From positions 4,875,001-4,939,000 of the forward strand of contig NZ_CP016353.1 in assembly GCF_002240355.1 (NCBI RefSeq): a stretch of DNA of 64,000 bases, in the 5' to 3' direction. The DNA is from Prauserella marina (GTDB lineage Bacteria; Actinomycetota; Actinomycetes; Mycobacteriales; Pseudonocardiaceae). Below, one piece after another: positions 1 to 64,000 of this stretch. The notes beneath the pieces are model-generated. The model did no database searches. It had not been told where the DNA came from and saw only the letters and a program-made list of their open reading frames with translations. Positions within the stretch are counted from its first letter, which is position 1, and every line of letters begins with the position of its first letter. The position numbers and the translations under genes were made by a program.

Positions 1-2316
1 CTCCATGACGTCGGCAACGGTGACCGTGCGCTCCGGCCCCGAGATCACCGTCATCGCCGCCAACTCGCCAGAGACGAGTGGCTCAGCGGCTTCGGTGCCG
101 GTCTTTTCCGGTGCGAGCACCACGCTTCCGGGGTGGAGGGACAGTAGTTCCGCGAGCCGGGACCACGCTCGGTCCGCGTCGTCACGAGCACCCGTCACCT
201 CGACGAAAGAGCCCGGCGTCGATCGGTCCAATCGTTGCGTCGGACGAGTTTCCGCCGCGATGACCGCGCCGACCGCGTCCCGTACCGCCGAGAGCCGTAC
301 CGCCAGTTCGGTCAACGATGTGGTGTCGGTGGGTTTCGCCGCGGCTACGAGACCGGCGGCCTTCGCCGCGGTCACGAGATCTGCGACCAGTGCGTCGGTG
401 TCGCCGATCAGCCGTCCCGGAGTGCCCTCTGCATTGGATCGCATCGTGCTGAACCCAGCCAGCCTGACGTCGATGCGGGCCCGCAGCCGGTCCTTGTTGT
501 CGCCAAGTTCGGAAACGAACGCGTGAGGCGCGTCCTGAGCACGCAGGTCCGCCACCGCGCTCTCGGTCGCCGACAGCAGGACCGTGTCCGCACGCAGCTT
601 TTCGGCGACATCGCGCAGCGCCTGCCGCTGCCGGTTCAGTGCCTCGAACCGGGGCAGGACCGCCTCCAGTGACGGCTCCATCGTCTGCTCTGCCAACGGA
701 CTTCCGACGGCAGCTGTGCCATCGGCCGTCCCGAGTCCGCGTACCGCCCGCTCCAGCTCAAGGCCCAGTTCCGCCGCGATGTTCCAATGGAGAACGGCCC
801 GGTGCCGCGACGTACGGGCCGCTACCTCGTCGCCTCGGATCGACGCGTCGACAGCGCGCAGGGCATGTCCCTTCGCGCCTTGCGTGTCCACGAGAACGTT
901 CCAGGGGTTGTCCGCATCGCTGCCGAGGTGGCCGGTGAGCTGGGACCGGTAGGCGGTCAGGACGTTCAGCACGTGCTCGATCCGGCCCGCCTGGCCCGGC
1001 GCAGCGGCCATCGCCTTACGCAGAAGTGAACCGAGTTCCATTGTGGACCGGTCGATCTCGTCCTCGACGGCACCCGGCACACCACGTTCGCCCCTGCTCG
1101 TACCGACGAACCGGTCTTCCACCGCACGCCGGTGCCGCAGCCGCAGTGCGTTGAGTTCACCGACCCGTTCGAGCACCTGACCAACGGTGAGCGCCGCGCC
1201 GACACCGGTATCGACCAGTTCACCGGGGAGGTCCGACACGAACTCACCTGATGGCAACAGATCCGGCATTCTGGCTTCCGCGATCAGCTCGCGGACCGCC
1301 TGGAATCCTCGCCGCGTCTGCTCCCGGTACCTGGCCACCACCCTCGGCGGTTCACCATTGGCGACCGCCGTGTCGGAACGGCCGATCGCCAGGACCCACG
1401 CGTCGACGGCAGTGGGCAGCGCTTCTCGCAGAATCCGCGCGGAGTGGTGGTAAGCCGAGACGAACGAAGGCCGTGCCGAAGCGGCCGAGTCCAGATCGAC
1501 GGCAAGCGCCTCGGCGGCGGACACCAGCTCTTCCACCGTGGTGCCGCGCCGGAACATGTCGTGCCCCGCCGGAAGCTGGTAGAGACCATCGGCAAGCGAG
1601 GACAGCTCGCGCTCGGCCCGTCCCCCGGGGTCCGCCTGCTGCTCGGCCCGCGCAACGCGCAGCCGCTCCACGGAGGAGACGACCTCGCCCATCGTGCGAT
1701 CGAGGGACCCGAAACTCAGCCCGCCAGACCGCAGCAGCGGCGAGGAAGGCAGGGTCCTCGCGAACTCCGGCGGCTCGGTGACCGGCTGCGCCGCGTATTG
1801 GGCGAGCTGGGCGACGGCGTAGTCCAGCTCCCGCAGGTGCGCCGAGGCGGTCTCCCACGCCTGGTTGGCCTTGTCGCGTATCTCCGCCGCGAAGACCCCG
1901 CCGTCGACGGCGACGACAGCGACGCTGTCGCTCACGAGCTGGAGCGCGCCGTCGGTGCCGAGGACAGCGGCCTCAATCGAGTCCAGTGTGGTCCGGACCT
2001 GCTGGGTCCGGTCAGTCATGGCCGCGCGCCTGCCGTCCAGCTCGTCGAGCACGTCGCGCAGCTCGCTCATGGCCGCGCGAAGGAGACCACCGTCCGGTGC
2101 GGGCGGGCGTTGTTCCCCTGCCAACCGTGCGTCGTCGGCGTCGTCAGTGTCGTCAGCCCAGGTCCTTGCCGCCTCCCGTAGCTCGGCCTGTGCCGCACTC
2201 AACCGCGCGACGTGCCGCAGTACGCCGCCTGCCGTCACCTCGGGCACGAACCGGGTGGCGCTCGCGAGCACAACGTCCTCGGCAACGGCCTTTTCGACGG
2301 AGCGCCCCGACGGCAG
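1..2316 (-). repeat. Large alpha-helical repeat R3
   Basis: Third copy, from LPSGRSVEKAV to the shared end motif VTVADV at the window edge. It is ~400 bp shorter than R1 and R2 because the beta segment present near the end of those copies is missing. A similar beta segment (LRYSKRHDAYRGFVSG) sits instead between M6 and M7, near 3900-4180. Confidence 0.7.
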
Positions 2317-5300
2317 GCCGGAGTGGAGTGCGATCTCGTCGTCGCCGCCCTTACCCGCGACACCGTCCACATAGGCCGACCCCTTGACCTCCGCCCGCAC
2401 CACGTCCGCGTGCTCGGCGAAGTCGTACCCAGCCAGCTCGCGAAGACCATCAGGCAAACGCTCGTTACTCGGCAGCAACCCAGCCAACCACCGAGCGGCC
2501 AAATGCGACACCGACTCCGCCGCGACCTCGTCCTCGACAACCCGCGACTCGGTCAGCCCCTCCGGCCGCGACGTCCCCCGCTCACCCACCGTCACCCAGT
2601 GCGCGACCTCGTGCATCACCCACGTGACCAGGTGAGCCGCCGTCACCCCGTCGCCGACCCGCACCTCAAGCCGGGGCTGCTCCGCACCCTGGTCCCACAC
2701 CAACCGGGCATTCGGGGTGCTCTCGGCAACCACCGACACCGAATCCAGCAACGACGGCACCAACTCCGCCGCCCGGCTCGCAAGGTCACCACCGACGACC
2801 TCGTACAACCCCCGCGTCACCATCGCCTCGACGAACGGACCCACCGCAGCCAGGTCATGCCGCGAACGCACAGCCGAAAGGAAACCGACGTGCTCTCCCG
2901 TCGGCATTCCTCGCCGGATCTCGGCCAGCAGCGCGGAGACGTCCTTGATCGCGAGGTCCGCCTCAGCAAGGGTCGCACCGATCGCCACGGGCTCCTTGTC
3001 CTTGGTACCCGGCCCTTCGTCTGCAGCCAACTCGGCTTCAATCGCCAGCCGCGCACTCCGCGCGAGCTTGCGCAAGCCCGTCACGGCACGGACATAGTCG
3101 GCCCTGTCCTTGTCAGCGACCAGTGCTGATTCGGCCATCCGGTCCGCGAAACCGTCGACATCCGCTGCCCACTTTTCGCCTTCGCGCCGCAATTCCGTAC
3201 GCAGCTCGGCAAGACGCAGCTCATGTTCCGCCAGCAGAGCGCCGTTCACAAGCGCTTCGGAAATGTTCCCTCGCTCCAGGGCGATCCGCTCGTCTCGAAC
3301 CGTCTGACGCCAGCTCGCGCGCAGATCGCGCAAATACAAGGTTTCGGATCGCCATCCGTCCCAACCCGACGAAAGCCTCTCGAATTCGGTCGAGCCGAGC
3401 CGGAGTGGGCGTGGCATCGTCGCATCGTCACCCCAGTGGGGTTCGGATCGCGGCGGCGAGCCCGCCGCGATCGCGAGCCTGCGCAGCGCGATTTCCAGTT
3501 CGATGACGAAGGTGGTCGCGTATTCGCGTCCCACGAAGGACAGTAGCCCGTCGCTCATGGGGGAAGAAATCCGTCCTAGAACGACATTTGCCCTGCGCAT
3601 CGTCAACCAGGCAAGGCCATCGAGATCGGGACGGCCCGCCATGACCTCACGCAAAAGCGAACGCAACCCGCGCACCGCTCGGCGCAGTTCGACGGCGTGC
3701 TCATGCTTCCAGTGTTCGTCCCCGATCCGCGTCAACCACAGATCCAGCCCAGCCACAAACCGTGCGAGCTCCGCCATCACGGTGGCCAGCTCCGGGCCGC
3801 CCAGTGCGCGAACGTCGGCCACAAGGTCACCCGCGGTGGTCCCCGAGACCAGTTGATGCCCCGCCTCGAAGTTCCGCTCGGCGAAGCCGGTGTCGGGGCG
3901 CTGGGGACTTTCGATGATCAGCTCGAACGGCTGAGGCGGGCCACCATCCACACGCAACAACGCCACGGCCGGTCCAAATTCACCAAACCGGACGGCGCTT
4001 TCGGGCCCTGGCGCCGTCAGCATCAAGGGCCCAGTTCCGGAAACGAAGCCGCGGTAGGCATCGTGTCTCTTCGAATACCGTAGCTCTGCTCGCCACAACG
4101 TACGGTTTGGATCGCTCCGCGACCACAGCTCGGCAGTCACCACGTGCTTCAGTCTCGTGGGGAGGATGGAGAGCACGTGATCGCTTGCCGCATCCGCGAC
4201 GCGATAAGTCCAGAATCCGTCGATGCGAGCGAGCTCGCTGACAGCGCGCTTCCAGGCCGCGATCAATCGTGCGCCAAGAGTCGACTCTCGCCACTGGCCG
4301 AAGTCCGGTTCCTCCTGCCAGTGCCAGCCTGGCTGTCCGGAGTGGAGTGCGATCTCGTCGTTGTCGCCCTTACCCGCGACATCGTCCACATAGGCCGAAC
4401 CCTCGGTCCGTTCCCGGACGGTGTCGGCGTACTCGGCGAAGTCGCGTCCCGCCAGTTCGCCGATGTCCTCCGGCAACCGGCCCGCACCCGGCAAGTCCAC
4501 CAGCCACCGCGCGGCCAACCGCGACACCAGCTCCGCCGCGACCTCGTCCTCGACAACCCTCGACGCAGCGAGTCCCTCAGGCCGGGCGGTCCCCCGCTCA
4601 CCGACCGTCAGCCAGTGCGCGATCTCGTGCATCACCCACACCACAAGGTGTGCGACCCGCACACCGGGACCGAACCGCAACTCAAGCCGAGGCAGCTGCG
4701 CGCCCTCGTCCCACACCAACCGGGCGTTGGCGTCGAGCTCGGAATGAAGCTCCGACACCGACCGCAACGCCACGGGCACCAGATCGGCTCCCCGCGCAGC
4801 CAGCTCGCCACCTACCACCGCGTCGAGCCCGAGCGTCGCCAGCGCACCGACGAGCTGCGAGACGTCGGCGAAACTCTCCGCCGAGTCGACCACGCGGACC
4901 AAGTCCAGGTTGGGGTCGACATCGACATCGCGGTCGGGGACGGCTGGGACGACGTCGAGGTCGGCCTCGGGCGCCCTGCGCCTCCGCTCCCGCACTCGCT
5001 GTGCTTCCATCGCCGCGGCGGTCTGACCGTCCAGCGTTACCGGGTCGACGAGATCCTGGTTGCGCGCGTGTGCCAGCGCCACCTCGGCTTCGCGCCATGC
5101 TCTGTCCGCGATGTCCGAGTACCACACGACATCGCGGTGCCCGTGCCTCGTCATGAGGTCGTCGATGGCGGTCTCGGCGTACAGCGCGCTGCCGATCAGC
5201 ATCGAGAACTGGTCCAGCGCGCCGACAACGCTGGCGAACTCCGCGGTGGTGTCGTCGGCGGTGGCCAGCTCCAGTGTTTCGATCTGCTCGACGGCGAGGG

Positions 5301-8300
5301 TCTGCACCTGTGCCACCCGGTTCGCCAGATCGCGAGTAGCGCGCCTGAGTAGGCTCTCCAGCGCCGCCTTCCGGGCACCATCGCCAAGTGCTTCGTCGAG
5401 GTCCGTCAGTCTCGATTCGGCGTCACTGATGCCCCTCCACTCTTCTCGCCGGATCCGGAGCGTCCTCGCTGTCTCCCGCAGCACCCGCAAACCGCTGTCA
5501 AGCGCGTTGTAGCCCCTCCGCACCCCGGCGGCCGGCTGAGCGTCTTCCGCTTGCTCGACCGGCAGTTCGCGCAGCGGATCAGCGGCCACGAGGGCAAGTC
5601 GCCGGATGGCGCGTTCAAGGGAGAGAGCACTGGTCCATGCCTGCTCGGCGCCGACGATGTCGAGCCAGGTGGCAAGCCTGGCGAGCACGATGTCGTCACC
5701 GAGGACCGCCCCTTCGGTGTCCCTGATTTCTTCGGCGAACCGCTGACGGCGGGACAATCCGTTGACGATGAAGTTGGCCGCCGCCATGACCTGTCCGACG
5801 AGCGCGGTCAGCTCAGGCCGCGCGCCGAGAACCGAGGACAGCAACAGCTCTCCCAGCTCATTGAGCAGCCTCGTCGCTTGCTCCGCGACCTGCTCGGCGG
5901 ACTCCACCGGAGAATCCGCTTCCATCCGCTGGACGAGGTGGTCCAGTGCCGCCGCGTAGGCGACGACGTCGGCGACGGTGACGCCTTGTTCTCCGGAAAT
6001 CAGCTCGACGGCGCCGTGCTCGTCGAGCAGTACCCCGACCGGCGTCCCCGAGGCGAGTAGCGATGTCCTCTCGACAACCGGTCCGGCCTCTGCCGGGGTG
6101 TCGTCGATGACCAGCCGACCTGCGAAGCCTTGCCCGACGGTCAGCTCCATCTCGCCGGGTGCGTGCTCACCCACCAGACCGATTCCGGAATCGCGGGTCA
6201 TCAGCTTGACCTGCTCCCCGGCGAAGTCGACGCCCGGAGCCGGTTTCACCGTGCCGAGGTACGCCGCTTCCTGTGCGTCGAACCGCAAGCGGGCGTGCCA
6301 CGAGCCCGGCTGTTCGACGTCCACTACGACACCGGAAGCGGCGGGCGTGACCACGATCGGGTCGTCCTGGTCTCCCGTCCGGTAGAACCACGACGGGCGC
6401 GTCGCGTCGGGCGCATCGGCGGGACCGGTGAAGGGCGACAGCAACATCGCGAGCCGGACCCACGCGTGCTCGGCCTCGTCACGGGCCCGTACCAGCGCCG
6501 CGACGTCAGCGGGATCGCCCAGGCGCAGCAGATCGTCCGCACGGCTCTCCGCCGCGACGGCCTCGTTCAGCACGCCCCGCACGGCGGCGAGGTCCTTCGC
6601 CGCCCCGGTCAGCACCTCGATGTCGGCCTGCGAGATGTCGCCGCCCCTCGTCTCGACGACGAGGTCGGTGGCGAGTGCTTCGGCTTCCTGAATCAACTGG
6701 TCGACGAGTGCGGGCTCTTCGGCCGAACGACCCCCGTGCAGCGTGGCCTCGTGCTCGGCAAGATCTGCACGGAGGTTGCGCTGTCCCTTGCCGATCCCGG
6801 AGACGAACTCCCTCGGCACGTGCATGGCACGCAGATCCACCACGGCACGACCGGTGGCGTTGAGCCGGATCCGGCTCGCCCGCATCGTGTCGATCGTGGT
6901 ACCGAGCCTCGCCTGCAACTGCTCCAGCGCGTCGAAGCGGTCGAGGTGACGCCGCAACGGAGCCGCGACCTGCTCGGCGTCTCCTGGTTCCGGATGGCTG
7001 AGACCGGTGACGGCGGCCATCCCGAGTTGCCGGACCGCGCGCTCCAGTTCCATCCCGATCTCGGCGGCATTGCTCCAGTTGACCACCGCCCTTCGGCGCA
7101 CGGACATCGCCGACCGCTGGTTGCCGCGTTCCGCGGCCATGTCGGCATGGTGGGCGAAGAAGCTCGCTCCCTCGGGGTCGGCGAGGGCATGCCAGGCATT
7201 CGGATCATTGCCGGGGAGATTGATGAGCTGGGACCGGAAAGCCACCAGCGTCCTCAACACGTGGCCGATCCGCGATTCCAGTTCGGGCCTCGCGGCAGCC
7301 GCCTCGCGAAGCCGTGCGTCGAGCTCCCTCACCGACCGCTCGATCGCGTCCTCGACGGCGCCGACCGCGAGCCTGCCGTGCCTGCGATCTTCCGTCGTGT
7401 TGCCGAGGTGGTCCTCGACCGCGCGCCGGTGCCGCACTCGGAGGGCGTCGAGTTCGGTGACAGCCGAGAGCACATCGCCGACGGTGAACACCGGTTCGGC
7501 GATCCTTGGTCCGATGTGGACATTCGGGGAGCCGATGTCGATTCCGAGGAATTCGTCGCCGAAGTCGAAGAGGAAACCGCCGGAGGGCAGCAGATCCGGC
7601 CTGCGAGCCTCGGCAAGAAGCTCGCCGACGGCCTGGTACCCACGTTCAGCGAGCTCCCGGTACCTGGCGACGACATCCGACCGTTCGCTGTTCGCGGTGG
7701 CCTCGTCGGCGAGGGCGACCGACCGCATCCACGCGTCGACGGCGGTCGGCAGCACGTCACGCAGAAGCCGTGCGGCCCGGTCCAGCACCTCGGCGAAAAC
7801 GGGCTCGTCCAAGGCGAGCGTGTTCAGCTCCGTCGCACGTTGCCTTGCCAGCGCGACGAGTTCCTCGGCCTTGGTACCGCGCCGGATCGTGTCGCTTCCG
7901 GCCTCCCGCGAGTAGAGCTCACCGGCGAGCGCGGACAGCGTGCGCAGGTCATTTTCGCTGTGCTCGGCCAGATAACCGGGGGCTTCCACCTTGCCGGTCC
8001 ACTCGGCCCGCGCGACCCGAAGCCTCCCGGCTGAGCCGACGACGGCGCGCCAGGCGCGGTCGAGCGGAGCGGCATCCAGCCCGGCTTCCCGCAACAGCAG
8101 CGACGAGGGTGCCCGCTCCCCGAATTCCGGGGAGGCTGTCGCCGGCTGCTCGGCGAAAACCCCGAGCTGGACGACGGTGTTCTCCAGCTCCCAGGTATGC
8201 GCGGCGCCGACCTCCCAGGCAAGGCCGGCCCTTTCCCGCTTCTCCCGCGCCGCGTCCGTCCTGCCCGCTCCGCGGTCGTCGGCGGCCTCGACCATGAGCC

Positions 8301-11300
8301 GCACGGCTCCGTCGCTGTCGGTCAACGCGGCGAAGATGAGGTCGAGCTGGGTACCGAGCTGCTGGGTCCGGTGAGACATGGCCTCGCGCTGGTCGTGCAA
8401 ATCGCGCAGCAGGGCCCGCAGTCCGGCGATGGCACGGTTGAGCGCGGAGCCGTCCGGCGCGGCCGGGCGTTCGGCGACCGTCACGCCCTCGGTCTCGGCG
8501 AACCAGGCGGTGACCTCGTCCCGCAGATCGAGCCGCGCCATGTTCAACCACTCGACGTGCTCAAGGACGTCTTCGATCATCACCTCGCGCCGAGTGCTGC
8601 TCCCCGCGACGAGAACACCCTCGTCGAAGTCGGCGGCTACCTCGGTGACGGTGCGCCGCGACGGCAGCCGTCCCTCGCCTGGTCGCCGGTCCTGCGAGTG
8701 ATAGACGATCCTGGTGCCCTCGTCGGCACCGGCCAGACCCGTGACGTAGTCGCCGCCGACGGGATGGACGCCGCGCACCTCGGCCACCGTCTGGTCCGGT
8801 TCCCTGAACGCCAGCCGCGCGAAGTCGATGGGCAAGTCGTCGGCGCCGGGAAGGTCGACAAGCCAGCGGACCGCCAGCGAGGACACCGATTCGGCCGTGA
8901 CCTCGTCGCCGAAGACCTCGGCGGGGGAAAGGCCGTGCGGCCGGTGATTCCCGTCCTGGCTCTGGGTTCGCTGCTCGGCGATCACCCAGTGCGCGATCTC
9001 GTGCAGCACCCGCATGACGAGGTGGGCGACCGTGACGTCCTCGCCGACCCGCAGCTCCAGTCTCGGTACCGATTCGCGTGGCTCCCAGACGAGCGCTGCC
9101 CCAGGGCCACGGCCGTCCGGTCCGGTGACGCGCACACCGTCGAGCAGCGGGCCTACCATCGGCTCGGCCTTCGCGGCGAGATCGGCAGGCAAGACCTCGC
9201 CGACTCCCCTGGTCACCAGCGCCTCGATGTAGGGCTTCAGCTCGTCCAGATCCCAAGGCTGGCGGACCTGGGTCGCCAGGCTCGCCGTCCCCGCTGCCGA
9301 GTCGGGGCTGGTCGGGCCGTCTTGCCAGATCGCCGACAGCATGACCCTGACCTTCGCGAGGCCCTGCCCCCCGCCGGACCACAGAAGCTCGTGAAGCATC
9401 GAGGCGTCGGCCGCGTACTCGGCCGCGTCGCTGACCCGCAACTCGGCGTCGACCACCGACCGAGCGAGGCCCGCGAGCCTGCTCAGCCCCGACGCGGCGC
9501 GCGCGTAATCGGCTCTCCCCTCGTCTTCCTCCGTCACGAGGTTGCCGAATCGGGTAGTAAGCCTTTCGACCTTCGAAATCCAGTCCTGAGCTTCGCGCTC
9601 CACCACCGCGCGGCGCTGATCGATATCGATGCGGTAAGTGTCAGCGGTCTGCTGGTCGCCCCCGTTGACGAGGTCATGCCAGATCTGCCACGACTCTCGC
9701 AGCGTCACCAGTTGATGAGCCAGCACATTCCAGGTGGACATGAGTCGCCCGAAGGCAGCCGACCAGAATTGGAGCGACGACGGCATGATGCCTCTCGACA
9801 GCTCGTCCACCGTTTCCGGGAACCGGAAACCGGCGTTGTCGACTCTCCTGCCGGCCAGCTCGACGATGTCCTGAGGAAGCCGGTCGGCACCGAACGCGTC
9901 TCGCAACCCGCGCGCGGTCAACCACTCGGCCAGCTCCGCGGCGGCTTCGGTTCTCGACATCGCGGATTCGGAAAGCCCACCCTGTGCCGCGAAATCCGGA
10001 TAATCCACGACCTGCGAACGCACGGCCTCACGTCCCACCCGCAGCACCAGGTGCGCGACCGTGACTCCGGGGCCGAATCGCAACTCCAGACGCGGCGAAT
10101 CCGCACCCTCGTCCCACACCAGCCGCGCGTCCGAACCGGCAGCCGAAGAGATCTCGCTCGCCGAACTCACCAGCGCGGGTACCAGTCGCGCCGCACCAGC
10201 CGCCAGCGCACCACCAACCGCGTCCTGCAAGGCCAGCACGGCAAGGTCGCTGACCACAGTGGACGTTTCGCGGAACTCGTCCGGCGAATGCACGTCACCA
10301 TCGAGGTCGGTGCCGTCCGCCACCACCGTGACCGGCCGGTCCTCCGTGATCTGGAGCAAGTTGCCGACGGTCGACGCGACCAGACCCTCGTGGACGTCTT
10401 CCCGGTCGAACTGAGCCTCCCTTGCCCGGCGAGTGTTCGCATCGAGCAGGCGCGGATCGACCTCGGACGCGTGGCGGGCGTGAACCAATGCGTTCGCGGC
10501 TTCGTTCCACGCATTGTCGGCGAAGTCGTAATACGGCACGAGATCGCGCTCCGTGATGAGCGCATCCGCCGCGGGTGAGTTGGCGACGATACTGTCGGCG
10601 GTCTCCTCGGCGAGCACGGCATTCGAGATCAGAATCGAGAACTGATTCAGAACCCGTATCGCCCTTGCCCCCGCGTCCCCGCGTTCGGCGAGCTGTTCGG
10701 ACAGTTCCTTCACACCGACATGCAGATGCTGCTTCCAGCGAACAAGTTCCTGGATGCGGATCTCGGCTCCCGAAGCCAGTTTCCTCCGCCGATCGAGGTC
10801 GCCGACGACGTCATCGGTGTCGAACTCGACCACCGTCGAAAGAAACTCGTTCAACTCGGCGCGAGTGGCACGTAGTCGAGCCGCGACGGCTCGCAGGGTC
10901 AGCACGGTGTCGGCGAGGAAATCGAAGTCGTCTCGCGCGTCATCGAACTCCGGCGCGATGCCCGCCTCGTCGCCCGGCGGTTCGACGAGCGGCGTCGCAT
11001 TCGCCGCGAGCACGAGTTGCCTTACCGCGCGCTCAAGGAGAATCCGGTGCGCGGCAGTCTTTCGCTTCGCCTCAGCGAAAGCCGACCTGTCAGCGGGGGA
11101 CTCCATGCCGCTCAGTCCTGCTCGGACAGTACCGACCTCGCGCACCACCTGTGCGATGTACTTTTCGAGTTCCGGCAGGGACGGACGGAGGACCGTCCAC
11201 AACAGATTGATCAGATCCGCGGCGGTTGCCTCGGCGCGCTGCGACAACCGCGGAAGGGGGGTGCTGCCATCGGGCGTCGCCGCGGCGTCGATCGCGACGG

Positions 11301-14300
11301 CCAGCTCATCGAGCTTCGCCGTGAAGGCGACGACGTCCGCCATCTCCACCCTGGCTTCGCCTTCGACAGCCACCAGTTCGACGGTGCCGGTTTCGTCAAG
11401 CAGGTCACGCACGAGCGCACCCGAGGGGAGCCGGTGTGCGGGATCGACGGCCGGTGTCTCGACCGCCCGCGGGAGGATCGCCTCGCTCGCGGTGAAGGTC
11501 CGGCGGCTGCCGTCCTCGGCGATCAGCGCGACGTCGGGTGCCCGCCCGTCGACGAAGCCGATCCCCTCGTTTCCGAAGGTCTCCAGCCGCAACGTCCGGC
11601 CTCGCAACGGATGGCCGGTACCGCCGTAGACCGTCCCCACGTAGGACCAGGTCTGCGCGTCGAATCGGAGTTTCGCTTGCCAGCCTTCGGGCCCGTCGAC
11701 GTCCAGCAGATGCCGGTCGACAAGGGTGACGGTGAGCAGCGCGTCGGTACCGTCCTCGCGGTAGGAAAGGGTCGGTCCGTCCACTCGCCACTGCGCGGCG
11801 GCCGATCCCACCGGGTCGTGCGCGGCCCGGTACAACCGGTCGAACTGGTCCCAGTTCTCCTCCGCCCGGTCACGGAAGCGCACCAGCCCCGCGATGTCCG
11901 CATCCGGATCGTGCGCGCCCGACCACAACGCGGCGGCCTCGAACTCCGCGTACAGCGCGCCCTTGAGTGCGTGCTTCATCAGGTCGACGTGCCGCGCCGC
12001 GGCGGCGAACACAGCGGCACCACCGGACGAAGGTGGTTCCGCGTCGGCGTAAGTCCGCAGGTCGGCGGCCAGCGCCTCGATGTCGCGGATGGCGTATGCG
12101 GTTTCCCAGCCCTCGGGAGCCTGCCCGCGCAAGCGCGAGGTGAGCTGCTCAAGCTGATACCGCAGGGGAACCTGGCGATGATCGATGGTGTCGACGAATT
12201 CCCGAGGAGCGTGCTGGGCCTCCAGTTCGACCACGGTGCGTCCGAGGCCGCGCAACTCCAGTCGCCGCGTGCGCATGTCGACGACGGCTTTCCTGAGTTC
12301 GACAACCGCGTCACCGATGGCACGCAGCCGGGGCGCGAACGGTTCGAGTAGCGGGGCGGCGACCGGTTCCTCGGCGGGCGGCCGAGAAGGCCGCGGGTTC
12401 AGTATTTCCGTGCCGAACTGCCGGATCGCCAGTTCCAGCTCCACACCGTAGGCGGCGGCGGTGTTCCAGTTCAGGACCATCATCCGGCGCAGGCCGATCG
12501 CCATCCTGTGAGCCTGCGACGCCGCGTTCCGCGCCGTGTCCGCGTCCTCGGGGCTCTCGGCGGCCTCGACGCGCGCATCGGCAAGAGCAGCCTGTGCCTC
12601 GGCGGCGTCGAGATGCGCAAGGTGCTCGCTCGCGCTGTCGAGGCCGATGAGCTGCGACCTCAGCATCGCCAGCATTCGCTGCGCGTAGCCGATCAGCCGC
12701 TCCGACTCCGGCTTCAGCGCGGCGGACTTTCGAAGCCAGGCATCCAGCGCCGCGAATTCCCTTTCGAAGGCATCCCTGACCTCGTGCTCGGCCCGCCGGT
12801 CGGCACGCCGGTCGTCCGGCGAAGCCGTGATCCGCCGCTCGACCACCCGCCGATGCCGGATCCGCAGGGCGTTGAGCTCGGTAACCCGCGCCAGTAGATC
12901 GCCCATCGTGAACGGGGTTCCGTCTTCCTTCAGTCCCGCGTGGACGGTCAGGAACTCGGTGGCCAGGTCGGAAGCGGCAGCGCCGGAGGGCAGCAGGTCG
13001 GGACGACGCGCCTCGCCGATCAACTCGCCGACGGCGCGCAGCGCCCGCTCGGCCCGCTCCCTGTACTCGGGGATCGAGGCGAGTTCGCCGTCGAGAATGG
13101 CCTTGTCGACACGTGCGATCGCCGCGACCCACTCCTCGATGGCCTGCGGTACCGCGTCGCCGAGCACGTTCGCGGCACGGCGGAGCTGAGCGGCGTGCTG
13201 CGGGTTGCGCCCGAGGAACGTGGTCAGGTCACGTGCGAGATCTCGCGCCGACGCCGCCAGCCTCTCGGCATCACTGCCACGTCGGACGACACCCTGCTCG
13301 GCGTCATGGCTGTAGATCTTCGCGGCGGAACCGTCCAGAACTTTGCGCTCAAGAACAAGCATCTCCGGGGGATACTGTTCCAACTGAATGTTCGCCAGGT
13401 GCCTGACACGTAGCCGCCACAGGTTCTCCACGCGCTGGCCGAACCGGGCGACCGCGGAGCCGAGATTGCCGAGATCAACCGCGAGCGCGCCGACGAGCGG
13501 GGAGGTGCCCGAGTTCTCCTCGAACTCCGGCGAGGTCGTAGCGGGATAGCGTGCGGCGAGGGCGATCCTCACGACGGTGTGCTCAAGCTCCGTGGCATGG
13601 CTGGCGGCGCGCAACCAGCGCGCTGTCGCCTGCGCGCGAAGATCGGCGGCGTACTCGGGGTTGTCGTCGGCCAGCTCGTCGACGGCGGCGACCGCGAAGT
13701 GCATCGCCCCGTCTTCGAGGCCGCGCAGTGTTTCGACGGTTTCGCCAAGCTCGGCCTTCGCCGTCACGATCAAGTAGTCGAAGCCGGTACGTCCGTACTC
13801 GACCTTGTCGTCGGCCTTGCGCCGGGCGCTGATGTCGTCGAGCAGGCGCCTCAGCTCGACGGCGGCCGTGTTCAGCGACACGTCGGATGGGACGAGCGGG
13901 CGCTCACCCTCGGCGAATTCCTCGCCGTCGACGGCGAGGAACCACCTCACGGCGGCGTCCTGGTACTCGATCCGCGCGGTGTTCACCCGCTCGACGTGCC
14001 GCAGCAAGTCGAGCACCGTCACGTCGGCGGCGGTGTCGGTGCGGTTGGCGAGCACGACATCCTCGAAGCCCGCTCCCACCTCCTCGACGGTTCGCCCCGA
14101 AGGCAACGGCTCAGCGCTCCATGGCGAGTGGCCCGAGTGGAAAGTGACCGTGGTGTCGGCGTCGGCGTCCGTCAGCCCGCTCACATAATCGCCGTCGACG
14201 GGGTTCTCGTCGCGAACCTCGTCGGAGACGTCGCCGGGGCCGCGCCTAGCCTGCTCGACGATGTCGGAAGGAAGCGCGTGCTCACCCTGCTTGTCGAGCA

Positions 14301-17300
14301 GCCAGTTCGCGGTCAGCCACGACATGAGCTCGGCGCGGACCTCGTGTTCGCGTGCCGTGGCGGCGTCCAGTCCCTCGGGCCGTTGCTGCCCGCCGTCGGT
14401 GATGGTCCACCAGTGCGCCGTCTCGTGCGCGATCCGCTGCACGAGGTGGGCGAGCGTGACATCCTCGCCGAGCCGGACGCGCATGCGTGGTGTCGTCTCG
14501 CCGCCGTCCCACACGATGCTCGCATCCGGGCCGGAACCGTCCAATATGGCGTCGGGGCGACGCATCGAGTCCATGAGCGAAGCCACCAGCGGCGCCGCCT
14601 CGGAAACACCGAGCACATCGTCCACAACGGACGTCACAAGGCCCTCGATCAGCCCCGACACCTCGGCGAACGCGGCCTGCGAATCGACGACGACGTTCAG
14701 GTCGGCCGTGGGACGCGCGGAGTCGGCGGGTTCGGTGTCCTGGGTGTCCTCCCCCAGCGCCGCCACACCACGCCGCCAATACTCGCGAACGCGGTCCAGC
14801 ATCGACCTTCGGCCCGGCTCGGTCGTCGTGGCTTCCTCGGGAACAGAAGGTGCGCTGCCAGGCTCAGCGATGGGAGCGAGATCGTTCACCGACTGCCGCA
14901 ACGCGGCCCATGCCACGAGCGAACTCGGCATGACCCGCTGCAACTCGACCGTGGCCACCGGCCCTTCCGCCGTGGCGGCGACATCGGCCTTCCAGTGCAG
15001 CACGTCGGGGCTGATGCTCACCCGCAGCGTGCCGACGCGACCGTCGGGGAAGGTGACCTGCCAGCCGTCCGCCTGCCGCGCGGCGCGCGCATCGTGCGGG
15101 ATGGCCTTGTTGTGTTCCGGATCGAAGAACGCGTCGACCTGCTGGCGCACCGCCTCGGGAAGCGGAGTAGTGGTGTCTTCCGGCACCGTCTCTTCCGGCG
15201 CCGGTTCACGCGGCGCGGGCGGTCCTGCCGGTTCAGGCGGCGGTTCCGGTGGGCGCTGCTCGCCGAACGGCGGCGGATCGCCCCGCCACACCAGCGGCTG
15301 TGCGCGCAGCAAAGGCACGAAGTGATCGCCGTTGCGCAGCAGCAACAACTCTCGCGAGTCGGAGGGGCCGGTGCGGTACTCGTCGCCGAAACTGGTGCGC
15401 TGCCCCTCGCCGTCGACGACGGCGATCGGCAGTTCCAGTTCCCGCGCCGCGGCGTCGAGAACGCCCTCCGGGGTGGCGATGTCGTCGGTCGTCTGCCGGA
15501 ACGTTTCCCATTCCGCGAGTTCCGTGACCTCGTCCCACGCGGCCCGGTACACGGCACGCTGCGCCGCGCCCGCGCCCGGGTAGCCCGGCAGGTACTGGGC
15601 CCTGCGGCTGCGCTGTCGCGTGTAGGCACGCTGCGCCTCGCCGACGATGTTGAGATCGCCGGACCGGAAGTACTCCGCGTCGCCTGGCGCGGGGGCACCA
15701 GCCACGTAAGCGCCGTGCGCGGGCCCGCCCCAGTAGGTGGCGACGAGCACGTCCTGCGGAGAAACGGGATCGGCGACCCACGCCGTCCGGTCCGCGCTGT
15801 CCAGAATCGCGTCCACTGTGGATTGCAGACGATCCCGTTCGCCAGGTTGCAATCCGGCGATCTCCGCCTGCAGACCGGCCGAGCGGTCGGCGAACGATCC
15901 GGCAACCCTCGCCAGCGGGTCGGCGTCGACGACCCTGCTGTTGACCGCGTTCGTGAACCACGCCGGATTCGACCTGATGTAGTCGGCCCTGCTCTCGCTC
16001 GTGTAGTGCCCGCGCACGTACAGGTCCGCCGCGATCCCGCGCAACTGGACGTACTCGGGAAGCGACGCCGTCGCCGGGGCGATACCGGCTCCGGCGAGGA
16101 GGTCGTCCACTTCGGACGCAGAGAGGCCCAGCAACCGGGCGGCGTCGGCGGTGGAGCCGGGCAGCGGCACCGCGTTCGAAGCGGCTTCGGCCCTGGCACC
16201 GGCAAGCAACCCAAAGTTGGCTTCTATCGTCGCCTGCTCACGCAGTGACGTGGCGGTCTCGCCGCCCCATTCACCCGCGATGACGACTCCCTCGCGACCG
16301 AGGCCAGCCGTCCCGTATGCCTCAGCGATCTGGTCGAGATCGACATCGTGACTGGCGAGCCGGTGGATGTCGCCCGCCGTCAGCACGCCAGCGAGCTCCC
16401 TGACCCCTTGCGCGGCACCGAGCGACCCGCCCCGCAGGGTTGGCCCTCCGGCGTGAATGAAGCCGCTCTTGTCCACAGTGGTCGGACCGGAGCGAGGCGT
16501 GTCCGCCGATGGCGTCTCAGGCGCGGAAATGACGCCGGGCTGCCGCCACTGCGCGATCCTGCGCCGCCATGCGTCGGCGGTACTGCGCAGTGCGCCCCGC
16601 CTTGGCTCGGCGGGAGATGCCGACTCGGCGCCCTTGTCGACCTCGCCGTCGTAGGTGCTCGTGGAGCGCGGCCCGCGGATCCGGTTCCACGCGCCCCGCA
16701 GCGCGATCAGCACCGGTCCGGATACGGCGACCGCGGCGCCTGCCGCGTCCACGACGGGGTCGCCGCTGGCCATCATCATGGCGACACCGATGAGCGAGGA
16801 ACCGGTCACATAGGTGGCGGCGGGGATCTTGCGGCTCGATCCGCGACCCAGGTTGAGGTCCGCGTCAATGCCCACTTTGGACAGATAGCCGGTCGCGGCG
16901 GTCAACGTGGCCGCCGAAACCGCCATCAGCCAATCGCCGTTCATCGCGGAGTTGACAGTGAGCAAGGCGTTCGCCACCGTCAGCGCGGGAAACCCGAGGA
17001 TGTGCTGGATCCGCCGGTAACGCGCTCGCATGCTGGCGTCGAAGCCCGCCCAGCCCGCGACGGCCATCGGCACGGTCGACGCGGCGAACAGCAGATCGAC
17101 CAGCGCGTAGCTGGCCGGTACCCACATGTCCATACCACTGCCCGCGAGGATGGCCTCACCGAGGTGGCCGCCGAGGTTGACCATCCAGGTACCCGCGATG
17201 ACCGTGTTGAAGATCTTGCCGACCGTTCCCGCGTGAGCGGTCAGCCGGTTCGCCGATCCGGTGTTCGCACCGACGGACCGGTTGACGTGGTCGAGCCAGC

Positions 17301-20300
17301 GGGAAAACTCCTTGATCGCGACCCACATCCGGTCCTGCGAACGCTGGCCCGCTTGCAGCGGCAGGTTGACGATGGCGTCGAACTCGTGGAAGAACTGCTC
17401 GGTGTAGGCGTCCACCTCGCCCTTGACCCGCTGCTCGATCTCGTTGAAAAGACCGCCGGGGTTGACGTCGTAGGGCAGCAACGTCTGCAACATCGTGGCG
17501 AACTGGCGGGCGGTCTCCGGCGACAACCGGCCACGTTCGACGAGACCTTCGGTCATCACCCTGATCCGCTGGGTGTGGATGGTCTGCATCACGCTCGCGC
17601 TGCCCCGTGACGTGAACGCGATGACGTTAGCCCACTGTGGCCACATCGCGGACAACCCGCCCAGCACCGTGAGTCCTGTCGCGACGCCCGTCGCCGTCAG
17701 CCCGGTCATGGTGAGCAATCTGGTGACGAGCCAGCCGGTTCCGGCGCGGCGCTCGAAGAACTCGCGCAGATCGGACAGCCCCTCGATCGAGGCGAGTTGC
17801 TCGCGTTCGACGGAGTCCACGTTGCCGATCAACTCGGTCAACAGCGCCTGGCGCTCGTCATCGGGCAGCGTGTCCAGCGCCTCCCGCGCGCTGATACCGG
17901 CGCGTATGGCGGCCAGCGTGGTCGGTGTGTCGATGAGGTTGCCGGTGTCCTGCACCGGAGTCGGCGCATGGCGATTCCGCCACCGAGCCGTGAGCTCGTC
18001 GACCCTGCGGCGGAACTCGTTGACGGCGTCCCGTGCGGCCTGCCCGATGGCATACCGGTAGAGCGGCAGCGTGTTGACGCCGTTCAGCGCGCGGGAGTCG
18101 ACGGCGTTGTGCACCCGCAAGCCTTCCAAGAGCTGCGGGTTGTTGCTCCAGTCCCCAGGGCCGGAAGCGGTGCTGGTCGCGGTCCGGCCGTGCTCACGCT
18201 GCTCGGCTACCCAGTCGAGCAGTTTCTCCCTGCGCCAGGACACCAGTCCGGCCAGCGCTTCGTCCCACGCTCCGGAGGTGATCTCGTCGAACGCGTACTG
18301 CTCGCCTCGTTCCTTCGCGTTCGCCCTCAGCCGCACGACGTTCTGGCGCAGCAGTTTCCGGATGGCCTCGTCGCCACCAGGGCGCTTTTCGATCTCCTTG
18401 AAGATCGGCAACATGTCCACGACGTGCCGCAACGCGTGCCCGCTCGGCTGCGGATTGACCGCGTCGGTACCGAACATCAGCCGGTCGGGATAGTCCAGCA
18501 CGAACTGGATGAACGTCTCCCGCACCGAAGGGTCGGCGTTGAGGTGCTGCTCGATGACGTTCCACGACACGTCAAGTGAAATCGTCGTCGTGTCGAGCAC
18601 CCGGCGAAGCCATTCGAAGTGCTCGACCGTCAACTCGGTCCAGTTGCCGACCCCGAGGTGCGCCCAGACGATGTTGGCGTTCGCGTACTCGGGCTGCTGC
18701 AACAACGCCAGTACCGGCTGGAGATTACGCTCGTCGGGAGCGCCCAGTTTGAAAAGGCCGTTCGGCTGCAATCTGGCCAGGCCCATGTCGTTGTGCAGCA
18801 ACAGGATCTGACCGGTCTCGACGATGGTGTCGAGCATGTCGAGCAGATTCGGGTTGTACTTCGGCGGTTCTACTTCGGATAGTGTCCGCGACATGGCGGA
18901 TCGGCCGGCTCGAACCAGCGCCTCACGCAACGCGCCGACGTTGCCGATGAGCGCGTCGTAGAAGTCCAGTTCGGACAGCGAACTGGGACGCCGGTCGCGC
19001 GGGAAAAGCTGCCGCAGCTCAGCGGGAAGACCGGAGTAGCCGAGCTTTCCGTCCACGAGGTCCTGCTTGATCTGGGAAGCGGCTCCCATGAGACGTTCGA
19101 CGTGGTTCAACCAGTCCGAGTTGAGCACCTGCGCCGCTTGCGGGCCAAGCTGCTCCGCGACACCTTCCTTGGCGAAGGTGGTCTCCGCGATGAAGTAACC
19201 GTTGTGCGGATGCAGGATCTTCATGAGCCGCAGGTAGCCACCGACCCCCGGCCGGTAGAACTCGGTACCGGAAATACCGGGTACGAGACGCCACTTGAGG
19301 TTTTCCGGCAGCGCGTCGGCAGCGTCGAAGTAGCGGGCGTCGGTGAACTTGCCCTTCATCACCAGCGGGCGCCTGCCGAAGGTGATCTCCCTTACGGCGT
19401 TGAGCCAGCCGTAGTAGAACGCCTTGCCGCCTGCCTTGCCGCGCTGTCCGATGGGCGAGTCGAACTCGACCGTGAGCATGCCCATCTCACGTTGCCACGC
19501 GGGCATCTTGGCGAGGTTGACGTAGCGGTTGTCCGAATAGTCCGTGGGGTGATTGTGAATGTTGTGGTACAGCGGCAACACGATGGGCTCGACGAGATAC
19601 GCCGCGACCCTCGCGCTGACACCTCTGCTGACCAGCGCCTGTTCCAGCTCTTCTTCCGGGACGATCAATTCCGAGAACGGCGACGGCGTCCGCTGATTCC
19701 CCTTCAGCGTCGTGACCAGCCTGCCGGCCCAGTCACCGATGTCGAGGACCTTGTCCACAATGGGCAGGAAGTCCTGGTCCTGCTCCGGTTTGCGGGTGAC
19801 CTTCGCGACCGCGTCCATGGAAAGGCCGGTGATGCCCGAGATCTCCCTGTTGGTGACACCGGCCTTCGTCGCACGCTCGATGTGTCGCCACAGGCCGTTG
19901 ACATAGGCAATCTGGGCTTGGTCGCGCAGCTCCTCGGCGGCGCGGACCTGCGTGATGCTGTCTTCCAGTTCGGTGCGGGCCGCGACGGCGACGTCGACGT
20001 GCGTGTCAAGCTCTTCCGTGGGTTTTCCCGCCTGGCCGCCGTTCACCATGGAGTGGTATCCGGCGAACAACGCGGAGGTGACGACGAACCCACCCGGGTT
20101 GTCCTCGTGATGGACCGCCTGACCCATTTGCGCAAGGAGCCGGGTCTTGGAACGACTCAGTTCGGAACGCGCGTTCTCCAGCCGTTCCAACGCCTTCCGG
20201 TAGGCGGACTCGGCGAACCTTCTGGCGGGTTCGGATTCGCGGACGGCGTCGGCGAGGTCACGGCGTACACCCAACGGCGACCACACGGTGCGCAGATCGG

Positions 20301-23300
20301 GGGGAAGCCACGCGATTCCGGCGGGTTGGTTCGCGCTGGTGTCCTCGACGGCGACGCCATGCAGATCGGCGACCGCATCGGCCACTCGCTCGGCGCCCAA
20401 CTGGGCGGGCAGACCCGCCTCCTCGGCCGCGATCCGGGCGGCTTCGATCTCGCGCAGCGCCGCATCCCGCGCGGCGATCCAGTCACGCTGCGCGCTCACC
20501 AGGTTGATGCTCGCCTTGCCAAAACCCTCGACGAGGCTTTCGGTGTGGGCCGCGACGGAACCCAGCAGTTCCGCCGCACCCATTTCGTTGATCTCGGGAG
20601 CGAGCGCGGGCGGTGGCTCCGCCTTCACACTGTCGTCGATCACCACGCCGAGCACTTCTTCCGGGCTGGCGGGAGACATCGTCGCCACCATCGTCAGCAC
20701 CCACGGGTCGTCGGCGCCGGTACCGGTGAGCGTGCCGAGCTGCTGTGCCACCCACTTCGTGTAGGGAATCTGCCCTTGGGTGCGCTCGATGGTCTCCGCG
20801 TGCTTCTCCTGCGCCGCCGCATAAGCGTCACGAGCGGTCTGCGCGTTGCCGACGGCCTGCCTCGCGGTCGCTTCCAGCGCACCGCCTTCACGCTGATACA
20901 ACTCGGGAAGCCCGCCGCCCCACGGGGTTTCCATGCCCGGAATGACCTCGGCGTGCTCGACCCGCGCGTCGTCGGCACCGATATCGGCCAGCCGCCGCGT
21001 GTACGGTCCGTCGACCGGGTACGCCTCGCGAATGGACTCGACGAGGGCGATCTCGTCCTCGTCAACCCTCGGTTCGCCGACGTAGCCGCGCAGCCAATCA
21101 TCCAAAAGCGACTCGACCAGTGCCGCGCCGACCTCACGCTGCTGTACGCCCAATGCGCGGTCTTCCGCCGACTCGTCCTTCGGCCACGTCTGCGCCGTGT
21201 GCAACAACTCGTGCACAACCCTGCGAGTCAATTCGGCGATGGAAACCGGGCCGTCGAGCGGAACCTCCAACGTCCGGTTACCGTCGGCATCGGTGATGAG
21301 CCTCGCCCGCGGCGACACCTCGTCCGGCTTGACCATGACGAACCTCAGGCTTGACAGGAGTTCATCGGCCTCCCGGACCGCCCATGCCGGATCACCGCCG
21401 AATACGTCGTCGGCCGCGTCCCGCAGCAGGTCCATCACGACCTGTCCTGCCCAGTGCTCATCACCCGGCTCAAGAGCGATGGTGCCCAATGCGGCAGCAC
21501 GCCTGCGCTGCTGCTCATCAGTGTCCCCGGAACGCAGCGCCGCCCAATTCCGATGCGCGTGCCGAGCCCGCTCGGCCAACTCCGCGGTACTCGCTTCCCT
21601 GACCGCGGGAAGGGAATGCCCCGGCACACCGGAGTCCTGGTACCACAGCACCGCGATATCCCGGATATCGGCGCCGTCCATGAAGAGAATCTCGATGGAT
21701 GTCGAGGGCGCGAGATACATCTCGGAAGGCCCGACGAGTATCGTCCCGTACTCGGGGTGTTCCGCCCAGTACCCGGATCCGGGCTCGTCGGACACCGGAC
21801 GCAGCGACAGATCGAGGTCGTAGCGCGTGCCCTGTTCCCCCACGACGAAGCCACGGATGGAACGCATCCGCCCGTCGGGTGCGGTCACGGCGACTGTTCC
21901 CGCGGACTCCGAGTGATACAGCCATTCCGCGCGGTCCAACGAGGCCAATTCCGCTGGCTGCCAGCGAGTCGACGTATACAGGTTCATGATCGAGGACAAC
22001 AGCGGAACCGCGACCGCGGAAGGCAGGCCGTTGACGATCGGCCCGGCCAGCGCCCGGAAGCTCGCGCTCGCCTCCGGCGAGCCGCTGTCCTGACCGTACG
22101 CGGAAAGGTGGTACCCGATCGCTTGCGCCCGCTGTCCTTCCGGCACATCGACGCCGCGCGCGACGGCATCGACGATGCCTGTGCTCAACGCGACCCGCTG
22201 ACGCCAAACCCCGAGATCCAGCGAACCGTCATAGACCCGGAACTCGACGTGATCATTCTCGTCCCCGAGGACCCCTTTGAAACCGAGTGCTTCGTGATTG
22301 GTACGCCGATCGTAGAGGTCCTCCGCATCGAGGTAGCCCTCAACGGGGAAGGCACCCGGAGTCGCGTATCGCGGGCCCCGGTGCTCGCCACGCACCGGGT
22401 CGCTCGCCATCCGGAACAGCACGTCGCGGTGCGCGTCGAAGAAACGGCCGAGATCGTTGTAGCGGTCGAAGCTGCCCGCGAAGTCGCCGGTCCCGACGTG
22501 GATATGCCCACCCGTCCGCGCACTCACTGTCGCACCGTGTCTGCGCAGGATGTCCAGTACCCGCTCCACGTCCCGCCACGTCTGCGGGCTGTCGAAGAGA
22601 ATCGGAGACACGATCTCACCCGCGACCGTGGCATCGCGGACGACGGTCCACGCGTTCCGTTCGGTCGAGTATTCTCCTTGGCGGCTAAGCCGGTCCTGCT
22701 GGCTCAACCCCGCGCCGTGAAGCTCTGCCGCGATCAGGTCAAGCTTGCTTCTGCGGCCGTCGCGAGCGAGGGGTTGCTCGAAATCGAACTCGATCTCAAG
22801 ACCAAAAGCCCGGGTACTCGCCCTCGGCAGCCACAAGTCGGTTGGCTCCGCGAGAGACGGCACCGTGCGGAACGGACGCTGTCCAACGACGTTCTCGTAC
22901 ACCCGGCGGAACACTTCATACGGCAGAGTTCCACTCTGCGGAGTCTCCTCCCCGGAACGGAACTCGGCGTGCTCGACCCGCTCGTCCTCGGCACCGGTAT
23001 CGGCCAGCCGCCGCGTGTACGGTCCGTCGACCGGGTACGCCTCGCGAATGGACTCGACGAGGGCGATTTCGTCCTCGTCGACCCTCGACTCGCCGACATA
23101 GCGGCGCAACCAATCGTCCAAAAGCGACTCGACCAGCGCGGCACCGATCTCCCGCTGCTGCACGCCCAGCGCGCGGTCCTCCGCAGACTCGTCCTTCGGC
23201 CACGTCTGCGCGGTGTGCAACAACTCGTGCACGACCCTGCGGGTCAGTTCGGCGATGGAAATGGGACCTTCGAGTGGGATCTCCAGTGTCTGATTGCCGT

Positions 23301-26300
23301 CAGCACCAGTGATGAGCCTCGCCCGCGGCTGCGCCTCGTCCGCCCTGACACTAGTGAACCGCATCCCGACGAGGAGTTCCTCGGCCTGCCGGACCGCCCA
23401 GCCCGGGTCACCGCCGAACACGTCGTCGGCAGCTTCCCTGAGCAGATCCAGGACGGCTCGCCCTGCCCAATCCTCGTCACCTGGTTCGAGAGCGACCGTG
23501 CCAAATGCCCGCGCTCGCCTGGCGTTCCGCTCGTCGGGGTCGCCGGCACGTCCCTCTTTCCACCGCCGGTGGGCTAGCTCAGCCTCCCCTTGCAGTTCCG
23601 AGTCGGTGGCTTCGCGAACCGATGGCAGCGGCCTACCGGGTACGGCCGAGTTCTGATACCACAGCCGGGCGACGTCCTGGATATGACTGCCCACCATGAA
23701 GATGATTTCGATCGAACTCGGCGGGGTCGTGTATGGATCGGATAGTCCGATGAGGACAGTCCCGTATTGTGGATGCTCGGCTTTGAACGTTGAACCGGTG
23801 TCGTCGTCCCGGTCCGGTACCAGCGAGAGATCGAGTTCGTACCGTTGGCCCGCGGCACCAAGCGCGACCCCGCGAACGGAGCGAGGCTTCCCCTCCGGGG
23901 CCGTCACGGCGAGCGTGCCCCCCGCTTGAGAATGGTAAAGCCATTCGGAACGCTCGGACGAAGCGAGTTCGGCGGGCTGCGGACGCGTGGTCGCATACAG
24001 ACCGATGACGGAGGACAGCAACGGGATCGCGACCGCAGGCCGGACGCCATCGACCATGGCCCCGAGCATCGACCGGAATCCCGCGGTCGCTTCCGGTGAC
24101 CGGCTGTCCTGACCGAACGTGGAAAGGTGGTGTCCGATCGGCTGTGGCTGCGCCGGCGACGCGACAGCCCCAGCGGCCACGGCATCTACTATCCCGGTGC
24201 TCAGCGCGACTCGTGCACGCCAAGTGCGGAGATCAAGTGAGCCATCGAAAGCCCGAAACTCGATGTGGTCGCGCTTGTTACCAACGATGCCGTTGACGCC
24301 GAGCATTTCGCGGTTGGTTCGCCGGTCGAACATGTCGCCCGGGTTGCGGTATCCCTCAGCGGGAAACGTGCCCGGGGTGGCATACCTGGTGCCTCGATGC
24401 TCACCACGCACAGGGTCAGTGCTCAGCCGGATCAACTCGTCCCGGTGGGCATCCACGAAGCGGCCAAGTTCGTTGTAGAGATCGAACCGGCCCACGAAGT
24501 CGCCAGTCCCGACATGGATGTGTCCCCCGACCCTCGGACTCACCGTCGCACCGTGTGCCCGAAGAATCTCCAGCACGGTAGCAACGTCGCGCCACGTCTG
24601 CGGGTTATCGAAGAGGATCGGGGATACGACCTCGCCGGCCACAGTCTCGTCGTAGGTGAGGGCCCAATTGTCCCTATCGGTGGAGTACCCGTACTCGTCG
24701 ACCCCGCCGAGCCGACTGTGTTTGCTCAGCCTCTCGGTATGCAGCTGCGCGGCGATCAGCTCCAGCGTGGAACGCCAGTTGCTCGGATCACCAGGAAGCT
24801 CGAACTCGAGTTCAAGGCCGAAAGGCCGAGTACTGCCCGTAGGCCGCCACGGATCGGTGGGGTCCTCCTGCGGCAGGATCGCGCCGAGCCGTCCGGCAAG
24901 AAAGGCATTGTCGTGCAACGAGCGGAATATCTCGTACGGCAGGGTTCCCGGCTTCTCCGGGGTCACGGCTGGTGGCCCGTTGAAGACATACCCCCTGCCC
25001 GATTCCGGCCGCGAGACGACACCCTCACCAACGAGGATCGTCATCGCGGCGCGAACGACATCGGCGGAGACACCGATTTCTCGCTGGATCTCCGACATGT
25101 TCAGCCGCTGGCCGATGTCCAGGTTCCCGGCCTCATGAAGGTCGGCGTACAGATCCTTCAGTTCACCGGCGACCCGTTCGGCCAGTGGCAGCTTCTGAAG
25201 CCGCCTCACGGAAGCGGTCAGCTCGCCGAACGGGCGTGAGCTGCCGCTCGATCGCGCTCCCCAGTCGCCGCCGGTCGCGTAGACCGTGTTGTCGACCTTG
25301 GTCCACTGCCGCACCACCGACCGGCCGGTTCCGCTTTCGTCCAGCTCTGGCAGGCGCGCCGAACGCCCGCCCACGTCACCGGGGGTCCAGTCCGGCCGAC
25401 CGCGCGCGACATGCCACTTGTTCGCGGAGAACTCGACAAGCCCTTCAGCTTCGAGTAGCCGCAAGCCCGACCGGACGCCGTCGCGCGTCGTGCCGATCTC
25501 GGAGTGGAGCCTGGAGATGACCAATTGTTCACCGGGCTGCCAGTGACCGTCGCGGATCAGCTCCCGCAGATGGTCCGCGACGCGTTCGCCCAACGGCGGC
25601 CGTTGCCAGTTCGGGCTCAAGTAGTCGGGGCGGCCACCGGTGTCCCCTCCACGAGCCGGTCGCGCACCCCAGTCACCGCCAGTGGCGTGGACGGTGTTGT
25701 CGACCTTGGTCCACCCTCGCACCACGGACCGGCCGGTTCCGCCTTCGAGGTCCGGCAATCGGCCGGATCGCCCACCCCCGCTCATGTCGTCGGCCAGCCA
25801 GCCGGACCTCGGCTTCAGAACCCGAGGTGCTTCGAGCGCCGCGACCACCTGCTGCCGGATCTGTTCGGGCGCGGTCGCGTCAGTGGTCAGCCGCGTCGGG
25901 CTCAGGGTGATCTCGGTCGGTGTGGTCTGCCTCCACTGCCCGCCGTCGTACCGGTACTCGCCGGGTGTGATGTCGACCGTTCCGTCGCGGCTGTCGACGA
26001 GCCCTTCGGTGACCGGCCGGAACCGGAACCGGACCGCTTCTGTACTGCCGTCGCCGCGGTGCAACAGGGCGGTTCCGGTGTCGGCACCGGAGACTGCGAC
26101 GACGTCCGAGATTCCCTCGCGTACGACGCCTGACACCGCCATGTTCACGAACTCGGCGTCGGAGGTTCGCAGGCTCATCACCGAAGCCGGTGATGCGTTC
26201 CTGGGCCGCCCAGCCCAATGCTCGAAGACCGCGACGCTGCGGGTCTGGTACCTGCGGACCTGCCCCTGCCGCGCGGTTCCCTCGCTCTCACTCCTGCCGT

Positions 26301-29300
26301 CAGACACCACCGGGTCACGGCCGTGGGTCAGAGGACGCTGTGCGGCCATGGCGTGTGCCTGGCTGCGGGCGTGAGCCAGCTCAGCGGCGACGTGAGCATT
26401 GGTGGCCGCGGCAGTCCCTGCGGCGTGCGGTGGCAAGACGTAGGTGAACGGAGCCGACTGCTGCCAGCCGGTCCCGGTGAGTATGAAGGTCCCGGGACGG
26501 ACACTCGACGTCGCCGCGTCCGCGTCGATGACGTACTGGACGGCGATCCTCGTGCCATCGCCGAACACCTCGACGGCCATCGTCTGGTCGGTACCCATGA
26601 CGCCGATGACCTCGTCCGATCGCGCACCGTCCTCAGCGGACCGTTCAGCCCGCAGATCGGCCTCGATGGCGTCCCGCACGGCTTCCGCTTGGACTGTCGT
26701 CGCCTCGGCCGTCGCCTCCGGCGGCCTGGTGTAGGGGGCGGGCTGCCACGTCCGCACCTGCTCGATGCCCAGCTCACCGTCGGGCTTCATGACCGGCCGC
26801 ACGGACTCGACGTCACCACCGTGATGCAGCAACCCGAGCCGCCGCGCGATGGCCGTCCCGTCCGCGAAGTCTCCCCGAGGCGGCAGGGGCGCGGTACTCG
26901 CCACGTGTTCCTGAATCGTGATCGGCCCCCGGGGCGCGGCATCGCCGCTTCCCGCCTTCTGCCACCAGTTCTGCGCGGGACGCGCGTGGAGGTCGGAGAG
27001 CGTGCCGTCCTCGGCGACCTTCATGCCGACCGAGGCCCGTTGCCCGTCCTCACCCCTGAGGGTGCCTTCGATGCGCCAGCTCGGTAGTTCGGCGGTACCG
27101 ACCTCCCACATGCTGCTCGCCGAAGGCGATTGGGCGACACCCCGTGCGAGACCGATCACCGCCTCGACGGTCTGCTCGGGCGTGAGCCCGAGCCGCTCGG
27201 ACAAGGACCTGATCGCCTTGCTCTCCGCCATGGCCTCGGGCGCGACGATGGTCTCGCCCGTCGGGGGTACCGGCCGGGTCGGTGCGGGCTTGCTTTCGGG
27301 CGCGGCAGGGGCGTCGGCCGGTTCACGGGGCAGCCGCTCAAGAGAGACGCCCACATTGTCGTACGCGACGTGCTGCGGAAGCGGCACGAACCGGGTGCCG
27401 CCCTCCCACGGAACGTGGATGCCCCTCGTCTTGACTGAGTACTCACGTCCGTCAGGGCCCCGCCGAAGTGCTTGCCCGTCCCGCGCGAACGACGGCGAAT
27501 TGTCCTTCTGCTCCCAGTAGGCGGTCCGGGAGATGTTGCCGGTGAGCCGTTTGGTGACGATCTCGCCCCGCTCGTTTCCGACTTCCTGGAGGACCTTGTA
27601 GCCTCCGCCGAATCGGCGGCGGTATTGCACCGTGATCTGGCCGGACTCGGTGACCCCCGGCACCATCAGCCGCCGGGTGGTTGTGCCGTCCGCGTTGGTG
27701 GTGACCTCGTAGAGGTCCCACTTGCCGTCCCCCTTCTCGGTCCACACCACGGACTTCTCGGGCGGAGGAGGAGGTGGCGGAGACTGCGGGACCGGCGGTT
27801 CCTCGCTCACCCTGGGCGGCCGGGTGAAGGTGTCGCCCGGCGGCTTCCTCAGCCGGAAGTCGTTGATCGTCGCCGATTCCCGCTCCGGCCGGGACGTACC
27901 GGTGTCGGCATCGGACCGTGGCGGACTGTGCACCCCACCGGTCTCCGGCGTGCGCAACAACTCGATCCGGATGGAACCCATGTCCGACGGCCGGGGCACC
28001 GCACCGAACACCTCGGCTTCGACCTTCGCCTTGCCCTGCAACCAGTCGGGGCTCGTGCTGTGCAGCGCCTGTGTGTGGGCCAGGCTCGCCCTCGCCGACG
28101 TCGCCTGCGGGGTTTCGAAGACGATGAGCAGCTCGGCACCGCCGGGCTGGCGCACCTGGACGAAGGCGCCGGGCTGTCCGCGTTGCCAGCCGTCGGCCAT
28201 GCCCAGAACGGTGTGATCGGCGGCGACCAGTTTGCGCAACACCGTCATCACGTTGCGGCCGAACCGCTCCGCGGGAACTGTCACCGGAAGGACCGGGGTT
28301 TCCGCGGCCCGGTTTCCTGTCGTGGCTCCATCGGTAAGCGTGTTGGACACCGTGCTTCGAGGGAAGTCCGAAGCGGACAGTGCCGAGACGGAAGGAGGAA
28401 AGACCTTGCTCAGTTGCCGCGAAGCGGAAGCGGGGAGAACTTTGGCCATCGGATCGGCGGCCGACGCGCGGACCACATCGACCGTCGCCCGCATCGACGG
28501 GCTTGCCGCGTGTGTCGCCGCCGGGTTCGCCAGCGGTCCCATGCCCTTGGTGTCGGAGACGATCGTACCGAGCGCGTCCCGCCACAACTGCCGGGTGGCC
28601 GCGGGTGAGGTGCCATGTCCGATCTCGACCTTCATCGGCTCCAGTTGCCGGGTGACACCGTCGATGACCGCGAGCCGGGGCCTCGACACCCTGGCCGTCC
28701 CCGGATTGAGCTCACCGGTGGTGGTCGTCCGCACGGTCACCACCGACGACGACGTGTGCACGTTGACGATTCCGGCGTCGGTGGTCCTCGTCAGCGCGGG
28801 TATCCCCGCCGGCCCGAACGCCGTCATCGACGGCGGCACGGGGTGCCCTGCCCACTCGACGTCCAGCGCGTCCCTGACTGCCTTGTCGGCAGCAGCGTCA
28901 CCGGGCGATCTCGGATCGAAGTGAGCGCTACCGGTATCGGATGACCTGGCGCCGTCGACGTGGAGGAGCCGCGACCTGCCTTCGCCCTCCGACCACACCC
29001 AGGTCGCATCCGGGTTGTAAGCGGGGGGAACGTATCCGTCGCGTGCCCTCGGCCCAGCAGGAACACTATCGGACAATGTGGACAGTGCCGACTCGATCAG
29101 AGTGACCTGCTGTTCCCGCAGACCGCTTCCCTGGCCGTACTCCCGGGGCAGGACGATGCTGTGGTTGCCGTCCTGGCGGACGATTCCGTGCTGAAATCGG
29201 GTTTCCGACTGTTCGATGCGGACCGATCCCGCCGAAACATCGGAACTCGTGGAGGTCGTGAACGCCAGCGCCGAGCCGTCGGGACGGACAAGCAGGTGGG

Positions 29301-32300
29301 TTCCCGAATCTCCGGCCACGATGTCCTGACGAACGGTTCCGAGCTGCTGAACCGCCTGCTCGGCCTCTGCCTCGGCCCAGCGGTTCAGGGTCGCGTTCTC
29401 GGCATCGCCGACCTGGGTCACCCTGCTGGACGCGGCCCAGCGGTCGCCCTGGGTGGCCGAATCCGGCGCCATCGTCCTGCCGACCTCGGTGGCCGGAACC
29501 GGATCGACGAGCCCGCCGCCCTCACCGGCCCGGTATTGACGCAAGGCACCTTCGATCTCGGCGCGGACGGCGTCGGTCTGCATCTTGAAGAAGTCCGGTA
29601 TTCCGGCTTCGGGTCGCCCGAGCTGGAACAGCAGCGGCCTGCCAGAGCGCCCCGTACTGGCAAAGGCGTCGGCAGGCCACCGGGTCTCCGGCGAGATCGC
29701 GATCGTGACCGGGCTTTTCTGCACCCTGAGCCCGCCCACGTTCTCGAACTCGGCCCCGGTTACGCGCACGTCGCCCGCCTGGAGACCACGATCGAGCTCG
29801 ATCTCGCCCCACAGTCGCGATCCGTCACCGAAAAGGAACGTCTGGTACGTGCGGTGCTCAACCCACGGTGTGCTACCGGACTCGTCGGTCACCACGACCT
29901 CACGCTTGACGAGATCACCGGTGGCTCCGACGAGATCGCCGGGGACTCCGTTGAGAAGCCGTGGCATGGGCAGCCGCATCTGCTTCAGCAGATCCTTGAC
30001 GACGATCGTCGCCGATGCCTGCACCGAAGGCAGCGTGTCCACGGTGACCGGCCCACCGGCGTCAACGCCCGGCGTCGCGTCCGTGGTCGCCGAGTCGCCG
30101 TCCGTGCTGGTTCCGGTGTCCTCCGTCGCGGTATCGGGGCGGGTCGCGTCCGGCTCAGCGCGCGGAGCGCCCTGTGGTGCGCTCTCCAGCGTGCGCAGGC
30201 GCTCGTAGGCGGCCGACAGCTCGGCCCGCGCCCTGTCGAGTTCGGCTTGGGCCCGCTGGACATCCGCCTCCCGCAGGCTCAGCCGGGCCTCGGCGAGGTT
30301 GCGGTCGAGCGGCCGCGGCGATTCGAGTTCCGCCAGCCGCCGCGCTTCCACGGCAATCTTGTCCCGCTCCACGACGGCGGCGTCGAAGGTCTCCTTCGCC
30401 CCCCGCGCCCGTTCGGCCGCTCTGCCGAGGTCCTCCTGAGCTCGCGAGTGCTCAGAGCCGGTCGACTGCTCGGTACCCGTCGAGTCCACCCGCGAACTCT
30501 CGACGCGCTGTTGTGCGTCGACGACTCCCGCTTCGGCGTTGTTCAGCTCCGTCATCGCCTTGTCGACCCTGGCCTCGTGTGTGGTCAGCCAGGCTTCGGC
30601 TTTCGTCCGCTCCAGCGGTTGCGGCTCTTCCAGCCCGCGTAGCCGTTCGGCTTCCCTCGCCACGGCGTCCCGCTCGGCGACCGCCGCGTCGAACTCGCTC
30701 CGCGCCCGCTGCGCGCGGTCGGCCGCATTGCTGAGCTCTTCCCTTGCCTGCGGGGTTTCCGGGCCGTCCACTCGCGACGGTGCGGCATCGCCGGTGCTCT
30801 GCTGCTGTTCCGGTGCCCTGCTCTCGGGCGTGCTCTCCCGCTGGGAACCGCCGTCGGCGACGTCGCTGTCACGCGACCCGGTCTCCCTCGGCTCGGGTGA
30901 CGGCTGCGGCTGGCGCGGCTGCTGGGATTGCTGGTCGGCCGCTGCCGGTTCGTCGCCACCACGCGAGGGGGCCGCGTTCTCGGCGCGCGCGTTCTCCACG
31001 ACCGAACCCTGTGGGCTCTCCGGCGACGTTGGCCCGCCGCTCTCGGCTGTGGCGACCTGCCCCGCCGGGCGTTCCGGTGCTTGCGGGGGCGACGCGGAAG
31101 ACTGCGGGGCGGTCGTCCCCTGGGAACCGCTTGTCCCCGAACTCGCGGTCTGCGAGGGGGCGCTCGCCGTGGGACTCGCCGCCTGCGCTCCCGCCGGTGC
31201 GGGTGCGGCCGCTCTCGCGCCGGAGAGATCGGAGATCAAGCCGGGCCGGTTGAGGACGGTCGTACCGCCCACCCTGATTCCGTTCGGCGCCTTGATGTCG
31301 GCGCTGAAATTCCGGATGCCGGAGCCGAACGCCGACGCGGGGGTGGTGATCTGGGGTATGCCCTGGAAACCGATCGTGGCTTCCAGGAATCCGTTCGCGG
31401 CCCCCTGAAGCCAGCCGGGCTGGTCTCCGCCTGGAGTGCGACGGCTGGCGTCCGGCACGGCGGGAGTGACCTCGCCGACCGGGTTGATCTTGTGGAACCT
31501 GGACAGCTCCGGATCCGCCGCCGCCTGGGCCGCGAAATGGGCCGCCATGGCGTTGCCGAGCGGCTGGGCCAGCGCGCCGCCCGCCGCCCCTGCCGTGGTG
31601 AACTTGATGATCGAGCCGTTGAAGTACCTGGTTATCGGCACGCTGTTGGCGAAAGGAAGGAAAGCACTGGTGACGGCCGTCGAGGCCATGGTGGTCAGCA
31701 ACGAGCCAGGTGCGGGCTTCCAGGCGCCCTCCTCGAACCCCATCGCCGCAAGCTGGTTTTGGGTCTGCGCGGTCGCGACGGTGTGCATGGCACCGGCCAA
31801 GCCCGCGCTGAAACCTGCGTAACCGGCTACCGCCATGCCGAGTTCCCGCAGCGCGGAAACCTGGTGCATCGCTGCCGTCTGCACGAAGGGACGTGCCGCC
31901 GGCGCGACCCTGGCGAGGTTGCGCGCGGAAGGGTTCACGAGCGCCCTGCGCACGGCGGGCGACATGAGCTGTGCCGCGAGCCGCGACGTCGCGCCGTTGC
32001 GGACCGCCTGCGACACGAGTTGCAACTGCCCGCGCATGGCCCATGACGAGCGGGCGATGTAGGTCGGGGTGAACGACCTTCCGGCTTCCCTCGCGAATTG
32101 CCACGAAGCCGTCCCCGCGGTGCGAAGCCCTGACGCGGCGCCCGCGCTGATGGTCCTCATCCCGGACCGCGCACCGGCCGCCGCGCCGCTCCAGGTCAGC
32201 GAGAACGTGTAGCGCTTGATGTTCGACGCCGTCATCGCCTTGATCGCCGAAGCGATCGCGCCCAGCGCCGCCCGCAACAACGCTGGGAAGGCAGCCACCC

Positions 32301-32835
32301 TGCCGAGCGCGGCGACGAGGCTGGAACCGGCCGTGAACAGGGCAGCGCCGAGGTAAAAGGAAACTTCGATCCACAGTGCGACGTTCATCGTCGCGTACAT
32401 GTTGATCGCGTTGACCAGCTCACCGATGAGGTAAGCCTGCTGCATGACGATCTCGCCCTTGACCCTGGCGATGTCAAGGAAAGCCTGGGCGACCTTCGAC
32501 GCTTCCAACGCGAAGATCGTCGGCGCGCCATCACCGATCCAGACCACCTGGATGCCTTGAGCCAGCGCGGCGACCTCTTTCGCCCGCTCACCGAGCGCCC
32601 TTACGGTCGCGAGTTCGTACTCGTAGGCCCTGAGAAGGCCGTCGAGCGAGGTCTTGGGCCGTTCGCCGATGATCGCCGCGACAACCGTCGAGACAAGCTT
32701 CGACTCGTCGATGACCTTGGCACCCGTCATCCGCGCGAACGGGTTCCAGGAATTCACGATCCATTCGTCGGCGGCGGTCGCGAATTGCTGGATCTGCGCG
32801 TCGTATCCCTCGAAAAAGCTGTCGTACGAACTCAC
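1..32835 (-). CDS. Giant T7SS-linked multidomain protein (>10,945 aa, C terminus outside window)
   Basis: One reading frame runs without a stop from GTG 32835 off the left edge of the window. In this frame the upstream stop is at 32871-32869 and GTG 32835 is the only usable start before the coding region. The first ~100 residues are helical with a W-I-G motif near residue 96, like WXG100-fold heads of T7SS effectors. Hydrophobic helices follow (about 147-205). Then come a Pro/Ser/Thr/Gln linker (about 540-690), a coiled coil (694-882), beta-rich segments, two winged helices (2410-2618), two amidoligase/HExxH units (2630-3973), an amidohydrolase-like barrel (4392-4851), membrane-like segments (5016-5382), and helical repeats with HExxH modules to the window edge. 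I saw no cysteine in my translation. It lies 43 bp after a small gene of the Esx cluster and next to eccC, so T7SS export is the likely role. Size and architecture fit polymorphic toxin-like giant proteins. Biochemical function is unproven. Confidence 0.9.
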   Translation of the reverse strand, partial: MSSYDSFFEGYDAQIQQFATAADEWIVNSWNPFARMTGAKVIDESKLVSTVVAAIIGERPKTSLDGLLRAYEYELATVRALGERAKEVAALAQGIQVVWIGDGAPTIFALEASKVAQAFLDIARVKGEIVMQQAYLIGELVNAINMYATMNVALWIEVSFYLGAALFTAGSSLVAALGRVAAFPALLRAALGAIASAIKAMTASNIKRYTFSLTWSGAAAGARSGMRTISAGAASGLRTAGTASWQFAREAGRSFTPTYIARSSWAMRGQLQLVSQAVRNGATSRLAAQLMSPAVRRALVNPSARNLARVAPAARPFVQTAAMHQVSALRELGMAVAGYAGFSAGLAGAMHTVATAQTQNQLAAMGFEEGAWKPAPGSLLTTMASTAVTSAFLPFANSVPITRYFNGSIIKFTTAGAAGGALAQPLGNAMAAHFAAQAAADPELSRFHKINPVGEVTPAVPDASRRTPGGDQPGWLQGAANGFLEATIGFQGIPQITTPASAFGSGIRNFSADIKAPNGIRVGGTTVLNRPGLISDLSGARAAAPAPAGAQAASPTASAPSQTASSGTSGSQGTTAPQSSASPPQAPERPAGQVATAESGGPTSPESPQGSVVENARAENAAPSRGGDEPAAADQQSQQPRQPQPSPEPRETGSRDSDVADGGSQRESTPESRAPEQQQSTGDAAPSRVDGPETPQAREELSNAADRAQRARSEFDAAVAERDAVAREAERLRGLEEPQPLERTKAEAWLTTHEARVDKAMTELNNAEAGVVDAQQRVESSRVDSTGTEQSTGSEHSRAQEDLGRAAERARGAKETFDAAVVERDKIAVEARRLAELESPRPLDRNLAEARLSLREADVQRAQAELDRARAELSAAYERLRTLESAPQGAPRAEPDATRPDTATEDTGTSTDGDSATTDATPGVDAGGPVTVDTLPSVQASATIVVKDLLKQMRLPMPRLLNGVPGDLVGATGDLVKREVVVTDESGSTPWVEHRTYQTFLFGDGSRLWGEIELDRGLQAGDVRVTGAEFENVGGLRVQKSPVTIAISPETRWPADAFASTGRSGRPLLFQLGRPEAGIPDFFKMQTDAVRAEIEGALRQYRAGEGGGLVDPVPATEVGRTMAPDSATQGDRWAASSRVTQVGDAENATLNRWAEAEAEQAVQQLGTVRQDIVAGDSGTHLLVRPDGSALAFTTSTSSDVSAGSVRIEQSETRFQHGIVRQDGNHSIVLPREYGQGSGLREQQVTLIESALSTLSDSVPAGPRARDGYVPPAYNPDATWVWSEGEGRSRLLHVDGARSSDTGSAHFDPRSPGDAAADKAVRDALDVEWAGHPVPPSMTAFGPAGIPALTRTTDAGIVNVHTSSSVVTVRTTTTGELNPGTARVSRPRLAVIDGVTRQLEPMKVEIGHGTSPAATRQLWRDALGTIVSDTKGMGPLANPAATHAASPSMRATVDVVRASAADPMAKVLPASASRQLSKVFPPSVSALSASDFPRSTVSNTLTDGATTGNRAAETPVLPVTVPAERFGRNVMTVLRKLVAADHTVLGMADGWQRGQPGAFVQVRQPGGAELLIVFETPQATSARASLAHTQALHSTSPDWLQGKAKVEAEVFGAVPRPSDMGSIRIELLRTPETGGVHSPPRSDADTGTSRPERESATINDFRLRKPPGDTFTRPPRVSEEPPVPQSPPPPPPPEKSVVWTEKGDGKWDLYEVTTNADGTTTRRLMVPGVTESGQITVQYRRRFGGGYKVLQEVGNERGEIVTKRLTGNISRTAYWEQKDNSPSFARDGQALRRGPDGREYSVKTRGIHVPWEGGTRFVPLPQHVAYDNVGVSLERLPREPADAPAAPESKPAPTRPVPPTGETIVAPEAMAESKAIRSLSERLGLTPEQTVEAVIGLARGVAQSPSASSMWEVGTAELPSWRIEGTLRGEDGQRASVGMKVAEDGTLSDLHARPAQNWWQKAGSGDAAPRGPITIQEHVASTAPLPPRGDFADGTAIARRLGLLHHGGDVESVRPVMKPDGELGIEQVRTWQPAPYTRPPEATAEATTVQAEAVRDAIEADLRAERSAEDGARSDEVIGVMGTDQTMAVEVFGDGTRIAVQYVIDADAATSSVRPGTFILTGTGWQQSAPFTYVLPPHAAGTAAATNAHVAAELAHARSQAHAMAAQRPLTHGRDPVVSDGRSESEGTARQGQVRRYQTRSVAVFEHWAGRPRNASPASVMSLRTSDAEFVNMAVSGVVREGISDVVAVSGADTGTALLHRGDGSTEAVRFRFRPVTEGLVDSRDGTVDITPGEYRYDGGQWRQTTPTEITLSPTRLTTDATAPEQIRQQVVAALEAPRVLKPRSGWLADDMSGGGRSGRLPDLEGGTGRSVVRGWTKVDNTVHATGGDWGARPARGGDTGGRPDYLSPNWQRPPLGERVADHLRELIRDGHWQPGEQLVISRLHSEIGTTRDGVRSGLRLLEAEGLVEFSANKWHVARGRPDWTPGDVGGRSARLPELDESGTGRSVVRQWTKVDNTVYATGGDWGARSSGSSRPFGELTASVRRLQKLPLAERVAGELKDLYADLHEAGNLDIGQRLNMSEIQREIGVSADVVRAAMTILVGEGVVSRPESGRGYVFNGPPAVTPEKPGTLPYEIFRSLHDNAFLAGRLGAILPQEDPTDPWRPTGSTRPFGLELEFELPGDPSNWRSTLELIAAQLHTERLSKHSRLGGVDEYGYSTDRDNWALTYDETVAGEVVSPILFDNPQTWRDVATVLEILRAHGATVSPRVGGHIHVGTGDFVGRFDLYNELGRFVDAHRDELIRLSTDPVRGEHRGTRYATPGTFPAEGYRNPGDMFDRRTNREMLGVNGIVGNKRDHIEFRAFDGSLDLRTWRARVALSTGIVDAVAAGAVASPAQPQPIGHHLSTFGQDSRSPEATAGFRSMLGAMVDGVRPAVAIPLLSSVIGLYATTRPQPAELASSERSEWLYHSQAGGTLAVTAPEGKPRSVRGVALGAAGQRYELDLSLVPDRDDDTGSTFKAEHPQYGTVLIGLSDPYTTPPSSIEIIFMVGSHIQDVARLWYQNSAVPGRPLPSVREATDSELQGEAELAHRRWKEGRAGDPDERNARRARAFGTVALEPGDEDWAGRAVLDLLREAADDVFGGDPGWAVRQAEELLVGMRFTSVRADEAQPRARLITGADGNQTLEIPLEGPISIAELTRRVVHELLHTAQTWPKDESAEDRALGVQQREIGAALVESLLDDWLRRYVGESRVDEDEIALVESIREAYPVDGPYTRRLADTGAEDERVEHAEFRSGEETPQSGTLPYEVFRRVYENVVGQRPFRTVPSLAEPTDLWLPRASTRAFGLEIEFDFEQPLARDGRRSKLDLIAAELHGAGLSQQDRLSRQGEYSTERNAWTVVRDATVAGEIVSPILFDSPQTWRDVERVLDILRRHGATVSARTGGHIHVGTGDFAGSFDRYNDLGRFFDAHRDVLFRMASDPVRGEHRGPRYATPGAFPVEGYLDAEDLYDRRTNHEALGFKGVLGDENDHVEFRVYDGSLDLGVWRQRVALSTGIVDAVARGVDVPEGQRAQAIGYHLSAYGQDSGSPEASASFRALAGPIVNGLPSAVAVPLLSSIMNLYTSTRWQPAELASLDRAEWLYHSESAGTVAVTAPDGRMRSIRGFVVGEQGTRYDLDLSLRPVSDEPGSGYWAEHPEYGTILVGPSEMYLAPSTSIEILFMDGADIRDIAVLWYQDSGVPGHSLPAVREASTAELAERARHAHRNWAALRSGDTDEQQRRRAAALGTIALEPGDEHWAGQVVMDLLRDAADDVFGGDPAWAVREADELLSSLRFVMVKPDEVSPRARLITDADGNRTLEVPLDGPVSIAELTRRVVHELLHTAQTWPKDESAEDRALGVQQREVGAALVESLLDDWLRGYVGEPRVDEDEIALVESIREAYPVDGPYTRRLADIGADDARVEHAEVIPGMETPWGGGLPELYQREGGALEATARQAVGNAQTARDAYAAAQEKHAETIERTQGQIPYTKWVAQQLGTLTGTGADDPWVLTMVATMSPASPEEVLGVVIDDSVKAEPPPALAPEINEMGAAELLGSVAAHTESLVEGFGKASINLVSAQRDWIAARDAALREIEAARIAAEEAGLPAQLGAERVADAVADLHGVAVEDTSANQPAGIAWLPPDLRTVWSPLGVRRDLADAVRESEPARRFAESAYRKALERLENARSELSRSKTRLLAQMGQAVHHEDNPGGFVVTSALFAGYHSMVNGGQAGKPTEELDTHVDVAVAARTELEDSITQVRAAEELRDQAQIAYVNGLWRHIERATKAGVTNREISGITGLSMDAVAKVTRKPEQDQDFLPIVDKVLDIGDWAGRLVTTLKGNQRTPSPFSELIVPEEELEQALVSRGVSARVAAYLVEPIVLPLYHNIHNHPTDYSDNRYVNLAKMPAWQREMGMLTVEFDSPIGQRGKAGGKAFYYGWLNAVREITFGRRPLVMKGKFTDARYFDAADALPENLKWRLVPGISGTEFYRPGVGGYLRLMKILHPHNGYFIAETTFAKEGVAEQLGPQAAQVLNSDWLNHVERLMGAASQIKQDLVDGKLGYSGLPAELRQLFPRDRRPSSLSELDFYDALIGNVGALREALVRAGRSAMSRTLSEVEPPKYNPNLLDMLDTIVETGQILLLHNDMGLARLQPNGLFKLGAPDERNLQPVLALLQQPEYANANIVWAHLGVGNWTELTVEHFEWLRRVLDTTTISLDVSWNVIEQHLNADPSVRETFIQFVLDYPDRLMFGTDAVNPQPSGHALRHVVDMLPIFKEIEKRPGGDEAIRKLLRQNVVRLRANAKERGEQYAFDEITSGAWDEALAGLVSWRREKLLDWVAEQREHGRTATSTASGPGDWSNNPQLLEGLRVHNAVDSRALNGVNTLPLYRYAIGQAARDAVNEFRRRVDELTARWRNRHAPTPVQDTGNLIDTPTTLAAIRAGISAREALDTLPDDERQALLTELIGNVDSVEREQLASIEGLSDLREFFERRAGTGWLVTRLLTMTGLTATGVATGLTVLGGLSAMWPQWANVIAFTSRGSASVMQTIHTQRIRVMTEGLVERGRLSPETARQFATMLQTLLPYDVNPGGLFNEIEQRVKGEVDAYTEQFFHEFDAIVNLPLQAGQRSQDRMWVAIKEFSRWLDHVNRSVGANTGSANRLTAHAGTVGKIFNTVIAGTWMVNLGGHLGEAILAGSGMDMWVPASYALVDLLFAASTVPMAVAGWAGFDASMRARYRRIQHILGFPALTVANALLTVNSAMNGDWLMAVSAATLTAATGYLSKVGIDADLNLGRGSSRKIPAATYVTGSSLIGVAMMMASGDPVVDAAGAAVAVSGPVLIALRGAWNRIRGPRSTSTYDGEVDKGAESASPAEPRRGALRSTADAWRRRIAQWRQPGVISAPETPSADTPRSGPTTVDKSGFIHAGGPTLRGGSLGAAQGVRELAGVLTAGDIHRLASHDVDLDQIAEAYGTAGLGREGVVIAGEWGGETATSLREQATIEANFGLLAGARAEAASNAVPLPGSTADAARLLGLSASEVDDLLAGAGIAPATASLPEYVQLRGIAADLYVRGHYTSESRADYIRSNPAWFTNAVNSRVVDADPLARVAGSFADRSAGLQAEIAGLQPGERDRLQSTVDAILDSADRTAWVADPVSPQDVLVATYWGGPAHGAYVAGAPAPGDAEYFRSGDLNIVGEAQRAYTRQRSRRAQYLPGYPGAGAAQRAVYRAAWDEVTELAEWETFRQTTDDIATPEGVLDAAARELELPIAVVDGEGQRTSFGDEYRTGPSDSRELLLLRNGDHFVPLLRAQPLVWRGDPPPFGEQRPPEPPPEPAGPPAPREPAPEETVPEDTTTPLPEAVRQQVDAFFDPEHNKAIPHDARAARQADGWQVTFPDGRVGTLRVSISPDVLHWKADVAATAEGPVATVELQRVMPSSLVAWAALRQSVNDLAPIAEPGSAPSVPEEATTTEPGRRSMLDRVREYWRRGVAALGEDTQDTEPADSARPTADLNVVVDSQAAFAEVSGLIEGLVTSVVDDVLGVSEAAPLVASLMDSMRRPDAILDGSGPDASIVWDGGETTPRMRVRLGEDVTLAHLVQRIAHETAHWWTITDGGQQRPEGLDAATAREHEVRAELMSWLTANWLLDKQGEHALPSDIVEQARRGPGDVSDEVRDENPVDGDYVSGLTDADADTTVTFHSGHSPWSAEPLPSGRTVEEVGAGFEDVVLANRTDTAADVTVLDLLRHVERVNTARIEYQDAAVRWFLAVDGEEFAEGERPLVPSDVSLNTAAVELRRLLDDISARRKADDKVEYGRTGFDYLIVTAKAELGETVETLRGLEDGAMHFAVAAVDELADDNPEYAADLRAQATARWLRAASHATELEHTVVRIALAARYPATTSPEFEENSGTSPLVGALAVDLGNLGSAVARFGQRVENLWRLRVRHLANIQLEQYPPEMLVLERKVLDGSAAKIYSHDAEQGVVRRGSDAERLAASARDLARDLTTFLGRNPQHAAQLRRAANVLGDAVPQAIEEWVAAIARVDKAILDGELASIPEYRERAERALRAVGELIGEARRPDLLPSGAAASDLATEFLTVHAGLKEDGTPFTMGDLLARVTELNALRIRHRRVVERRITASPDDRRADRRAEHEVRDAFEREFAALDAWLRKSAALKPESERLIGYAQRMLAMLRSQLIGLDSASEHLAHLDAAEAQAALADARVEAAESPEDADTARNAASQAHRMAIGLRRMMVLNWNTAAAYGVELELAIRQFGTEILNPRPSRPPAEEPVAAPLLEPFAPRLRAIGDAVVELRKAVVDMRTRRLELRGLGRTVVELEAQHAPREFVDTIDHRQVPLRYQLEQLTSRLRGQAPEGWETAYAIRDIEALAADLRTYADAEPPSSGGAAVFAAAARHVDLMKHALKGALYAEFEAAALWSGAHDPDADIAGLVRFRDRAEENWDQFDRLYRAAHDPVGSAAAQWRVDGPTLSYREDGTDALLTVTLVDRHLLDVDGPEGWQAKLRFDAQTWSYVGTVYGGTGHPLRGRTLRLETFGNEGIGFVDGRAPDVALIAEDGSRRTFTASEAILPRAVETPAVDPAHRLPSGALVRDLLDETGTVELVAVEGEARVEMADVVAFTAKLDELAVAIDAAATPDGSTPLPRLSQRAEATAADLINLLWTVLRPSLPELEKYIAQVVREVGTVRAGLSGMESPADRSAFAEAKRKTAAHRILLERAVRQLVLAANATPLVEPPGDEAGIAPEFDDARDDFDFLADTVLTLRAVAARLRATRAELNEFLSTVVEFDTDDVVGDLDRRRKLASGAEIRIQELVRWKQHLHVGVKELSEQLAERGDAGARAIRVLNQFSILISNAVLAEETADSIVANSPAADALITERDLVPYYDFADNAWNEAANALVHARHASEVDPRLLDANTRRAREAQFDREDVHEGLVASTVGNLLQITEDRPVTVVADGTDLDGDVHSPDEFRETSTVVSDLAVLALQDAVGGALAAGAARLVPALVSSASEISSAAGSDARLVWDEGADSPRLELRFGPGVTVAHLVLRVGREAVRSQVVDYPDFAAQGGLSESAMSRTEAAAELAEWLTARGLRDAFGADRLPQDIVELAGRRVDNAGFRFPETVDELSRGIMPSSLQFWSAAFGRLMSTWNVLAHQLVTLRESWQIWHDLVNGGDQQTADTYRIDIDQRRAVVEREAQDWISKVERLTTRFGNLVTEEDEGRADYARAASGLSRLAGLARSVVDAELRVSDAAEYAADASMLHELLWSGGGQGLAKVRVMLSAIWQDGPTSPDSAAGTASLATQVRQPWDLDELKPYIEALVTRGVGEVLPADLAAKAEPMVGPLLDGVRVTGPDGRGPGAALVWEPRESVPRLELRVGEDVTVAHLVMRVLHEIAHWVIAEQRTQSQDGNHRPHGLSPAEVFGDEVTAESVSSLAVRWLVDLPGADDLPIDFARLAFREPDQTVAEVRGVHPVGGDYVTGLAGADEGTRIVYHSQDRRPGEGRLPSRRTVTEVAADFDEGVLVAGSSTRREVMIEDVLEHVEWLNMARLDLRDEVTAWFAETEGVTVAERPAAPDGSALNRAIAGLRALLRDLHDQREAMSHRTQQLGTQLDLIFAALTDSDGAVRLMVEAADDRGAGRTDAAREKRERAGLAWEVGAAHTWELENTVVQLGVFAEQPATASPEFGERAPSSLLLREAGLDAAPLDRAWRAVVGSAGRLRVARAEWTGKVEAPGYLAEHSENDLRTLSALAGELYSREAGSDTIRRGTKAEELVALARQRATELNTLALDEPVFAEVLDRAARLLRDVLPTAVDAWMRSVALADEATANSERSDVVARYRELAERGYQAVGELLAEARRPDLLPSGGFLFDFGDEFLGIDIGSPNVHIGPRIAEPVFTVGDVLSAVTELDALRVRHRRAVEDHLGNTTEDRRHGRLAVGAVEDAIERSVRELDARLREAAAARPELESRIGHVLRTLVAFRSQLINLPGNDPNAWHALADPEGASFFAHHADMAAERGNQRSAMSVRRRAVVNWSNAAEIGMELERAVRQLGMAAVTGLSHPEPGDAEQVAAPLRRHLDRFDALEQLQARLGTTIDTMRASRIRLNATGRAVVDLRAMHVPREFVSGIGKGQRNLRADLAEHEATLHGGRSAEEPALVDQLIQEAEALATDLVVETRGGDISQADIEVLTGAAKDLAAVRGVLNEAVAAESRADDLLRLGDPADVAALVRARDEAEHAWVRLAMLLSPFTGPADAPDATRPSWFYRTGDQDDPIVVTPAASGVVVDVEQPGSWHARLRFDAQEAAYLGTVKPAPGVDFAGEQVKLMTRDSGIGLVGEHAPGEMELTVGQGFAGRLVIDDTPAEAGPVVERTSLLASGTPVGVLLDEHGAVELISGEQGVTVADVVAYAAALDHLVQRMEADSPVESAEQVAEQATRLLNELGELLLSSVLGARPELTALVGQVMAAANFIVNGLSRRQRFAEEIRDTEGAVLGDDIVLARLATWLDIVGAEQAWTSALSLERAIRRLALVAADPLRELPVEQAEDAQPAAGVRRGYNALDSGLRVLRETARTLRIRREEWRGISDAESRLTDLDEALGDGARKAALESLLRRATRDLANRVAQVQTLAVEQIETLELATADDTTAEFASVVGALDQFSMLIGSALYAETAIDDLMTRHGHRDVVWYSDIADRAWREAEVALAHARNQDLVDPVTLDGQTAAAMEAQRVRERRRRAPEADLDVVPAVPDRDVDVDPNLDLVRVVDSAESFADVSQLVGALATLGLDAVVGGELAARGADLVPVALRSVSELHSELDANARLVWDEGAQLPRLELRFGPGVRVAHLVVWVMHEIAHWLTVGERGTARPEGLAASRVVEDEVAAELVSRLAARWLVDLPGAGRLPEDIGELAGRDFAEYADTVRERTEGSAYVDDVAGKGDNDEIALHSGQPGWHWQEEPDFGQWRESTLGARLIAAWKRAVSELARIDGFWTYRVADAASDHVLSILPTRLKHVVTAELWSRSDPNRTLWRAELRYSKRHDAYRGFVSGTGPLMLTAPGPESAVRFGEFGPAVALLRVDGGPPQPFELIIESPQRPDTGFAERNFEAGHQLVSGTTAGDLVADVRALGGPELATVMAELARFVAGLDLWLTRIGDEHWKHEHAVELRRAVRGLRSLLREVMAGRPDLDGLAWLTMRRANVVLGRISSPMSDGLLSFVGREYATTFVIELEIALRRLAIAAGSPPRSEPHWGDDATMPRPLRLGSTEFERLSSGWDGWRSETLYLRDLRASWRQTVRDERIALERGNISEALVNGALLAEHELRLAELRTELRREGEKWAADVDGFADRMAESALVADKDRADYVRAVTGLRKLARSARLAIEAELAADEGPGTKDKEPVAIGATLAEADLAIKDVSALLAEIRRGMPTGEHVGFLSAVRSRHDLAAVGPFVEAMVTRGLYEVVGGDLASRAAELVPSLLDSVSVVAESTPNARLVWDQGAEQPRLEVRVGDGVTAAHLVTWVMHEVAHWVTVGERGTSRPEGLTESRVVEDEVAAESVSHLAARWLAGLLPSNERLPDGLRELAGYDFAEHADVVRAEVKGSAYVDGVAGKGGDDEIALHSGLPSGRSVEKAVAEDVVLASATRFVPEVTAGGVLRHVARLSAAQAELREAARTWADDTDDADDARLAGEQRPPAPDGGLLRAAMSELRDVLDELDGRRAAMTDRTQQVRTTLDSIEAAVLGTDGALQLVSDSVAVVAVDGGVFAAEIRDKANQAWETASAHLRELDYAVAQLAQYAAQPVTEPPEFARTLPSSPLLRSGGLSFGSLDRTMGEVVSSVERLRVARAEQQADPGGRAERELSSLADGLYQLPAGHDMFRRGTTVEELVSAAEALAVDLDSAASARPSFVSAYHHSARILREALPTAVDAWVLAIGRSDTAVANGEPPRVVARYREQTRRGFQAVRELIAEARMPDLLPSGEFVSDLPGELVDTGVGAALTVGQVLERVGELNALRLRHRRAVEDRFVGTSRGERGVPGAVEDEIDRSTMELGSLLRKAMAAAPGQAGRIEHVLNVLTAYRSQLTGHLGSDADNPWNVLVDTQGAKGHALRAVDASIRGDEVAARTSRHRAVLHWNIAAELGLELERAVRGLGTADGTAAVGSPLAEQTMEPSLEAVLPRFEALNRQRQALRDVAEKLRADTVLLSATESAVADLRAQDAPHAFVSELGDNKDRLRARIDVRLAGFSTMRSNAEGTPGRLIGDTDALVADLVTAAKAAGLVAAAKPTDTTSLTELAVRLSAVRDAVGAVIAAETRPTQRLDRSTPGSFVEVTGARDDADRAWSRLAELLSLHPGSVVLAPEKTGTEAAEPLVSGELAAMTVISGPERTVTVADVME
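2310..2910 (-). repeat. HExxH module M7
   Basis: HEVAH at 2599-2613 in HLVTWVMHEVAHWVTVGERG, then SRVVEDEVAAESVSHLA and GSAYVDGVAGKG...ALHSG. The visible gene ends with repeat R3 after this module. Confidence 0.75.
4320..4930 (-). repeat. HExxH module M6
   Basis: HEIAH at 4615-4629 in HLVVWVMHEIAHWLTVGERG, with SRVVEDEVAAELVS providing the candidate Glu ligand and the tail GSAYVDDVAGKG...ALHSG. It is 2,016 bp from M7 and very close to it in sequence, including a ~65-nt near-identical stretch (4340-4404 against 2321-2385). Confidence 0.75.
5935..8670 (-). repeat. Large alpha-helical repeat R2
   Basis: Second copy of the long helical repeat, from LPSRRTVTEV to VTVADVVAYAAALDHL, about 910 residues. 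It retains the beta segment (WHARLRFDAQEAAYLGTV). The offset from M3 to M5 is 5,424 bp, and from M5 to M7 it is 6,390 bp. Confidence 0.75.
8680..9280 (-). repeat. HExxH module M5
   Basis: HEIAH at 8989-9003 in the context HLVMRVLHEIAHWV. The Glu segment is GDEVTAESVSSLA. The tail HPVGGDYVTGLAG...YHSQ is followed by repeat R2. Confidence 0.75.
9840..10330 (-). repeat. Degenerate HExxH module M4
   Basis: Same module frame (ARLVWDEGADSPRLELRFGPGV, AHLVLRV), but the zinc motif reads REAVR at 10018-10032: both histidines are replaced by arginine. The downstream Glu region (RTEAAAELAEWL) survives. A catalytically dead copy. Confidence 0.75.
11290..14110 (-). repeat. Large alpha-helical repeat R1
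   Basis: About 940 residues starting at LPSGRTVEEV and ending at VEMADVVAFTAKLDEL. The segment is almost all Ala/Arg/Glu/Leu-rich helix, with landmark stretches RRGSDAERLAASA, RPDLLPSGA, ALRIRHRRVVE and RLELRGLGRTVVELEAQ that recur in R2 and R3. Near the end is a beta segment (WQAKLRFDAQTWSYVGTVYGG). Confidence 0.75.
14130..14730 (-). repeat. HExxH module M3
   Basis: HETAH at 14413-14427 (residues ~6133-6137) inside the common module. A helical lead-in ends in IVWDGGETTPRMRVRLGEDV, then AHLVQRIAHETAHWW, REHEVRAELMS (candidate third ligand Glu) and the tail NPVDGDYVSGL...HSG. Followed directly by the large helical repeat R1. Confidence 0.75.
15240..15570 (-). other. OTU-like tail segment without a cysteine nucleophile
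   Basis: The segment TPEGVLDAAARELELPIAVVDGEG followed about 25 residues later by LLLLRNGDHFVPLL resembles the C-terminal half of OTU-type cysteine peptidases (a strand, then a His in an N-G-x-H-[FY] context). I find no upstream DGNC-type Cys. It is either a degenerate fold or a chance resemblance. Confidence 0.3.
16690..17790 (-). other. Hydrophobic, probably membrane-spanning region of the giant protein
   Basis: Residues about 5016-5382 contain several runs of 18-25 hydrophobic residues, for example around LTMTGLTATGVATGLTVLGG, FNTVIAGTWMVNLGG, SYALVDLLFAASTVPMAVAG and TYVTGSSLIGVAMMMA. Five to seven spans are plausible. This would let part of the protein insert into a membrane, as proposed for channel-forming T7SS toxins such as CpnT. 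That is inference. Confidence 0.55.
18283..19660 (-). other. Amidohydrolase-like TIM-barrel domain in the giant protein
   Basis: Residues about 4392-4851 carry the ordered motifs of the amidohydrolase_2 superfamily. There is a His cluster HNIHNH (19549-19566) after a beta strand, LLHND, IVWAHLGVGNW (near 18646-18690), and FGTDAV with the candidate catalytic Asp at 18463-18465. All expected metal-ligand positions appear to be present, so it could be an active metal-dependent hydrolase. The substrate cannot be read from the sequence. Confidence 0.65.
20917..22932 (-). repeat. Tandem unit copy 2: amidoligase-like domain plus HExxH module M2
   Basis: Same layout as copy 1 at an exact offset of 2,016 bp: FGLEIEFDF (22777-22806), GGHIHV (22495-22512), HELLH (21199-21213). 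Around the HELLH (20958-21249 against 22974-23265) the two copies align without indels at roughly 90% nucleotide identity by eye, so the duplication is recent or has been homogenised. After it, GGGLPELYQ looks like the vestigial start of a third unit (compare GTLPYEVF). Confidence 0.8.
22933..24948 (-). repeat. Tandem unit copy 1: amidoligase-like domain plus HExxH module M1
   Basis: A 2,016-bp (672-codon) unit. The front part has FGLELEFE at 24799-24822, GEVVSPIL, GGHIHV at 24511-24528 and a downstream EFRAFDGS. These are the hallmark motifs of the amidoligase_2 family (ATP-grasp/glutamine-synthetase-like COOH-NH2 ligases). A beta-rich connector follows, then a module with HELLH at 23215-23229 and a downstream conserved Glu (QQREIGAALVES), as in gluzincin metallopeptidases. 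Activity of either domain is inferred from motifs only. Confidence 0.8.
24982..25203 (-). other. GntR-type winged-helix domain 2 inside the giant protein
   Basis: Residues about 2545-2618 repeat the GntR head pattern: LPLAERVAGELKDLYADL, IGQRLNMSEIQREIGVSADV, VRAAMTILVGEGVVSR, then a GRGYVF wing typical of GntR domains. It is more diverged from copy 1 than the linker is. It directly precedes the first amidoligase-like domain. Confidence 0.8.
25254..25332 (-). repeat. Linker motif copy 2 ahead of winged helix 2
   Basis: Second copy of the GTGRSVVR / WTKVDNTV / GGDWGAR linker, 408 bp from copy 1. The two copies differ at only a few residues (HATGG against YATGG). Confidence 0.8.
25407..25606 (-). 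other. GntR-type winged-helix domain 1 inside the giant protein
   Basis: Residues about 2410-2477 read like the N-terminal DNA-binding domain of GntR regulators: PLGERVADHLRELI, then GxxxPGEQL, a recognition-helix segment (ISRLHSEIGTTRDGVRSGLR), then LEAEGLVE and a short wing. It is in frame within the giant ORF with no start or stop around it, so it is a domain and not a separate regulator gene. Whether it binds DNA is unknown. The fold may have been co-opted for protein contacts. Confidence 0.8.
25662..25740 (-). repeat. Linker motif copy 1 ahead of winged helix 1
   Basis: Encodes GTGRSVVR, then WTKVDNTV and ATGGDWGAR. The same motif recurs exactly 408 bp (136 codons) downstream at 25254-25332, ahead of the second winged helix. 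Linker plus wHTH therefore form a duplicated unit. Confidence 0.8.
30190..30755 (-). repeat. Duplicated coiled-coil segment in the giant protein
   Basis: Residues about 694-882 are rich in Ala, Arg and Glu with heptad-like spacing. They contain two related copies of roughly 90 residues. Both carry the pattern FDAAV-ERD followed by EA-RL and then E-P-PL-R. The copies are separated by a short Ser/Thr/Gly stretch. This is probably a rigid stalk between the secretion head plus linker and the downstream enzymatic modules. Confidence 0.75.
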
Positions 32836-32877
32836 CGCGCGGTTCCGGTGCCGTTGTGCCGTACTCGGTCAGTGAGG

Positions 32878-33204
32878 TCAGTACAGCTGGACATTGTCGG
32901 GGATCTCCACCCGCTGGATGTCCTCGGTGCTCTCCGCTTCGGCCACGCCGTACTCTCCGCAGGCGTTGATCACCGCTTGGGCAAGCTCGGTGAGCGACTC
33001 TCCTGTCTCGACGATCGCGTCCCGGAGTTCGGTGATCTCCGCGTCCGGATAGTTCTCCGCGAGTGCCCTGTCGATTCTGGTCGCGTCACTGAACACCGGG
33101 TTCTCGACTTCAAGGGCGTTGCTCATGGCCTCGCCGACCTCGCGCAGTCCACTGGCCCCGGCGATGGCGACGGCCGGGTCCTTGACCTCGACGTAGCTAA
33201 CCAC
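32878..33204 (-). CDS. Small acidic helical protein of the Esx cluster, function unknown
   Basis: Encodes 108 aa starting at GTG 33204, preceded by AAGGAGCAC as ribosome binding site. The product is mostly helical and acidic, with no W-x-G motif, no signal peptide and no membrane span. It overlaps the upstream YbaB-like gene by 8 bp and its stop lies 43 bp before the giant gene's start, so all are probably one transcript. Size and position suggest a T7SS substrate partner or dedicated chaperone of the giant protein, but I do not recognise a family. Confidence 0.8.
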   Translation of the reverse strand: MVSYVEVKDPAVAIAGASGLREVGEAMSNALEVENPVFSDATRIDRALAENYPDAEITELRDAIVETGESLTELAQAVINACGEYGVAEAESTEDIQRVEIPDNVQLY

Positions 33205-33655
33205 GACCGTGCTCCTTCCTGTCCGCGAGGATCTCCGCGTCGACCTTGAACAGGTCAGCCGCCATCGGGTTCGGCTCCGGCTGTTCGATTCCGTACTGAG
33301 CCGAGAGCTTGCCGATGTCGTCGGGGAAATGGCCGTTCACGAGTTCCTGGGAACGGGCCATCACGGCACGGACCGCCGCCGTCACGGTGTCCATGATGGA
33401 CTCGGAAAGCTTGGCAGCGTCCGGCTCCCGGTAGACCCGGGGGTCGAGTTCGAGTTCGACGAGTTGACCTCGTGGTCCGACGACGACCCTGATCAGTTCG
33501 TCGTCGGACCATTCCTCGGCGGTGAGCGACATCATCTCGGCCTGGATCTCGGGCAGTCGCTCCATCGAGCGGTTGAGATCGTCCATGACCGAGTCGAGTG
33601 CCGAAAGATCCGGCAATTCGATGTTGCGCGGAAGCTGCCCCTCTGGCGACACCAT
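33197..33655 (-). CDS. YbaB/EbfC-family-like protein
   Basis: Encodes 152 aa from ATG 33655 with AAGGAG upstream. The middle part has the family pattern: a strand reading LIRVVVGPRGQLVELELDPR followed by a helix with KLSESIMDTVTAAVRAVMA. This is how YbaB/EbfC nucleoid-associated proteins look. It has an extra N-terminal helix and a C-terminal tail of ~40 residues. YbaB-like genes are common beside WXG100 genes in actinobacterial T7SS loci, where their role is unclear: DNA binding or a structural partner of Esx proteins. It overlaps the next gene by 8 bp. Confidence 0.8.
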   Translation of the reverse strand: MVSPEGQLPRNIELPDLSALDSVMDDLNRSMERLPEIQAEMMSLTAEEWSDDELIRVVVGPRGQLVELELDPRVYREPDAAKLSESIMDTVTAAVRAVMARSQELVNGHFPDDIGKLSAQYGIEQPEPNPMAADLFKVDAEILADRKEHGRG

Positions 33656-33702
33656 GATGGCGCGCTCCTTCCTGCCGAGTGAGTCTTTACGTGTCAGTCG
33701 AA

Positions 33703-33999
33703 TCAGGCGCCGAGACCGGCACCCGCGCGCTGGTCCGCCGAGACGATGTTCACGGCAGAACGCTTCGTCGCGTTACCGCCGGCGTCCTCCGAGGCGGCCA
33801 GTGCGTCGCATTCGGCGTGGCAGCCGGAGTACTCGGCGAATACCGACTGGGCGAACGTTCCGGTGAAGTCCTCGCCGGTGATCGTCTTCACCTTGGTCAT
33901 CAGTTCCTCGATGATGCCGCGGATGGCGGCTGCCGTCGACACCCCGGAGTCACCGGCGGCGTCGACGTCACCGACCCGGTACCGTGTCACGTCTTCCAT
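33703..33999 (-). CDS. Esx-sized (WXG100-like) protein
   Basis: Encodes 98 aa from ATG 33999, with GAGGT ten bases upstream. It is helical and the length is typical of WXG100 proteins. The turn position between the two helices has no Trp-x-Gly (TGEDFTGTFAQSV instead). It carries two cysteines five residues apart (GCHAEC). It sits between a clear WXG protein and the YbaB-like gene, so an Esx partner role is likely. Assignment rests on size and context more than on motif. Confidence 0.65.
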   Translation of the reverse strand: MEDVTRYRVGDVDAAGDSGVSTAAAIRGIIEELMTKVKTITGEDFTGTFAQSVFAEYSGCHAECDALAASEDAGGNATKRSAVNIVSADQRAGAGLGA

Positions 34000-34055
34000 C
34001 GTCTACCTCGCAATAAGTCGTTGGTGGATTCGCGTCGCGTGGCGGGGAAGGGCGA

Positions 34056-34400
34056 TCAGAGCCGGGAGAACTGCATTCCGCCGCCGCCCATGCTCGCCGG
34101 GTCGACCACGGAGAGGTCCTGGCCGCTCTCCTCTTCGGCGGCATTCACCAGGTTCTGGCCGCTGAAAACCGCTTCTTCCATAGCGGTGATGCGGCGGTTG
34201 ATGGCCTGCTCGTAGGGCGCGATCCGGCCGGAGAACAGGTTGGTGGCCGCGTTCAGCGCGGTACCGAGCCAGGAGCCACCCCTGGTGGAGTTGACCGTCG
34301 TCTCGGTGTTGGTCGTCAGCTTGTGGACCTGATCCCTGGCCTCAGCGAACGCCTGCCGCAACTCCTTGATCTGCGCGTGGGTCAGTTGAATGTCGTTCAC
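34056..34400 (-). CDS. WXG100-family protein
   Basis: Encodes 114 aa from GTG 34400 with a strong GGAGG site. The product is a helix (AQIKELRQAFAEARDQVHKL), a turn with SWLG (the W-x-G motif near residue 43-45), a second long helix (YEQAINRRITAMEEAVF) and a short Gly-rich tail. This is the standard Esx hairpin. It is the first gene of the minus-strand cluster that leads to the giant gene, and is divergent from eccC. Likely secreted by the T7SS as a dimer with one of the neighbouring small proteins. Confidence 0.8.
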   Translation of the reverse strand: MNDIQLTHAQIKELRQAFAEARDQVHKLTTNTETTVNSTRGGSWLGTALNAATNLFSGRIAPYEQAINRRITAMEEAVFSGQNLVNAAEEESGQDLSVVDPASMGGGGMQFSRL

Positions 34401-34751
34401 GGCACAAGTCCTCCAGATCGATAGGCGCGGCGGACAACGCCGATGGTGGGTGTCAATGGTGCTTTCGCTACCCCATGATCAGCGCAGCCACTGGCACCAC
34501 GCGGTCGACGCTGACACTCGACCTGTTCAAGAAAGTCGCTGGTCAGAGACCTGATTGTGGACTCAGTAGCCCCAGGTACGGATTCACTATCCAGATGGGC
34601 ACCACCCCGCTGGAGCGAGATAATGGCCATCGCCTTGATCGGTGCCGTGCGGTGTGGTCAGAATTGACGAAGCCGCATGGTATGTGTTCCGGCAGCCCGT
34701 CAGTAGGTTCTCGCGACCACCGCGTTGTGTTCGAAAGTAGGTCAGTCTCTC
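34401..34751. other. Divergent intergenic region between the Esx/giant operon and eccC
   Basis: This 351-bp region must hold both promoters. On the minus strand there is a perfect TTGACA at 34456-34451 but no convincing -10 at normal spacing. On the plus strand I see no good promoter pair. AGTAGG just upstream of 34752 can serve as the eccC ribosome binding site. No gene is supported here. Confidence 0.5.
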
Positions 34752-37700
34752 GTGGCGACGATGATTGTTAGGCGTCCGTTGCGTCGTCCGGCGCCGGAGT
34801 TGCCTTCTGGGGACACGATTTTGGAGGCGCCGCCGGAGAATCCTGAGCCGAGTGGTAAGGGTTGGACTCGGATGCTGATGATCGTGCCGATGTTGGCGAT
34901 CATGGGCGGGATGATCTTGATGATCTCGATGCGGTTCAATTTCGGGCCCATCATGTACATCGCTGGTGGGCTGATGGCGGTGGGGATGGGCGGCATGATG
35001 CTGTTCATGATGCTCAACCAGTCCAATCAGGGCACGAGTAAGCAGGAGATGATCCTGAACCGGCGCCGGTATATGCGGCGGTTGAGCCAGTTGCGGGTGA
35101 AGGTGCGGGACAGTATCGGTAAGCAGCAGGCGGCGATGTATTACCGGCATCCGGATCCGGCACGGTTGTGGTCCACGGCGCAGAGCGCCCGCCTGTGGGA
35201 GCGGCGCCCGCTGGACTGGGATTTCCTGGTGGTGCGGCTGGGTGTGGGTGAGCAGGAGTTGGCGACGCCGTTGGTGCCGCCGCAGACCCGGCCGGTGGAT
35301 GAGCTGGAACCGTTGTGCGCGATGGCGTTGCGGCGGTTCGTGACGAAGTATTCCACGGTGCCGGATTTGCCGATCGCGGTGGCGTTGCACGGTTTCTCCC
35401 ACATTTACGTCACCGGTGACACCGGTGCGAAGCGGGCGCTGGCGCGGGCGATCACCGCCCAGCTGGCCACCTTCCACGCCCCCGGTGATGTGATCCTGGG
35501 TGCGGTCACGGTGCCGGACGAGCGGGCGTCGTGGGAGTGGTTCAAATGGATTCCCCACGCCCTGCACCCGAACAAGGCCGACGCGGTGGGCAACATCCGC
35601 CTCGTGACCGACAGTGTGGTGGCGCTGGAGTCCATGTTGGACGATGTGTTTTCCACCCGCCCGCGTTTCAACCCCGGCACACCCCCGGCCGAGGGCCTGG
35701 CCCACGTGGTGGTGTTCCTCGACGGGGGGCCGGTGTCGGGGTCGGAGCATTTGATGGCTGATGGCGGGGTCGAGGGCGTCACCGTGGTCAATTTGGCTGA
35801 TCCGCCACCCCGTGTTTTGGATGCCTCCACCCTGGTGCTCGACATCGCCACCGACGGTGAACTGACCAGCAAAACGATGGACGGGGAAGGCAAAGTCGGC
35901 ACCGCTGATGCGCTGGACCTGTCCGACATGCGTGGCCTGGCCCGGATGCTGGCCCCGCTGCGCCTGTCGGTGCAGACCGCCACCGACCAGCCCCTGGCCG
36001 GGGGTCCGTTGGAGTTGACGGATCTGCTCGACCTCGGCGACCCCCACGCCTTCTCCCTGGCCGAGACCTGGTCCTCGCGCTCCAACCGCTCCCGCCTGCG
36101 GGTGGCGATCGGCGTCCACGCCGACGGCCGCCCGATGGAACTCGACCTCAAAGAGTCCGCCCAGGACGGCATGGGCCCGCACGGGCTGCTGGTCGGGGCG
36201 ACCGGGTCCGGTAAATCCGAGTTGCTGCGGACGCTGGTGCTGGCGTTGGCGACCACCCATGATCCGGAAACGTTGAACTTCGTGCTCACCGACTTCAAAG
36301 GTGGCGCGACGTTCACCAAACTCGACCAACTCCCCCACACCAGCGCGGTCATCACCAACCTCGAAGACGAACTCCACCTCGTGGACCGCATGCTCGACGC
36401 CATCCAAGGCGAACTCATGCGCCGCCAAGAACTGCTGCGCAAAACCGGCGACTTCAACTCCCAATACACCTACGAAAAAGCCCGCGCCGCCGGGGCACCG
36501 CTGGAACCGCTGCCCGCGCTGCTGGTCATCGTCGACGAATTCTCCGAACTACTCACCGCCCGCCCCGACTTCATCGACATGTTCGTCCAAATCGGCCGCG
36601 TCGGCCGCTCACTCGGCGTCCACCTCCTACTGGCCTCCCAACGTTTGGACGAAGGCCGACTCCGCGGGCTGGAATCCCACCTGTCCTACCGCATCGCGCT
36701 ACGCACCTTCTCCGCAATGGAAAGCCGCACCGTCCTCGGAGTCCCCGACGCCGCACAACTGCCCCGCTCCCCGGGCAACGGATTCGTCAAAGCCGACTCC
36801 GAACTCGCCCGCTTCAAAGCCGCCTACGTCTCCGGCCCCATCAAAAACAAAGCCGCCGTGCGCACCGACAAAGCCGGCAACCGCATCGTCCCGGTCCAGG
36901 AATACACCACCCACTACCTCCGCCCCAAAATCACCGACAAACCCGAACCCGACACCACCACGGCCGCCGACAACGAGAACACCGAAAGCCTCCTTGAGGT
37001 CCTCGTCGACCGCATGAAAGGCCAAGGCCGACCCGCCCACCAAGTCTGGCTGCCCCCCTTGGCCGAACCACCCACGCTGCCTGATCTCGTGGGCCCGCTC
37101 GGCAAGCACGACCGCCGCGGCCTCACCACCACCACCACGGCCACCCACGGCACCCTCTCAGCCGTGGTCGGGATCATCGACAAACCGTTCGAACAACGCC
37201 GCGACCCCTACTGGATCGACCTGTCCGGCGCGGGCGGCAACATCGTCGTCATCGGCGCCCCCCGCAGCGGCAAAAGCGTCGCCATCCGCACCATCCTCGC
37301 CACCCTCGCCCTCACCCACACCCCCGCCGAAGTCCAATTCGCCTGCCTCGACTTCGGCGGCGGCGGGCTGACCGCCATCCGCGACCTCGCCCACGTCAGC
37401 GGCGTCGCCACCCGCCGCGACACCGACACAGTCCGCCGCGCCATCGCCGAAGCCCACGGACTCCTGCAAGAACGCGAACGGGCCTTCGCCGAACACGGCA
37501 TCGACAGCATGGCCACCTACCGCAGGCGCCTGCGCAACGGCGACTTCCCCACCGACCGATTCGGAGACCTCTTCCTCATCGTGGATGGCTGGTCCACCCT
37601 GCGCACCGAATTCGAAGACCTCGAACCCACCGTCGCGGAAATCCTCAACCGCGGCCTCGGCTACGGCATCCACGTCATCGCCGGCTGCAACCGGTGGATG

Positions 37701-38723
37701 GACCTGCGCATGAACACCCGCGACATGTTCGGCACCCGCCTCGAACTCCGCCTCGGCGACCCCCTGGACTCCCAATTCGGCCGCAAACACGCCGCCAGCG
37801 TCCCCGAAAACACCCCCGGCCGCGGCATCACACCCGAAGGCTTGCACTTCCTCGCCGGAGTCCCCCGCATCGACGGCCAGCACAGCGACGAAGGACTCGG
37901 CGAAGCCACCGCCGCCCTCGTCCCAGCCATCAACAACGCCTGGGACGGCAACCCCGCCGCGAAAGTCCGCCTCCTACCCGCGGTCCTGCCCTACGAAGAC
38001 CTTCCCCCCGCCGACACCGCACCCACACAAGGCATCGCGATCGGCATCTCCGAACGCGACCTCCAACCCGTCCACCTCAACTTCGACACCGAACCCCACC
38101 TCCTGGCCATCGGCGACGTCGAAACCGGCAAAAGCTCACTACTACGCGCCCTGGCCACCAGCATCATGGCCCGCTACCAACCCGACCAAGCCCAAATCGC
38201 GCTCATCGACTACCGCCGCAGCATGCTCGGCCTCGTCCCCGACGACTACCTCATCGGCTACGCCACCAACCAAGCCTCCGTCAAACGCATGACCGCCCTC
38301 ACCGTCGACGCCATGACCAAACGCCTCCCCAGCGACGACATCACCCCCCAACAACTCAAAAACCGAACCTGGTGGACCGGCCCCGAACTATTCCTCCTCA
38401 TCGACGACTACGACCTCGTCACCAGCGGACACGACAACCCACTACCCACCCTGCTGGACTACATGACCCAAGGCCGCGACATCGGCCTCCACCTCATCAT
38501 CACCCGCCGCTCCGGCGGCGCCGGAAGAGCACTCTTCGACCCCGTCCTCTCCCGCATCAAAGAACTCGCCTCACCCGCCATCATGCTCTCCGGCAACAGA
38601 GACGAAGGCCCACTCTTCGACAACAGAAGACCCCAAAAACTCCCACCAGGCCGAGCCTGGCTCATCACCAGAACCACCGGACACCAAATGATCCAACTCG
38701 CCCACCTACCGATGGCGACTTGA
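34752..38723 (+). CDS. eccC: T7SS FtsK/SpoIIIE-family ATPase EccC
   Basis: Encodes 1,323 aa. The motor and substrate-recognition subunit of the ESX secretion machine. The N terminus (TMIVRRPLRRPAPELPSG) is typical of EccC and supports GTG 34752 over the TTG 27 bp earlier. Two membrane spans follow (about residues 36-85). Three ATPase domains have Walker A motifs GATGSGKS (Lys ~488), GAPRSGKS (Lys ~841) and GDVETGKS (Lys ~1127). The Walker B segments are LLVIVDEF, LFLIVDG and LFLLIDD. It is a single fused polypeptide, not the split EccCa/EccCb form. It heads a plus-strand operon with two putative substrates and the mycosin. Confidence 0.96.
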   Translation: MATMIVRRPLRRPAPELPSGDTILEAPPENPEPSGKGWTRMLMIVPMLAIMGGMILMISMRFNFGPIMYIAGGLMAVGMGGMMLFMMLNQSNQGTSKQEMILNRRRYMRRLSQLRVKVRDSIGKQQAAMYYRHPDPARLWSTAQSARLWERRPLDWDFLVVRLGVGEQELATPLVPPQTRPVDELEPLCAMALRRFVTKYSTVPDLPIAVALHGFSHIYVTGDTGAKRALARAITAQLATFHAPGDVILGAVTVPDERASWEWFKWIPHALHPNKADAVGNIRLVTDSVVALESMLDDVFSTRPRFNPGTPPAEGLAHVVVFLDGGPVSGSEHLMADGGVEGVTVVNLADPPPRVLDASTLVLDIATDGELTSKTMDGEGKVGTADALDLSDMRGLARMLAPLRLSVQTATDQPLAGGPLELTDLLDLGDPHAFSLAETWSSRSNRSRLRVAIGVHADGRPMELDLKESAQDGMGPHGLLVGATGSGKSELLRTLVLALATTHDPETLNFVLTDFKGGATFTKLDQLPHTSAVITNLEDELHLVDRMLDAIQGELMRRQELLRKTGDFNSQYTYEKARAAGAPLEPLPALLVIVDEFSELLTARPDFIDMFVQIGRVGRSLGVHLLLASQRLDEGRLRGLESHLSYRIALRTFSAMESRTVLGVPDAAQLPRSPGNGFVKADSELARFKAAYVSGPIKNKAAVRTDKAGNRIVPVQEYTTHYLRPKITDKPEPDTTTAADNENTESLLEVLVDRMKGQGRPAHQVWLPPLAEPPTLPDLVGPLGKHDRRGLTTTTTATHGTLSAVVGIIDKPFEQRRDPYWIDLSGAGGNIVVIGAPRSGKSVAIRTILATLALTHTPAEVQFACLDFGGGGLTAIRDLAHVSGVATRRDTDTVRRAIAEAHGLLQERERAFAEHGIDSMATYRRRLRNGDFPTDRFGDLFLIVDGWSTLRTEFEDLEPTVAEILNRGLGYGIHVIAGCNRWMDLRMNTRDMFGTRLELRLGDPLDSQFGRKHAASVPENTPGRGITPEGLHFLAGVPRIDGQHSDEGLGEATAALVPAINNAWDGNPAAKVRLLPAVLPYEDLPPADTAPTQGIAIGISERDLQPVHLNFDTEPHLLAIGDVETGKSSLLRALATSIMARYQPDQAQIALIDYRRSMLGLVPDDYLIGYATNQASVKRMTALTVDAMTKRLPSDDITPQQLKNRTWWTGPELFLLIDDYDLVTSGHDNPLPTLLDYMTQGRDIGLHLIITRRSGGAGRALFDPVLSRIKELASPAIMLSGNRDEGPLFDNRRPQKLPPGRAWLITRTTGHQMIQLAHLPMAT

Positions 38724-38817
38724 CAGGCGGCTGTTCTTTGGAGACCAGGAACTTTCTCCGCACCGGAGGCCGCGGGTTCGCGGAACTGACAGCGACACGG
38801 CAGCACAGGAGAGGGAC

Positions 38818-39603
38818 ATGAGCTACATCAATGTGGACTCGGCCAGTTTCGACACCAGCGCCGAAGCGGTCGTCGACGTGGCGGGAGAGTACGCCACCGG
38901 CACCAACACGCCGTCCTTCGGCGGCGGAGGCGATGTCGTTATCGGCGGCCAGCTGAACGGAACGGGCGACCACACGGCCATCAGCAACGGCGAGTTCATG
39001 CCCGGTCTCGCCGCGCAGGAGGTCGTGACCGAGAACGCCGGACTGTGGTCGAACAGCGCGATCAACACCCACCAGAGCATCGAGGCACTCAGCGCGGCAT
39101 TGTTCGGTATCAGGGACATCTTCGCCGGAACCGACAGCGCGAGCGCCGGTGACGTCGCCAACGCGGTCAACTTCATGTTCACCGACCCCAGCGCGACCAC
39201 ACCAGGCGGACTTCCCGGGTACATCGACCCCGAGGCGACGACGGAGTCCATGGAGGAGTCCATGGAGAACGACTCCGCCGAAGGAGCCGAGTCGGGCGGT
39301 GACAGCTCTCCCGCACAGCTGCCGACGACCACGTCGACTCAGGTTTACGACGACGCGGGCTGCTACCTCTACACCCACCACGAGACCACCTCGCCCGGTG
39401 CGGACGGCAGCGCGGGACAACACAAGATCGAATATCCCGATGGGTCGGTGGATTACTACCACACCAATGCCGACGGCGAACGCTACGGCGATTTCTCGGT
39501 CGACCCCCAGGACACGATTACCACCGGTGAGTCGATGGATGAACAGACTCGTTTGTTGGACGAAGCGCTTGAGGAAGGACTGCCCGAGGACATCGGCAAC
39601 TGA
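38818..39603 (+). CDS. Putative T7SS-associated secreted protein
   Basis: Encodes 261 aa from ATG 38818 with AGGAGAGG upstream, 94 bp after eccC. No classical signal peptide. The N-terminal ~110 residues are Gly/Ala-rich and helical at the end, the middle is an acidic Ser/Glu/Met stretch (about 135-165), and the C-terminal part is beta-like with Tyr/His-rich repeats (DDAGCYLYTHHE, IEYPDGSVDYYH, ADGERYGDF). I do not recognise a named family. Position between eccC and a PPE-like gene suggests an ESX substrate. Confidence 0.75.
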   Translation: MSYINVDSASFDTSAEAVVDVAGEYATGTNTPSFGGGGDVVIGGQLNGTGDHTAISNGEFMPGLAAQEVVTENAGLWSNSAINTHQSIEALSAALFGIRDIFAGTDSASAGDVANAVNFMFTDPSATTPGGLPGYIDPEATTESMEESMENDSAEGAESGGDSSPAQLPTTTSTQVYDDAGCYLYTHHETTSPGADGSAGQHKIEYPDGSVDYYHTNADGERYGDFSVDPQDTITTGESMDEQTRLLDEALEEGLPEDIGN

Positions 39604-39644
39604 TCCGACACTCGCTCACGCCGAACCGAATCCGGAGCTGAAGA

Positions 39645-41723
39645 ATGGAACCACCACCACCAGGAACTGGCGGCGGTACCGACCCCATGCAGGTCGACCA
39701 TGTCGCCATTCAGCTACAGAATCTCAGGGTCAGCGGCGAGCATTACGGGACGACAGCCGCGATCGGCGCGGCGTGGGCGACGCAGGCGGAGACCGTCCAA
39801 GCCGCCTACGAGGGACTGGACGACGCTCTAGCCAAACTGGACTTCGACTCACCGGTGGCGCGTGACGCATTGTTCAGCCGGGTCGACAAAGTCAAGGATT
39901 TCCTTTACGACCAGGCCGCGTCGGCCAACGCGATGGCGGGGGCGCTGGAAGGGCTGGCCGGCGCTCAGGAACAGGGCGTGCAGGACATGCAGGCGCTGTT
40001 CGAGGAGTACGAGACCGAGCACGCCGCCGCCGATGCCAACATGGTGCCTCACGATTGGCACGGCAACTACCAGCCGCCGGGGTTGACCAAAAAGGACAAG
40101 AGCCTCGATACGCCGGACGAGGTGCAGGAGAAGTACGACCAGCTCGCCTACGAGCTTGCCAAGGAGATCGCGAACAACTACGCGCCGTTCATCGCGGTCA
40201 TGAAGGCGAACAAGCCGCCGGACGTCACCCCGCTGGAATACGTGCTCCATCCCAGCGTGCACGGCTTCGAGCCGCCCGCGGTTCCGCCTGCTCCTCCCGG
40301 TGGTGCGGGAGCGCCGCCTCCAGCCCCGGCGCCGGCGCCCGCACCGGCACCAGCCGCCCCGGCACCGGCTCCCACCCCGACCGGAGGAGCACCTGCCCCC
40401 GCGCCGGGTATGACCCCGCGCATGGCTCCGGCTTTCGCGCCGGCGGGCGGCGCTGCGTCCGGGGGCGCCGGTACCGCACCCGGAGGCGCTGGTGCCGCCG
40501 AGGGCGGTGCGGGCGGTGGAGTGCCCGGCGCAGCACCGGGTGCCCCGGTGTTGCCGGGCGGGATGGGTAACGTGATCGGCGCTCCTGGTGTGGGTGTCGG
40601 CAGGCAGGGTGGTGACGGTGGCGCGGGTGTGATCGGAGGGGGCAACTCGTCGGGGCCTGGTGTGGCGCCTGGTTTCGCGCCAGGGGCGGCAGGGAGTGGC
40701 CCTGGTGTCGGTGCTCCGGGGGGTGTAGCCCCGAGTCAGGGTTCGACACCGGGCGTTCCCGGGTTCGCCGGTGCTTCCGGTGGACCGCCGGGTAACCCGC
40801 AGACACCCGGGTTCGCGCCGCCCGCGTTCAATGCCGGGCCGGGGATGACGCAAGGTTTGATGCCGCCTGCTGTTCCGGCTTCGTCGACCTCGCGGCCGAG
40901 TACACCGCAACAGGTCAGTCCCCCCAGCCCCCCACGGCCGCCGGCTCCGCCGACGCCGGAGGCTCCGCCGACGACGGCACCGCCGCGGACTCCGGTGCAG
41001 TTGAACGAGTTGCCGCCGGAGACGATGGTGCCTCCGACACCGATGATCCCGCCGATGTCGATGATGCCCCCCGGCGCCCTCTCAGCGCTCAACCGCGGGG
41101 CGAGGGCCCCGAACACGGCCCCGGAAACCGGCGAGGCCGCCGGTCGCGCCGAGGGAACCGACGCGTTTCCCGGTGTCGGCACGGCAGGGCCCGCCGTGCT
41201 GGGCAGCAACACCGCCCGCACCCGCCCCGGCAGCACAGGTGAAGCGCCCGTGGTGTCGGAGGGCATGCCAGGTGCGGTGCTGGCCAACAACCACCGCGCC
41301 ACCGAAAAAACCTACACCCAGCGCCGCAAAGAACGCGAAGCCGCGCAACGCGCCCGTTTGAAGCGCGGCACCGTGGCGCCGGAGTCGGAGTTCAGCCGCG
41401 ACCTCACCGCCAGCGCCGACTCCGTACTGGAAGCCCCACTGTCCCTGGAACAACTCCGGGCACGCGCGAAGGAAGTACCCGGCTCGCTGCGCCCGAGTGT
41501 CCACACCGGACAAGCCGCCCCGCCCGGACGCAAACGCACCACACCCGACCAGGCACCCCGCCGCGCCACCCAGGAAACCACGTCGAAACCATCCTCGACC
41601 ACCTCCGAGCGCATCGACGAAGCCGCGTGGGAAGTCGCCACCCCCGGCGGCCCCGTCGTCGCCAAACAACAAGCCCGCAAAAAAACCCAAGAACCGCCAC
41701 CAACCCTCAACGCGGGAGCATGA
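39645..41723 (+). CDS. PPE-like T7SS protein with long Pro/Gly/Ala-rich tail
   Basis: Encodes 692 aa. The first ~200 residues are helical (long helices around IQLQNLRVSGEHYGTTAAIG and AYEGLDDALAKLD), resembling a PPE/EspB-type T7SS substrate head. Residues ~205-470 are low-complexity Pro, Ala and Gly (PAPAPAP and GGAG runs). The C-terminal ~200 residues are basic/acidic with RRKEREAAQRARLKRG. It sits 41 bp after the 261-aa gene and 31 bp before the mycosin start. Likely exported or surface-located. The repeat-rich part makes dense shadow frames on both strands. Confidence 0.8.
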   Translation: MEPPPPGTGGGTDPMQVDHVAIQLQNLRVSGEHYGTTAAIGAAWATQAETVQAAYEGLDDALAKLDFDSPVARDALFSRVDKVKDFLYDQAASANAMAGALEGLAGAQEQGVQDMQALFEEYETEHAAADANMVPHDWHGNYQPPGLTKKDKSLDTPDEVQEKYDQLAYELAKEIANNYAPFIAVMKANKPPDVTPLEYVLHPSVHGFEPPAVPPAPPGGAGAPPPAPAPAPAPAPAAPAPAPTPTGGAPAPAPGMTPRMAPAFAPAGGAASGGAGTAPGGAGAAEGGAGGGVPGAAPGAPVLPGGMGNVIGAPGVGVGRQGGDGGAGVIGGGNSSGPGVAPGFAPGAAGSGPGVGAPGGVAPSQGSTPGVPGFAGASGGPPGNPQTPGFAPPAFNAGPGMTQGLMPPAVPASSTSRPSTPQQVSPPSPPRPPAPPTPEAPPTTAPPRTPVQLNELPPETMVPPTPMIPPMSMMPPGALSALNRGARAPNTAPETGEAAGRAEGTDAFPGVGTAGPAVLGSNTARTRPGSTGEAPVVSEGMPGAVLANNHRATEKTYTQRRKEREAAQRARLKRGTVAPESEFSRDLTASADSVLEAPLSLEQLRARAKEVPGSLRPSVHTGQAAPPGRKRTTPDQAPRRATQETTSKPSSTTSERIDEAAWEVATPGGPVVAKQQARKKTQEPPPTLNAGA

Positions 41724-41754
41724 TGAACCCGCACGCAACGAAACCAGACCAGCG

Positions 41755-43068
41755 GTGACCCGGAAACACCACACCAGAAAGCCGCTCGCCGCTGTCCTCG
41801 CCGCACTGGTACTGACCATCACCGCATGGGGCGGCGCCACCGTGGTCACCGCCCCAGCGGCCGTGGCACAGGACCGCTGCGTACCACCAGGCACACACCA
41901 CGCTCCCGTGCCATGGCCACAACACCTGCTCGCCCCCGACCAGGTCTGGCCACTGTCCACCGGACGCGGGCAGCGGGTCGCGGTCATCGGCACCGGCGTG
42001 GAAACCCCACCCCAACTAGCCGGAAAAGTCTCCGCCAGCACCGATCTGGCCCCCGCCGACACCACCGGCCGCGACAGCGGACGCACCGACTGCCTCGGCA
42101 TCGGCACCGGCGTCGCCGGCATCATCGCCGCCAACCCCGAACCCGGCACCGGATTCCGCGGCATGGCCCCCGGCGCCACCGTGCTCTCCGCCAAGGTCGT
42201 CGGCGACAGCTACCCCACCCAATCCGGCGACTCCGTCGACCCCGGGATACTCGCCTCCGCGCTGGACTGGGCCGTCGGCGAAAACGCCACCGTGATCGCG
42301 GTCCCCGTCGTGTCCTACCGCGACAGCCCCGCCCTCCGCGCCGCCGTCGATCGGGCCCTGCGCGCCAACACGGTCATCGTCGCCGCCGTCGGCGACACCA
42401 ACGGCCAGGACGACGCCCCCCTCACCCCCTACCCCGCCGCCTACCCCGGTGTCCTCGCAGTCGGCGCGATCGACACCACCACCACCGCGGCCGGGTTCTC
42501 CCGCACCGGCCCCGTCGACCTCGTCGCCCCCGGCGACAACATCACCACCACCCAACCCGGACACGGACTCGCCCCCGTCTCCGGAACCGCCTACGCCGCC
42601 GCCTACACCGCCGCCACCACCGCACTCGTGCGCTCCTACTACCCCGACCTCCCCGCCCCCGCCGTCGTCGCACGACTCAAAGCCACCGCCGCACCCGCCC
42701 CCGAAACCCCCGGCAGCACCCGCTACGGCGCAGGCATCATCAACCCCCACCAAGCCATCACCGAACACACCGGCGACGGCGCACAAACCTCCCCGAACAC
42801 CTCGGTCTCCCGGCAACCACCCACCGACGAGGAAATCGCCGCCGCCCAGGCCACCATGAACGGACAAACCCTCGGCTACACCCTCACCGCCGCCGGAATC
42901 GCACTCACCCTCCTCATCGCCGGAATCATCGTCTTCGGACCACTCGGCAAACGCCGAAACTGGCGACCCGGCAACACCCCCACCAGCGAAGAACACCTAC
43001 TCCGACACCACCAACCCGAACCACCACGCAACCTCTTCGACGACCTGAACCAACGAAAACGCCGCTGA
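41755..43068 (+). CDS. mycP: Mycosin (MycP-like subtilase fold) lacking all catalytic residues
   Basis: Encodes 437 aa from GTG 41755. This start places a signal peptide (basic start, LAAVLAALVLTITAW, AVA cleavage) at the N terminus; the frame stays open further upstream but overlaps the previous gene. A C-terminal membrane span (AAGIALTLLIAGIIVFGPL) and basic tail follow, as in mycosins. The fold motifs are all there but the active site is not. The Asp of the D-T-G motif is Gly79 (VAVIGTGV), the His of G-H-G-T is Ile116 (DCLGIGTGVAGI), the Ser of G-T-S is Ala279 (SGTAYAA), and the oxyanion Asn is Asp214. The two cysteines of the mycosin disulfide (RCVPP, DCLG) are kept. It probably acts as a structural cap of the ESX complex, not a protease. 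Confidence 0.92.
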   Translation: MTRKHHTRKPLAAVLAALVLTITAWGGATVVTAPAAVAQDRCVPPGTHHAPVPWPQHLLAPDQVWPLSTGRGQRVAVIGTGVETPPQLAGKVSASTDLAPADTTGRDSGRTDCLGIGTGVAGIIAANPEPGTGFRGMAPGATVLSAKVVGDSYPTQSGDSVDPGILASALDWAVGENATVIAVPVVSYRDSPALRAAVDRALRANTVIVAAVGDTNGQDDAPLTPYPAAYPGVLAVGAIDTTTTAAGFSRTGPVDLVAPGDNITTTQPGHGLAPVSGTAYAAAYTAATTALVRSYYPDLPAPAVVARLKATAAPAPETPGSTRYGAGIINPHQAITEHTGDGAQTSPNTSVSRQPPTDEEIAAAQATMNGQTLGYTLTAAGIALTLLIAGIIVFGPLGKRRNWRPGNTPTSEEHLLRHHQPEPPRNLFDDLNQRKRR

Positions 43069-43108
43069 TCGGGCTGGTCCGGGCCCGGACCAGCCCGATC
43101 AGCGGCGT
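43059..43108. terminator. 50-bp perfect palindrome, bidirectional terminator
   Basis: Bases 43059-43083 and 43084-43108 are exact reverse complements with no loop. The structure lies between convergent genes. It contains the mycosin stop codon (43066-43068) and ends on the first base of the sigma gene's stop triplet (43108-43110). No T-tract, which is usual for high-GC actinobacterial terminators. Confidence 0.85.
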
Positions 43109-44031
43109 CAGTCCTGACGCCTGCGCGTCTGCCGCAGCTCGCGGTCAAGCGCCCACGCGTCGCCGACCGGCCCGAGGTGACCGAGCTTGTCGGGGTTGCT
43201 CACCCCTCGAATCGCCTGGATCTGCCCTTCGAGCATGTCGAGCACGACGATCTGCAGCACGTTGCCGTCCCTGTCGCGGAAGATCGCACCGGGCTGCCCG
43301 TTGAGCTCCCGCTGCTCGAATGCCACCTCGGCCCTCGCCAGCATCGAGAAGCCCGAGCCGAGCACCCTCGCGACGTTGTCCGAGCCCACGATGGTGTTGG
43401 CCAGTCGCGGTGCCTTGCCTCCGCTGTCGCCGATGAGCTGGACGTCGGCTGCCAGCAGGTTGCGGAGCCCACCAACGTCACCATCGGTCATCGCCTGGAA
43501 GAACCGTGTCGCCAGTTCCTGCCGTTCTCTCCGGTCCGCCTCGAAGCGCGGCCGCCCCTCCGCCATGTGCCGCCGCGCCCGCACCAGCAACTGTCTGCAC
43601 GCCGACTCGGTGCGGCCCACGGCCGTCGCGATCTCGTCGAACCCGAAGGCGAACACCTCACGCAGTACGAAGACCGCCCTTTCCAGCGGACTGAGCCGTT
43701 CGAGCAGCAACAGCGCCGCCATCGACACCGAGTCGGCGAGCTCCGCCGCTCTGCCGGGATCTTGGTAGGGGTCGGTCAGCAGCGGCTCCGGAAGCCAGGG
43801 ACCGACGTAGGACTCCCTGCGCATTCGAGCGGAGCGCAGCACGTCGATCGAGATCCTGGTGACCGTCGCCGAGAGGAATGCCTTGACCGACACCGGCTTC
43901 GTCTCCGAGCCGTCGAAGCGCAGCCACGTCTCCTGCACCGCGTCCTCGGCCTCGCTGACGCTGCCGAGGATCCGGTAGGCGATCGAGAGCAGCAGGCCCC
44001 GCAGCTCCTCGAAATCATCGACCTTGCTCAC
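43108..44031 (-). CDS. sigJ: ECF41-type RNA polymerase sigma factor (SigJ-like)
   Basis: Encodes 307 aa from GTG 44031. Region 2 (AYRILGSVSEAEDAVQETWLR) and region 4 (LSPLERAVFVLREVFAFGFDEIATAVGRTESACRQLLVRARR) are those of ECF sigma factors. The linker WLPEPL and the ~100-residue SnoaL-like C-terminal extension ending with SNPDKL are the marks of the ECF41 group, where the extension replaces an anti-sigma factor. It lies 77 bp downstream of the AhpD-like gene, the classic partner of ECF41 factors, and is convergent with the mycosin gene. Confidence 0.95.
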   Translation of the reverse strand: MSKVDDFEELRGLLLSIAYRILGSVSEAEDAVQETWLRFDGSETKPVSVKAFLSATVTRISIDVLRSARMRRESYVGPWLPEPLLTDPYQDPGRAAELADSVSMAALLLLERLSPLERAVFVLREVFAFGFDEIATAVGRTESACRQLLVRARRHMAEGRPRFEADRRERQELATRFFQAMTDGDVGGLRNLLAADVQLIGDSGGKAPRLANTIVGSDNVARVLGSGFSMLARAEVAFEQRELNGQPGAIFRDRDGNVLQIVVLDMLEGQIQAIRGVSNPDKLGHLGPVGDAWALDRELRQTRRRQD

Positions 44032-44108
44032 GCGGCCCTCCCTGCCGGGCTCCCCGCCCCTGCCGGGCCACCGTAACGCGCGAGCGCCGGCTGAGCCTCC
44101 CTCACCGT

Positions 44109-44585
44109 TCAGTGGAACTGTCCTGGCTGGTAGTCACCCGCGGTCTGTTGCCTGGTGATGATGTTCATGCGGTTGACGGTGTTCATGAAGGCAACCAGGA
44201 TCACGAGCGCGGTGAGCGCTTCCTCGTCGTAGTGTTTGACCGCCCGCGCCCACGCCTCGTCGCTGACTCCTTCGGCGGCGTCGGCGACCCTGGTTCCCTG
44301 CTCGGCCACCTCAAGCGCGGCCCGCTCGTCCTCGGTGAAGACGGTCGCCTCGCGCCATGCGGCGACGAGGTTGAGCCGGAGCTGGGTCTCCCCCGCCGCC
44401 GCAGCCTCCTTGGTGTGAATGTCGATGCACGGAGCGCAGCCGTTGATCTGGCTGACCCGCAGTGCCACCAGCTCCTGGGTGCTACTCGGCAGCGAGGACT
44501 CCTTCAGCAGCTTGTTCAGCGATATGAAGTGTTTGGCCGCCTTGCCAACGGCCGGGCTGGCGAGAAGGTTCAGTCGCGCGTCCAT
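44109..44585 (-). CDS. Carboxymuconolactone decarboxylase/AhpD-like protein
   Basis: Encodes 158 aa from ATG 44585, with GGAGG seven bases upstream. A longer open frame extends upstream but runs through the promoter, so it is rejected. The CxxC motif CAPCIDIH in the context RVSQINGCAPC is the redox centre of the AhpD/CMD family. Genes for CMD-family proteins are the usual targets of ECF41 sigma factors. Here the gene is first in a two-gene unit with sigJ. Likely an alkylhydroperoxidase-type oxidoreductase. The substrate is unknown. Confidence 0.93.
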   Translation of the reverse strand: MDARLNLLASPAVGKAAKHFISLNKLLKESSLPSSTQELVALRVSQINGCAPCIDIHTKEAAAAGETQLRLNLVAAWREATVFTEDERAALEVAEQGTRVADAAEGVSDEAWARAVKHYDEEALTALVILVAFMNTVNRMNIITRQQTAGDYQPGQFH

Positions 44586-44622
44586 GGTTGCCTCCGCTGT
44601 CGTCGGTGGTGACAAACCTGGA

Positions 44623-44650
44623 GACGAGACGGCGGCAGTTCCCTGTGACA
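44623..44650 (-). promoter_or_regulatory. Predicted ECF41 promoter
   Basis: On the minus strand TGTCACA (44650-44644), a 17-nt spacer and CGTC (44626-44623) match the published ECF41 consensus. The -10 element is 37 bp before the ATG of the AhpD-like gene. This predicts that SigJ activates its own two-gene operon. Confidence 0.8.
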
Positions 44651-44711
44651 TCGGCCGGTGTGAGCCAGGGCACGCGCGAGTTCCGCGCTCAGGCACGCGA
44701 GACCCACGCCC

Positions 44712-44730
44712 GTGCCGCCGAGAGCGGCAC
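44712..44730 (-). terminator. Hairpin downstream of eccB
   Basis: A 7-bp perfect inverted repeat (GTGCCGC / GCGGCAC) with a 5-nt loop, starting 15 bp after the eccB stop on the minus strand. No T-tract. It would separate the ecc operon from the ECF41 unit downstream. Confidence 0.55.
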
Positions 44731-44745
44731 CCAGCTCGAACCGAC

Positions 44746-46224
44746 CTAGTGTGTTTCGGGTGTGGCGGGCGTTCCCGCTGCCGCGCTCGACAGGGTCGGG
44801 CCCGCGGGGATGCGTTGTACCAGCGCGGCTGGCATCGGGACCGCCGTATTCGGGTCGTAGCCGAGACTGCTGAGTTCTTCGTCGGTGGGCACGGGGTAGC
44901 GGACGCCTTCGTCGGTGACGACGTTGAGTGCTCCACCTTGTGCGGTGTCGGAGGGCATGGCCCGGACGACGGCGACCTGCCCTGGTGGGACGTGGATGCG
45001 GTCGGCGAGGACACCACCCGACTGGGACTGCCCGACGGTGGGCGCGCCTTCGGCTCCGGCCAGGCTGCCGGTGGTCATGGACACCGTGGAGCGGGTGCCC
45101 GCGCCGGTTGTCGTGGCGCAGAGGCTGACGGGTTCGCTGTCGGGGATGTCGGCGACGGGTGGGGGGTTGGTGGGCGGCGCGGTGGGGCCTTGTTGTCCGT
45201 TGAGGACATCGGCGACGGGAACGTTGCCGGCCATGGATGCCGATACCGGTGTGGGTTCGGTGGAGTGCTGGCCGAGGATGATCCGCATCTGCAGCGGGGT
45301 GATGGGCGCGAGTCCTTCACGGAGCACGACGTAGTACTGCTCGCCGGTGCCGACCGGGTGGTGGAGCAGGTCGCCGATCTGGTGTCCTGGGACGGCGGCG
45401 GTTTCTCCGCCGTGACCGTCGATGCCGATGTCACGCAGGTCGGGCCCGGCGGGCAGGGCGTTGAGCCAGGCGGAGCCGACGTCGACGATGCGGTTGCCAA
45501 ACCCGAAGATGGAGCGCAGTAGCCGGTCGGGGTCGGCTCCGGCGAAGCGGTAGCGGTGGTTGTTCCAGATCAGATACCGGGTTCCGCTCTCGTTGTCACG
45601 CACCAGCAGCGCCGAGTTCCCGAGCGAGTCGCGTTCTGTTTCCTCGACCCCGACTCTGACTTCGGTGGAGATGGAGGGGCTGCCGGAGGCGTCTTGACCC
45701 AAATGGGTGCAGGACATCCACGGGGCGGTGATGGCCCGGTCCGGGGGTGGCAGCGAGTCGGGTGCTCCGGCGATGCCGACCATGGGTTTGCGGGGGATCC
45801 CGGCGAGGCTCTTGCCCGCGACGCGGAATGGTTCGCCGGTGTTGGCGGCGGCGCCCATCCGGCCACCCCGCATGCCGGCGGCCGCGGCGGCGGGGGTGGA
45901 GCCACTTCCGGCGAGCAGCCGGGCGGAGGCGTAGTTGAGGACGGGTTGGAGTTCGCCGTCGAGGTAGACGAACGCGGCGCCGGTTTCGCGTTCGATGACC
46001 ACCGATCCGTCGGATTGCCAGCTGGATCCGCCGGTGTTGGTGAGTACCCCGACGATGCCGAACACGGCGGCGATGATGGCGGCGATCATGACGCTGCCGA
46101 ACACCGCCCCCACGGAGCGGCGCAGTGGGGTTTGCTCCGGGTCGGTTTCGTGCACCATCACCGAGGACACGACGCGTTGCATCATGAACTGGTAGGAGTG
46201 CAGTTGATCCTTGCGTGAGGCCAT
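44746..46224 (-). CDS. eccB: T7SS membrane protein EccB
   Basis: Encodes 492 aa from ATG 46224. The N terminus MASRKDQLHSYQFMMQRVVSSVMVHETDP is the signature of EccB: a cytosolic helix, then one membrane span (residues ~42-62, FGSVMIAAIIAAVFGIVGVL) and a large extracytoplasmic domain of repeated beta segments (WMSCTHLGQ, RYLIWNNHRYRF, HVPPGQVAVVRAMPS). EccB forms the periplasmic part of the ESX complex. The gene begins 4 bp after the eccD stop and is the last of the minus-strand ecc operon. Confidence 0.96.
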   Translation of the reverse strand: MASRKDQLHSYQFMMQRVVSSVMVHETDPEQTPLRRSVGAVFGSVMIAAIIAAVFGIVGVLTNTGGSSWQSDGSVVIERETGAAFVYLDGELQPVLNYASARLLAGSGSTPAAAAAGMRGGRMGAAANTGEPFRVAGKSLAGIPRKPMVGIAGAPDSLPPPDRAITAPWMSCTHLGQDASGSPSISTEVRVGVEETERDSLGNSALLVRDNESGTRYLIWNNHRYRFAGADPDRLLRSIFGFGNRIVDVGSAWLNALPAGPDLRDIGIDGHGGETAAVPGHQIGDLLHHPVGTGEQYYVVLREGLAPITPLQMRIILGQHSTEPTPVSASMAGNVPVADVLNGQQGPTAPPTNPPPVADIPDSEPVSLCATTTGAGTRSTVSMTTGSLAGAEGAPTVGQSQSGGVLADRIHVPPGQVAVVRAMPSDTAQGGALNVVTDEGVRYPVPTDEELSSLGYDPNTAVPMPAALVQRIPAGPTLSSAAAGTPATPETH

Positions 46225-46228
46225 CAGC

Positions 46229-47629
46229 TCAGCCGATCCCCGCCATCAGTTCCTGCACGTGGGTGTAGAAACCGGTGATGTAGAAGGCGAAGGGCACCAG
46301 CGCCAGCACCGAGATGACGTCGAAGATGTCGGCGATCCTGCCCAAATACGGGGACGGGGTTTTCTTGCTGTAGGTCAGCCCGCCATACACCACCAACAGC
46401 GCCACCGCGAGGATCCCGAACAGCAGCAACATGCGGGTGCCGTTGGTTTCGGCCGCGATCACCCGGTCGGCAACGCACAACAAGCCCGCGAACCCCCCGG
46501 CCAGCAGCAGCGGCACTCGCTGCCGGGCGACGGCGAACAACCTCGCCCGCAACAGCAGTGACAGCGCCGCCGCCAGGACCATCAGGATTCGGGTGGTGCT
46601 GCCCTCCCCGGTCAACACGAGGGCGCACACCACGGCGGCACCGGACACGGCGATCAAGAACCCGGACAGCAGCTCGTCGGTGCGGGCGGCGGCGGCGTAG
46701 ATGTTGGCCACGGGTGGTTGTTCGGCGTCGTTGAACAAATCCGAGGAGCGTTGCGGGAGTTCGGGCAGTGGGATGCGCCCGAGCCGGATCGCCAGCAGCG
46801 GATACGCGGGCAGCAACACCAGACTCACCGTCAACACCACCGCGGCGGCGCCGTCGGGGGTCATGGTCCCGCCGAGCAGGCCACCGAGGACACCCCAGAG
46901 TCCGCCGAGAATGGCGGCGGCGAACCAGCGGGCCTTCGCCGGAACCCCGACATAGCCGAGTGCGCCGAACACCAGCGCCGCCGTCGACCCCAACGTCAGC
47001 TGGGCGGCGCCGAATTCGGTGAACGGCAACCCCTCGGGTCCGGCGACGAGCCAGCCGCCGGCGAAGGCGTAAGCGGTGGCGCAGGCGGCGATCACCGCGC
47101 CCGCCTCCGCGTCTCCTACCGCCCGAGCCAACGCCACCCCCGCCGCGAGCAACACTCCAGCCGCGCCCAACAGGGCGAGTCCGGCGGCCCACCACGGAGA
47201 GGTGAACGTCAACGCCGCGCCCAGCCCGGCCAGCAGAATGATCGCCGCCGCCGCGAGGCTGCACCGGCGGGTGGCCGCACCGCCCCAGCTGCGGCCGTAG
47301 CGGCGGGAGCCGCTGGCGATCGACTCGACGACGTCGTCGTACTCGACCTCCGGCCATTCCGACTGCCCCGCCACCAGATGCAGGACTTCGCCGTCCATGA
47401 CGCGCTGCGTCGCAAGCGTTTTCGTCGAGTCGATCACCGCTCCCCCGTGGCGGCGCAACAGCCAGCCACCATGCCGCTCGCCGGTGTCGGCGGCCTCTTC
47501 GCCGACATGCTGCAGCAAATACGGGACCAGATCCGCGGCGATCACGTCTTCGGGCAGAGCGATGTCAATGGAGCGTTTCGCCGTCACCACGGTGACTCGC
47601 GTCAACGCGACGCCGAGTGCGTGGGTCAC
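46229..47629 (-). CDS. eccD: T7SS membrane pore component EccD
   Basis: Encodes 466 aa from GTG 47629, which overlaps the stop of the upstream gene (GTGA). An N-terminal ubiquitin-like domain of ~90 residues (RVTVVTAKRSIDIALPEDV...) is followed by about eleven hydrophobic spans from residue ~115 to the end, the known EccD layout. EccD dimers line the ESX membrane vestibule. Length and topology are normal for the family. Confidence 0.95.
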   Translation of the reverse strand: MTHALGVALTRVTVVTAKRSIDIALPEDVIAADLVPYLLQHVGEEAADTGERHGGWLLRRHGGAVIDSTKTLATQRVMDGEVLHLVAGQSEWPEVEYDDVVESIASGSRRYGRSWGGAATRRCSLAAAAIILLAGLGAALTFTSPWWAAGLALLGAAGVLLAAGVALARAVGDAEAGAVIAACATAYAFAGGWLVAGPEGLPFTEFGAAQLTLGSTAALVFGALGYVGVPAKARWFAAAILGGLWGVLGGLLGGTMTPDGAAAVVLTVSLVLLPAYPLLAIRLGRIPLPELPQRSSDLFNDAEQPPVANIYAAAARTDELLSGFLIAVSGAAVVCALVLTGEGSTTRILMVLAAALSLLLRARLFAVARQRVPLLLAGGFAGLLCVADRVIAAETNGTRMLLLFGILAVALLVVYGGLTYSKKTPSPYLGRIADIFDVISVLALVPFAFYITGFYTHVQELMAGIG

Positions 47630-48624
47630 CTCGACACCTCCATCGCGGGCGGCGCGAACCGCTCCCGCTCGGATTCGGTGAAGTCCAACCAGGTGACCGC
47701 GCCACCGGCAGCGGTCCGAACGATCATCATGTCCTCATCCAGCACAGGTAGGTGCGCGGCCAGTTCTCTGCTGAGCACCCCGGCTCCGGCGAGTTCGCCC
47801 GCCACACCAGGACTTGTTCTGCTCAGACACAACACATCCGCGTCGCGCGCGAACGCGAGATGTGCGGGGGAATGATTCTCGACCGCGATCAACCGCGACG
47901 TCCACGCGGGCAACGACTCCGACACCGCGGGCCCGTCACTGGCCTTGTGCACCCGCAACACCGGCGCCGACGCCGACGCGGTCAACGCGACGTCCGCGCC
48001 CGGTTTCGGCAGGATCACCCGCTCGGTACCCAGCCGCCGCCACGGACCGATATCGGAACTGAACGCCACCACCCGCGCGCCCGTCCGCAACGCCCGCAAT
48101 GCCAGCAACTGCGACACCACAAGCTCGCCGAACACCACCACCGTCACCGGCTCCTCGGCGAACAACGATGCCACCACCGGCGCACCACGCTGGTCCCGGC
48201 CGAACCGGAAACCACACCACGCGGTCGACAACTGCAACTGCCCCAACTGCTCCGGAGTCACGTCATGCCAGCCCACCCGCAACCGGGACAACCTGCGATG
48301 CCTGCGATGCCGCCAGTTTCCTGCATGCTCGACACTCGCCGCGGCGGCCTCGGCTCTCGCAGCCCCCTCGGAATCGCCCTGCTTACCATCCCCAGCCGCC
48401 ATCCCGCGAGCCTGCGCCGTGCCTTCCGCGGCCGCGCTGGAGCGCACCGTTGCCCCCGCGGGCGCCTCAGCGGTCGCGGGATCGGTCCGTGCCGCCGTGT
48501 TCTCTCTCGGCGCGGCCGGAGCGCCCAGCACGGAAGCGACCGGCTGCGCCTGCTGCTCTGGCGCCGCCGGTGCTTGAGCAGCCGCGCCCTGGGCGGGACC
48601 TTCGGGCAACTGGGGCTGGGTCAT
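47626..48624 (-). CDS. Unknown protein encoded between eccE and eccD
   Basis: Encodes 332 aa from ATG 48624 (ATGA overlap with eccE). Residues 1-110 are low-complexity Ala/Gln/Pro/Gly, ending in a basic stretch (NWRHRRHRRLSRLRVGW). The rest is an alpha/beta domain with a Rossmann-like strand-helix-strand (TVVVFGELVVSQLLALRALRTGARVVAF) but no clear nucleotide-binding motif. No membrane span. Translational coupling with eccE and eccD makes it a likely T7SS component or cytosolic adaptor. I do not recognise a named family. Confidence 0.8.
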   Translation of the reverse strand: MTQPQLPEGPAQGAAAQAPAAPEQQAQPVASVLGAPAAPRENTAARTDPATAEAPAGATVRSSAAAEGTAQARGMAAGDGKQGDSEGAARAEAAAASVEHAGNWRHRRHRRLSRLRVGWHDVTPEQLGQLQLSTAWCGFRFGRDQRGAPVVASLFAEEPVTVVVFGELVVSQLLALRALRTGARVVAFSSDIGPWRRLGTERVILPKPGADVALTASASAPVLRVHKASDGPAVSESLPAWTSRLIAVENHSPAHLAFARDADVLCLSRTSPGVAGELAGAGVLSRELAAHLPVLDEDMMIVRTAAGGAVTWLDFTESERERFAPPAMEVSR

Positions 48625-49760
48625 CGGGCCATCCCTCCGCTCGGGGCCGACAAATATGTCGCCACTGCCTGCTCTCCGTTGAGCCGCATGAGCTGACCTC
48701 CGAAACCGGTCACCGTCTGGGAAAGGTCGGCACAGGCCTGTTCGTGCCGCGAGGAGGGTTCGCCGACTCTGATGAGACAGCGCAGGGTCCCGTTCTCACC
48801 GTCGGGAACAAGCTGGAACGCGACACTGACCAGCGCGACCGGCAGCGCGTGCACCGCGCCGATCAGCCGCTGTGCCTTTCCGAGTTCCGGCCACCGCTTC
48901 AGCCAAAACGAACTGTGCGCCAGCCGCACGGAATTCCACGACTTCCAGCGCTCACCGACCACACCGCTGTTTCCGGGAGCCAGGTCGCAGCACAACACCA
49001 GCGCGTCGAGCAGTTCGTCCGCGTCCAGCAGCCGGGACCGCAGTCCCGAACGGTGCAGCACCCTGTCCACCCGGCGCGACAGCTCACGCAGCACCTCGGG
49101 AACATCGGGTTCACCGTTCGCGTCATCGAGCACGGCTTCGGCAACGGCACGCGAGTCGAGGCGGATCGCGACCCACATCGCGTGCCGCTTACCCAGCTCC
49201 GGATTCGCGGGGCGCTCGGCGGCGAACCCGACGACCTGCACCGAAGCCCCGAACTGGGTGGCCTCACCCGCGATGTCGAAAAGCTGCGCTAGCGGAACGG
49301 GGGGTTGCACGGTGTCGTGAGTGACCAGAACCTCGTGCACGGCGAACCAGCCCGCACCATCCGAGCCCATCCCGAACACGGCGCCGGTCCAATCGGGAAT
49401 GTCCTCGACCGTGACATCCGGAACAAGACTCCGCACCGCGCTCAACCGAGGATCGTCGGCCTGCTGCGCCTGCTGTTTCCGTCTGCGCCACAGCCGGGCC
49501 GCGAGCGGAATACGGTCGGTCCACCAGCGGTCACCATGTCTGCCCAGCAAACCGGCCAACGCCAACACGCCGAGTACAACGCCGGTAATCGCCAGCCACA
49601 TTGTCTGGACCAGCAGGATCAACACGACCGCGTGGACAACGACGATCGCGATGAGTCTGCCAAAACCCAACGGCCCCAGCCTGCCCGGCCTGCGCGCAGG
49701 CCGGAGAAACGCGGCCGCCCCTTTTCGGGGTGTGCTGATGTTACTAGCCACAATTCCCAT
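48621..49760 (-). CDS. eccE: T7SS protein EccE
   Basis: Encodes 379 aa when started at ATG 49760. The open frame extends to 49859, but the extra 33 residues are Cys-rich and unlike a protein start. Two adjacent membrane spans (IAIVVVHAVVLILLVQTMWLAITGVVLGVLALAGLL) are followed by a basic stretch and a soluble domain with W-T-G-A-V-F-G-M-G, the layout of EccE, the peripheral ESX membrane subunit. Some family members differ strongly in sequence, so the name rests on topology and position between eccD and the regulator genes. Confidence 0.85.
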   Translation of the reverse strand: MGIVASNISTPRKGAAAFLRPARRPGRLGPLGFGRLIAIVVVHAVVLILLVQTMWLAITGVVLGVLALAGLLGRHGDRWWTDRIPLAARLWRRRKQQAQQADDPRLSAVRSLVPDVTVEDIPDWTGAVFGMGSDGAGWFAVHEVLVTHDTVQPPVPLAQLFDIAGEATQFGASVQVVGFAAERPANPELGKRHAMWVAIRLDSRAVAEAVLDDANGEPDVPEVLRELSRRVDRVLHRSGLRSRLLDADELLDALVLCCDLAPGNSGVVGERWKSWNSVRLAHSSFWLKRWPELGKAQRLIGAVHALPVALVSVAFQLVPDGENGTLRCLIRVGEPSSRHEQACADLSQTVTGFGGQLMRLNGEQAVATYLSAPSGGMAR

Positions 49761-49858
49761 TGAACCGCCGCCAAGCAAACAACCCGGCCGCGGAACCCCG
49801 CTCAGGACAAGCACTTCGGTGCCTGTGCGTGTCTGACATGGACAACAGAAAGCAACCA

Positions 49859-51649
49859 CTAATCCGAACTCAGTGCGTACTCCCTGCGAATCTCCTGCAC
49901 CATCCGAACCGTATGCGGGTTCAACTGACTCGCGTGATCACCTTCCAGCAACGTCGTGTACATGTGCTCGGCCAGCTCGCCCAAACCCGGGCGGTGGTAC
50001 TCGCGACAGAACAACACCAGCGTCCGCCACAACCCCTCCACCCGAGGCAGCAACGTCAAACCCTGCCGGATCGCCCACTCCACGGTGTCCAAATCACCCG
50101 AAGCCGCCGCGACCTCAGCCGTACCACGCACCACCCTGACCACCTCGGAACCCATGTGCGCGGTCAACGTCCGCAACGTCGTCCGCGCGTGCGGGCCCAG
50201 CGTCGCACCGGTCGGCAACTCACCCCTGATCAACGCCAGCGCATCGACCAGCGCACCCAGCTCGCCCTCACCGTAGGCACCGCCGACGAGGTGACCGAAA
50301 ACGTCGACGTCCAGCCTGATTTCCCCAGCGGGGAACCAGTTTCCCGACGAACCGGCCACCATCTCCACCATGGCCTCGCCGACGGGGATCCGCAGATGCC
50401 CGCCCGCGACCGTGGCCTTGGGAGCGCCAGGTGCCCGCAGCAGCTCATCGAGAACCGGGGCGGGAAGTCCCTCCGGATGCCGCGCCCCGAGCACGATTTC
50501 GGCGAGCACGGGGTCGGTGGTCTCGGTGGCCCTCCCCTGCACCGTCACCGAAACCGGGCCCAGCAACCGAATCTCGGCCATCGCCGGTTTGACGGCGGTC
50601 TGCTCGTCGAACGGCTCCTCCGGCGCGCGGACCTCCTCATGCTGGGGCGACTCCCCGGCGATCGCGAGGCGGCTTGAACTCACCAGCGAGCCACAGCGGT
50701 CGCGGGCGTCCGCGATCTCCTTCTCGATCGAGGCGAGTTGCCATTCGAGCGGCCGGAGCCGAACCCCGCCCTGCCACGCCTCCAGCGTCCACTGAGCACT
50801 GTCGCTCCAGCCGAGGTACACCACGCTCAGCACACCGGCGTTGGCAGCGACCAGCTCGGCGAGCCGGTGCGTCTCCCCCGCGGTCGGCACGGAGGCGAGG
50901 ATCAGCGCGATCCGTTCCCTTCTGACCGCGAGCGTTTCCAGTTCCGCCCACAGCTCTCCCAGACCGGAGGCGTACCGCACGGCACCTGGGCGGGGAACCC
51001 CCGCACGACCGGAGAATCCGACGAGCACCGGCCGCACGTCCCTCGTCCACGGGTTCGTGGTCAGCTCGAACACCACCGACTCGACCAGCTTGCAGGCGTC
51101 GGAAGGGTCGCCCTCGATCGAGCCGATCGCTCCAGCCGAGGCGAGATCCAGCAGCACGGGGCCCGCCGTCGAACGGCCGACGGTGACCAAAGTGGACCGG
51201 CCTGGGGGAAGCCTCGCCCAGCGCGGAAGCTCGGAGAGGTCGGCCATCCAGGCCCAGCCCGCGCTGTCCTGGCGCGGGCGCCAGTCCCTTCCAGGGGGCT
51301 CTTCGAGTACAGCGGTGAAATACACGCTCACCACTCCGGATTCGATGACCATCGCCCGCACGAGCGCGGCGGCGTGCGGACGCATCGCGGCCAACGCGGC
51401 CGACACGATCCCGCTGTCCCGGGAATCACGCACGACCCAGCGTCCCGGCTCGACGTCGGGCCTCTGTTCCTTGCCGTGGCGCATCCTCCGGTAGACCCGC
51501 TCCCCCCAGAGCGCACACGCGCCGACCGCGACACCCGCGGCCGCCATCCACATGGACGCGCCGGGCACGGTGTCGAAGGCGAAGGCGACAGTGTGCGCCT
51601 CGCCGACAGGCCAGCTTTCCGGCCCCTGCTCAGGAAGCCACCAGCTCAT
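49859..51649 (-). CDS. Membrane-anchored BTAD-type (SARP-like) protein
   Basis: Encodes 596 aa from ATG 51649. One hydrophobic span near residues 32-48 (MWMAAAGVAVGACALWG). Residues ~90-330 form a nucleotide-binding-like alpha/beta region without a clear P-loop. Residues ~365-460 resemble a SARP winged helix (AEIRLLGPVSVTVQG), and the C terminus (AIRQGLTLLPRVEGLWRTLV, HRPGLGELAEHMYTTL) matches the bacterial transcriptional activator domain of TPR-like helices. Proteins of this design occur in actinobacterial T7SS loci. It overlaps the SseB-like gene by 20 bp. Confidence 0.8.
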   Translation of the reverse strand: MSWWLPEQGPESWPVGEAHTVAFAFDTVPGASMWMAAAGVAVGACALWGERVYRRMRHGKEQRPDVEPGRWVVRDSRDSGIVSAALAAMRPHAAALVRAMVIESGVVSVYFTAVLEEPPGRDWRPRQDSAGWAWMADLSELPRWARLPPGRSTLVTVGRSTAGPVLLDLASAGAIGSIEGDPSDACKLVESVVFELTTNPWTRDVRPVLVGFSGRAGVPRPGAVRYASGLGELWAELETLAVRRERIALILASVPTAGETHRLAELVAANAGVLSVVYLGWSDSAQWTLEAWQGGVRLRPLEWQLASIEKEIADARDRCGSLVSSSRLAIAGESPQHEEVRAPEEPFDEQTAVKPAMAEIRLLGPVSVTVQGRATETTDPVLAEIVLGARHPEGLPAPVLDELLRAPGAPKATVAGGHLRIPVGEAMVEMVAGSSGNWFPAGEIRLDVDVFGHLVGGAYGEGELGALVDALALIRGELPTGATLGPHARTTLRTLTAHMGSEVVRVVRGTAEVAAASGDLDTVEWAIRQGLTLLPRVEGLWRTLVLFCREYHRPGLGELAEHMYTTLLEGDHASQLNPHTVRMVQEIRREYALSSD

Positions 51650-52481
51650 TGATCCCCTCGTGCGGCAGAATCAGTTCAGCACTGGTGCCAGGGTTCAGGC
51701 ACAGCACGTGACCGGAGCCCGGCCACGAGTCGACCAGTTCGCGGAAGCCGACCGTGACCCGGTCGGGCTTCCCCGGCAGCAACCGGTCGAGCAGTTCCTC
51801 CGAGCTGAAGACGGGAACGACCCACACGTCGGGACCGGCGATCGCCCGGTAGGGAAAGTCCGGCCCGCCGTGCTCACTCGATTCGAGTACGACGACCTCC
51901 GCCGCGAGCAGCGCCGCCAGGAAGGCATCGAAGTCCATGTCGTCGACGGCCGCCAGCATTCGTTTTTCGGACTGGTTCGCCGAGTCACCCGCGAACGCCG
52001 CCATGGCGGCGTCCCTGTCGATCTTCAGGCCGTCGATGCACAGGGTCCGCATACCGGCCAGCATCTCGTCGAGCATGGCTTCCTGGACGCCGCGCATGGG
52101 CAGCAGCCCGACTTCGCCGTTGGCGATGCCCTCGACCTCTCGCAGCGACATCGCCGCGCCGATCGGCGTCGCGGGGTTGATCACGAGCTGTCTTTCGCCT
52201 GGCTGGTCTTTCGTCGCCTCGGCGAGAGTGGTCTGCTCGAAGGAGGTGACCCCACCGCCGGTGACCCAGGTCAGTGACTGCGGGGAGGTGAAAAGAATGA
52301 TGGGTGAGGTGTCGTCGGTCTCGTAGACGGGGAGCGGGATGAGACCTTCCTCTACCGACTCGGGATCGGGCACGAAGAACGGGGCCTCCCGCAGCAGTCC
52401 ACCGAACCGTGGACTGTCACCGGCGGTGAGCGCCTCCACCATGCCGCGCTCCACCGAGTTGGCTGGCTGCCATGCCGTCAT
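51630..52481 (-). CDS. SseB-domain protein of the T7SS operon
   Basis: Encodes 283 aa from ATG 52481. An in-frame extension to 52625 is Arg/Cys-rich and unlikely to be coding. It contains two related halves with the SseB N-terminal pattern: strand-rich LIPLPVYETDDTSPIILFTS in the first half, and VWVVPVFSSEELLDRLLP with HVLCLNPGTSAELILP in the second. SseB-like proteins are common in actinobacterial ESX loci and are thought to assist secretion or enhance serine-sensitive functions. The exact role here is unknown. First gene of the minus-strand ecc operon. Confidence 0.8.
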   Translation of the reverse strand: MTAWQPANSVERGMVEALTAGDSPRFGGLLREAPFFVPDPESVEEGLIPLPVYETDDTSPIILFTSPQSLTWVTGGGVTSFEQTTLAEATKDQPGERQLVINPATPIGAAMSLREVEGIANGEVGLLPMRGVQEAMLDEMLAGMRTLCIDGLKIDRDAAMAAFAGDSANQSEKRMLAAVDDMDFDAFLAALLAAEVVVLESSEHGGPDFPYRAIAGPDVWVVPVFSSEELLDRLLPGKPDRVTVGFRELVDSWPGSGHVLCLNPGTSAELILPHEGINELVAS

Positions 52482-52920
52482 CCGCCGCCCACTTCCCGCA
52501 TTTCTCGTTCCCGACGCGGGCGCCGGGCGATCGCCCGCGCAGTCCCGCGTAGCAAGCATCGACCAGCCCACTGACACCCGCCGGACAGTCGCCACCCTGT
52601 AAATGTGGATGAACCCGCAGGTCAACAGACTCTCGCGGCGACGAAGCCGCGAGCTACGGACGCACTACGGATCACCTCGCACGAACGTGCGGAGCCAGCG
52701 AACAGGCGCGGACGGCACCCGGCACCGGTTGTCAGCTAAACCGTAGCCGCCCAGGACCGTCCCCACCACGGGTTCGGCGAATCCCGTGACGTGCGCTTTG
52801 TTTCCGAGCGACGACGCGACGCGCTGTCAGCGCCGAGTCAGCACCGGAGCGCACTCTGTTCTACACAGCGTTCTGTCCGTGCGCCTTGGAGTGCCGGAAG
52901 TCTGCCGAGGGAGGACCGCC
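52482..52920. other. Divergent intergenic region between SseB-like gene and sigma factor
   Basis: 439 bp without a supported gene. It holds a perfect 8-bp inverted repeat with a 6-nt loop at 52632-52653 (CTCGCGGC...GCCGCGAG), and a second, bulged hairpin around CGCACG/CGTGCG at 52679-52692. These could be operators or attenuators. I find no clear -35/-10 pair. Confidence 0.5.
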
Positions 52921-53916
52921 GTGGAAACCGGGAGCATCGGTGACACCGCCGCCGACCGGCGCGCGGCGAGGCGGCGCCTTTCCGGCGATCCGCTGCGTCA
53001 CTACTTCAACGGCATCGGCAAGACCCCGCTACTGACCGCCGAGCAGGAAGTCATGCTGGCCAAGCGGATCGAAGCCGGACTGTACGCGGAGCATCTGCTC
53101 GCGAATGGACAACGCGCGGCCGCCGAAGCCGACCTTGCCGTCATCGTGAGGCAAGGAGCCGAGGCCAAACAGCGGCTGATCGAGGCCAACCTGCGCCTCG
53201 TGGTGAGCATCGCGAAACGCTACCCGGGACGCGGACTGCCGCTCATCGATCTCATCCAGGAAGGCAACCTCGGCCTGATCCACGCCGTCGAGAAGTTCGA
53301 CCACACACCCGGTTTCCGGTTCTCCACCTACGCGACCTGGTGGATCCGCCAGGCCATCACGAGGGCGATCGCACAGCAAGCCAGGATGATCCGCATCCCG
53401 GCCAAAGTGCTCGAACAGGTCAACAAGGTCGCCGCCGCCCTGCACGAGCTGACGGTCGAGCTGGGAAGGCACCCGCGCAGCGACGAGATCGGCTCCCGCG
53501 TGGGCCTGCCCGCAACCCAGGTGATCGAACTGCTCGAATACGCGGAAGAACCACTCAGCCTCGACGGTACGACGGGCGAGGAGGGCGGCACGTCGCTCGC
53601 CGACGTGATCGACAAGGTGCGCCGGGTGCATGCCGCCGATCAGTTCGGCGACACCGGCCACCGCGAGGCGGTCCGTGATCTGCTCGGCAGCCTGAAACCG
53701 CAGGAGCGGACCGTGATGCGCTTGCGCTTCGGGCTCGACGACGGCCGCCAGCGCACGCTCAACGAGGTGGGCCAGGAATGCGGCCTGACGAGGGAACGGA
53801 TTCGCCAGGTCGAGAAGCGAACGCTGACCAGATTGCGCGGGTTGTCCACGCCGCCGTCCATGACGGGCCGCCAGGTGCGCGACAGCGGAGACGAGATACT
53901 TATTCCAACGGGCTGA
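52921..53916 (+). CDS. Group 2 sigma-70 family RNA polymerase sigma factor
   Basis: Encodes 331 aa from GTG 52921, preceded by GAGGGAGGA. Region 1.2 ([21 protein letters not shown]), region 2 ([27 protein letters not shown] and [17 protein letters not shown]), region 3 and region 4 ([29 protein letters not shown]) are complete. There is no long acidic region 1.1, which separates it from the principal sigma HrdB/SigA and fits the SigB/Hrd-like non-essential class. It stands alone between the T7SS operon and the biosynthetic operon, and could control either. The sequence does not say which. Confidence 0.93.
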
Positions 53917-54005
53917 CACTATTCATTTCGGGAATGTGATATCGCCCGTTATTCGATTCATTCCGATTGACAAAAAGGCGGGCCCCGCAACTCGCTTGCC
54001 CACGA

Positions 54006-54046
54006 CGGATTATCGCCGTGTCCATTGTGGACACGGCGATAATCCG
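54006..54046. terminator. 19-bp perfect stem with 3-nt loop after the sigma gene
   Basis: Bases 54006-54024 pair perfectly with 54028-54046 around TTG. The stem includes GGATTATCGCCGTG and is AT-richer than its surroundings. It lies 90 bp downstream of the sigma stop with no T-tract. Likely terminator, possibly an operator for the following promoter. Confidence 0.6.
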
Positions 54047-54085
54047 CGTTACACCATCCGGACGAATTCGTTCACCCATAAGGTC

Positions 54086-54114
54086 TTGTGTGACCACTCG
54101 GTCGCAGGTATGGT
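54086..54114 (+). promoter_or_regulatory. Predicted sigma-70-type promoter of the biosynthetic operon
   Basis: TTGTGT (54086-54091), a 17-bp spacer and TATGGT (54109-54114), about 150 bp ahead of the acyl-CoA ligase start. It is the best promoter pair in the 345-bp gap 53917-54261. The rest of that gap holds the hairpin at 54006-54046 and a long leader with no gene I can support. Confidence 0.5.
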
Positions 54115-54261
54115 CTGCCGAACGAGGCTTTTTCCCCAATTTTCCGTATCCAGCATTCGCATTGCCGAATGACAACGCCGACAACCACTGATCCGGATAT
54201 TTCCACGCCACTCCTGACGGATCACGTGGTTCCGCCGAGCGCGCTCTGAAGGATTTCGCCG

Positions 54262-55950
54262 ATGTCCGAGAAAATTCATGACCGACAGTGGATCGACGTG
54301 ACGACGCTCGGCGATCTGCTCGATCGTCGCGCCGAGGCCGACCCGCATCGCACCGCGCTCACCTTCCCGGATGAGACGGTCGGCTACGCGGAACTCGCCG
54401 CGAGGGCCGACTTCTTCGCAAGGGGGCTGCTCGCGCTCGGCCTGCGGCCCGGCGACACCGTCGGGGTGCTGTTGCCCAACGGTGTCGACTCCATCGCGAC
54501 CGTGTTCGGCGCGATGAAGATCGGCGTGATCCCGGTACCGGTCAACGCGAGGTTCAAGGAGTTCGAGCTGCGCACCGTCGTCCGGCATTCCGGGATGCGG
54601 CTGCTGTTCACCAGCGCGCCATCGGCGGATGGGCCGGACTTCCCCGCACTGCTGACCACGACGTTTCCCAGTCTGACCGAGCCGGGCCTCGCCGATGCCC
54701 CCGAACTGACGAACGTCGTCGTGCTCGGCGGCGACCCGCGCCCCGGTTTCCTGACCGGTGCCGAGTTCGCCGCCGCCGCGGAACGCGCGGATCCGGCGGA
54801 AGTGCGGCGCAGGCAGCGAGAGGTCCGTGTCAGGGACACCGCCGTCGTCATGTACACGTCGGGAACCTCGGCGAGCCCCAAGGGCGCCATGATCAGCCAC
54901 GAGGCGTTCGCCCGGTTCGCATCCGGCGCCACGCACGACCGCTTCGGGCTCACACCTGAGGACCGGGTCTGGACAGCTCTTCCGCTGTTCCACATCGGCG
55001 GCCTCGCGTTCGCCTTCGCCACCATCTACGCGGGGGCCACCTATTGCCACACCGGGTTCTTCCGGCCGGACACGGCACTCGATCATCTGGAGGCCGAGCG
55101 CGCGACCGTGGTGCTGATCGGTTTCGAGACGCTGTGGCTGCCGGTGGTGAACCAGCCCGATTTCGCCGAACGCGACCTTTCCTCCATCCGGATCGTCATG
55201 TGTGTCGGCGTACCGGAACGACTGCGGGACCTCGCGAGCAGGCTGCCCAGCGCGATCCAGGTGTCGTGCTTCGGTATGACCGAGGCTTCGTCGTTCCTTT
55301 CGCTCAACGATCCCGGCGACACCCTTGAGGAGCGGGTCACCACCGGAGGACATCCGATGCCTGGGATGCGTTGCAGGGTCGTCGATCCGGCCACCGGCGC
55401 GGATGTTCCGCCCGGCACCGAGGGCGAACTGTTGTTCCGTGGCAGCAATTGCTTCGACGGGTACTTCCGGGACCCGGAGCTGACCGCACGCGCTTTCGAC
55501 TCCGAAGGCTGGTTCCACACCGGTGACGTGGCCACCATGGACGCCGACGGCAGGGTCACGTTCGTCAGCAGGCTCAAGGACATGCTCAAGGTGGGTGGCG
55601 AGAACGTGTCGGCGGCCGAGGTCGAGGGCTATCTGCTCGGGCACCCCGCTGTGAGCATCGTCGCCGTGGTGGGCGCGCCGGACGACTACTACGTCGAGGT
55701 TCCCGCCGCCTACATCGAACTCAAGCCGGGCGCCGACGCGACCGAGCAGGAGATCATCGACTTCTGTCTCGGCAAGATCGCGACCTTCCGGGTTCCGAGG
55801 TACGTCCGGTTCGTCACCGAGTGGCCGATGTCGGGCACCAAGATCAAGAAATATGTGCTGAGAGAGCGGATAGCCGGGGAACTCGCGACCGCGGGCATCA
55901 GTGTCGCGCCGAAACTCGGTACGACGGACAACGTGGTCGTCGCGCCATGA
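54262..55950 (+). CDS. Acyl-CoA/acyl-AMP ligase (FadD-like, ANL superfamily)
   Basis: Encodes 562 aa from ATG 54262 with GAAGGA upstream. ANL motifs are complete: the P-loop VMYTSGTSASPKGAMISH (near residue 200), the acceptor region CFGMTEASSF, the hinge Asp of WFHTGDVATMDADGRV, RLKDMLKVGGENVSAAEVE, and a C-terminal lysine in SGTKIKKYVL. It activates a carboxylic acid as acyl-AMP and then probably acyl-CoA. As first gene of a coupled operon with a PKS, it likely supplies the PKS starter or activates a precursor. Its stop overlaps the P450 start (ATGA). Confidence 0.93.
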   Translation: MSEKIHDRQWIDVTTLGDLLDRRAEADPHRTALTFPDETVGYAELAARADFFARGLLALGLRPGDTVGVLLPNGVDSIATVFGAMKIGVIPVPVNARFKEFELRTVVRHSGMRLLFTSAPSADGPDFPALLTTTFPSLTEPGLADAPELTNVVVLGGDPRPGFLTGAEFAAAAERADPAEVRRRQREVRVRDTAVVMYTSGTSASPKGAMISHEAFARFASGATHDRFGLTPEDRVWTALPLFHIGGLAFAFATIYAGATYCHTGFFRPDTALDHLEAERATVVLIGFETLWLPVVNQPDFAERDLSSIRIVMCVGVPERLRDLASRLPSAIQVSCFGMTEASSFLSLNDPGDTLEERVTTGGHPMPGMRCRVVDPATGADVPPGTEGELLFRGSNCFDGYFRDPELTARAFDSEGWFHTGDVATMDADGRVTFVSRLKDMLKVGGENVSAAEVEGYLLGHPAVSIVAVVGAPDDYYVEVPAAYIELKPGADATEQEIIDFCLGKIATFRVPRYVRFVTEWPMSGTKIKKYVLRERIAGELATAGISVAPKLGTTDNVVVAP

Positions 55951-57230
55951 GCTTGCTGACCGACACCACCACCGGCATGCGGCTGTACCGGTCGCGGCTC
56001 CGGCTGCTTCGCTCCGCGATGCTCGGTGATCCCGTCGCTTCGATACTGGGCATGCCGCGCGGCACGGATGGCAACGCCAGGTACGAACGGCTGCGCGAGC
56101 ACGGCGAACTGGTGCGCGGGCGCAGCGGACTCTACATGTCGGCTTCCCACCGCGTATGCAGGGAAGTGTTGCGAGGCAAGGACTTCGGCGCTGTTCCCAC
56201 CGCGACGGCGAAACTGCGGCTGCGCCCACCGTCGTGGCAGCGCGGCGACCTCCTCGTTCACCCGCTCGACGATTCGTTCGCCTCAGCCGACCCTCCCGAC
56301 CACACCCGGCTTCGCAGAATCGTGGCACCGTTGTTCACCCCGGCCGCGATCCGTGAGCGAGGCGCGTTCGTCGAACGGGTCGTCGCCGAGGAACTGAACC
56401 GTCTCGACACGCGGGAACCGGTCGACCTGATCGGCGAGTTCGCCATCAGGGTGCCCAGCAGGGTGATCAGCGAATTCCTCGGCCTTCCACCGGGAAACCA
56501 CGATCGGTACTGCCGCTGGGGAATCGAGTTCGGCGCGGTCGTCGACGGCGCCCACGGCCCTGGCGAACTACGCAGGACCCGGCGACTGCTTGCCGAGATG
56601 GCCGACCATTTCGCCGACCTCGTCGCCGAGCGCCGCCGCGCGGGCAACAAGGGGGACGACCTGCTCTCGGTGATGATCGAGGCGGCCGACCGAGGTGACC
56701 TGACCGAAGCCGGGTTGCTCGCGACGGCCGAGGCCCTGCTGATCGGTGGCTTCGTGACGACGGCCAACATCATCGGAAACGCCGTGATCGCGTTGCTTGC
56801 CACCCCCGAGCAGCGGGACCTTTTCGCCGCCGACACCAGCCAGGCGGACCGGGTGGTCGAGGAGACGCTGCGTCTGGTGGCCCCCGCGCAATACAGCGTC
56901 AGGGTCGCCGCGAATCCGGTCACCGTCGGTGGAACGCAACTACGCGAGGGCACCCCCGTCGTCACCCTGCTCGCCGCGGCCAACAGGGACCCTTCGGTGT
57001 TTCCCGACCCCGGCCTTTTCGACTTCACCAGGCCGAACGTCAGGGAGCATCTTTCGTTCGCGGCAGGCGTGCACTACTGCATCGGAGCGGGGCTGGCCCG
57101 GCTGGAAGGCGAGATCGCGCTGCGGGCTCTGTTCGACCGGTTCCCCGGCCTCACGGCGGCGGGACGGCCAGAGTACTGCCCTTCGAGGGTCATCCGTGGC
57201 CCGCAACGCCTGCTGATCCACCCGCGTTGA
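55947..57230 (+). CDS. Cytochrome P450
   Basis: Encodes 427 aa from ATG 55947, overlapping the ligase stop by 4 bp. The K-helix EETLR and the heme loop FAAGVHYCIGAGLARLE (Cys ligand) are intact. The I-helix reads LLIGGFVTTANIIG, so the usual acid before the conserved Thr is Val. No membrane anchor, as for soluble bacterial P450s of secondary metabolism. Position between ligase and PKS suggests tailoring of the polyketide or hydroxylation of the activated acid. Confidence 0.95.
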   Translation: MSLLTDTTTGMRLYRSRLRLLRSAMLGDPVASILGMPRGTDGNARYERLREHGELVRGRSGLYMSASHRVCREVLRGKDFGAVPTATAKLRLRPPSWQRGDLLVHPLDDSFASADPPDHTRLRRIVAPLFTPAAIRERGAFVERVVAEELNRLDTREPVDLIGEFAIRVPSRVISEFLGLPPGNHDRYCRWGIEFGAVVDGAHGPGELRRTRRLLAEMADHFADLVAERRRAGNKGDDLLSVMIEAADRGDLTEAGLLATAEALLIGGFVTTANIIGNAVIALLATPEQRDLFAADTSQADRVVEETLRLVAPAQYSVRVAANPVTVGGTQLREGTPVVTLLAAANRDPSVFPDPGLFDFTRPNVREHLSFAAGVHYCIGAGLARLEGEIALRALFDRFPGLTAAGRPEYCPSRVIRGPQRLLIHPR

Positions 57231-57241
57231 CAGGAAAGCCG

Positions 57242-58230
57242 ATGCTCCACACTCTTTTCGAGAACCAGGGCACGACGCTGCGCACGGTCGTCCGTCGTGC
57301 CCTCGACTACTTCCGCGATCACCAGCGGCCCGACGGCGCGATCGCGGAAGACCCCGCGGTGACGGTGTTCCAGGAATGGGACTCGGTGAACGCGCTCAAG
57401 GCCATGGCACTGTGGTCTGACATGGCGGAGACCGAGCACCTCGACGCAGCCGAGCGCATCGCGGAATTCCTTGCCGGAAGGGAAAAACCGAACGGGATGC
57501 TGAGCTGGGGCGCGCTGCCGACGGGCCCCGGTGACTACTGCACGGAAACCAGCAGCGAGTACACCTCAGCGCTCACCCTCCTCGGGCACGTCTCCTCCGC
57601 GAGGGCGAAGGCCGAGTATCTGCGTCGAGGGCAACTGCCTTCCGGCGCATGGGAGGAACCACACCCGCACATTCCCCGCGCGTTCCAGACCGAGCCCTCG
57701 GTGACCGGTTTCGCCTCGATGGCCCTCACCGGCCTCGACATCGAACCACGCTACGTCGACGAAATGCTCGATTTCCTCGGCGGACGCCAGAAACCCGACG
57801 GCCATTTCGGGATCAACTGGTACTACTACGGCACCTACTACTACCTGCTGGCACCCGCGACGGCGGCGCAGGCCGCCTTCGGCGACTATCCGGCTCTCGC
57901 CTCCGCACGCCGGTTCGTCGTCGCGGAGCAACGGTGTGACGGAAGCTGGCACGACGAACTCGACGGTTTCGGCGAGTACTCGTCGGCCGAGCAGCACACC
58001 GCACTCGCGCTCGACACCTTGGCACAGACCGGAATGGACGCGCGCGAGACCGAGACCGGCCGTGCCGTGACCTGGCTGCTCGGCAGGGCGCGTCCCGACG
58101 GTTCGTGGAACGGCGGCCGGTACCCCTATCCGGACACCGACAGCTACCGCGGTTTCCACGCCACCCAGCACGTGTTCACCACCGCAAGGGTCCTGTTCGC
58201 CCTGCATGCCCTCTACCGCATGGAGAACTC

Positions 58231-58234
<4 letters not shown>
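57242..58234 (+). CDS. Squalene-cyclase/prenyltransferase-like alpha-toroid protein
   Basis: Encodes 330 aa from ATG 57242, preceded by AGGAAAG. A TTG at 57227 overlapping the P450 stop is possible. It has at least five QxxDGxW-type repeats (QRPDGAI, QLPSGAWEE, QKPDGHFGINW, QRCDGSWHDE, ARPDGSWNGG), the sign of the (alpha/alpha)6 barrel of class II terpene cyclases and protein prenyltransferases. It is about half the length of a squalene-hopene cyclase and has no DxDD motif, so classical protonation-driven cyclisation is unlikely. Coupled to P450 and PKS genes. Function unknown. Confidence 0.85.

Positions 58235-64000
<5,766 letters not shown>

Follow-up and report, generated by a model that had tools for sequence, protein, structure and literature searches.

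To our knowledge, the type VII secretion system (T7SS) effectors that carry a WXG100_2-type head (CpnT-type effectors) are of about a thousand residues or less. In the available part of Zhang et al. 2012 (PMC3482391), actinobacterial proteins of gigantic size are described that carry multiple toxin and peptidase domains and of which the longest toxin has 13,652 aa (SACTE_5178), as are arrays of caspase-like domains, some of which lack catalytic residues. From another phylum, the accessible text of PMC10066038 gives an ORF of 39,678 aa for V. archaeovorus LiM (Omnitrophota), which is larger than the protein considered here. As for the DUF4185 family, which is GH183, the portions of PMC10509167 and PMC10115798 available to us place the catalytic residues at D33/D51 in EndoMA1 and at D170/D188 in DgGH4185b, 18 positions apart in both.

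Here, we analyzed a 64,000-nucleotide stretch of DNA from Prauserella marina, of the Pseudonocardiaceae (the window; C1:4875001-4939000), in which one minus-strand frame encodes a giant protein beside T7SS genes. Positions given below are those of the window, unless marked as genome positions by C1. Our literature search, conducted largely without subscription journals and without bioRxiv preprints, found no other description of this giant family in the text that was accessible, nor is the family mentioned in the available part of a survey of huge proteins (PMC11573180).

Extent of the giant reading frame

The giant ORF starts with GTG and occupies positions 1..32835 of the minus strand, such that the window holds residues 1-10945 of 27,313 and the frame continues beyond it. 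No stop is found among these 10,945 codons up to the window edge, and the single unbroken frame of more than 10,945 residues that had been claimed from the window was borne out. When the contig was extended leftward to the stop codon, as had been proposed, this proved to be a TAG at genome position C1:4825894. The full frame, of which about 49 kb lie outside the window, contains neither a stop nor an N and comprises 27,313 codons, corresponding to a protein of 2.96 MDa with a pI of 5.1. Across the same 82 kb, the other five frames contain 107 to 628 stops, with a longest open run of 1,287 codons, and codon-position GC along the whole giant is 0.68-0.75 / 0.47-0.56 / 0.74-0.84. As the other frames are full of stops and codon-position GC is of the coding type throughout, the frame is not due to chance. 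An assembly fault is not obvious, as the giant lies in a 6.85-Mb contig (the host genome has 6,986,413 bases in two contigs), as the longest exact repeat within the gene is 70 bp, as its repeat units are 54-58% identical and as giants also occur in other genomes. The giant ORF is thus confirmed as a real observation.

The T7SS locus and its neighbours

A small gene (32878..33204, minus strand) lies 42 bp upstream of the giant and encodes a candidate secretion partner of 108 aa with YxxxE at residue 85. The original prediction placed the start of the frame 43 bp after an Esx-type cluster; the gap to the upstream gene is one base pair shorter. Further upstream on the same strand are genes for a 152-aa YbaB-like protein (33197..33655; PF02575), which is a candidate chaperone, and for two Esx-like proteins, one of 98 aa (33703..33999) that has a very weak WXG100 match (E 0.039) and none in Pfam, the other of 114 aa (34056..34400) with a WXG motif at residue 44 and scores below family cut-offs. 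At the second giant of the same genome, the Esx-type pair scored 26.9 and 23.3 bits vs a cut-off of 27.3.

EccB, EccC, EccD, EccE and a mycosin-like protein are encoded together at the window locus. EccC (1,332 aa; 34725..38723, plus strand) matches TIGR03924 with 942 bits and TIGR03925 with 885 bits; a mycosin-like subtilase is encoded at 41497..43068 on the same strand, with an uncertain start codon and an overlap with the ORF at 39645-41723. The minus strand carries EccB (492 aa; 44746..46224; PF05108, TIGR03919), EccD (466 aa; 46229..47629; TIGR03920, 177 bits) and EccE (412 aa; 48621..49859; PF11203, 63 bits, with TIGR03923 below cut-off), followed by genes for a 596-aa protein without assigned family (49859..51649) and for an SseB-domain T7SS-associated protein (51630..52625; PF07179, 61 bits, with NF033532 below cut-off). 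A homologue of the 596-aa protein is encoded 0.4 to 3 kb past the end of the giant at four of eight other loci, and an SseB-like homologue within about 400 bp after the giant at seven of the 12 loci at which the giant's end was read. Around the strongest NF033532 match of the genome, at C1:6608645, no giant was found within the 40 kb read. Directly after the window giant, there is no immunity-like gene, as a 59-bp gap is followed by a convergent BTAD/NB-ARC regulator.

This layout recurs in relatives. Genes for EccB, EccC, EccD (or an EccD-like protein) and a YbaB-like protein were found at all 13 giant loci, the YbaB-like gene lying at most about 450 bp ahead of the giant in every case. At 11 of the 13 loci, the giant is preceded at a distance of 29-97 bp by a small ORF (none was seen at G145 and G092 within the limits used), which has YxxxD/E near its C-terminus at four of nine loci. 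The homologous arrangement beside T7SS genes, the absence of which from related genomes had been named in advance as counting against the original prediction, is therefore present at all 12 other giants read. The EccCs linked to these 12 giants are 66-72% identical to the window EccC, while the two EccCs of the same genome that have no giant are 48% identical to it. The genome holds four EccC loci in total, two of which adjoin giants; the third lies next to a 5,134-aa ORF (with four Cys and a head-like N-terminus) and the fourth is at genome position 666644. Judged by gene order and homology, linkage of the giant to a T7SS is strongly supported.

The mycosin-like protein of the window scored 241 bits vs a cut-off of 278.75 and has G, I and A in place of the D, H and S of the triad. 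Across the giant loci, both Asp and His are replaced in all 13, Ser in 12. Two T7SS loci of the same genome served as controls: at 655-675 kb of the genome, the D/H/S triad is intact, while beside the 5,134-aa ORF, Asp alone is kept. As one of the two controls is degenerate, triad loss is constant at giant loci yet not confined to them, and the notion that a degenerate mycosin marks giant loci only was weakened by the control that keeps Asp alone. In addition to their proteolytic function, a structural role has been proposed for mycosins.

A family of giants

Thirteen giants were read, with G129 and the weak partial matches G219 and G440 being left out. These range from 8,437 to 27,313 aa, the window giant being the longest. 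Eleven of the other 12 are found in other genomes and reach 23,820 aa, and the second giant of the window's own genome has 19,259 aa. One giant (G034) was read to 17,932 aa, at which point it was still open, and had an open frame of 22,621 in the core-profile search. A search with residues 1-500 matched at least eight of 200 genomes of the taxonomic family, including the window's own, all eight in giant frames. With the core profile, matches were found in at least nine of 397 genomes of the order, including the window's own, two of the nine being weak partial matches outside the family, and in at least two of 396 genomes of the phylum sample, of which one is the window's own and the other a weak, partial match outside the family. 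When referring to these counts, it should be noted that the samples differ, such that no frequency can be obtained by summing them, and that profile searches scored 2 to 10 candidates per genome, such that the counts are lower bounds.

All 13 giants begin with a head and contain one or more cores. In the window giant, the WXG100_2-type head spans residues 1-420 (31576..32835, minus strand), has WxG at residue 99 and is assigned from an alignment with the heads of other giants. PF25547 (WXG100_2) is matched by seven of nine giant heads (best E 1.7e-14). The window head itself has no Pfam match; it aligns with the PF25547-matching heads and reached 414 bits with a profile that was built partly from the window head. 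The proposed WXG100-like head thus finds its support in the relatives and not through Pfam on the window head alone. In the class sample, the head profile further matched open frames that measure 342 to 6,554 aa, in at least 16 of 296 genomes including the window's own.

Downstream of the head, the architecture is mosaic, with internal duplications and with middles that vary between relatives. An amidohydrolase-like barrel is present in eight of the 13 giants. The window giant alone of the 13 has a propeller and strong zincin- and caspase-like modules, as G000b gave weak matches to both of the latter and G034 a weak match to the zincin-like module. In 9,953 scanned residues of G018, Pfam detected no HTH. 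The caspase-like and zincin-like profiles each matched the window's own genome alone among 296 genomes of the class, with 2 to 10 candidates scored per genome, and for this reason no link to Streptomyces is drawn. In two pairs of giants from related species, neither of which includes the window giant, dN/dS was 0.30 and 0.45, values that show purifying selection on the giants of these two sister pairs.

Modules of the window giant

The module map was drawn from self-comparison, from Pfam and from profiles built in this analysis. Scans with Pfam and NCBIfam covered residues 1-9,600 and 10,946-20,300 (cut at residue 17,612), together with core copies 2 and 4. All in-window modules described here are encoded on the minus strand.

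The head is followed by a stretch rich in Pro, Ala and Glu, in which 80 residues are duplicated. Two GntR-type HTH stretches score over the Pfam cut-off for PF00392, at 25432..25590 (residues 2416-2468) and at 25006..25179 (about residues 2553-2610, with approximate bounds), and an internal duplication (residues 2339-2485 / 2476-2626) extends over this region. Two Amidoligase_2-like domains, also over the Pfam cut-off (PF12224), are found at 24136..24858 (about residues 2660-2900) and 22126..22833 (about residues 3335-3570), both with approximate bounds. The DNA-binding-type and ligase-like folds that had been read from the sequence were hence both recovered. In the self-comparison, amidoligase and zincin-like modules form two pairs over residues 2625-3982, up to 80% identical.

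Zincin-like modules are encoded at 22915..23544 (HELLH; residues 3098-3307), 20914..21531 (HELLH; residues 3769-3974), 14116..14745 (HETAH; residues 6031-6240), 9745..10329 (HExxH lost; residues 7503-7697), 8653..9324 (HEIAH; residues 7838-8061), 4321..4929 (HEIAH; residues 9303-9505) and 2302..2904 (HEVAH; residues 9978-10178). The count of seven metallopeptidase-like modules in the window thus agrees with the earlier one, except that the module at residue 7503 has no HExxH. The whole giant has 14 such modules, with HExxH in 11 and absent from three; the 12 that come after the first two lie between residues 6031 and 15606, and all are interspersed among other modules over residues 3,098-15,606. 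The sixth module was modelled with a pLDDT of 86.4. Foldseek with the model of a zincin-like module gave no significant match among the structures searched, and the best VIA match of the model was an oxygenase, not a peptidase.

An amidohydrolase-like barrel is assigned by motif pattern to residues 4388-4859 (18259..19674), with HxH, H, H and D invariant in all five giants aligned. This module had also been proposed originally; its motif pattern stands, while it obtained no match in Pfam and none in PDB sequence searches. It is followed by a hydrophobic stretch (16666..17718; about residues 5040-5390) that is common to four other giants, in which a single 19-residue peak (5361) is above threshold. 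Beyond the window, three caspase-like modules lie between residues 12967 and 14560, two of which have the HG and Cys-Arg-Ala-Gly motifs. These modules may be of the 'lonely-Cys type', which has a catalytic dyad of His-Gly and Cys; they gave no Pfam match and no convincing PDB match. A kinase-like (APH) domain is found at residues 15664-15842.

No convincing match was obtained when the PDB was searched by sequence with alignments of the core, the head, the amidohydrolase and the caspase-like and zincin-like modules. Weak additional matches in the scanned residues were to FAD_binding_4 (E 0.0032) and EpmC (E 0.015); DUF5005 reached 28.3 bits vs a cut-off of 29.6, and GntR-type regulators of NCBIfam were far below their cut-offs. 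The residues scanned contain no Pfam or NCBIfam family named for a toxin, and the scanned parts of the giant contain no adhesin-type repeat or wall-anchor family. On the whole, the earlier reading of the giant's domains was largely right.

The four-fold unit and its orphan copy

Four repeat units of about 2,800 residues each consist of a DUF4185-like propeller (starting at residues 16313, 19167, 21941 and 24671) followed by a core (starting at residues 18010, 20808, 23608 and 26353). As pairwise identity of the four units is 54-58%, they do not seem to have been amplified recently. Pfam gave no match for the last core copy (26353-27242), the scan of which ends 71 residues before the end of the protein. 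The core is a new conserved domain without a Pfam family; its structure model, built from three sequences, has a pLDDT of 40.7 and we therefore claim no fold for it.

In the PDB, the propeller profile matched 4hbs (E 9.4e-12) and the endo-D-arabinanase 8ic1/8hhv (E 0.0023). With DUF4185, the giant scored 30.1 and 30.3 bits, below the Pfam cut-off of 39.5, while the genome's own GH183 scored 364.5. As its scores are under the cut-off, the propeller is termed GH183-like and is not considered a GH183 member. Propeller copy 1 has Asp 16346 and Asp 16364, spaced as in the GH183 catalytic pair. At the corresponding positions, copy 2 has Gly/His and copies 3 and 4 have Gly/Asp, such that both catalytic-type Asp residues are kept in only one of the four propellers. 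An Asp pair of the same spacing (Asp-x17-Asp) is found in the genome's own GH183 and in an orphan ORF. The positions in the propeller copies were paired by spacing and by the 4hbs alignment; for the genome's own GH183, the Asp pair of which MAFFT left unaligned, the match is by spacing.

The orphan is a headless ORF of 3,289 aa elsewhere in the same genome (C1:3999039-4008908). Its beginning is amidoligase-like, and residues 15969-18977 of the giant align with it colinearly at 52% identity. No match to the window's T7SS genes was found in the 30 kb around it. The orphan resembles the stand-alone cassettes that the abstract of PMC3482391 names.

Cysteine depletion

The window giant has two Cys in 27,313 residues, vs about 228 expected from six nearby genes that were hand-picked as confident. 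Nine giants together have six Cys in 137,779 residues, and all 13 have eight in the 201,600 residues read. Both Cys of the window giant lie in the Cys-Arg-Ala-Gly motif of caspase-like modules, of which they are the presumed nucleophiles. The few Cys of the other giants are outside such a motif. Depletion extends along the whole chain and is also seen in giants without zincin- and caspase-like modules. Further proteins of this kind might be recognised simply by their near-absence of Cys.

Proposed function and alternative explanations

We propose, with a probability of roughly one half, that the giant is a single T7SS-dedicated and T7SS-exported polymorphic effector that carries several payloads and its own internal peptidases. 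From layout and homology, the WXG100_2-type head would pair with the small upstream protein, be handled by the YbaB-like protein and be recognised by the dedicated ESX machine. The chain would then be exported or displayed at the cell surface, and its near-total lack of Cys fits a life outside the cytoplasm. More speculatively, the conserved core with its hydrophobic stretches, of which the window giant has four copies, might engage a membrane. The caspase-like and zincin-like modules may cut the chain and thereby release enzyme payloads, which would be the amidoligases, the amidohydrolase, the kinase-like domain and the GH183-like propeller. Such payloads would suit an attack on, or a remodelling of, the arabinan-containing walls of other actinobacteria, although naming arabinan-bearing walls as the target is a guess from the one propeller of four that has both Asp residues.

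An exported polymorphic effector is favoured by the locus layout, the head, the Cys depletion, the modular shuffling and the orphan unit. Two features of polymorphic toxins are present, namely a trafficking head with variable downstream modules and a stand-alone orphan cassette, while a third, the adjacent immunity gene, is absent at the window giant. The lack of an immunity gene and of a named toxin domain, together with the many degenerate modules, weakens the classical form of effector and leaves room for a role in surface or wall remodelling. Also counting against an effector are the Foldseek search, with no significant match for the zincin-like module, the best VIA match to an oxygenase, the restriction of propellers to the window giant, the zincin- and caspase-like modules that are weak at best in two other giants, and the DUF4185 scores below cut-off. 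Furthermore, we know of no T7SS substrate near the giant's size, and passage of 2.96 MDa through a T7SS is for this reason unproven.

A less probable alternative, which we take seriously, is a surface protein of giant size that leaves the cell through the T7SS and is kept on the wall of the producer as an adhesin, a coat or a wall-remodelling scaffold, its enzymatic modules acting on the producer's own arabinogalactan. The absence of an immunity-like gene and the purifying selection in two sister pairs agree with it, as do the discussion of Omnitrophota giant ORFs as adhesins or coats in the accessible text of PMC10066038 and the occurrence of GH183 enzymes in arabinan-bearing bacteria themselves, according to the available parts of PMC10115798 and PMC10509167. 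However, many peptidase-like modules and an orphan cassette would be unusual for a structural protein, and the scanned parts hold no adhesin-type repeat or wall-anchor family. Zincin-like modules placed between other modules over residues 3,098-15,606 might instead belong to a self-processing polyprotein, the products of which would be ordinary enzymes of the producer that serve the metabolism of the cell wall or of peptides, and of which no more than some fragments would leave through the T7SS. The amidoligase, amidohydrolase and kinase-like domains found in the giant also occur in metabolic enzymes. This explanation is improbable, as Cys depletion runs along the whole chain and extends to giants without zincin- and caspase-like modules.

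That the giant is an intracellular megascaffold or regulator, placed beside T7SS genes by accident, would accommodate the two GntR-type HTH stretches over the Pfam cut-off, but the giant stands beside T7SS genes at all 13 loci, the head is of the T7SS effector type and the scanned residues of G018 contain no HTH, all of which make it very improbable. Least credible is an assembly artefact or a decayed gene region, for which no positive evidence was found except that this exact giant was seen in one genome only. Against it stand an 82-kb open frame with coding-type GC3, exact repeats that are only short, related frames that reach 23,820 aa in other genomes and the dN/dS values of 0.30 and 0.45 in the sister pairs.

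Extending the exported multi-payload effector that we prefer, one may tentatively suggest, as a possibility that we still regard as doubtful, an ESX subtype of the Pseudonocardiaceae specialised for megadalton, nearly Cys-free, self-cleaving multi-payload cargo, in which mycosin proteolysis was given up and in which the window cargo carries its own proteases and a core multiplied four times. If the giant is exported, its 2.96-MDa chain would make it necessary to reconsider which substrates type VII machines can transport, and by what means. For tests, the family offers a set of 13 loci with small partner genes of a similar kind, a core domain that Pfam does not cover and a mycosin from which catalytic residues have been lost.

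Comparison with known systems

In having a PF25547 head (in seven of nine giants), Esx-like genes upstream and a dedicated ESX locus, the giants are akin to WXG100_2-headed, CpnT-type effectors. They differ in size, as WXG100_2-headed frames elsewhere in the class sample reach 6,554 aa vs 8,437 to 27,313 aa for the giants. With GH183 endo-D-arabinanases, the window giant shares the profile similarity to PDB structures and the Asp-x17-Asp of propeller copy 1; its propellers are, however, below the Pfam cut-off, lack one or both Asp in copies 2-4 and are embedded in a giant. Omnitrophota giants fall in the same size class but, according to the available part of PMC10066038, have few annotated domains and poor conservation, belong to an unrelated phylum and come with no mention of a T7SS link.

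The closest in kind are giants of the SACTE_5178 type, compared here by description only, which in the available text of PMC3482391 are likewise actinobacterial, exceed 10,000 aa and combine metallopeptidase and caspase-like domains. The window giant is twice as long, and its scanned parts contain no ADP-ribosyltransferase, MCF1-SHE or OTU domain. A T7SS neighbourhood, present at the window giant, is not mentioned for them in that text. As Zhang et al. 2012 already describe gigantic multi-domain actinobacterial proteins, giant multi-toxin ones among them (PMC3482391, in the part available), the claim that this protein cannot be assigned to any described effector class was too strong. Giant multi-domain actinobacterial proteins as such are already known, and what is new in comparison with the known giants is the core without a Pfam family, the unusual Cys signature and the degenerate mycosins.

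Giant and related ORFs outside the window

The genome of Prauserella marina (G000) carries a second giant, of 19,259 residues and with zero cysteine, that adjoins a second ESX locus (G000:C1:241781-299560, stretches L023-L026). The giant of a relative, Tamaricihabitans halophyticus (G018), is likewise free of cysteine over its 23,820 residues (G018:C4:161139-232601, stretches L027-L031), and a domain scan covering 9,953 of these residues found kinase-like and amidoligase-like domains. P. marina also has two shorter ORFs of interest here: a 5,134-residue ORF that adjoins a third ESX locus and has a head-like N-terminus (G000:C1:4445646-4461050, stretches L068 and L069), and an orphan ORF of 3,289 residues that lacks the head and lines up colinearly with a single C-terminal unit in the window giant (G000:C1:3999039-4008908, stretch L066).

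Genes surrounding the window giant

Past the stop codon of the window giant, two BTAD/NB-ARC/TPR regulators are encoded (L006:7793-10834, plus strand, 59 bp from the stop; L006:4107-6875, minus strand). On the other side, past the T7SS genes, window positions 52786-63999 hold genes for a SigB-like sigma factor, an acyl-CoA ligase, a P450-like protein and a terpene-cyclase-like protein, as well as a 1,965-residue ORF that is still open at the window end; these genes are perhaps a biosynthetic cluster.

Two plus-strand ORFs adjoining EccC (window 38818-39603 and 39645-41723) gave no match in the Pfam scan, and partial homologues of them are present at further giant loci. The mycosin-like subtilase (window 41497-43068, plus strand) has a degenerate catalytic triad: at the giant loci, the window and 12 others, Asp and His are each replaced in 13/13 cases and Ser in 12/13. 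Two triad residues are also missing from the mycosin at one of the two control T7SS loci of P. marina, which lack a giant.
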